Of a stretch of 22,721 nt of DNA, positions 1-22,721 are shown piece by piece. The DNA lies in the IMG/VR virus record IMGVR_UViG_3300045741_000498, positions 1-22,721 of that record; one strand, 5' to 3'. The notes below the pieces were generated by a model, which saw only the letters and a program-made list of their open reading frames with translations, was not told the DNA's origin and made no database searches. The stretch comes from a virus. The position numbers and the translations under genes are program-made. Each line of letters begins with the position of its first letter. Position 1 is the stretch's first letter.

Positions 1-36
1 GGCTAAACTTGAATAATCGATCTTATTTATTGACAT
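1..36 (-). CDS. 5' end of a gene running off the left edge (unknown)
   Basis: An ATG at 36-34 opens a frame that stays open to the window edge and reads MSINKIDYSSLA. A good Shine-Dalgarno, GGGAGA at 46-41, sits about 5 bases upstream, which is the main reason for calling this a true start. Only 12 codons are visible, so no product can be assigned. It continues the minus-strand series and lies about 105 bases downstream of the GIY-YIG gene, so it may have its own promoter, but I see no clear one. Confidence 0.6.
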   Translation of the reverse strand, partial: MSINKIDYSSLA

Positions 37-141
37 TACGTCTCCCATTGAACAGAATGCGCCTACTATAGATAAAGAAATATTGATACTATTAAGAAGG
101 AAAATCTCACTTAATTATTCTTAATTATTACCAATAACGCT
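37..141. other. AT-rich intergenic gap at left edge
   Basis: About 105 bases separate the GIY-YIG stop from the next start. Apart from the GGGAGA ribosome binding site at 41-46 and an imperfect ATTAAG/CTTAAT pair around 91-115, I see nothing convincing. No T-run hairpin that would be a terminator is visible. Confidence 0.4.
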
Positions 142-819
142 TTATTTATCAATCCAAACCCTCTTACCATCTATTATTTTCCAAGTTCTACCCTTATGGA
201 CAGTAGTTCTTCCACTAATAGCATTTCTAATCTTTTCTTTAGTTTCTTCTGATAATTTGGTGCCTTTACGAATCTTTGATAATTTTTCTTTAGTTTCTTC
301 TGATAATTTATTGCCAGTAAGAGATTTGGATAAATTTTCTTTATGCTCTTCAGTGCGCTCTTTACCTCTCCAAAAATCACCTACATTTTTTTTAAAATCA
401 TCTGATCGTATTTTACCAGTATTACCTTTAGAAATCTTATCTCTTGATTCTTTAGATACTTCATGTCCCATTAATGTTTGAGATACTTTCTGTTTCCATT
501 CTTCTGTTTTGGGAGCATTCATTCCACCTAAAGTCATATTATATCCTTTGCCAGTTGAAACATGACTTTCATATTGAGAAACAAGTGATGTTTCCAATTG
601 ATTAGCATCTTCTAAAGATTTACATGATGCAATTATTACAAATTCAAAATTATTTATACCATGCTTTATCATGGCATGATGAACTATTTGATTTGGATTA
701 TTTTTAGCAACTTTTTTATGATCATACCATCGTTGTTTTGGAGCGACAGTTTGTCCTATATAATTTTTATTATTTATTAGATTTGTTATGCGATATAATG
801 AATATATTTTTTGTTCCAC
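142..819 (-). CDS. GIY-YIG homing endonuclease with NUMOD3 repeats
   Basis: The product is a free-standing homing endonuclease that would cut a recipient genome lacking the insertion. Numbered from the GTG start, the GIY-YIG signature is SLY at 7-9 and YIG at 20-22, followed by a GYN..LGG segment that closes the catalytic fold. The C-terminal half is a series of NUMOD3-type DNA-binding repeats of the form LSEETKEKLSK, two of them almost identical, ending in a WKIIDGKRVW tail seen in phage nucleases of this class. I chose GTG at 819-817 because GAGG lies 5 bases upstream (828-825). The frame extends to a TTG at 837, but that start has no good ribosome binding site. The gene lies just downstream of the sigma-like gene. 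Family assignment is firm; the cleavage target is unknown. Confidence 0.9.
   Translation of the reverse strand: MEQKIYSLYRITNLINNKNYIGQTVAPKQRWYDHKKVAKNNPNQIVHHAMIKHGINNFEFVIIASCKSLEDANQLETSLVSQYESHVSTGKGYNMTLGGMNAPKTEEWKQKVSQTLMGHEVSKESRDKISKGNTGKIRSDDFKKNVGDFWRGKERTEEHKENLSKSLTGNKLSEETKEKLSKIRKGTKLSEETKEKIRNAISGRTTVHKGRTWKIIDGKRVWIDK
236..309 (-). repeat. Direct repeat encoding two NUMOD3 units
   Basis: A 23-base sequence at 236-258 recurs exactly at 287-309, an offset of 51 bases or 17 codons. It encodes the repeated NUMOD3 motif (KLSEETKEK) of the GIY-YIG endonuclease. Identity at DNA level, not only protein level, suggests recent unit duplication or gene conversion. Confidence 0.85.
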
Positions 820-858
820 TGAAACCTCACACAACAATATATCACCATTATGTAAGAC

Positions 859-1302
859 TTACCATTTTTCATCTCGCGTTGCTTGCATTTTAGCAAGAAT
901 ATCTTTTATTTTATCATCATTTTCAATGATTTTTCTAATCTTTTTACGGGCGCCGCCATAAATTTTCTTTCCATTCTTATAATCTACATTTCCATTAAGG
1001 GATTTAGTAATAGAACTTTGATTAACATTAAGCATTTTAGCTATTTCCATTTGAGTGTAGCCATCAGCATATAATCTAATAACTTCTCTTTGTCTTGGCG
1101 TTAATAAGGTATCAACAACTCTCCAGAATTCTTTTTTCAATTGTTCTTCAAGTTCCATTAAATTTTCATTATATTCAAATGGATTAAGTCGTGCAGAGAT
1201 ACTATCTTCATTACAAAATGATTCTAACATTTCATTAGAGCAAGCTGTTTCTAATAATATCCACTGATACTTATCACTTCGATTAGACCTTTTGTTAATC
1301 AT
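859..1302 (-). CDS. Sigma-70 region 4-like HTH protein (putative phage sigma factor)
   Basis: The 147-residue product carries one recognisable domain at about 60-115, a sigma-70 region 4-type helix-turn-helix. It has the characteristic LTPRQREVIRLYADG start, then YTQMEIAKMLNVNQSSITKSL as the HTH, and a basic GGARKKIRKI tail. Regions 2 and 3, which bind and melt the -10, are absent or unrecognisable, so a complete classical sigma factor is doubtful. It could be a -35-recognising or core-RNAP-binding late sigma, or an adaptor. The N-terminal 60 residues are acidic and unassigned. The start has AAGGAAC upstream and lies 9 bases after the stop of the upstream GIY-YIG gene, so translation is probably coupled. 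It sits between two homing endonuclease genes. The HTH is confident; the sigma role is inference. Confidence 0.75.
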   Translation of the reverse strand: MINKRSNRSDKYQWILLETACSNEMLESFCNEDSISARLNPFEYNENLMELEEQLKKEFWRVVDTLLTPRQREVIRLYADGYTQMEIAKMLNVNQSSITKSLNGNVDYKNGKKIYGGARKKIRKIIENDDKIKDILAKMQATRDEKW

Positions 1303-1310
1303 ATTGTTCC

Positions 1311-2006
1311 TTATAAGTTATTATGTCTTAATAAAATATCTCTAATTGTGGTTTTGCCACAGTTAAACTTACGAGATAATTCTGCCCTAGAAATATTACC
1401 ACCCAAATATAAATTACATATTTCTATTTCTTGTGTTTTTGAAAATATATTACAACCGTTAGAATGTCCAGTATAATTCGATTGCCTTATTTTAATATTA
1501 TTTCTTTTAATAATATCTGCTATTAAATTTCTTTGACACTTAAACTGTTGCCCCAAAGCATACATAGATTTCTCCTCTTCAAAATATAATCTACATATCT
1601 CTTTTTCAATTTCTTCTGAAAATCTTCTTCTATTTGTTTGAGGTTTTCCAGATAAAGATTTTGAAATTCTTACAATCCATTTTTCAGAAAATTTCTTACC
1701 ACCATTAGTATTACCGCCTTCACCACCCAGAGTATCATTGTATCCCCATTTTGACTTAAACGTATCAAAATAGGCTATATACTCAATTTCTCCAGCAAGC
1801 ATAGCCTCCCTGGTAGAATAGATTTCAATCATTCGGATGTCGAAATTATCTCTACCATATTTTCTGATGGCTTTATGAATGGTACATAGCGAACCCTCAT
1901 TTACTTTAACAAGATGCTTCTGCCATCGTATTTTGAGTTCTCTCTCGGTAGAACCCACATACATCTTGCCATTTAATTTATTAACAATAACATAAACTTG
2001 ATACAT
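1311..2006 (-). CDS. GIY-YIG homing endonuclease with two C-terminal HTH repeats
   Basis: The N-terminal 100 residues are a GIY-YIG nuclease: VYVIV at 4-8, YVG at 16-18, Arg27 and Glu73 in the usual catalytic positions, then GYNDTLGG. A NUMOD3-like stretch (FSEKWIVRISKSLSGK) follows at about 106-121. The C-terminal 100 residues hold two related HTH units of about 45 residues, starting FSEEIEKEICRLY and FSKTQEIEICNLY. Each resembles resolvase-type or homeodomain-like HTHs, with a Cys in the turn region. This architecture differs from GIY-YIG no. 1, so the two are not simple duplicates. The start ATG overlaps the preceding stop (TAATG) and has no strong ribosome binding site, which points to translational coupling. 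Family is firm; target site unknown. Confidence 0.88.
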   Translation of the reverse strand: MYQVYVIVNKLNGKMYVGSTERELKIRWQKHLVKVNEGSLCTIHKAIRKYGRDNFDIRMIEIYSTREAMLAGEIEYIAYFDTFKSKWGYNDTLGGEGGNTNGGKKFSEKWIVRISKSLSGKPQTNRRRFSEEIEKEICRLYFEEEKSMYALGQQFKCQRNLIADIIKRNNIKIRQSNYTGHSNGCNIFSKTQEIEICNLYLGGNISRAELSRKFNCGKTTIRDILLRHNNL

Positions 2007-2224
2007 TAATATACTTTATTTACACATATAGTTTCAATATAACATACCGCTTCTTTAGACATTTTAATATACTCATTTTTTAAAAATTGCCACGGGCCAC
2101 TATTATCAATAATTTGTTGAATTGGCATGGCCATTAATTTTTCACCATTTGATACTATTACATCAGTACCTTCAAACGAAAAATCATATTTTACATTTTT
2201 AAAATCAGTTATGGTAGTTTTCAT
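2006..2224 (-). CDS. Small hypothetical protein, 72 aa
   Basis: I do not recognise this protein. It is 72 residues with a mixed beta-rich N-terminus (KYDFSFEGTDVIVSNGEKL) and a helical C-terminus, no membrane segment and no metal-binding motif; its two cysteines are not paired. The start has GGAGAT a few bases upstream, and the stop overlaps the start of the GIY-YIG gene by one base. It could be an ordinary small early phage protein or part of the homing cassette. The good ribosome binding site and tight packing support it as a real gene. Confidence 0.65.
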   Translation of the reverse strand: MKTTITDFKNVKYDFSFEGTDVIVSNGEKLMAMPIQQIIDNSGPWQFLKNEYIKMSKEAVCYIETICVNKVY

Positions 2225-2294
2225 ATTATCTCCAGTAAAGATTGCAACAAAGCTAAATATATCAATAATAAAAGAATGAATTTTTGTTTAAATA
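2225..2294. other. Short AT-rich gap between primase and 72-aa gene
   Basis: Seventy bases, strongly AT-rich, carry the GGAGAT ribosome binding site of the 72-residue gene. On the minus strand TTGATATATTTA around 2256-2267 is a weak promoter-like sequence. Nothing stronger is visible. Confidence 0.3.
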
Positions 2295-3059
2295 TCACTC
2301 TTTAACAATAAAAGGTATTGATTCTTCACTAGACTTTGTGAAATAATCATCAATATCTTTGTAACTTTCTGGTAAATAAAAATTCTGAATATTCGCTAAC
2401 TTGCCGAATTTACTAACAATAAGTTTCCTCCCCTTTTCGCCAGCTTCATCATTATCCAATAATAAAAATATATTATCGGTGTATCTGCTAATGACTGAAA
2501 ATTGATAGGGAGTCATATTTGATGTTCCTAAAGCAACAACATTTTTAAATCCTCTTTCTACAGCCTTAATTACATCAAATTGGCCTTCTACAATATAAAC
2601 TGAATTTTGATTTATAATATGTTGCTTATTTTCATACAAACCAAAAATAAAATTGCTCTTTTTAAAATTTTTAGTATTTTTATATTTTTCTATTTTTTGT
2701 ACTTTTCTTTGTTCTTCACTAAGAAGGGTTCTACCAACAATAGCTTTAACATTTCCATATGTGTCTCTAAATGGCATTATTAATGGATGGTCATCAAAAT
2801 GAGATGTCCTAATAACTCTAGGACCTAATGAATCTTGTATTTGCCTATAATACAATAATTCTAAATCTTTAAGTGCCTTTTCACCAACAATATCAATTAA
2901 AACTTGAATATTTTTAGGATCGGGGAAATACCCAAATTTAAATATTTCTTGACTTTCGGCAGTAATTCTAGAATCAAGATAATCTTTGCATTCTTTAGCT
3001 TCAGGAAAATTATTAAGCAAATATCTGCAAGATTCTATAATTTTATCAAACATATTCAT
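2295..3059 (-). CDS. DnaG-type primase catalytic core (Toprim), no CHC2 zinc domain
   Basis: This is the RNA polymerase and Toprim core of a bacterial-type DNA primase, which would lay down RNA primers for the phage replicase. The DnaG-like N-terminal core spans about 1-140 (PLIMPFRDTYGNVKAIVGR, then a KYKNTKNF..SNFIFGL segment like DnaG KYLNSPET...YGL). The Toprim domain follows: VEGQFDVI with Glu159 and Asp162, LLLDNDEAG with Asp202 and Asp204, and YKDIDDYF near 233-240. The CHC2 zinc-binding domain that normally precedes the core is missing, and there is no helicase-interaction domain, so it is far shorter than the ~580-residue bacterial DnaG. ATG 3059 and ATG 3053 are both possible; AAGGA is better spaced from the latter. 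A duplicated zinc-ribbon gene lies immediately upstream. Confidence 0.88.
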   Translation of the reverse strand: MNMFDKIIESCRYLLNNFPEAKECKDYLDSRITAESQEIFKFGYFPDPKNIQVLIDIVGEKALKDLELLYYRQIQDSLGPRVIRTSHFDDHPLIMPFRDTYGNVKAIVGRTLLSEEQRKVQKIEKYKNTKNFKKSNFIFGLYENKQHIINQNSVYIVEGQFDVIKAVERGFKNVVALGTSNMTPYQFSVISRYTDNIFLLLDNDEAGEKGRKLIVSKFGKLANIQNFYLPESYKDIDDYFTKSSEESIPFIVKE

Positions 3060-3075
3060 ATTCCTTATGATCTGT

Positions 3076-3414
3076 TTAAACGTCTTTATCTACGGTCTTT
3101 AATTTCTCTTTAAGCATATTTTTAAATATTGGGCTCAAATTATCAAGCGGTTTATTACAAGCACCACAAACAACATCACCTTGTTGTAATTTGGGGCGCT
3201 CTTCTTGTCCACATTTACCACATTTAACTGCAAATGGTTTTGATTGTTTTTGTTTAAATTGTTTTGACATTTTCATTTGATTTTTTATGAATGGTGTCAA
3301 ATTTGTTAATTCTCCATCACAAGAAGAACAATAAACTTTATTATCTTTTGGATCAAGATATGGTTCTTGAATCTTACCACAACCTTTATTAGTACAAAAA
3401 GTAGAGAATGCCAT
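3076..3414 (-). CDS. Duplicated zinc-ribbon protein, 112 aa
   Basis: The protein is two copies of one unit. Copy 1 has Cys7, Cys12, Cys29 and Cys32; copy 2 has Cys65, Cys68, Cys83 and Cys86. Each ends in a matching helix (ELTNLTPFIKNQMK and PLDNLSPIFKNMLK). The pattern is that of zinc ribbons, which bind nucleic acid or protein. Its start shares one base with the DnaJ stop (TAATG) and a GGAAA lies upstream, so it is co-translated with DnaJ. The primase core follows 16 bases later. It might work with either neighbour: as a separate zinc module for the primase, which lacks one, or as a partner of the chaperone. Its cysteine spacing is not that of the CHC2 primase finger, so the primase link is only suggestive. 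Confidence 0.8.
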   Translation of the reverse strand: MAFSTFCTNKGCGKIQEPYLDPKDNKVYCSSCDGELTNLTPFIKNQMKMSKQFKQKQSKPFAVKCGKCGQEERPKLQQGDVVCGACNKPLDNLSPIFKNMLKEKLKTVDKDV

Positions 3415-4358
3415 TATATATTTCCATTATCAAGATAGTTTATCAAATCATTAATTTTTTCTGGATAATCTACATTAAGAATTACCCTTTGATTTCCAAT
3501 ACGATTAACGCCTACATGCGGAATAATTACTTCATCTTTGTTTTTAGATTGCGATTTTATTACAATATCAGTTTCTCCTAATATAGTTTTAACTTTTTTA
3601 TTACAACCTTTTAATGCTTCTAATAAAGAAATTTGTAAATTACAAACTATATCTTGGCCATCTAATTTAAGACCATCTTCCGCAGACACATGCACGCACA
3701 GATGCACGTCTGTGTTTTGATCTAATGGGCCGAAACTGGTAACAAAATGCCCCATGCCACCTATTCTTAATACATTGCCATTTTGAATGCCACCTGGAAT
3801 TGTTACATTAATAGATGTTTCTGCATCTAAAATTCCTTTTGAATTGCATGTTGTACATGGTTTTGATTCGCTTTTACCAAAACATTTGTCACATGTTTGT
3901 ATAAAAATCATGTGACCCTGTTGGCCGGTTACTTGTCCCCTACCACCACATTTAACACAGCCATTATTTAGTGAAGTTTCACCGTGGCCATTACAATCTT
4001 TACATTTTGTTTGTCTATTAAATTTAATATCTTTCTTGCAACCTAATATTGATTCCTTAAAAGATATTGATGCATTTAAATTAATATTATCTGCTTGGTG
4101 TATTGTTTGATTTCCAAATGGATTAAATGGATTTGATCTATTTGTTGGTTGCCAGTGCATCTCCTCACGATCTGTACTTTTGCCACTAGAAACTACTTGA
4201 TAGGCTTCATTAATTTTTTTGAATTTATCTTCGGCTCCAGATTCTTTATTTATATCTGGATGATACTTTTTCGTAAGTTCTCTATATTTTTTCTTCGCCT
4301 CTTCTGGCGTTGACGTTTGTGGAATTTCTAATATTGAATACGCTTCTTTAATATTCAT
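3414..4358 (-). CDS. dnaJ: DnaJ/Hsp40 co-chaperone
   Basis: A complete type I DnaJ. The J domain occupies about 1-60 with the HPD motif at 33-35, which triggers ATP hydrolysis by DnaK. A short N/F-rich linker follows (about 70-85). The four-repeat zinc domain has CKDCNGHG (from 119), CVKCGGRG (134), CDKCFGKS (156) and CTTCNSKG (168); the third and fourth repeats have lost one glycine of the CxxCxGxG pattern. The C-terminal peptide-binding domains run to 314, starting with VTIPGGIQNGNVLRIGGMG. It is somewhat shorter than E. coli DnaJ (376) because the Gly/Phe linker is short. The start overlaps the RuvC-like stop (ATGA). It would recruit host DnaK to phage substrates; no DnaK gene is in the window. 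Confidence 0.95.
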   Translation of the reverse strand: MNIKEAYSILEIPQTSTPEEAKKKYRELTKKYHPDINKESGAEDKFKKINEAYQVVSSGKSTDREEMHWQPTNRSNPFNPFGNQTIHQADNINLNASISFKESILGCKKDIKFNRQTKCKDCNGHGETSLNNGCVKCGGRGQVTGQQGHMIFIQTCDKCFGKSESKPCTTCNSKGILDAETSINVTIPGGIQNGNVLRIGGMGHFVTSFGPLDQNTDVHLCVHVSAEDGLKLDGQDIVCNLQISLLEALKGCNKKVKTILGETDIVIKSQSKNKDEVIIPHVGVNRIGNQRVILNVDYPEKINDLINYLDNGNI

Positions 4359-4909
4359 TTCTTCTTGCCCTTACGCTTTATTTGGCCAGTCAAAAGTTTT
4401 GCAAAATATAAAGCAACAGCCATACCATCGGCTTTATCAAAATTTTCAACTTTTATTTTACCTTTTTTATTGTATTCATAAGGAAATGTAATTCCTAAAT
4501 GTTTGGATACAAGCTCTGGCATATCTTCTTTTTTTGGCAAATTAGAATTTAATTTTAAACCATGTCTAATTGACATTACATTAAATAGTTCTGGAGATTT
4601 ATTTAAATAATCAAAAGCACATAACCCAATCATTCTATTAAATGTAGTAAGCATTATAATTGTTTTTGCCGTACTTTTACCCTGCATAAATTGAATAATA
4701 TCTTCTATTCCAATATGATCTGGTTTAACATCTTCTATTATTTTTTTAATCTTATCTCTAGTATCTACAATTCTCTCTATAATAGAACCAGTTTTAAGTG
4801 GCTTTAAATATCCTGCATTAACAAATTCTATATTATTATCTTTAATATCCAATACACAATATCCAATAGTCGTACTTGAAACATCTATACCTAATATTCT
4901 TTTAATCAT
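4355..4909 (-). CDS. ruvC: RuvC-like Holliday junction resolvase
   Basis: A 184-residue RNase H-fold nuclease of the RuvC family, expected to cut four-way junctions made by UvsX-driven recombination. The acidic active-site residues are in place: Asp9 in GIDVSSTTIGY, Glu69 in HIGIED, and Asp158/Asp161 in DKADGMAVALY. The C-terminus is very basic (KRKGKKK). Length is close to bacterial RuvC (173). The ATG has no Shine-Dalgarno upstream, and a later start would remove Asp9, so the start is secure although unusual. An extended -10 element lies so close that the mRNA could begin at or next to the AUG. An intrinsic terminator separates it from the SSB gene, and DnaJ overlaps its 3' end. Confidence 0.9.
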   Translation of the reverse strand: MIKRILGIDVSSTTIGYCVLDIKDNNIEFVNAGYLKPLKTGSIIERIVDTRDKIKKIIEDVKPDHIGIEDIIQFMQGKSTAKTIIMLTTFNRMIGLCAFDYLNKSPELFNVMSIRHGLKLNSNLPKKEDMPELVSKHLGITFPYEYNKKGKIKVENFDKADGMAVALYFAKLLTGQIKRKGKKK

Positions 4910-4916
4910 GTTAGGT

Positions 4917-4925
4917 AATATAACA
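4917..4925 (-). promoter_or_regulatory. Candidate extended -10 promoter for ruvC operon
   Basis: On the minus strand TGTTATATT reads as an extended -10 (TG-N-TATATT). No -35 is evident; the expected position falls inside the SSB terminator hairpin. By usual spacing transcription would start at about 4910-4909, directly at the RuvC ATG, giving a leaderless message and accounting for the missing Shine-Dalgarno. Very similar elements precede dnaE and the Cas4-like gene. Confidence 0.4.
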
Positions 4926-4934
4926 AGAAAATAG

Positions 4935-4967
4935 AAAAGGGCCCAAGAATCAACTTGAGCCCCTTTT
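4935..4967 (-). terminator. Rho-independent terminator after the SSB gene
   Basis: On the minus strand AAAAGGGGCTCAAG, a 6-base loop and CTTGGGCCCTTTT form a stem of 13 pairs with one bulged G and one G-U pair, followed by a T-rich tail (TTTTCTATTTTC). It starts about 18 bases after the SSB stop. It is the only GC-rich hairpin plus T-run I found, and would give the SSB message its own 3' end while limiting read-through to ruvC and dnaJ. An A-run on one side and a T-run on the other may make it work in both directions. Confidence 0.85.
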
Positions 4968-4985
4968 ATTATAAGCTATATTTAT

Positions 4986-5705
4986 TTATACAGCTGGCTC
5001 TTCAGCATAAGCTGGGAAAGCCTCATTCATATCCTCATCATCAGACATACTGACAGCAGGCGCCTTTGCAGCAACCTTTGCAGTTTTCTTGCTTGCAGTT
5101 CCAGTAGTTGCATCACCAGAAACCCCATTAATTTTATCAATTCTAGATTGAACGTTTTCTGCAGAAGGTGGAGTGCAGCGTCTCTTAAGATCATCTAAAT
5201 CTGCACTATCTTTTAATTGCTGATCGGCAGCAGATAATGGTTCTTTAGAGATTGGTTGAACAGAATAATAACCAGTTGCTCCACCATTTTTATCGACAAC
5301 AATATCGATATCATATTTAGTTGGATCTCCCCAACGTTGAGTGTTTCTTGCTAATTTTCTAATTTGAGAAAATACTGCAAAAGAAATATCAAGAATCTTG
5401 TAAGTTCCAGTCTTGCGATCTATTACACCGTAAAACCAACGTGGCTTTGCTTTATCGCCAGTTTCACAAAGTGGACAGCTTCCATGTAACTGAGAACAGC
5501 CTACTTTTTGTCCAAAGTCTTTTGGATTATTTGCATCCTTCTTGTACTTATGAACTAAATATTGAAATGGGGCTGTAACAAGTCTCAATTCGTTAGAGCC
5601 CTCTCCTAAGCGAAGAAACAAATCCTTATTATTTCCCCCTTTTTTATTTCCTTCACCACCAAAAACGTCGTCACTATAAGAAATTTCACCAAATGTTTGT
5701 GCCAT
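4986..5705 (-). CDS. gp32-like single-stranded DNA-binding protein
   Basis: A 239-residue phage SSB of the T4 gp32 type, which coats single-stranded DNA and organises replisome and recombinase loading. The zinc site is visible in the core as Cys70, His74, Cys77 and Cys80 (VGCSQLHGSCPLC), followed by the aromatic/basic segment KPRWFYGVIDR and KILDIS, as in gp32 relatives. A low-complexity Ala/Lys/Thr linker (about 195-215) leads to a strongly acidic C-terminal tail (SDDEDMNEAF), the usual SSB protein-recruitment element. It is shorter than T4 gp32 (301). GGAG lies 6 bases before the ATG. The gene has its own A-rich leader, possible promoter and a terminator, suggesting a separate, abundant transcript. 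Confidence 0.88.
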   Translation of the reverse strand: MAQTFGEISYSDDVFGGEGNKKGGNNKDLFLRLGEGSNELRLVTAPFQYLVHKYKKDANNPKDFGQKVGCSQLHGSCPLCETGDKAKPRWFYGVIDRKTGTYKILDISFAVFSQIRKLARNTQRWGDPTKYDIDIVVDKNGGATGYYSVQPISKEPLSAADQQLKDSADLDDLKRRCTPPSAENVQSRIDKINGVSGDATTGTASKKTAKVAAKAPAVSMSDDEDMNEAFPAYAEEPAV

Positions 5706-5786
5706 TGTATTCTCCGTATGTTATTTATCTTTTGTACTTAAAGTACTTTTTCTTTTTAACAAAATCGATTATTTATCTTATACACA
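5706..5786 (-). promoter_or_regulatory. SSB leader with direct repeats, palindrome and possible promoter
   Basis: This gap precedes the SSB start. On the minus strand TGTGTATAAG places a possible -10 (TATAAG, 5782-5777) at its far end. The 11-mer AAGATAAATAA occurs exactly twice (5779-5769 and 5731-5721). Between them is the palindrome GTACTTTAAGTAC (5746-5734). The rest is almost all A/G/T with little pairing potential, ending in CGGAGAATACA before the ATG. An unstructured A-rich leader next to a small hairpin is what T4 gene 32 uses for translational self-repression; applying that here is inference. Confidence 0.45.
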
Positions 5787-6077
5787 TTAGCGTGTAAATT
5801 TAACTAAACGAGTTCTAGTATGATCTGTAGTTCTTACGAATCTTACGCCGATTCCTCGGTTACGAATTCTATTAACTACTTTATTTATTACTAATCTGAG
5901 GGCCCCTGGACTTGCTGGCAAAAGAGTTCTTTGTTTTTTGCTCAAAACTCTATTAAGAGCACTTCCCAATTCACTCATAGTACCTACCCAAGTTCCTTCA
6001 GATTGTCTTTCTACTACCGAATTAATTCCACGAAAAACAACACTTTCTACGTTGTTTGTTACACTATTATATGCCAT
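5787..6077 (-). CDS. Small winged-helix-like DNA-binding protein, 96 aa
   Basis: The 96-residue product is basic, especially at the C-terminus (RFVRTTDHTRTRLVKFTR). Its layout, WVGTMSELGSAL, then LLPASPGALRLVINKVV, then RGIGVRFVRT, resembles the winged-helix domain found at the C-terminus of many phage and plasmid primase-helicase proteins (W.GT..EL, LP.SP..L, GI.V.F, R). Here it stands alone. Start: GTG at 6089 and ATG at 6077 are both in frame; I prefer ATG 6077 because GTGAG lies 7 bases upstream. It sits between SSB and RecA, so a role in origin or fork binding is reasonable. The fold similarity is from memory of consensus patterns, and the function is unproven. Confidence 0.7.
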   Translation of the reverse strand: MAYNSVTNNVESVVFRGINSVVERQSEGTWVGTMSELGSALNRVLSKKQRTLLPASPGALRLVINKVVNRIRNRGIGVRFVRTTDHTRTRLVKFTR

Positions 6078-6099
6078 TTTATAACTCACTTTCTTACTT

Positions 6100-6441
6100 T
6101 TATTTAACTAAAGTTGATGGTTTATTTGCATTAAAAACTAAGCTTCTAATGCTATGAATTTTATGCCAAGGAAACATCATATCTAAAATTGATTCTTTAG
6201 GAGTACTCTCAACAATATCAACAAAAGTTTTGCTAATAACGTCTTCTGATAAATCAGAAAAGAAACCTTTTACTGCAATAAATCCGTCAAGTAAATCTGG
6301 TTTATCAACAGATATAAAACTTTTTAATGATTTTGTTTTTCCTGAATTATCTTCTAGAAGAACCAAATAACGTGGTTTTTTTGAAACTTGACCTACTTGA
6401 GGTATTCCGGTTACACTCACTCCAAAATCTTTTTCAGACAT
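6100..6441 (-). CDS. Hypothetical protein next to recA, 113 aa
   Basis: I do not recognise this protein. The frame is open from 6492, but that part lies inside the RecA gene; the start at ATG 6441 (MSEKDFGVSV) overlaps the RecA stop by 8 bases and has AAAGAAAG just upstream. The protein has an N-terminal beta-like segment (RYLVLLEDNSGKTKSLKSF), a helical centre and a distinctive MMFPWHKIHSIRSLVF near the C-terminus. No cysteines, membrane segment or catalytic motif are visible. Co-translation with RecA suggests a recombination accessory role, but that rests on position only. Confidence 0.7.
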   Translation of the reverse strand: MSEKDFGVSVTGIPQVGQVSKKPRYLVLLEDNSGKTKSLKSFISVDKPDLLDGFIAVKGFFSDLSEDVISKTFVDIVESTPKESILDMMFPWHKIHSIRSLVFNANKPSTLVK

Positions 6442-7600
6442 CTTTCTTTGCTTTCTTTTTAGATTCTTTTGATTCATTTTCACGAGCAGCAATTTTCTCT
6501 GCTTGCTCTTTTAATTTTTCTTCTAATTTAGAGTCGCGAGCTTCGCTAATTTTAACTGCTAATTCTTTATATAATTCTGGTTCATCTTTAATGGCATCAC
6601 AAAATTTTCCAAAACCAACCCATTTACGCTCTCCAAATTCATGAGAGACTGCCGTTGGTTTTGTTACCACATTGTAGTCCAATGCCAATTTAGCAATTTC
6701 TAAGTGCTTATCTATAACGCCAGTTCCAAAATTTACTTTAAACTCGCACTTGCGCGGCCAAGGACCGAACTTAGATTTCTCAATGGTGGCACGAATAGTG
6801 GCACCGATTCTATCTTCATTTTCATCAAGAACTTTTGCATCAGCTCTATTAACTGATTCAAAATAAATATTTGCTGACAAAAAGTGAGCATAACTATTAC
6901 CACCAGAAAATGTATGATCAGAACCATATGGATCCATACCATCTTTTTTATGATTAATAAATATAAATGGAACTTGTGCTTTATTAGCATCTAATGATAA
7001 TTTACGAAATGTGGTTGTAAGAAATCTAGCAAGCAAAGACATATTCATCTTACCAACTCTAGAAATATCTTCACCAGGAGGCATAATAGCTCCCAATGAA
7101 TCTAATACAACCATATTGACATTTAATTCGCCAGCCATAATTAAGTCTAATAAACCATCTTTAGTTTTACCAACTAATTCATGTGTTTTCTTATCTTCTT
7201 TAGGAACTCCTAAAATCATTTCAAAACACTTTCGACCAATTACAGCCGTTTCTTGTTCTACTAAAATAATACGAGATGTATCTAATCCTAAAGATTCTGC
7301 CCAATTAGGATCAAAAGTTCCTTCAGCATCAATAAACATTTGTTGTGCAGATGGGTCAGCGTCTTGCGCTTCCTTCATTGCCAACATTGCCATTAAAGTT
7401 TTTCCAGATCCAGTTGGACCATAATATTGAAATAATCTACCCTTTGGTAAGCCACCCGCTGATAATGCATTATCTAATGCTAAAGAACCAGTTGATGTTG
7501 CAGGTAATTTTTTACCCACAGTTTCGTGGGCCATTTTGTAATCTAATTGTTCGTCTGACTCCGCATAGCTTTTGAAAAAAGCGTCTAATTTACTTGACAT
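6434..7600 (-). CDS. recA/uvsX: RecA/UvsX recombinase
   Basis: A 388-residue RecA-family strand-exchange ATPase. Walker A GPTGSGKT is at 61-68, the catalytic Glu at about 93 (DAEGTFD), Walker B VVLD at 164-167, and the DNA-binding L2 region includes the FSGGNSYAHF segment, equivalent to TTGGNALKF of RecA. An N-terminal helix for filament contact (1-35) and a Lys/Glu-rich C-terminal tail (350-388) flank the core. The length suits both bacterial RecA (~350) and T4 UvsX (391); the L2 sequence INHKKDGMDPYG is phage-like. AGGAGA lies just before the ATG. It follows the putative UvsY-like gene and overlaps the 113-residue gene by 8 bases. It would drive recombination-dependent replication together with SSB, SbcC and RuvC. 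Confidence 0.95.
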   Translation of the reverse strand: MSSKLDAFFKSYAESDEQLDYKMAHETVGKKLPATSTGSLALDNALSAGGLPKGRLFQYYGPTGSGKTLMAMLAMKEAQDADPSAQQMFIDAEGTFDPNWAESLGLDTSRIILVEQETAVIGRKCFEMILGVPKEDKKTHELVGKTKDGLLDLIMAGELNVNMVVLDSLGAIMPPGEDISRVGKMNMSLLARFLTTTFRKLSLDANKAQVPFIFINHKKDGMDPYGSDHTFSGGNSYAHFLSANIYFESVNRADAKVLDENEDRIGATIRATIEKSKFGPWPRKCEFKVNFGTGVIDKHLEIAKLALDYNVVTKPTAVSHEFGERKWVGFGKFCDAIKDEPELYKELAVKISEARDSKLEEKLKEQAEKIAARENESKESKKKAKKDV

Positions 7601-7611
7601 TTTATCTCCTG

Positions 7612-8124
7612 TTATTCGTAGCCTTGGGGAACTTGCTCATTTGTCGTGCCTACACTATATCCGAGGATCGTGCGTCTGAGGCCCGCCGCAATATCTTTAA
7701 AATGATGATGCGCCTTGATTAAAAGATCATATTTTTTTTCAAGGTATAATTTACTTCCCTTTGCGCTAGCTAATTTAATTTGCACTATTTCTACTTCGGG
7801 CGATACTTCTGCTGCCCATTTTTTCATGTCTAATGTAGTTTTAGAGCCATCTGGCGCCTTATACTCTAAAGACACTTTATTCTTTGTGCTTGATACTTTT
7901 GATTCTAAATATCCAACTGTTCTTACCATTTTAGCTAGATATTCTGTTAATATGTCTGCTCCTCTTAATGCCTGTTGTTGCAATAATTCAGCGTGAGCCA
8001 AATCAATTGCATCAATATCTCTTAAATTATCCAACACTTTTTGAATTTCTGATAGGTCGAAATTTTGGAAATCAACCTCCATTTCATTACCCAATAATTC
8101 ACCAAGTCTTACTTGTTGGCTCAT
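7612..8124 (-). CDS. Putative UvsY-like recombination mediator, 170 aa
   Basis: The product is 170 residues from ATG 8124, chosen because GAAGGAAG lies 5 bases upstream; the longer frame to 8172 has no such site. The protein is mainly helical, with a middle strand-rich insert (SLEYKAPDGSKTTLDMKKW) and a C-terminal helix LIKAHHHFKDIAAGLRRTIL. T4 UvsY has a similar order: a basic helix, an aromatic insert, then a long C-terminal helical part with a DAIKSRGFAIK motif. Position directly upstream of RecA/UvsX fits a mediator that loads the recombinase on SSB-coated DNA. Sequence similarity is weak, so this is a suggestion. The alternative is an unrelated conserved phage protein. Confidence 0.75.
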   Translation of the reverse strand: MSQQVRLGELLGNEMEVDFQNFDLSEIQKVLDNLRDIDAIDLAHAELLQQQALRGADILTEYLAKMVRTVGYLESKVSSTKNKVSLEYKAPDGSKTTLDMKKWAAEVSPEVEIVQIKLASAKGSKLYLEKKYDLLIKAHHHFKDIAAGLRRTILGYSVGTTNEQVPQGYE

Positions 8125-8182
8125 CTTAACTTCCTTCTGTAATATACAATATATCGAACTTTTTCTCGACAAAAATAATTAT

Positions 8183-8482
8183 TTAACCCTTAAGTTTTTC
8201 TTTAATTTCTTGTGCCAGAGCATCAACCTGTTGATGTATCATTCTAAGGTGTTGATGCTGCATTAAACTCATTAAAAATAAGAATACTTCAAAACTAGTT
8301 CTAAATTTAGATGGTGGTTTTAAGAAAATAATTATACCATTTGCATCTGTTTCAAATAAATCAATAAATAAATCTTCGCCTTTATTTGTAGCAGTAGTAT
8401 ATGACTTAACAATTTTTTGGTACATATCCCATTCATCATCAGTCATTTCAAGCTTTTTATTATTAACTACTCGTATGGACAT
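8183..8482 (-). CDS. Conserved-looking hypothetical protein, 99 aa
   Basis: A 99-residue protein that I cannot assign. It has an acidic front (MTDDEWDMYQKIVKSY), a compact beta-like part (LFETDANGIIIFLKPPSKF) and a long helix (FEVFLFLMSLMQHQHLRMIHQQVDAL) that is amphipathic to hydrophobic but not a clear membrane segment. GAGGTAAGTT precedes the ATG. It lies between the zinc-ribbon protein and the UvsY-like candidate in the recombination run, so it may belong to that complex. The 58-base gap after it carries no obvious terminator. Confidence 0.75.
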   Translation of the reverse strand: MSIRVVNNKKLEMTDDEWDMYQKIVKSYTTATNKGEDLFIDLFETDANGIIIFLKPPSKFRTSFEVFLFLMSLMQHQHLRMIHQQVDALAQEIKEKLKG

Positions 8483-8499
8483 AACTTACCTCGTCCCAA

Positions 8500-9357
8500 T
8501 TAAGATCTAGAAAATGAACCCTTTGCCCCTGTTGAGACATTTCGTCTAGCTTCTGACACTTTAGCTTGTAATCTTTGTAAATGTGCTAAATCTTTTGCGT
8601 TTGCATTTGCTCCAGAACCGCCTGATTTTCCTTGTGTAGCGGCGGCCATATTAGCTTGTAATATAAACTCACCGCCTGGAAGATCATCATCCATTCCATC
8701 TGAATCTAATGAAGAAGCAACTTCACCACCAGCAATCATTTGTTGAAATTCTGCAACAGCTTCTGGATCGGCTTGTTCTAACATATCTGCTGATATCATC
8801 ATACTACCACCGCCAGCTGTCATACCTTGCGAGCCGGTTTTTTTGATTTGTGCTGCCACTTTTTTAAGATATTCAGTCTTCTCTGCTGGAGATTGAAATG
8901 TAGGCGAGGCATTTGGTCCTTGCTGTTGTTTAGAGGGTTTCTTTATGGCCTCTGCTCTTTCAAAGAAAGAGCTTGTTCTCTCTTCTGATTGTATCTTTTC
9001 TGCAACAACTTCCTCTTCACCATTTTCAGTTTGAACTTTAACAGTAAATTTAGCCGCTTCTTTTCGTTTCAAAAAGTCTTTATCGTCTTCAACTTTCTTT
9101 AATTCTTTTACCATTTCTTTGGGCATATAATTACCAATTAATGGCGAATCAGTTTTTATATAATTATGATTTGATAACATCCAATCATTTACTTGAGTAG
9201 GATACGCTTGTAATGCATCCATTGTTTCACGAAGAGTTGTAAATAAATTCTTTAAATGTTCTTCCATAATATGCTTACCGCAAAATGGGCAAACATTTAT
9301 ATCTATGGCGTGAGTCCATTGTGGATTAATTTCTATTTCACAAGATATACATTTCAT
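8500..9357 (-). CDS. N-terminal zinc-ribbon protein, 285 aa
   Basis: The N-terminus is a zinc ribbon with Cys3, Cys6, Cys23 and Cys26 (CISC...CPFC). A helical part (about 28-100) follows. The rest is low-complexity and probably disordered: Gln/Pro, Gly/Ser/Met and Asp-rich stretches such as SDGMDDDLPGGEF, ending in an Arg/Ser-rich tail. The start overlaps the stop of the upstream 140-residue gene (ATGA). I do not recognise a family with known function. A zinc ribbon fused to a long flexible, partly acidic tail fits a nucleic-acid-binding scaffold or a transcription or replication accessory, but this is inference. Confidence 0.78.
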   Translation of the reverse strand: MKCISCEIEINPQWTHAIDINVCPFCGKHIMEEHLKNLFTTLRETMDALQAYPTQVNDWMLSNHNYIKTDSPLIGNYMPKEMVKELKKVEDDKDFLKRKEAAKFTVKVQTENGEEEVVAEKIQSEERTSSFFERAEAIKKPSKQQQGPNASPTFQSPAEKTEYLKKVAAQIKKTGSQGMTAGGGSMMISADMLEQADPEAVAEFQQMIAGGEVASSLDSDGMDDDLPGGEFILQANMAAATQGKSGGSGANANAKDLAHLQRLQAKVSEARRNVSTGAKGSFSRS

Positions 9358-9776
9358 TTTTTACTCGCTCTCCAAAATGATGGAGCCTTTCGGGAACTCG
9401 CCGTTTTATTTAAAATACGTTTTTTATTTAAAAAATCTATTGCTTCGCTACTTAATTCATCACTTATATACCCAGACAATTCTTGACTCAATTTATCAAT
9501 TTTATCGGAAGATGTAGATTTAATATTTTCTACAATTTGCCTAATACGATAAATGCTTAATGGTAAAGCATTTTTGTCAGAAATATAATCAGTTGTAATA
9601 AAACCTAAAGCAGATTGTAAATCATTATCTTTATTTAATTGAGAGTATTCATATAGTTTTTTAAGCCTTAATTCGATTGAAGTTGGCAACATATCAGAAT
9701 CAATTAAATCAGAAGATCTAGCTAAATCTTTAATATTACCTCTATCAGTTTTTTGTTTAACGGATCTGATTGCCAT
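9354..9776 (-). CDS. Hypothetical protein, 140 aa
   Basis: I do not recognise this protein. It is 140 residues, largely helical by composition, with basic ends (MAIRSVKQKTDRG and SSRKAPSFWRASKK) and an acidic middle. A central segment (LPLSIYRIRQIVENIKS) is the only strongly patterned part. GAGG lies 5 bases before the ATG, and its stop overlaps the start of the zinc-ribbon gene by 4 bases. There is no membrane segment, cysteine or known motif. Confidence 0.72.
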   Translation of the reverse strand: MAIRSVKQKTDRGNIKDLARSSDLIDSDMLPTSIELRLKKLYEYSQLNKDNDLQSALGFITTDYISDKNALPLSIYRIRQIVENIKSTSSDKIDKLSQELSGYISDELSSEAIDFLNKKRILNKTASSRKAPSFWRASKK

Positions 9777-9786
9777 TTAGCCTCAA

Positions 9787-10404
9787 TTATTTTCTAGATT
9801 TTTTCTTTGGTTTCTTTTTTGGTTTTGATTTTACTTTAAGTGTTTTTTTAGATGTTTCTAATCCTTCAACATATCTTTTTAATGAGGCTAAATTCTCATC
9901 ACTAAATTTCATAATAACATCTACTTCATTATTGGATTTATTTAATAGTCCATTTCTAACCATACATTCAACCAAAAAATTAACTTCTTTTAGCTTAGCC
10001 TCTTTTAATTTAAGACTTTCTAATTGAGCGTCTGGAAGTACAACTGGAGCTGGAGATGGAGTTGTAGCTGCAAATGGAATTAATTCTGACTCAACGGGAA
10101 CTTTTAAAATATCTGCAACGGGATATGGGCCCGCTTTTTTAACCTTGCCGCCCTCATTTATATCGTACTCTTGATATGATAAAGTTTTGCTATCCCACTT
10201 TCTTGGCACAGAAGAGCGTGAATTTATTCCAAAATAAATAGATGGTTTTGAATTTTCAAAAGCTTTATGTAAATTTACATAAGGATTCATATCTAAATTT
10301 TTAAAAGTAATAACATGAAGCATCATAAAATTAACTATTTTAGTTAAGCACTTAACAATAAATAAAACGAAAGAACAGTATTTTTCTTTTAAAAATTTCA
10401 ACAT
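9787..10404 (-). CDS. Hypothetical protein with lysine-rich tail, 205 aa
   Basis: The function is unknown. The first 35 residues (KEKYCSFVLFIVKCLTKIV) are hydrophobic and could be a membrane anchor, or a non-coding extension if translation really begins at one of the internal ATGs (residues 27, 28 or 39). I keep ATG 10404 because it shares a base with the upstream stop (TAATG) and has GGGGA upstream, whereas the internal ATGs have no ribosome binding site. The middle has a proline-rich stretch (TTPSPAPVVLPD). The C-terminus is a strongly basic tail (KSKPKKKPKKKSRK), suggesting nucleic acid binding. It follows the HTH protein gene. Confidence 0.68.
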   Translation of the reverse strand: MLKFLKEKYCSFVLFIVKCLTKIVNFMMLHVITFKNLDMNPYVNLHKAFENSKPSIYFGINSRSSVPRKWDSKTLSYQEYDINEGGKVKKAGPYPVADILKVPVESELIPFAATTPSPAPVVLPDAQLESLKLKEAKLKEVNFLVECMVRNGLLNKSNNEVDVIMKFSDENLASLKRYVEGLETSKKTLKVKSKPKKKPKKKSRK

Positions 10405-11291
10405 TATTTGTTCCCCAAATTCTTTAATGACTTTCTTCCTCTTTTTGGTTTTTCAACTATTTCTGTTACACGAGATACTGATTCAATTTCTTTTTGTGTT
10501 GGCTGAAATGTAGATACATTAAACACAGAAGCAGATGATGTATTATTTACTAATGACATATTAACGTCTGCAATAGAATTTGAATAATTAAAATTATTGC
10601 CGAAGGCGGAATTACTTGAGCCGGTATAGTTGAGTTGTTGTGGAGTTAAATCAACGCTTCGCATAACTACGCCTTCAGCAATATTATCATATGTTTTAAC
10701 GCCACCAAGATATGTAGGTGGCACGGTAATTACAGAAGAAATGTCTTTCATCAACTCTTCTACTTCTGGAGCGTCTGTAGGATTAACAAAACCACCGCCT
10801 TCTGCCCCAACTTTATGAATTTCTTCAACCAATTCTTGAGCTGTTAAATCATCTGATTTAGAAACTAAATCATCCAAAGCTTCAGCGTCTGAAGTAACAA
10901 ACATATTTGGCTTTGGTTTTTCACCCTTTGGTTTTAAAAATTGCTTAAAATGATTTTGAACTTCTTCTGATTTTGGTTTTACTCTAGAATATTTAGGACT
11001 ATCTGTATTTCCTTTAACTTTTAAAGTAAAGTTAGACAAAATCCATGCAGTAAAATCTTCAATAGCATATTGATTTTTACTAAACTCCACTGTCTTTTTC
11101 AAAATTACAGACATTATATCGCTATCTTGAATGTTGCTCATTGGTTGCTCCGAGGTACTTTCTTCTGGCACAATAATTGTACCTGAATCAGATTGATAAG
11201 CATTAACAAGACGTGGATCGCCAGCTTTAAACCAACGCCATGCCGTTAAATAAGAAATTCCTTGTTTATCTGCCCAATCTTTTAACTTCAT
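10404..11291 (-). CDS. MerR/IS607-like HTH protein with AT-hook-like tail, 295 aa
   Basis: The N-terminal 45 residues (DWADKQGISYLTAWRWFKAG, then SDSGTIIVPEE) match the excisionase/MerR-type HTH-wing seen at the start of IS607-type resolvases, but no recombinase domain follows. The remaining 250 residues are unassigned: a helical part (55-100), a Lys/Pro region (PKGEKPKPN), an acidic stretch (AEALDDLVSKSDD) and an Asn/Ser-rich segment (about 215-260). Near the C-terminus EKPKRGRKSL resembles an AT-hook. GAGGA is 8 bases upstream of the ATG. It heads the DnaE-to-RecA gene run and sits next to a repeat-rich gap it might bind. A DNA-binding regulator or replication-initiation factor is plausible; no function is established. 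Confidence 0.75.
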   Translation of the reverse strand: MKLKDWADKQGISYLTAWRWFKAGDPRLVNAYQSDSGTIIVPEESTSEQPMSNIQDSDIMSVILKKTVEFSKNQYAIEDFTAWILSNFTLKVKGNTDSPKYSRVKPKSEEVQNHFKQFLKPKGEKPKPNMFVTSDAEALDDLVSKSDDLTAQELVEEIHKVGAEGGGFVNPTDAPEVEELMKDISSVITVPPTYLGGVKTYDNIAEGVVMRSVDLTPQQLNYTGSSNSAFGNNFNYSNSIADVNMSLVNNTSSASVFNVSTFQPTQKEIESVSRVTEIVEKPKRGRKSLKNLGNK

Positions 11292-11403
11292 AATTATATT
11301 CCTCGTTATGCCTATATTGTCTATACAAATAATATCATTTATATCATTTTGCGCTTTATTGCGGTATTTTAGACAATTTTATTATTATCTGATATCATAT
11401 ATA
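11292..11403 (-). promoter_or_regulatory. Regulatory gap upstream of the HTH gene: direct and inverted repeats
   Basis: The 112-base gap after dnaE holds three structured elements. An 8-base inverted repeat, ATTGTCTA at 11316-11323 and TAGACAAT at 11370-11377, flanks most of it. Between the arms a 9-mer, ATATCATTT, is repeated in tandem at 11332-11340 and 11341-11349. On the minus strand TGATATAAA overlaps this and could be an extended -10. At the dnaE stop a 7-base inverted repeat (CTGATAT/ATATCAG, about 11389-11407) is present, with no T-run after it. This looks like an operator/promoter region. Confidence 0.45.
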
Positions 11404-14400
11404 TCAGTCATTATTCTCTTCTTCATCTAAATCAATCAATCCCTCATCATAAAGGGCGTCTTCTATTTCTTCCAATAAATGTTGAGGATTATTGGTTTTT
11501 TCCCAATTTTTATCATCAGGAATAGTCTCTTTTGTTTTAGCTTTAGCTTCTTTCAAATTTATTTTTTTTGCTTTCAAATCGGGTGGTAAAGCTGGAATCA
11601 TAGCTAAATCATATAAATCATCAAGAATAACACCCATATCATCTTCATAAGAATTTGTATTACCAGAAAAGCTTAAAGCTAAACCACTATCAAACTCAGC
11701 CTTACTATTTACTTGCTTAATTCTGTCTTGCACCTGTTTCCAACGATCTGGAAATATAGTGCAAGAACATTGATCTCCATTCTTATCTTCAATAATAGCT
11801 TTAACCATACGTTGGCCATAATATTTACTAGTTTCTTTTTTGACAGGAAATTCAAAAAAATCTCTAATAATGCCTTTTACAGGAGAAACTTTTGTTTTAT
11901 CTTTTGATTTTTTAATTTCATAAACGCCAATATGATTATCTTTAAAAAATTTGCCATAAGCATCTGCCGGCTTACATGCAAAAGACTCTCCCAAATAATG
12001 TTGCTCAAGAGCATATAACTCAGATAACTTCCATTCTGGCTCTGATGGCCAAGGATAAACGAACTCTTCAGTTTTAGGATCATGTTTCTTTAACCAAACT
12101 TGTAATTTTTTTCTATAATCAGAGCAATATAAAAATATAAGTTTTCTTGAAATGTTAAATGAATCCATTGCGCCTGTTGCAGCTAAAGCTTGAATATTAT
12201 TAGCTCTAACTTTTTTAGAATCTACTCTTGTCATAAAATCAAAAAAACTTTTAAAAGGTCTTTTTTGAATAATATCTTTAATAGATTCATCTCCAACAGA
12301 TTTAAGTGCATCTAGCCCTGTTAATAACTTATTTCCATCAGAAATAGTATAAGTCAATTCTGATGAATTAATATCAGGTGGCAATATTTTAACTTTATGT
12401 TTTCTTAATTCTTTCTTTATTTTATCAATATTGCCCTTTGCATCTGGGGCATTTGACTTAACTTCTGCCATCAAATTAGCTAATAAGAATTCAATTGGAT
12501 AATGTCCTTTAAGATAAGCCGTTTTAAATCCTATCATAGAATAAAGTACGGCATGAGAAACGTTAAAACCATATCCTTGGAATTTATCAACGACTTCATC
12601 CCAAATACGTTTTGCTATATCTTCTTGTACATTATTTTTTACAGCATCATTAATAAATTCAGTTCTCCACTGTTGTGCCTTCTTAGGGTTCTTTCCCTTT
12701 TCTTTTGTTAATTTTCTCAAACGGTCAGCAGAATGTAAGCTCCACCCAGCAATATCTTGGGCTAAATACATTAAACACTCTTCATATAAACCGAATCCAT
12801 ATGTGCTATTAAAGGCTCTACCCAATTTTGGATGAAGTAATGCCATTTTTCTTTCACCATTACGAGTCTTTATGAAATCATTGCGCATATCACGAGCAGA
12901 TGGGCGAGCCAAAGCATTTATATTTGCTAGGTCATTTATATTTCCCGGCTTGATTCTTTTACATAGATCTATAGTGCCCGCGCTTGTTCCCAACTGGAAT
13001 ACACAGAACGTATCTCCGCTTGTAATTAAATCATATGATTCTTTATCATAAACATCATAATCCAATATTTCTGGTGGAACTTCTTTTCCTCTAGATTTAA
13101 TTATCTTATAAGTTTCACCTATGGTGTCAAGGGTAGATAATCCAAGAGTATCCATCTTAACTAAGCCATTTTCTTCTACTTTATCTTTGTCATATTCAAT
13201 GGCAAGGGCTCCGTCTTTATCTTTTCTAAGTGGAACAAGTCCAGTTAATGGGCGAGCAGAAATAACAATACCACCAGCATGTGTAGACCATGCCCTATAC
13301 TTTCCACATATGTTTTTATATTTTGCAAATTCTGGATATTTTTTACAATATTCTGAAAACAAAGGAATTTTAACTAAAGCATCATCAATAGAATGAATAT
13401 CTGCCGGAATACAATCAGCCACATCATTGCCTATTTTAACAGCCTCTTCTTTTGAACCGCCAAGTTCACATGCTCTTGCAATATCTCTAACATAAACTTT
13501 AGGAGTAATAGTATTAACATTTGATACGTGAGCTACATGCTCTTCTCCATATTTTTTACGCAAATACGCCTGCACACGTGGGCGCCCGCTTGGAGCAAAA
13601 TCTGTATCAATATCTGGAAAACTTGATTTTTCCTTATTATGAAATCTGGCAAAAATCAAATTATATTTGATTGGATCTGCTTGATGAATTCCTAATAAAA
13701 ATCCAATTAAAGATCCTCCAACAGATCCTCTTCCATCACCAACGGCAATATCATTAGCTCTTGCCCAATTAATAAAATCGGCAACAATAAGCATATAACT
13801 GGAAAAACCATGAAACTCAATAACATCTAGCTCTTCAATTAATCTTTGCTGATATTGAGTTCTATTTTCTTCATTCAAACCCTTAATACGAACATCGAAA
13901 TATTTTTCGCAATGATATCTTAAAAATTGTTTATCTTCATCTAGCAATTGTATCGAGTTATCTTGTTTAGAAACCCAATCAATGAAATCTGTGTAGTCTG
14001 GCTCGTCTTTGACAGGAAATATAGGAAGCTCTTTTCCAGAAGGATTTGAAAACTTCGGATCAATCCAATCAGGCTTTTCACACAAATTAGCAAAATAAAC
14101 GCTGTTCGCACAAATTTCTTCAGCAAATTCTTCGCCATAGTTCCTCGAAAAAAATGATTTAATTTCATCACCAGACTTTAAATAAAAATCTGATACATTA
14201 TACTTTAATCTAAAATTAGAATGTTTTGGCTGATGAGATCCAATTGCTAAAAATACATCATGAGTATCCGCATCTTCTTTAGAAAGATAGTGCGCATTAC
14301 AAGCTGGAACAACTTTTACATTATGCGCTTTTGCTAGGGCAGTCAATCGTGCATTAAGAAATTGTTGATCTATTTCATCATTGAAGATATTAGAGCCGCG

Positions 14401-14937
14401 CTTCATATTATTTGGCTGAATTTCAACTCCTAAATTTTCACCAAACAACATTTTTAATCGCAATAATGTTTGTCCCGCTTCATCAAACTTTTTATTCATT
14501 AAGAGCTGGCTTATAATACCATTACCACATGCAGTTAAACAAATCAAACCCTCAGTATATTGAGCTAATAGTTTCCAATCTACAATTGGATAAACTCTTT
14601 TTCCCAAAAAGGATCCTTGATCAAAAGCTTTTTTATTAATGGTTAATAGATTTTTATAACCAACCGCATTTTTTGCTAATAATACTATGTGTCTAAATTT
14701 TTCGTTAATATTAGACGCATCATCAACAAAATAACATTCACAACCAATTATTAATTTAACGCCAGTATCTCTAGATGCCTTTAAAGCATCCCAGGCGGCG
14801 GCAAGAGTTCCATGATCAGTTACAGCTATTGCAGACTGTCCAAGCTCTTTTGCCTTTTGAAAAAGAGCTTTAGTTGAAATAAGCGAATCAAGAATTGAAA
14901 AATCAGTTTGGTTGTGCAATGAAACAAAATCGGTCAT
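11404..14937 (-). CDS. dnaE: DNA polymerase III alpha subunit (DnaE-type replicase)
   Basis: A full-length 1177-residue C-family polymerase (E. coli DnaE 1160), presumably the phage replicase. The PHP domain spans about 1-270, with TDHG at 40-43, Glu67, His83, NAHYL near 214-218 and His226; the first HxH motif reads HNQ (8-10), losing one metal ligand. The palm has GDGRGSVGGSL (400-410), the catalytic pair Asp442/Asp444 in PDIDTDF, and Asp596 in GLVKMDTLGL. THAGG (552-556), the FNVSHAVLYS thumb/finger motif, tandem HhH-type regions and a C-terminal OB fold (about 1035-1090) follow in the usual order. The acidic C-terminal tail has a QHLLEEI segment that might contact a clamp. No proofreading exonuclease is fused to it. 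AGGAAA precedes the ATG. T4-like recombination genes beside a bacterial-type replicase make this a mosaic replication block. Confidence 0.97.
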   Translation of the reverse strand: MTDFVSLHNQTDFSILDSLISTKALFQKAKELGQSAIAVTDHGTLAAAWDALKASRDTGVKLIIGCECYFVDDASNINEKFRHIVLLAKNAVGYKNLLTINKKAFDQGSFLGKRVYPIVDWKLLAQYTEGLICLTACGNGIISQLLMNKKFDEAGQTLLRLKMLFGENLGVEIQPNNMKRGSNIFNDEIDQQFLNARLTALAKAHNVKVVPACNAHYLSKEDADTHDVFLAIGSHQPKHSNFRLKYNVSDFYLKSGDEIKSFFSRNYGEEFAEEICANSVYFANLCEKPDWIDPKFSNPSGKELPIFPVKDEPDYTDFIDWVSKQDNSIQLLDEDKQFLRYHCEKYFDVRIKGLNEENRTQYQQRLIEELDVIEFHGFSSYMLIVADFINWARANDIAVGDGRGSVGGSLIGFLLGIHQADPIKYNLIFARFHNKEKSSFPDIDTDFAPSGRPRVQAYLRKKYGEEHVAHVSNVNTITPKVYVRDIARACELGGSKEEAVKIGNDVADCIPADIHSIDDALVKIPLFSEYCKKYPEFAKYKNICGKYRAWSTHAGGIVISARPLTGLVPLRKDKDGALAIEYDKDKVEENGLVKMDTLGLSTLDTIGETYKIIKSRGKEVPPEILDYDVYDKESYDLITSGDTFCVFQLGTSAGTIDLCKRIKPGNINDLANINALARPSARDMRNDFIKTRNGERKMALLHPKLGRAFNSTYGFGLYEECLMYLAQDIAGWSLHSADRLRKLTKEKGKNPKKAQQWRTEFINDAVKNNVQEDIAKRIWDEVVDKFQGYGFNVSHAVLYSMIGFKTAYLKGHYPIEFLLANLMAEVKSNAPDAKGNIDKIKKELRKHKVKILPPDINSSELTYTISDGNKLLTGLDALKSVGDESIKDIIQKRPFKSFFDFMTRVDSKKVRANNIQALAATGAMDSFNISRKLIFLYCSDYRKKLQVWLKKHDPKTEEFVYPWPSEPEWKLSELYALEQHYLGESFACKPADAYGKFFKDNHIGVYEIKKSKDKTKVSPVKGIIRDFFEFPVKKETSKYYGQRMVKAIIEDKNGDQCSCTIFPDRWKQVQDRIKQVNSKAEFDSGLALSFSGNTNSYEDDMGVILDDLYDLAMIPALPPDLKAKKINLKEAKAKTKETIPDDKNWEKTNNPQHLLEEIEDALYDEGLIDLDEEENND

Positions 14938-15048
14938 ATTACTTTCCTGTACAGTTGAGTATTATAACAAAAATCATATCTGTCCCATATTATAATAGGG
15001 CACTATAATCTAAAAATAGATCACGTATGTTTGCTAGGGAATACGGCG
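14938..15048 (-). promoter_or_regulatory. dnaE promoter region (extended -10 TGTTATAAT)
   Basis: The minus strand shows TGTTATAAT at 14969-14961, an extended -10 with a perfect TATAAT. Start of transcription would fall near 14954, leaving a leader of about 17 bases that contains AGGAAA. No good -35 is seen. A second TATAAT (14994-14989) lies inside TATTATAATA, flanked by CCC and GGG, which could form a small hairpin. Further upstream ATCTATTTTTAGAT can fold as a 5-bp hairpin. No clear terminator follows the M41-like gene. Confidence 0.5.
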
Positions 15049-15714
15049 TTAAAGTGACAATATAGATTTAATATCTTTTTCGTCAAGTGGTTCAAAATTA
15101 CCATATAACTTATCGTTAATTTTGAATTTTTTCTTCCAAAAATCTTTATTTTTAGTTTTTTTGGTTAAAATTTTTCTTAATTCTAATAAAGAAAATCTTT
15201 TCTTTTTAAATAAACCATGAGCAATTAATGTAATTGCATTCCAATTATTTTGTAATTCTATATCTATTTGTTTTAATATCTTTTGTTTGTATTTAAATCT
15301 TTTAATACCAGGTTTTGATAATTTATATTTATCAAATAATTTTCCTGCCTCTAAAAAATCACGAGAAGATCCTTCTTTTAAAAACATTGGAAATTTATTA
15401 GATCCAGATATTAATTTGAAATAATGTTTTTCTGCAACAAGACCGGCATAAGATAATCCTATTTCTGCGTGTAACCTATTGTTACGCAATACAGGATCTT
15501 TAATTTCAGATAGAGCTGGCGGATCATAATGAAGCTCGCCCTCAATTCTTTTTGATCTTTTATCTACAAAAACTAAAACTGATATAATATCTAAATTATG
15601 TAATAAGCCATAAATAAGATGACCGGCCTCATGATATGAGGTTGAAATTAATTCATGTGTTTCATAAAATTTTTTTCTAACATCTGCAATAGATCTAGAA
15701 TCACTATTAGACAT
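15049..15714 (-). CDS. Stand-alone M41 (FtsH-type) zinc metalloprotease domain
   Basis: The 221-residue protein has the zinc-protease motif HEAGH at 28-32. Further on is AGLVAEKHYF (about 90-99) and then SSRDFLEAGKLFDKY, where Asp119 aligns with the third zinc ligand of FtsH (the D of NDL..AT). This order and spacing are those of peptidase family M41. The AAA+ ATPase and membrane segments of FtsH are absent, so it cannot unfold substrates by itself. It might act on loose proteins, use a separate unfoldase, or have a regulatory role. The C-terminal 90 residues are Lys-rich and helical. GGAG precedes the ATG, three bases after the upstream stop. It is the last gene before the dnaE promoter gap. 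Confidence 0.8.
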   Translation of the reverse strand: MSNSDSRSIADVRKKFYETHELISTSYHEAGHLIYGLLHNLDIISVLVFVDKRSKRIEGELHYDPPALSEIKDPVLRNNRLHAEIGLSYAGLVAEKHYFKLISGSNKFPMFLKEGSSRDFLEAGKLFDKYKLSKPGIKRFKYKQKILKQIDIELQNNWNAITLIAHGLFKKKRFSLLELRKILTKKTKNKDFWKKKFKINDKLYGNFEPLDEKDIKSILSL

Positions 15715-15717
15715 AAA

Positions 15718-16002
15718 TTACTCCACCTGTTTTAGTAAATCCTCCAAATTAATCATTTTTTGATTACATTCATCTGGTTTATATTTACATTTAACAGTTA
15801 ACCTATCAGATCCTAATGGTCCAGTCAAAGTAAAATCTTTATTATCTACATACAATATGCCAGCCTTAGTAAAGTGAGTAGATTCAATAAACCCCAATTT
15901 AACTAAATTAGTCAAATGATCTTTTGTTAAAGGACGGTCGGTCTTAAATATAATGGCCATTCTTCCACAACAAGCTTGTATATTGAATCTTTCAACTTTC
16001 AT
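15718..16002 (-). CDS. Hypothetical protein, 94 aa
   Basis: I do not recognise this protein. It is 94 residues and looks alpha/beta: a strand-rich N-terminus (FNIQACCGRMAIIFKTDRP), a helix (LTKDHLTNLVKLGF) and strands ending in LTVKCKYKPDECNQ. Four cysteines (CC near 11-12, and two in KCKYKPDEC) could bind metal, but the spacing fits no motif I know. Its start overlaps the preceding stop (ATGA) and its stop provides the ribosome binding region of the M41-like gene. Confidence 0.72.
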   Translation of the reverse strand: MKVERFNIQACCGRMAIIFKTDRPLTKDHLTNLVKLGFIESTHFTKAGILYVDNKDFTLTGPLGSDRLTVKCKYKPDECNQKMINLEDLLKQVE

Positions 16003-16313
16003 TTGTTATCTAAATCAACGCCTTTTCCTTCTAATAAGAAAAGCGCATATTTAATTTTTGCTGTTTGAACTTTAAGTGCATCTCTGTATGGCTCAGAATA
16101 TTCTTTTACTAATTCTTTAGCACCATTTAACTTTACATCAGCATCTTTTTCTTGATCTATTGTATAAATATTACCTTCACAAGTTACTATAATTTTTTTA
16201 AGATCTTCTTCACTTGCTGCATCAGCGGTATCTTTAAACTCTGGCAAACTAACAATTACTTTAGACCATTTTTCTGGAAAAGTAACGGGTGCTTGATTAT
16301 TATTCTTACTCAT
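15999..16313 (-). CDS. Hypothetical protein, 104 aa
   Basis: An unrecognised 104-residue, mostly helical, mildly acidic protein. The segment around 65-95 (YSEPYRDALKVQTAKIKYAL) looks like one long helix that may form a coiled coil. A strong AAGGAGA ribosome binding site lies upstream, beginning right at the trigger-factor stop. The 4-base overlap with the 94-residue gene suggests the two are made in equal amounts. Confidence 0.73.
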   Translation of the reverse strand: MSKNNNQAPVTFPEKWSKVIVSLPEFKDTADAASEEDLKKIIVTCEGNIYTIDQEKDADVKLNGAKELVKEYSEPYRDALKVQTAKIKYALFLLEGKGVDLDNK

Positions 16314-16324
16314 TTATAATCTCC

Positions 16325-17572
16325 TTAATCAACAACTTTAACTAACTTTGATACAAAATCCATAGCATGCTCATCTCTAATTCTAGAGAATAATATTTGC
16401 AAATATCCAGACTTATTCATTTGTTGAATAACTTCGTCTATTGGCTGTTGAACTTGAGTTTTTGCCAAATTACGCTTTATTATTTCAAATATTTCTTGAT
16501 CTGTTAATTGTGCTTCTGGATTATTTTCTCTAACTTTATCCAAAATAAGGGAAAGCTTCACATTTTTTTCTGCCATTTGCAAATATTGTTCTTTATCTGC
16601 ATCTGAAAGAATATCCCAATTTAATTTAGCATTGTGTGTTAAATATTTTGCCTCAGATAATGACATCCAATTTGGAACATTAATAGAAGTAATATCAACT
16701 AACTTATGTGCAATGGTTTCAAATAACTTAACTTTAGCTTTATTTTGCAAAGTTGCATCTGCTGTTCCTTGAACAAAAGTACGCAATTCTTCCATATTAC
16801 TTTTTCCCATTTTTTCTGCAAGAGAATCATCTAATGGACAAGGTGTATTTTTAGATCCCATTGCCAATGTAACTTTTAAATGAACTGTTTGGCCAGATAA
16901 TGAAGCTAATCCGCCTTCTGGAACATGTAAATCAAATTCTCTAGTTTCATTTAGTGCCATACCCAATATTTGATCATCAAAATTAGGTATATTACTCTTA
17001 CCTACTGTAAGTAATTCTCCACTTGCACAAAGATGTGGAACAACTTCTCCATTTAAAGACCCTTCATAATCAAGAATTACATTGTCTCCTAATTGGACAA
17101 AATCAGTATCAGAATAAGGCGCGGCATCTCCCATTCTAACACGAAGCTCTTGCAACATTTTTTCAGTTAATTCAACTGAATTTTCTTCTTCATGTGGCTT
17201 AACAACCTCTAAATCTTTTAATTCAACCAACTCAAAATCTGGTTTGGTGTGTAATTCAAATTCACACGTAAATTTTCCATTAGCAAGCATAAGAGAATTA
17301 AATGTTGGCGCACCATGTGGTCTTAATTTTTTCTCAAAAAGAGTATTGTGATATGCATCCTCTGCTAAAGCTCTTTTTAAAGATTCATCAATTTGAGTTT
17401 TATAATGAACTTGTATTGCATCTAAAGAAGCTTTTCCTGGGCGAAAACCTGGAACAGGAGCTTTTTTAAATTGAGTAATAACATCGCCTCTTTTATTTAA
17501 AATTTCTCCAGCATCAGCGGTATATTGGACTGATAATTTACATGACTCAATTTCTTTAACTTCAATTTGCAT
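16325..17572 (-). CDS. tig: Trigger factor-like ribosome-associated chaperone
   Basis: At 415 residues this is close to full-length bacterial trigger factor (E. coli 432). The N-terminal ribosome-binding domain carries the signature PGFRPGK (41-47), the loop that docks on ribosomal protein L23. A PPIase (FKBP-like) domain lies at about 150-240 (LGDNVILDYEGSLNGE, then GLASLSGQTVHLKVTL), and the C-terminal helical chaperone domain fills 245-415. A complete copy in a phage replication block is unusual. It could displace host trigger factor at the exit tunnel to favour folding of phage proteins. AGAGGG precedes the ATG, and the gene is 10 bases downstream of the Cas4-like gene. Identity is confident; the role in infection is inference. 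Confidence 0.93.
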   Translation of the reverse strand: MQIEVKEIESCKLSVQYTADAGEILNKRGDVITQFKKAPVPGFRPGKASLDAIQVHYKTQIDESLKRALAEDAYHNTLFEKKLRPHGAPTFNSLMLANGKFTCEFELHTKPDFELVELKDLEVVKPHEEENSVELTEKMLQELRVRMGDAAPYSDTDFVQLGDNVILDYEGSLNGEVVPHLCASGELLTVGKSNIPNFDDQILGMALNETREFDLHVPEGGLASLSGQTVHLKVTLAMGSKNTPCPLDDSLAEKMGKSNMEELRTFVQGTADATLQNKAKVKLFETIAHKLVDITSINVPNWMSLSEAKYLTHNAKLNWDILSDADKEQYLQMAEKNVKLSLILDKVRENNPEAQLTDQEIFEIIKRNLAKTQVQQPIDEVIQQMNKSGYLQILFSRIRDEHAMDFVSKLVKVVD

Positions 17573-17581
17573 TTTTCCCTC

Positions 17582-18370
17582 TTAATAAGACACTTCGCCA
17601 TAAATATTATGGTTTCCAAAAGATTTTGCTTTTCCTTCAGGACAAAGATTCTGATAATCACAATAATTACATAGTGCCGTTGGATTTGGTTTAAATTCTT
17701 TTTCCGCTATCATTTGATTAACATAATTAATATATTGATCTTTAACTTTCATAACTTCATCTTTTGTAAATTCTGTAGTAATGTACTCAAAATCATATCT
17801 TAATAAGATATAAGAGGCTCTAACTTTAGTTATACTAGGATCCTCTGACATTAATACATAAGCATAAGTTATTAACTGAAAAAAATCATTTTTCAAATAT
17901 TTTTTGTTTTTGACAGTTTTATAATCACCAACGTGTATGACATTATCATCATCAATTTGAATTCTGTCAATGGCGCCGTTTAATATAATATTTTCGCCGA
18001 CTGGTAATTCAAATCTTTTTTCTACGCCAATTACATTGGCAGGCGTGCCAGTATTTTTTTCATTTGAAATTTTTCTCAAATATTTATCAATTATACTCCA
18101 ACATTCTTTTTTCATTTCTGGAGTCATTTTATCTTTATATTCTTTTAAAGCTTTTTTATAAGAAGTTCCCATTACAACATTATAGGGCAATTGACATCCC
18201 TCTAAATATTCTTTATGAAACTCTTCTAAAACCATATGACAGAATTTTCCAAAAATATGAAAATCCCAATCTTTACGTGGCAACTTTTCTACATAACAAA
18301 ATTTATATTTTGCTGCACAATCTATAAATGTTTTAGTTTTACTAACGGAGACGCGAAAGTCTTCGGCCAT
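17582..18370 (-). CDS. Cas4/RecB-like PD-(D/E)XK nuclease with predicted 4Fe-4S cluster
   Basis: From ATG 18370 the product is 262 residues. The order of motifs is that of PDDEXK_1 (RecB/Cas4/AddB-type) nucleases: SVSKTKTFIDC at the N-terminus, His45 in GKFCHMVLEEF, Glu117 in VEKRF, Asp135 in GAIDR, the catalytic Asp149 and Lys151 in GDYKT, then a Q...Y motif (Gln165). Cys18 plus CNYCDYQNLC (Cys234, 237, 243) give the four ligands expected for an iron-sulphur cluster. It would trim DNA ends for recombination, alongside SbcC. The frame extends to 18514, but that part reads through the upstream gene and lacks family features. No good Shine-Dalgarno precedes 18370. No cas1/cas2 or CRISPR array is nearby, so a CRISPR role is not indicated. 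Confidence 0.87.
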   Translation of the reverse strand: MAEDFRVSVSKTKTFIDCAAKYKFCYVEKLPRKDWDFHIFGKFCHMVLEEFHKEYLEGCQLPYNVVMGTSYKKALKEYKDKMTPEMKKECWSIIDKYLRKISNEKNTGTPANVIGVEKRFELPVGENIILNGAIDRIQIDDDNVIHVGDYKTVKNKKYLKNDFFQLITYAYVLMSEDPSITKVRASYILLRYDFEYITTEFTKDEVMKVKDQYINYVNQMIAEKEFKPNPTALCNYCDYQNLCPEGKAKSFGNHNIYGEVSY

Positions 18371-18449
18371 AATTTTTGTCTTTTCTTTTAATGTGTAATA
18401 TGTATATAACACCGCTTTAATTTTAAAAAAATGAAAATAAATTGAATTA
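18371..18449 (-). promoter_or_regulatory. Gap with candidate extended -10 upstream of the Cas4-like gene
   Basis: About 80 bases, very AT-rich. On the minus strand TGTTATATA at 18411-18403 resembles the extended -10 elements before dnaE and ruvC. Transcription would start near 18396. A promoter here would let the Cas4-like, trigger-factor and M41-like genes be expressed apart from the virion-like gene. No GC-rich terminator is visible after the virion-like gene. Confidence 0.35.
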
Positions 18450-19445
18450 TTAAAACAAAACTCTTCTTGTGAAAGGAAGCCATTCGAACACATAACGACC
18501 ACCAGCGCCACCACTTGCAGAAGCTACGCCAGACATATTTCCATCCCAATTTCCACTTGGAACATATGGCGCAGTACTAATAATCCATTTATTGGTCCAA
18601 GTATCTAAATAATAATAAGTTATACAATTTGTTCTTGGATTATAATGAGATCTTAAAAATGAACCACTTACTGGGGGCGCATCTAAACCACTAGTATAAA
18701 AATGATTTCCATCTCTAGCTTTTTCTGGATTTTCTAAAGAAAAATGCATTCTATTAATATGTGGTGGTGAATTAGGATCTTCTGTAGAGGCATCTTGAAA
18801 AATAACAAAAGCTCTTGGATCAAAAAGATTACTATTTTGATTAGTAGTTTCTGGTGGTGCCTCTTCAACCTGAATTTTTACATTTGCTGGCAAATTGCCA
18901 ATACCTGGACCAGTTTGGCCCTCTTTATCTGTTGTAGAATATTTTATACTATAATTTGTAGAATCATAAGTTTCATTAGTAAATCCAGTAGGATTACCTG
19001 CGCCATCAAAACCTGTTGATGTTGATGGTAAACTAGGATCATTAACTGTTATTCCGACATCTGCTGGATTAACAAAATTTGCATTTGGTTGAATTTGATT
19101 AGTTCCAAATGGATATAAATCTGGAATATTGGCGCCAGCAATAGCAGATGTACCTGAGTGCGCTAAACGGGCATTAGTGCCCTCAGCCATATTTGTAATA
19201 AACGATTCGGTTACGATTGGGCTGGTATCCACCCCATTAGTAGCAAGAATGTTTAAAATTACGTTAAGCCGATCAGATGGCATAACAATTGGGCCAGTAT
19301 ACATATTTGAAAATAAAGTAGGAATAGAACCATCTAATGTATAAAAAATAGAAGCAGGAATATTAGTAGAAATAGCAACAGTTCTAGGAATGCCTGAAAC
19401 TACCTGCTCTTCTGATGATGTTACTGTTATACTAATTACTGCCAT
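18450..19445 (-). CDS. Putative virion/tail protein with chitobiase-C-terminal-like domain
   Basis: The 331-residue product has an N-terminal repeat (about 15-80) with the pattern FYTLDGSIPTLFSNMYTGPI. This matches the chitobiase/beta-hexosaminidase C-terminal (CHB_HEX_C, Fn3-like) domain commonly found in secreted and phage structural proteins. The rest is rich in Asn, Thr, Pro and Gly, with a TG-x-GN-PTGF segment and a C-terminal beta-like part rich in Trp and Tyr (ITYYYLDTWTNKWIIS). No signal peptide or enzyme motif is seen. The composition is typical of tail fibre or baseplate parts, which is odd inside a replication block. The start lies one base after the upstream stop, with a poor ribosome binding site, so it is probably translationally coupled. 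Confidence 0.75.
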   Translation of the reverse strand: MAVISITVTSSEEQVVSGIPRTVAISTNIPASIFYTLDGSIPTLFSNMYTGPIVMPSDRLNVILNILATNGVDTSPIVTESFITNMAEGTNARLAHSGTSAIAGANIPDLYPFGTNQIQPNANFVNPADVGITVNDPSLPSTSTGFDGAGNPTGFTNETYDSTNYSIKYSTTDKEGQTGPGIGNLPANVKIQVEEAPPETTNQNSNLFDPRAFVIFQDASTEDPNSPPHINRMHFSLENPEKARDGNHFYTSGLDAPPVSGSFLRSHYNPRTNCITYYYLDTWTNKWIISTAPYVPSGNWDGNMSGVASASGGAGGRYVFEWLPFTRRVLF

Positions 19446-19446
19446 T

Positions 19447-19761
19447 TTATACCAAATTTAAAAATTTTGCATTAGAAACAGCCATATTCTTCTTAAGCAT
19501 TATACGATAAATTTTATGAGCTGCTTTACGGAGCATTCTAGCTATATTAAGATAGACATCATCTCCTTCTCTTCTATACAGAATTATGAATCTATCATAA
19601 TAATCTAAATATTCTAAATGGGGCGGAATACCTTTATAATGGCCTTTTTCTGTAGCTATTAGTTTTTTAATGGCTAAAAAAATAATAGAACGATAAAATT
19701 TTTGCTCACCATTTGCAACAAATTTTGGAACTAATTCTTCTTTCAGACCATCTATACTCAT
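19447..19761 (-). CDS. Hypothetical protein, 104 aa
   Basis: An unrecognised basic protein of 104 residues, helical throughout, with an aromatic central segment (LEYLDYYDRFIILYRREG) and a basic helix (MLRKAAHKIYRIMLKKN). No cysteines or catalytic motif. There is no Shine-Dalgarno before the ATG; instead a perfect 10-bp inverted repeat ends exactly at the start codon. It lies between the dNMP kinase and the virion-like gene, with its stop one base from the latter's start. Confidence 0.7.
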   Translation of the reverse strand: MSIDGLKEELVPKFVANGEQKFYRSIIFLAIKKLIATEKGHYKGIPPHLEYLDYYDRFIILYRREGDDVYLNIARMLRKAAHKIYRIMLKKNMAVSNAKFLNLV

Positions 19762-19789
19762 AATAAGTATATGTCAAATTATACTTATT
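19762..19789 (-). promoter_or_regulatory. 10-bp inverted repeat abutting a start codon
   Basis: AATAAGTATA at 19762-19771 and TATACTTATT at 19780-19789 are exact reverse complements with an 8-base loop. In the message the hairpin begins at the dNMP-kinase stop codon and ends at the AUG of the 104-residue gene, where a ribosome binding site would be expected. No T-run follows, so it is not a normal terminator. It may limit translation or be an RNA-processing site. Confidence 0.65.
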
Positions 19790-20403
19790 TAATGCTTAAG
19801 CTGTAAAACAATTTTAGAAACTTCACTTTTTAAATCATCTAAAGTTCCATTATTATTGACAACATAATCAAATTCATTATCACTTATACCGTCTTGATTA
19901 GTCTCGCTAATATCATTAATTTTAGTATCTGAATTTCTTAATAATCTAATTTGATAAAAATCAAGCTTGCTTAAATGATCAAATTCATTTCTAAAGCGAA
20001 CATCAGTAACCACAACAATACTTATAGCCTTTTTTTTATGTTTATTTAATCTATTATCAAAATTAGCTAACCATATATCAGATTTGCGGGCGCGTCCAAA
20101 TTCATTTCCTAAATCGATAAGATACTGCCTAACAGTCATTGGTATACCGTCTTTAAATGCGCCAGGAATAACTTGATTTCGAAATTTTGATGGGCCGTAT
20201 AACCATTTACGAGGAATTTCTGGATAAGCAATTCTAATCATTTCTTTAATTGGGTCTGCAAATGCCATAAATTTAACACCAGAAAAATGCTCACATGGCC
20301 CTTTAGTATAATCAAATTTAGAATTATATAATTCATTAAATAATAATTTGCCAAGCGTATTTTTGCCTGTGTTTGCTTTTCCACAAATACTTATTTTATA
20401 CAT
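19789..20403 (-). CDS. Deoxynucleoside monophosphate kinase (T4 gp1-like)
   Basis: A 204-residue P-loop kinase. The nucleotide-binding loop is GKANTGKNT (8-16), at the very N-terminus as in phage dNMP kinases. FADPIKEMI (about 53-61) and VVVTDVRFRNEFDHL (about 135-149) are the other family hallmarks, the latter close to the DVRFPNE motif. It would phosphorylate dNMPs from host DNA breakdown or from modified nucleotides to dNDPs for replication. GAGGAATA precedes the ATG, starting at the SbcC-like stop. Residues 65-120 hold the expected lid and substrate region. Preference for a particular base cannot be read from the sequence. Confidence 0.9.
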   Translation of the reverse strand: MYKISICGKANTGKNTLGKLLFNELYNSKFDYTKGPCEHFSGVKFMAFADPIKEMIRIAYPEIPRKWLYGPSKFRNQVIPGAFKDGIPMTVRQYLIDLGNEFGRARKSDIWLANFDNRLNKHKKKAISIVVVTDVRFRNEFDHLSKLDFYQIRLLRNSDTKINDISETNQDGISDNEFDYVVNNNGTLDDLKSEVSKIVLQLKH

Positions 20404-20409
20404 TATTCC

Positions 20410-22632
20410 TCACCAAGAAGAGACTACTTTAGCTCTTGATACCATATTAATATCTTGTTCAACCAATATAGCATGTGAAAATTTATCTTTTAAACGATCA
20501 TTGTGCGTAATAATTAATATTGTAAAATCTTTTTGGAAAAATTTAACAATATCTGCAAATGCATCAACACTGGCTTTATCTAAAGACTGATCAATTTCAT
20601 CTAATAATAAAAATCTAATATCAGTTCCAATTGTTTTTTGAAGTAAAAATGATAATCCAAGTTTAAGACTAAATGCAACGGCTAATTGCATAGCTCCAGA
20701 AAGTTGTTTATAATATCTATCTTTACCGTTTATATGATAATTAATTCCAAGAGTATCTGCTTGATCTCCTGTTTTCTCAACAGTTTTTTCTACAAAGAAA
20801 GATAATTGTAACCCTGGTTTAAGTTGAGATAATAAATTATTTGCTTCAATTTGAAGATCATCTAAAATATTTTGAATAATTAAATTAGGAATACCAGTAG
20901 AAGAAAATCCTTGAATAACATAAGGATATATACTTATTTCTTTTTCTAACTTTTTTAATGATTTGGTTAATTCTTCTTTTTTAAGATTATCTTTTGTTTT
21001 CTGTTCTATTGTGTGCTGTAAAACAGCTTTGTTGCTATTATAGTGGTTAATTTGTTTATTTAGCTCAGAAATTTTTGATACTATAATATCAAAAATTTTC
21101 TTTTCATCTTCAATTTTAGTTTTGATTATGGAAGCCTCTTCTAAAGAAGAAGATTTTAGTTGTTCTTGAACAATAGCGAGTTCATCAATTTTTGATTTTA
21201 ATTCGGATTGAAATTTATCTAATAAAACAACGTACTCATCATGAAATGCTTTTTTATCTTGAATTTCTTTATTTTTAGAAGTAATTTTTGTATTAATACT
21301 TTCTAATTGTTGTTTTGATAAATTTAAACTATTTACATTTAATGTATGTTGAAATACTTCTTTATTAAGAGTGACTATTTTTTCTTTTGAATCTTTAATA
21401 AGATTTTGAAGATTAACCATCTCTACAGCAATGTGTTTTTTATGAGTCTCCCTATCTTTATCAGACATCTCTTTGCGACAATTTTTACACTTACTTCCAG
21501 TTGGCAAAGGAATTTTTAAATCTTCATATTCTTCAATACTATTTTTGATAGTTAAATTAAGTTGAGAGATCTCATCTTTAATGGAATTAATTTTTTCTGT
21601 AGCTATATCTATTTCTAGATAATCAACTGCTACCAATAATGATTGTTGTTTTTTTAAAGAATTAATTTCATCTATTAATTCTTTTGCTGCTTTAGTTGCA
21701 TTTGATTTTTTGGATGAATATTCTTTTACTGAAGTTTCTAACTTTATCTTCTCTGATTGTAATACTTTTTCTTGTGATAATAAAGATGTAAATTTGCTTT
21801 CCAAATTTGAATGCAAAGATGTTAAATCAGATATTTTTGCAGAAACTAATTCTTGATCTTTGATGGCGTCTTTTAAAGAAAGATTTTTATCTTTTAAAAG
21901 CTCATCAACATCAAATAATTGCTTACTTAAAAGTAATAATTCAGATGTTGGATCTCCTATATTTTCAATCAATAATTTATTTCTATCTATTTCTTTAGAT
22001 ATATTTGAGGCTCTATCTTTCGCAATTTTCTCTAATTTAGCATATATTACTAAATCTAAACCTTCTTTTAAAATTGCCTTACGTTTTTCAGGTGTTGCCG
22101 TTGGCAATCCACTCATATCGTTTTGAGGAAATAACGCGGTACTAATAAAAGCCTTATGATTTAATTTAATTAATTTAGCTAAATTTTTCTCAGTATCACT
22201 AGCTCTACTTCCAGAAATATCCTTCCAAAATTTTTCAGTTTCCTTTTTAGAAATATAAGGCTTTTCATTTGAATTATGATACACTTCTGCCATATCACCA
22301 TCTTTAGCGTTACGAACAAATAGTGTTAAATCAGTAGTTCCCTTTTTTGTTCTAGATCTAGAAAGTCTATATTCTTGATCTTCAATCATAAAATCAAAAA
22401 CAACTTGACAGCTATTTGTTTCATCTCTAATAATTTTTTCTAATGGTGAATCTGATTGATTAAATAATACATATTCTATGGCTTTAAAGATTGTTGTTTT
22501 ACCAACACCATTAGAATACATATCATTATTTTCTTTTTTGCCAACAATAAGTGCCGAACTAAATTCTGTAAAATTTATATATGCATTTTCATAACATATA
22601 AAATTTTCAATATATAATCTAAGTGGCCTCAT
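20410..22632 (-). CDS. SbcC/Rad50-like ATPase (T4 gp46-like)
   Basis: A 740-residue SMC-type recombination ATPase. Walker A lies in a long loop ending SNGVGKTT (40-47). Two long coiled-coil arms (about 200-370 and 390-560) flank a zinc hook CKNC (382-385). The ABC signature QLSGAMQLAV (643-652), Walker B FLLLDE (674-679) and the H-loop His710 in ITHND complete the ATPase head. With its nuclease partner (gp47/SbcD/Mre11) it would resect double-strand ends to feed UvsX. It is longer than T4 gp46 (560) and shorter than E. coli SbcC (1048). The start overlaps the upstream stop (ATGA) and GGAGG precedes it. The partner is probably the gene cut by the right edge. Confidence 0.93.
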   Translation of the reverse strand: MRPLRLYIENFICYENAYINFTEFSSALIVGKKENNDMYSNGVGKTTIFKAIEYVLFNQSDSPLEKIIRDETNSCQVVFDFMIEDQEYRLSRSRTKKGTTDLTLFVRNAKDGDMAEVYHNSNEKPYISKKETEKFWKDISGSRASDTEKNLAKLIKLNHKAFISTALFPQNDMSGLPTATPEKRKAILKEGLDLVIYAKLEKIAKDRASNISKEIDRNKLLIENIGDPTSELLLLSKQLFDVDELLKDKNLSLKDAIKDQELVSAKISDLTSLHSNLESKFTSLLSQEKVLQSEKIKLETSVKEYSSKKSNATKAAKELIDEINSLKKQQSLLVAVDYLEIDIATEKINSIKDEISQLNLTIKNSIEEYEDLKIPLPTGSKCKNCRKEMSDKDRETHKKHIAVEMVNLQNLIKDSKEKIVTLNKEVFQHTLNVNSLNLSKQQLESINTKITSKNKEIQDKKAFHDEYVVLLDKFQSELKSKIDELAIVQEQLKSSSLEEASIIKTKIEDEKKIFDIIVSKISELNKQINHYNSNKAVLQHTIEQKTKDNLKKEELTKSLKKLEKEISIYPYVIQGFSSTGIPNLIIQNILDDLQIEANNLLSQLKPGLQLSFFVEKTVEKTGDQADTLGINYHINGKDRYYKQLSGAMQLAVAFSLKLGLSFLLQKTIGTDIRFLLLDEIDQSLDKASVDAFADIVKFFQKDFTILIITHNDRLKDKFSHAILVEQDINMVSRAKVVSSW

Positions 22633-22721
22633 TCTTTAGCCTCCGATTTATAGGTATTATAAATTTCCATTGAAAGCTCTATATAAGCTGCCCTATATTG
22701 TTGTTCAACATGTGCCTCTGC
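22629..22721 (-). CDS. 3' end of the gene upstream of SbcC-like (possibly gp47/SbcD)
   Basis: The last 30 codons of a frame enter from the right edge, ending in YNTYKSEAKE and a TGA that overlaps the SbcC-like ATG. The segment is helical and carries the GGAGG used by the next gene. In T4 and many phages and bacteria the nuclease subunit (gp47/SbcD) immediately precedes the ATPase, so that identity is a fair guess from order. No catalytic motif is visible in the part shown. Confidence 0.7.
   Translation of the reverse strand, partial: AEAHVEQQYRAAYIELSMEIYNTYKSEAKE

Follow-up and report, generated by a model that had tools for sequence, protein, structure and literature searches.

A trigger factor, a DnaJ-like protein, and variable proteases in an uncultivated jumbo-phage lineage

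The window, that is the whole stretch of 22,721 nucleotides analyzed here (IMG/VR record IMGVR_UViG_3300045741_000498), is a piece of the genome of an uncultivated jumbo-phage lineage, and carries genes encoding a trigger factor (TF), a DnaJ, and a stand-alone M41 peptidase domain (Table 1). With moderate confidence, these genes are taken to belong to an inherited set handling newly made proteins in uncultivated jumbo tailed phages, in which the proteases vary: in our best reading, lineage-variable proteases are attached to a vertically inherited deformylase-TF-DnaJ set. This suggests that the virus manages its own protein maturation, which would not be left to the host only. The three open reading frames announced in a preliminary description of this DNA were recovered intact, on the minus strand and at the expected positions. 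The largest related contigs measure up to 481 kb, and the related contigs are those of tailed phages, the structural genes (sheath, terminase, portal, and baseplate) having been read in the contig G009. The collection searched contained no close isolate of the lineage. The core set consists of 41 related loci; deeper relatives (such as G033, G034, G035, and G036) were counted separately.

Table 1. Features of the window discussed in the text.
Feature	Position	Strand	Remarks
TOPRIM/DnaG-like primase	2295..3059	-	Downstream of the zinc-ribbon gene
Zinc-ribbon protein	3076..3414	-	One base in common with dnaJ; adjoins dnaJ in 36/36 loci
DnaJ	3414..4358	-	314 aa; J domain, short G/F region, zinc domain, C-terminal domain
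RuvC-like resolvase	4355..4909	-	4-nt overlap with dnaJ
Terminator-like hairpin	4935..4966	-	13 pairs; between SSB and RuvC-DnaJ; pattern match only
DnaE-type DNA polymerase III alpha	11404..14937	-	1177 aa; fixed neighbor of the TF cluster
Stand-alone M41 (FtsH-type) zinc peptidase domain	15049..15714	-	221 aa; HEAGH 28-32, conserved D119
Conserved 94-aa protein	15718..16002	-	Invariant Cys-Cys; 41/41 loci and deeper relatives
Conserved 104-aa protein	15999..16313	-	Between TF and M41; 41/41 loci and five deeper relatives
Phage trigger factor (Tig)	16325..17572	-	415 aa; ribosome-binding, FKBP, and C-terminal domains
PD-(D/E)XK/Cas4-like nuclease	17582..18514	-	Conserved, directly upstream of TF
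SbcC-like ATPase	20410..22632	-	Last gene before the window end

The TF had been described as full-length, and this proved correct: it matches the Pfam domains Trigger_N (E = 9e-20), Trigger_C (3.5e-10), and FKBP (1e-4), and scores 187.5 bits against the TIGR00115 "tig" equivalog (cut-off 180.2), covering profile positions 10-409 of 410. A Shine-Dalgarno-like AGAGGGA lies immediately 5' of its ATG. The ribosome-docking motif GFRxGK reads PGFRPGK, as claimed, and its residues are highly conserved among 48 TFs with identities down to 31% (G 48/48, F 45/48, R 48/48, G 47/48, and K 44/48). The FKBP site is partly degenerate, since position 178 is mostly Val, Ile, or Leu where the aligned residue of the E. 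coli TF is Phe (GEEFEGG), and the proline isomerase activity may therefore have been lost. The TF distances are correlated with those of DnaE (r = 0.93, 35 genomes), which indicates that the TF is an old resident of the lineage. A scan of the genome contigs recovered a single bacterial TF, not enough to build a tree of TF origin. The TF matches obtained in isolate-phage records were not counted, as they mostly involved unannotated fecal or mixed contigs resembling bacterial DNA, a resemblance judged by annotation and context only. The earlier remark that phage TFs are rarely discussed agrees with our failure to find any published phage-encoded TF among the open-access papers searched.

In all 41 related loci, the genes occur in the order TF, two small genes, M41, and DNA polymerase, which rules out chance or pseudogenes, and TF and the two small genes also lie upstream of the polymerase in six deeper relatives. 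The polymerase has the length of 1177 residues previously given for the replicase. TF might have a special role in folding it, and in every relative TF lies upstream of the polymerase gene, but so do genes unconnected with folding. The genes encoding the two small proteins overlap by 4 nt; the 104-aa protein had no family match in the profile searches (Pfam and equivalog models), and the model of the 94-aa protein (pLDDT 86) had no significant PDB match, the matches to a TBP-like fold being likewise not significant. A promoter scan yielded 93 matches where 96 are expected by chance.

The M41 protein is termed M41-like here because its Pfam M41 score (17.2 bits) is below the gathering score (29.9). 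Residues H28, E29, H32, and D119, corresponding to the HExxH motif and the third ligand Asp, are nonetheless invariant in 45/45 sequences. The AlphaFold model (pLDDT 88) matches the protease domains of FtsH, YME1, and AFG3L2 with VIA Z values of 14-17 (up to 16.9), rmsd values of 2.6-4.6 across 145-178 residues, and Foldseek E-values of 3.6e-5 to 1e-4. Judging from the predicted fold, the identity of the protein is clear, although it is weak from the sequence. No AAA ATPase module was found in the 221-aa protein, which is a protease domain alone, as first proposed. It has 47% identity to another stand-alone protein, named "Peptidase M41 domain" in BFVD (A0A6J5RJ76), which comes from an uncultured Caudovirales phage. 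A search for M41 in isolate phages gave 0 matches.

The DnaJ sequence matches the J domain (7e-18), DnaJ_C (9e-23), and the zinc domain (1e-5), and the HPD motif (H33, P34, D35) and eight zinc cysteines (four CxxC pairs) are invariant across 21 sequences. It had been called a complete type I DnaJ: the motif, the cysteines, and the C-terminal domain bear this out, but the protein is short and scores 192 bits against the bacterial DnaJ equivalog, the cut-off of which is 377. Its sequence thus points to a DnaJ-like architecture with class A features, distinct from the standard bacterial DnaJ. DnaJ was identified in 32/32 records tested (24/24 core and 8/8 further records), its presence in the deeper relatives being read from BLAST matches. 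In 36/36 loci it belongs to a RuvC-DnaJ-zinc ribbon-primase cluster, about 12 kb from TF, with at least one terminator-like site in between; the hairpin upstream of RuvC may separate this unit from the upstream block. Neither HSP70 nor Cpn60 (GroEL) was found in the relatives (0/24 records in each case), and the phage DnaJ would consequently need the host DnaK, the partner suggested for it at the outset. In the most distant DnaJ relative, G019 (392 kb), TF, M41, ClpP, and deformylase were not seen, but these absences are uninformative because the contig stops just before DnaE, which is missing as well.

Since the window ends at the SbcC-like ATPase, other genes of the block were observed only in relatives, where the synteny extends to a SEC-C-tailed peptide deformylase, a ClpP pair, and AAA438, an AAA protein of about 440 residues whose best families are PAN and FtsH and whose C-terminus carries a conserved DKYF tail. 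The deformylase is present in 23/24 core records and in 4/4 deeper records read. One ClpP is active and the other has no catalytic Ser and His. ClpX or ClpA as their partners was rejected, the AAA_2 matches being weak and scattered. Based on this synteny, the window's own genome probably carries deformylase and ClpP too. The preliminary description placed TF, M41, and DnaJ in a single co-oriented block and proposed a joint role for them, to be checked by their co-occurrence in relatives. The block is conserved, with TF and M41 in 41/41 core loci and DnaJ in all the records tested, but M41 was undetected in three deeper relatives (G034, G035, and G036) which keep TF and DnaJ. The trio is therefore not an obligate unit, nor, given the separate cluster around DnaJ, a natural one. 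As the deformylase, both ClpPs, and AAA438 also belong to the wider block, the likely partners differ from those first named. The earlier interpretation, which assigned the three families correctly, is partly supported.

If the genes are expressed and their products cooperate, as we infer, the deformylase would strip the formyl group from phage nascent chains, the TF would dock on the host ribosome through the GFRxGK loop and shield these chains, and DnaJ would hand clients to the host DnaK or, from its position beside RuvC and the primase, steer DnaK to replication complexes. M41, working alone or with an ATPase, and the ClpP pair, with one dead subunit and the PAN/FtsH-like AAA protein, would be variable attachments. 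A bolder version, which we consider speculative, is that of a phage exit line (SEC-C deformylase, TF, and DnaJ) which occupies the host ribosomes during infection, leaving the maturation of phage proteins to phage factors, and which is coupled to a degradation arm in which the active/dead ClpP pair works with the PAN/FtsH-type ATPase.

Since every co-occurrence was observed inside one lineage, it reflects descent and cannot alone show cooperation. Separately useful genes may simply have been held adjacent in a conserved early/middle region, given that the synteny includes the clearly unrelated SbcC, kinase, MTase, and topoisomerase genes and that M41 and ClpP are gained and lost independently of TF. 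This explanation is possible but unlikely, as bacterial TF, deformylase, and DnaJ serve successive steps of one pathway and all three are kept in every informative record.

DnaJ and DnaK have a role in phage lambda replication. In a lambda-like remodeling process, DnaJ (with the host DnaK) and TF would act on initiation complexes and the polymerase, which is consistent with the invariable location of TF upstream of DnaE, with the genes overlapping or following dnaJ, and with the finding that E. coli TF stimulates ClpXP in degrading the lambda replication protein O (PMC7804408). Phage gene order often mirrors expression timing rather than complex membership, however, and the strongly constrained docking loop would be needless off the ribosome; this alternative is rather improbable.

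It is also improbable, to a greater degree, that TF and DnaJ compete with their host counterparts so as to divert DnaK, disturb heat-shock control, or evade chaperone-dependent sensors. The J-domain protein Rki of phage RB43, which binds DnaK, stabilizes sigma-32, is toxic, and aids phage growth (PMC3486835), sets a precedent; a DnaJ-dependent defense, bNACHT25, is cited by the authors of the moraphage study (PMC12619734), and the lineage has no detected DnaK of its own. Rki is not a generic cochaperone (PMC3486835), whereas the window DnaJ keeps its zinc and C-terminal client domains intact, which suggests genuine client handling; counter-defense genes are moreover usually patchy, and TF and DnaJ are core genes here. 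A split FtsH, with M41 as the protease half and AAA438 as the ATPase half, is very doubtful: despite the FtsH-like fold (Z 16-17) without an ATPase domain, the families matched by AAA438, and the presence of each protein in nearly all core records, they part ways in G033 (M41 without AAA438) and in G034 and G035 (AAA438 without M41), where AAA438 accompanies ClpP.

Returning to the newly-made-protein handling set, phage DnaJ, ClpP, and deformylase are already known, as are the translation genes of huge phages; how phages act on proteins leaving the ribosome has received little attention. If the proposal is true, the interception of translation by phages would be extended to protein folding, and the phage TF would provide a natural experiment on how TFs compete for ribosomes and how a TF works when its isomerase site is not intact; should it fail, these genes would still form a core set of a jumbo-phage lineage.

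Like bacterial Tig (E. coli, 1w26), the phage TF has three domains, GFRxGK, and a full-length above-equivalog match; unlike E. coli Tig, it is virus-encoded and substituted at the FKBP aromatic position. Its identity to a clostridial TF is about 23%, and its gene is embedded close to that of a phage DNA polymerase, whereas bacterial TF lies beside clpP/clpX. The M41 protein shares HExxH, the downstream Asp, and the fold with FtsH, YME1, and AFG3L2, but differs from FtsH in having no AAA module and a sub-threshold Pfam match. Cyanobacteria and plastids have paired ClpP-ClpR paralogs, one of which has no catalytic Ser and His; the relatives' ClpP pair resembles them in this respect, but it is phage-encoded and its candidate ATPase is PAN/FtsH-like, not ClpX/ClpC. 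Like RB43 Rki and the moraphage DnaJ/DnaK, the window DnaJ is expected to work via DnaK, which some moraphages carry (PMC12619734), unlike this lineage, in which none was found. In huge phages, peptide deformylase and other factors have been proposed to redirect host translation, in a paper whose main text does not mention TF, DnaJ, or FtsH (PMC7162821), and a phage deformylase is the feature that these translation-interception genes have in common with the relatives of the window.

The product of the trigger factor (TF) gene of the window, a 415-aa protein, matches the curated TF equivalog above its cut-off over the full length and matches the TF of E. coli at 6e-28 in a profile comparison. 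The ribosome-docking motif is retained across 48 relatives. The preliminary description of a full-length TF with an intact docking motif is borne out. At the FKBP position where the E. coli protein has Phe, the phage TFs mostly carry Val, Ile, or Leu, so that the isomerase activity may have been lost and the ribosome docking kept. In all the TF loci collected by a profile scan (41/41), the genes encoding TF, a 104-aa protein, a 94-aa protein, the M41 protein, and DnaE follow one another in this order. From TF to M41 the genes mostly overlap or are separated by gaps of a few bases, followed by about 100 bases up to dnaE; inserts of 0.7-1.3 kb occur within this cluster in a few records. The pairwise distances, which are not independent, correlate with those of DnaE (0.93 for TF and 0.83 for M41), which is consistent with the vertical inheritance of both genes over a long time. 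The two small conserved proteins always lie between TF and M41/DnaE and are retained even where M41 is missing; one of them carries an invariant Cys-Cys.

The 221-aa M41 protein scores under the Pfam M41 threshold, although it was correctly recognized as a protease domain of this family: none of 45 sequences departs from the HExxH motif or the Asp, and the structure modelled for it (pLDDT 88) resembles FtsH-family protease domains with Z values of up to 16.9, the next fold class being at about 8. An orthologue in an uncultured Caudovirales phage already carries the name of a Peptidase M41 domain protein.

The DnaJ, 314 aa in length, is of the zinc-finger type, and its HPD motif and eight cysteines are invariant. 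It is shorter than the standard DnaJ and scores under the DnaJ equivalog cut-off, so that the description "complete type I DnaJ" calls for a qualification. The genes encoding RuvC, DnaJ, a zinc ribbon, and the primase have a fixed order in 36 DnaJ loci, and the sigma gene comes next wherever the contig reaches that far. In the window, dnaJ shares 4 bases with ruvC and 1 base with the zinc-ribbon gene. It lies some 12 kb away from TF, and a terminator-like hairpin of 13 pairs between SSB and RuvC suggests that DnaJ belongs to a transcription unit of its own. On either side of the sigma-like gene, a GIY-YIG homing-type endonuclease is encoded, and one of the two has a NUMOD3 motif; some relatives carry related endonucleases at this place and others do not.

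Features located in the window and its relatives (L143, L144, and L160 are loci in relatives; G009, G034, and G035 are related records)
Feature	Location	Remarks
TF	window 16325-17572 (- strand)	
M41 protein	window 15049-15714 (- strand)	
DnaJ	window 3414-4358 (- strand)	
Two small proteins	window 15718-16313	
GIY-YIG endonucleases	window 142-837, 1311-2006	
Peptide deformylase	L144:16060-16599 and orthologues	SEC-C zinc motif at the C terminus; present in all informative records
AAA438	L144:9267-10583 and orthologues	classic AAA ATPase of ~440 aa; closest to PAN/FtsH
Tandem ClpP genes	e.g., L144:942-2126, L143:838-2033	23/24 large records
PhuZ-like tubulin match	L160:12932-15736 (G009)	934-aa protein
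DnaE, two frames	G009:269996-274096	intein-like sequence where the frames meet
HEAAH protein	G034:60597-61040, G035:377819-378280	small; different from M41

The window is a linear virus record of 22.7 kb, in which all the predicted genes (28/28) are on the - strand and the products identified include SbcC, a dNMP kinase, a PD-(D/E)XK nuclease, DnaE, RecA, RuvC, a TOPRIM primase, and a sigma-like protein. Related IMG/VR contigs reach 481 kb, and one of them (G009, 354 kb) carries genes for a tail sheath, terminase, portal, baseplate wedge, and PhuZ-like tubulin: the lineage is therefore one of tailed jumbo phages, and the tubulin match hints at a spindle. The DnaE of G009 is split; in this record the frames for the terminase and the portal are oversized as well, perhaps because of inserts. 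The lineage polymerase shows at most about 33% identity to the best matches listed from 50,697 isolate-phage records, which thus include no close isolate.

The preliminary description proposed a joint DnaJ, TF, and M41 system. Within this one lineage the co-occurrence is strong: among 24 large records, DnaJ is present in 24 and TF and M41 in 23 each, the contig of the remaining record stopping short of the locus. A broader scan yielded TFs at 31-38% identity, among which two loci (L200 and L201) keep M41, but three (L202, L203, and L204) have TF, both small genes, and DnaE without M41; DnaJ is present in all the records carrying these five loci. The profile could overlook a highly divergent M41, but in the M41-lacking relatives no M41 bearing HExxH is encoded between the 94-aa gene and dnaE. 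Four of these deeper records, examined piecewise, all carry TF, deformylase, and DnaJ: G033 (428 kb) also has M41 and lacks ClpP and AAA438, G034 (116 kb) and G035 (435 kb) have ClpP and AAA438 and lack M41, and G036 (140 kb) lacks M41 and AAA438, its ClpP region probably lying off the contig. TF, deformylase, and DnaJ therefore form the constant part, and M41, ClpP, and AAA438 the variable one. In G034 and G035, the HEAAH protein, possibly another metallopeptidase, is encoded between AAA438 and the deformylase.

In the relatives, the region upstream of TF holds the deformylase, AAA438, and the ClpP pair at a distance of about 9 to 25 kb. As the window stops at SbcC, before these genes, we infer their presence in its phage from synteny. 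ClpP-A lacks the catalytic Ser and His and ClpP-B has both, at positions which we take from known ClpP; the pair resembles ClpR/ClpP pairs. In the few deeper records that can be judged, AAA438 occurs where ClpP does and is missing where ClpP is, and this covariation favours ClpP over M41 as its partner; M41 may act alone. The conserved DKYF-like C-terminal tail of AAA438 is a lead for docking. No convincing match to ClpX/ClpA was obtained in the relatives, nor were HSP70 and Cpn60 found in the 24 records.

Most likely, nascent phage proteins emerging from the host ribosome would be handled by the deformylase and TF, and DnaJ would recruit host DnaK, either to fold proteins or to serve the replication complexes beside whose genes dnaJ lies. 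The docking motif and the domains are seen to be retained, and we infer binding, clients, and timing. The bacterial tig gene is found close to clpP and clpX. TF also affects degradation by ClpXP, including that of a phage replication protein (PMC7804408), so that TF and ClpP may plausibly be linked.

No paper discussing a phage-encoded TF was found in open-access full texts, and neither the huge-phage paper nor three reviews or surveys on jumbo phages mention TF in their main text. Phage DnaJ (PMC3486835, PMC12619734, PMC7824862), ClpP (PMC7824862), and deformylase (PMC7162821) have already been published; to the known phage translation and proteostasis genes, the present set adds TF, in a fixed place beside the polymerase.
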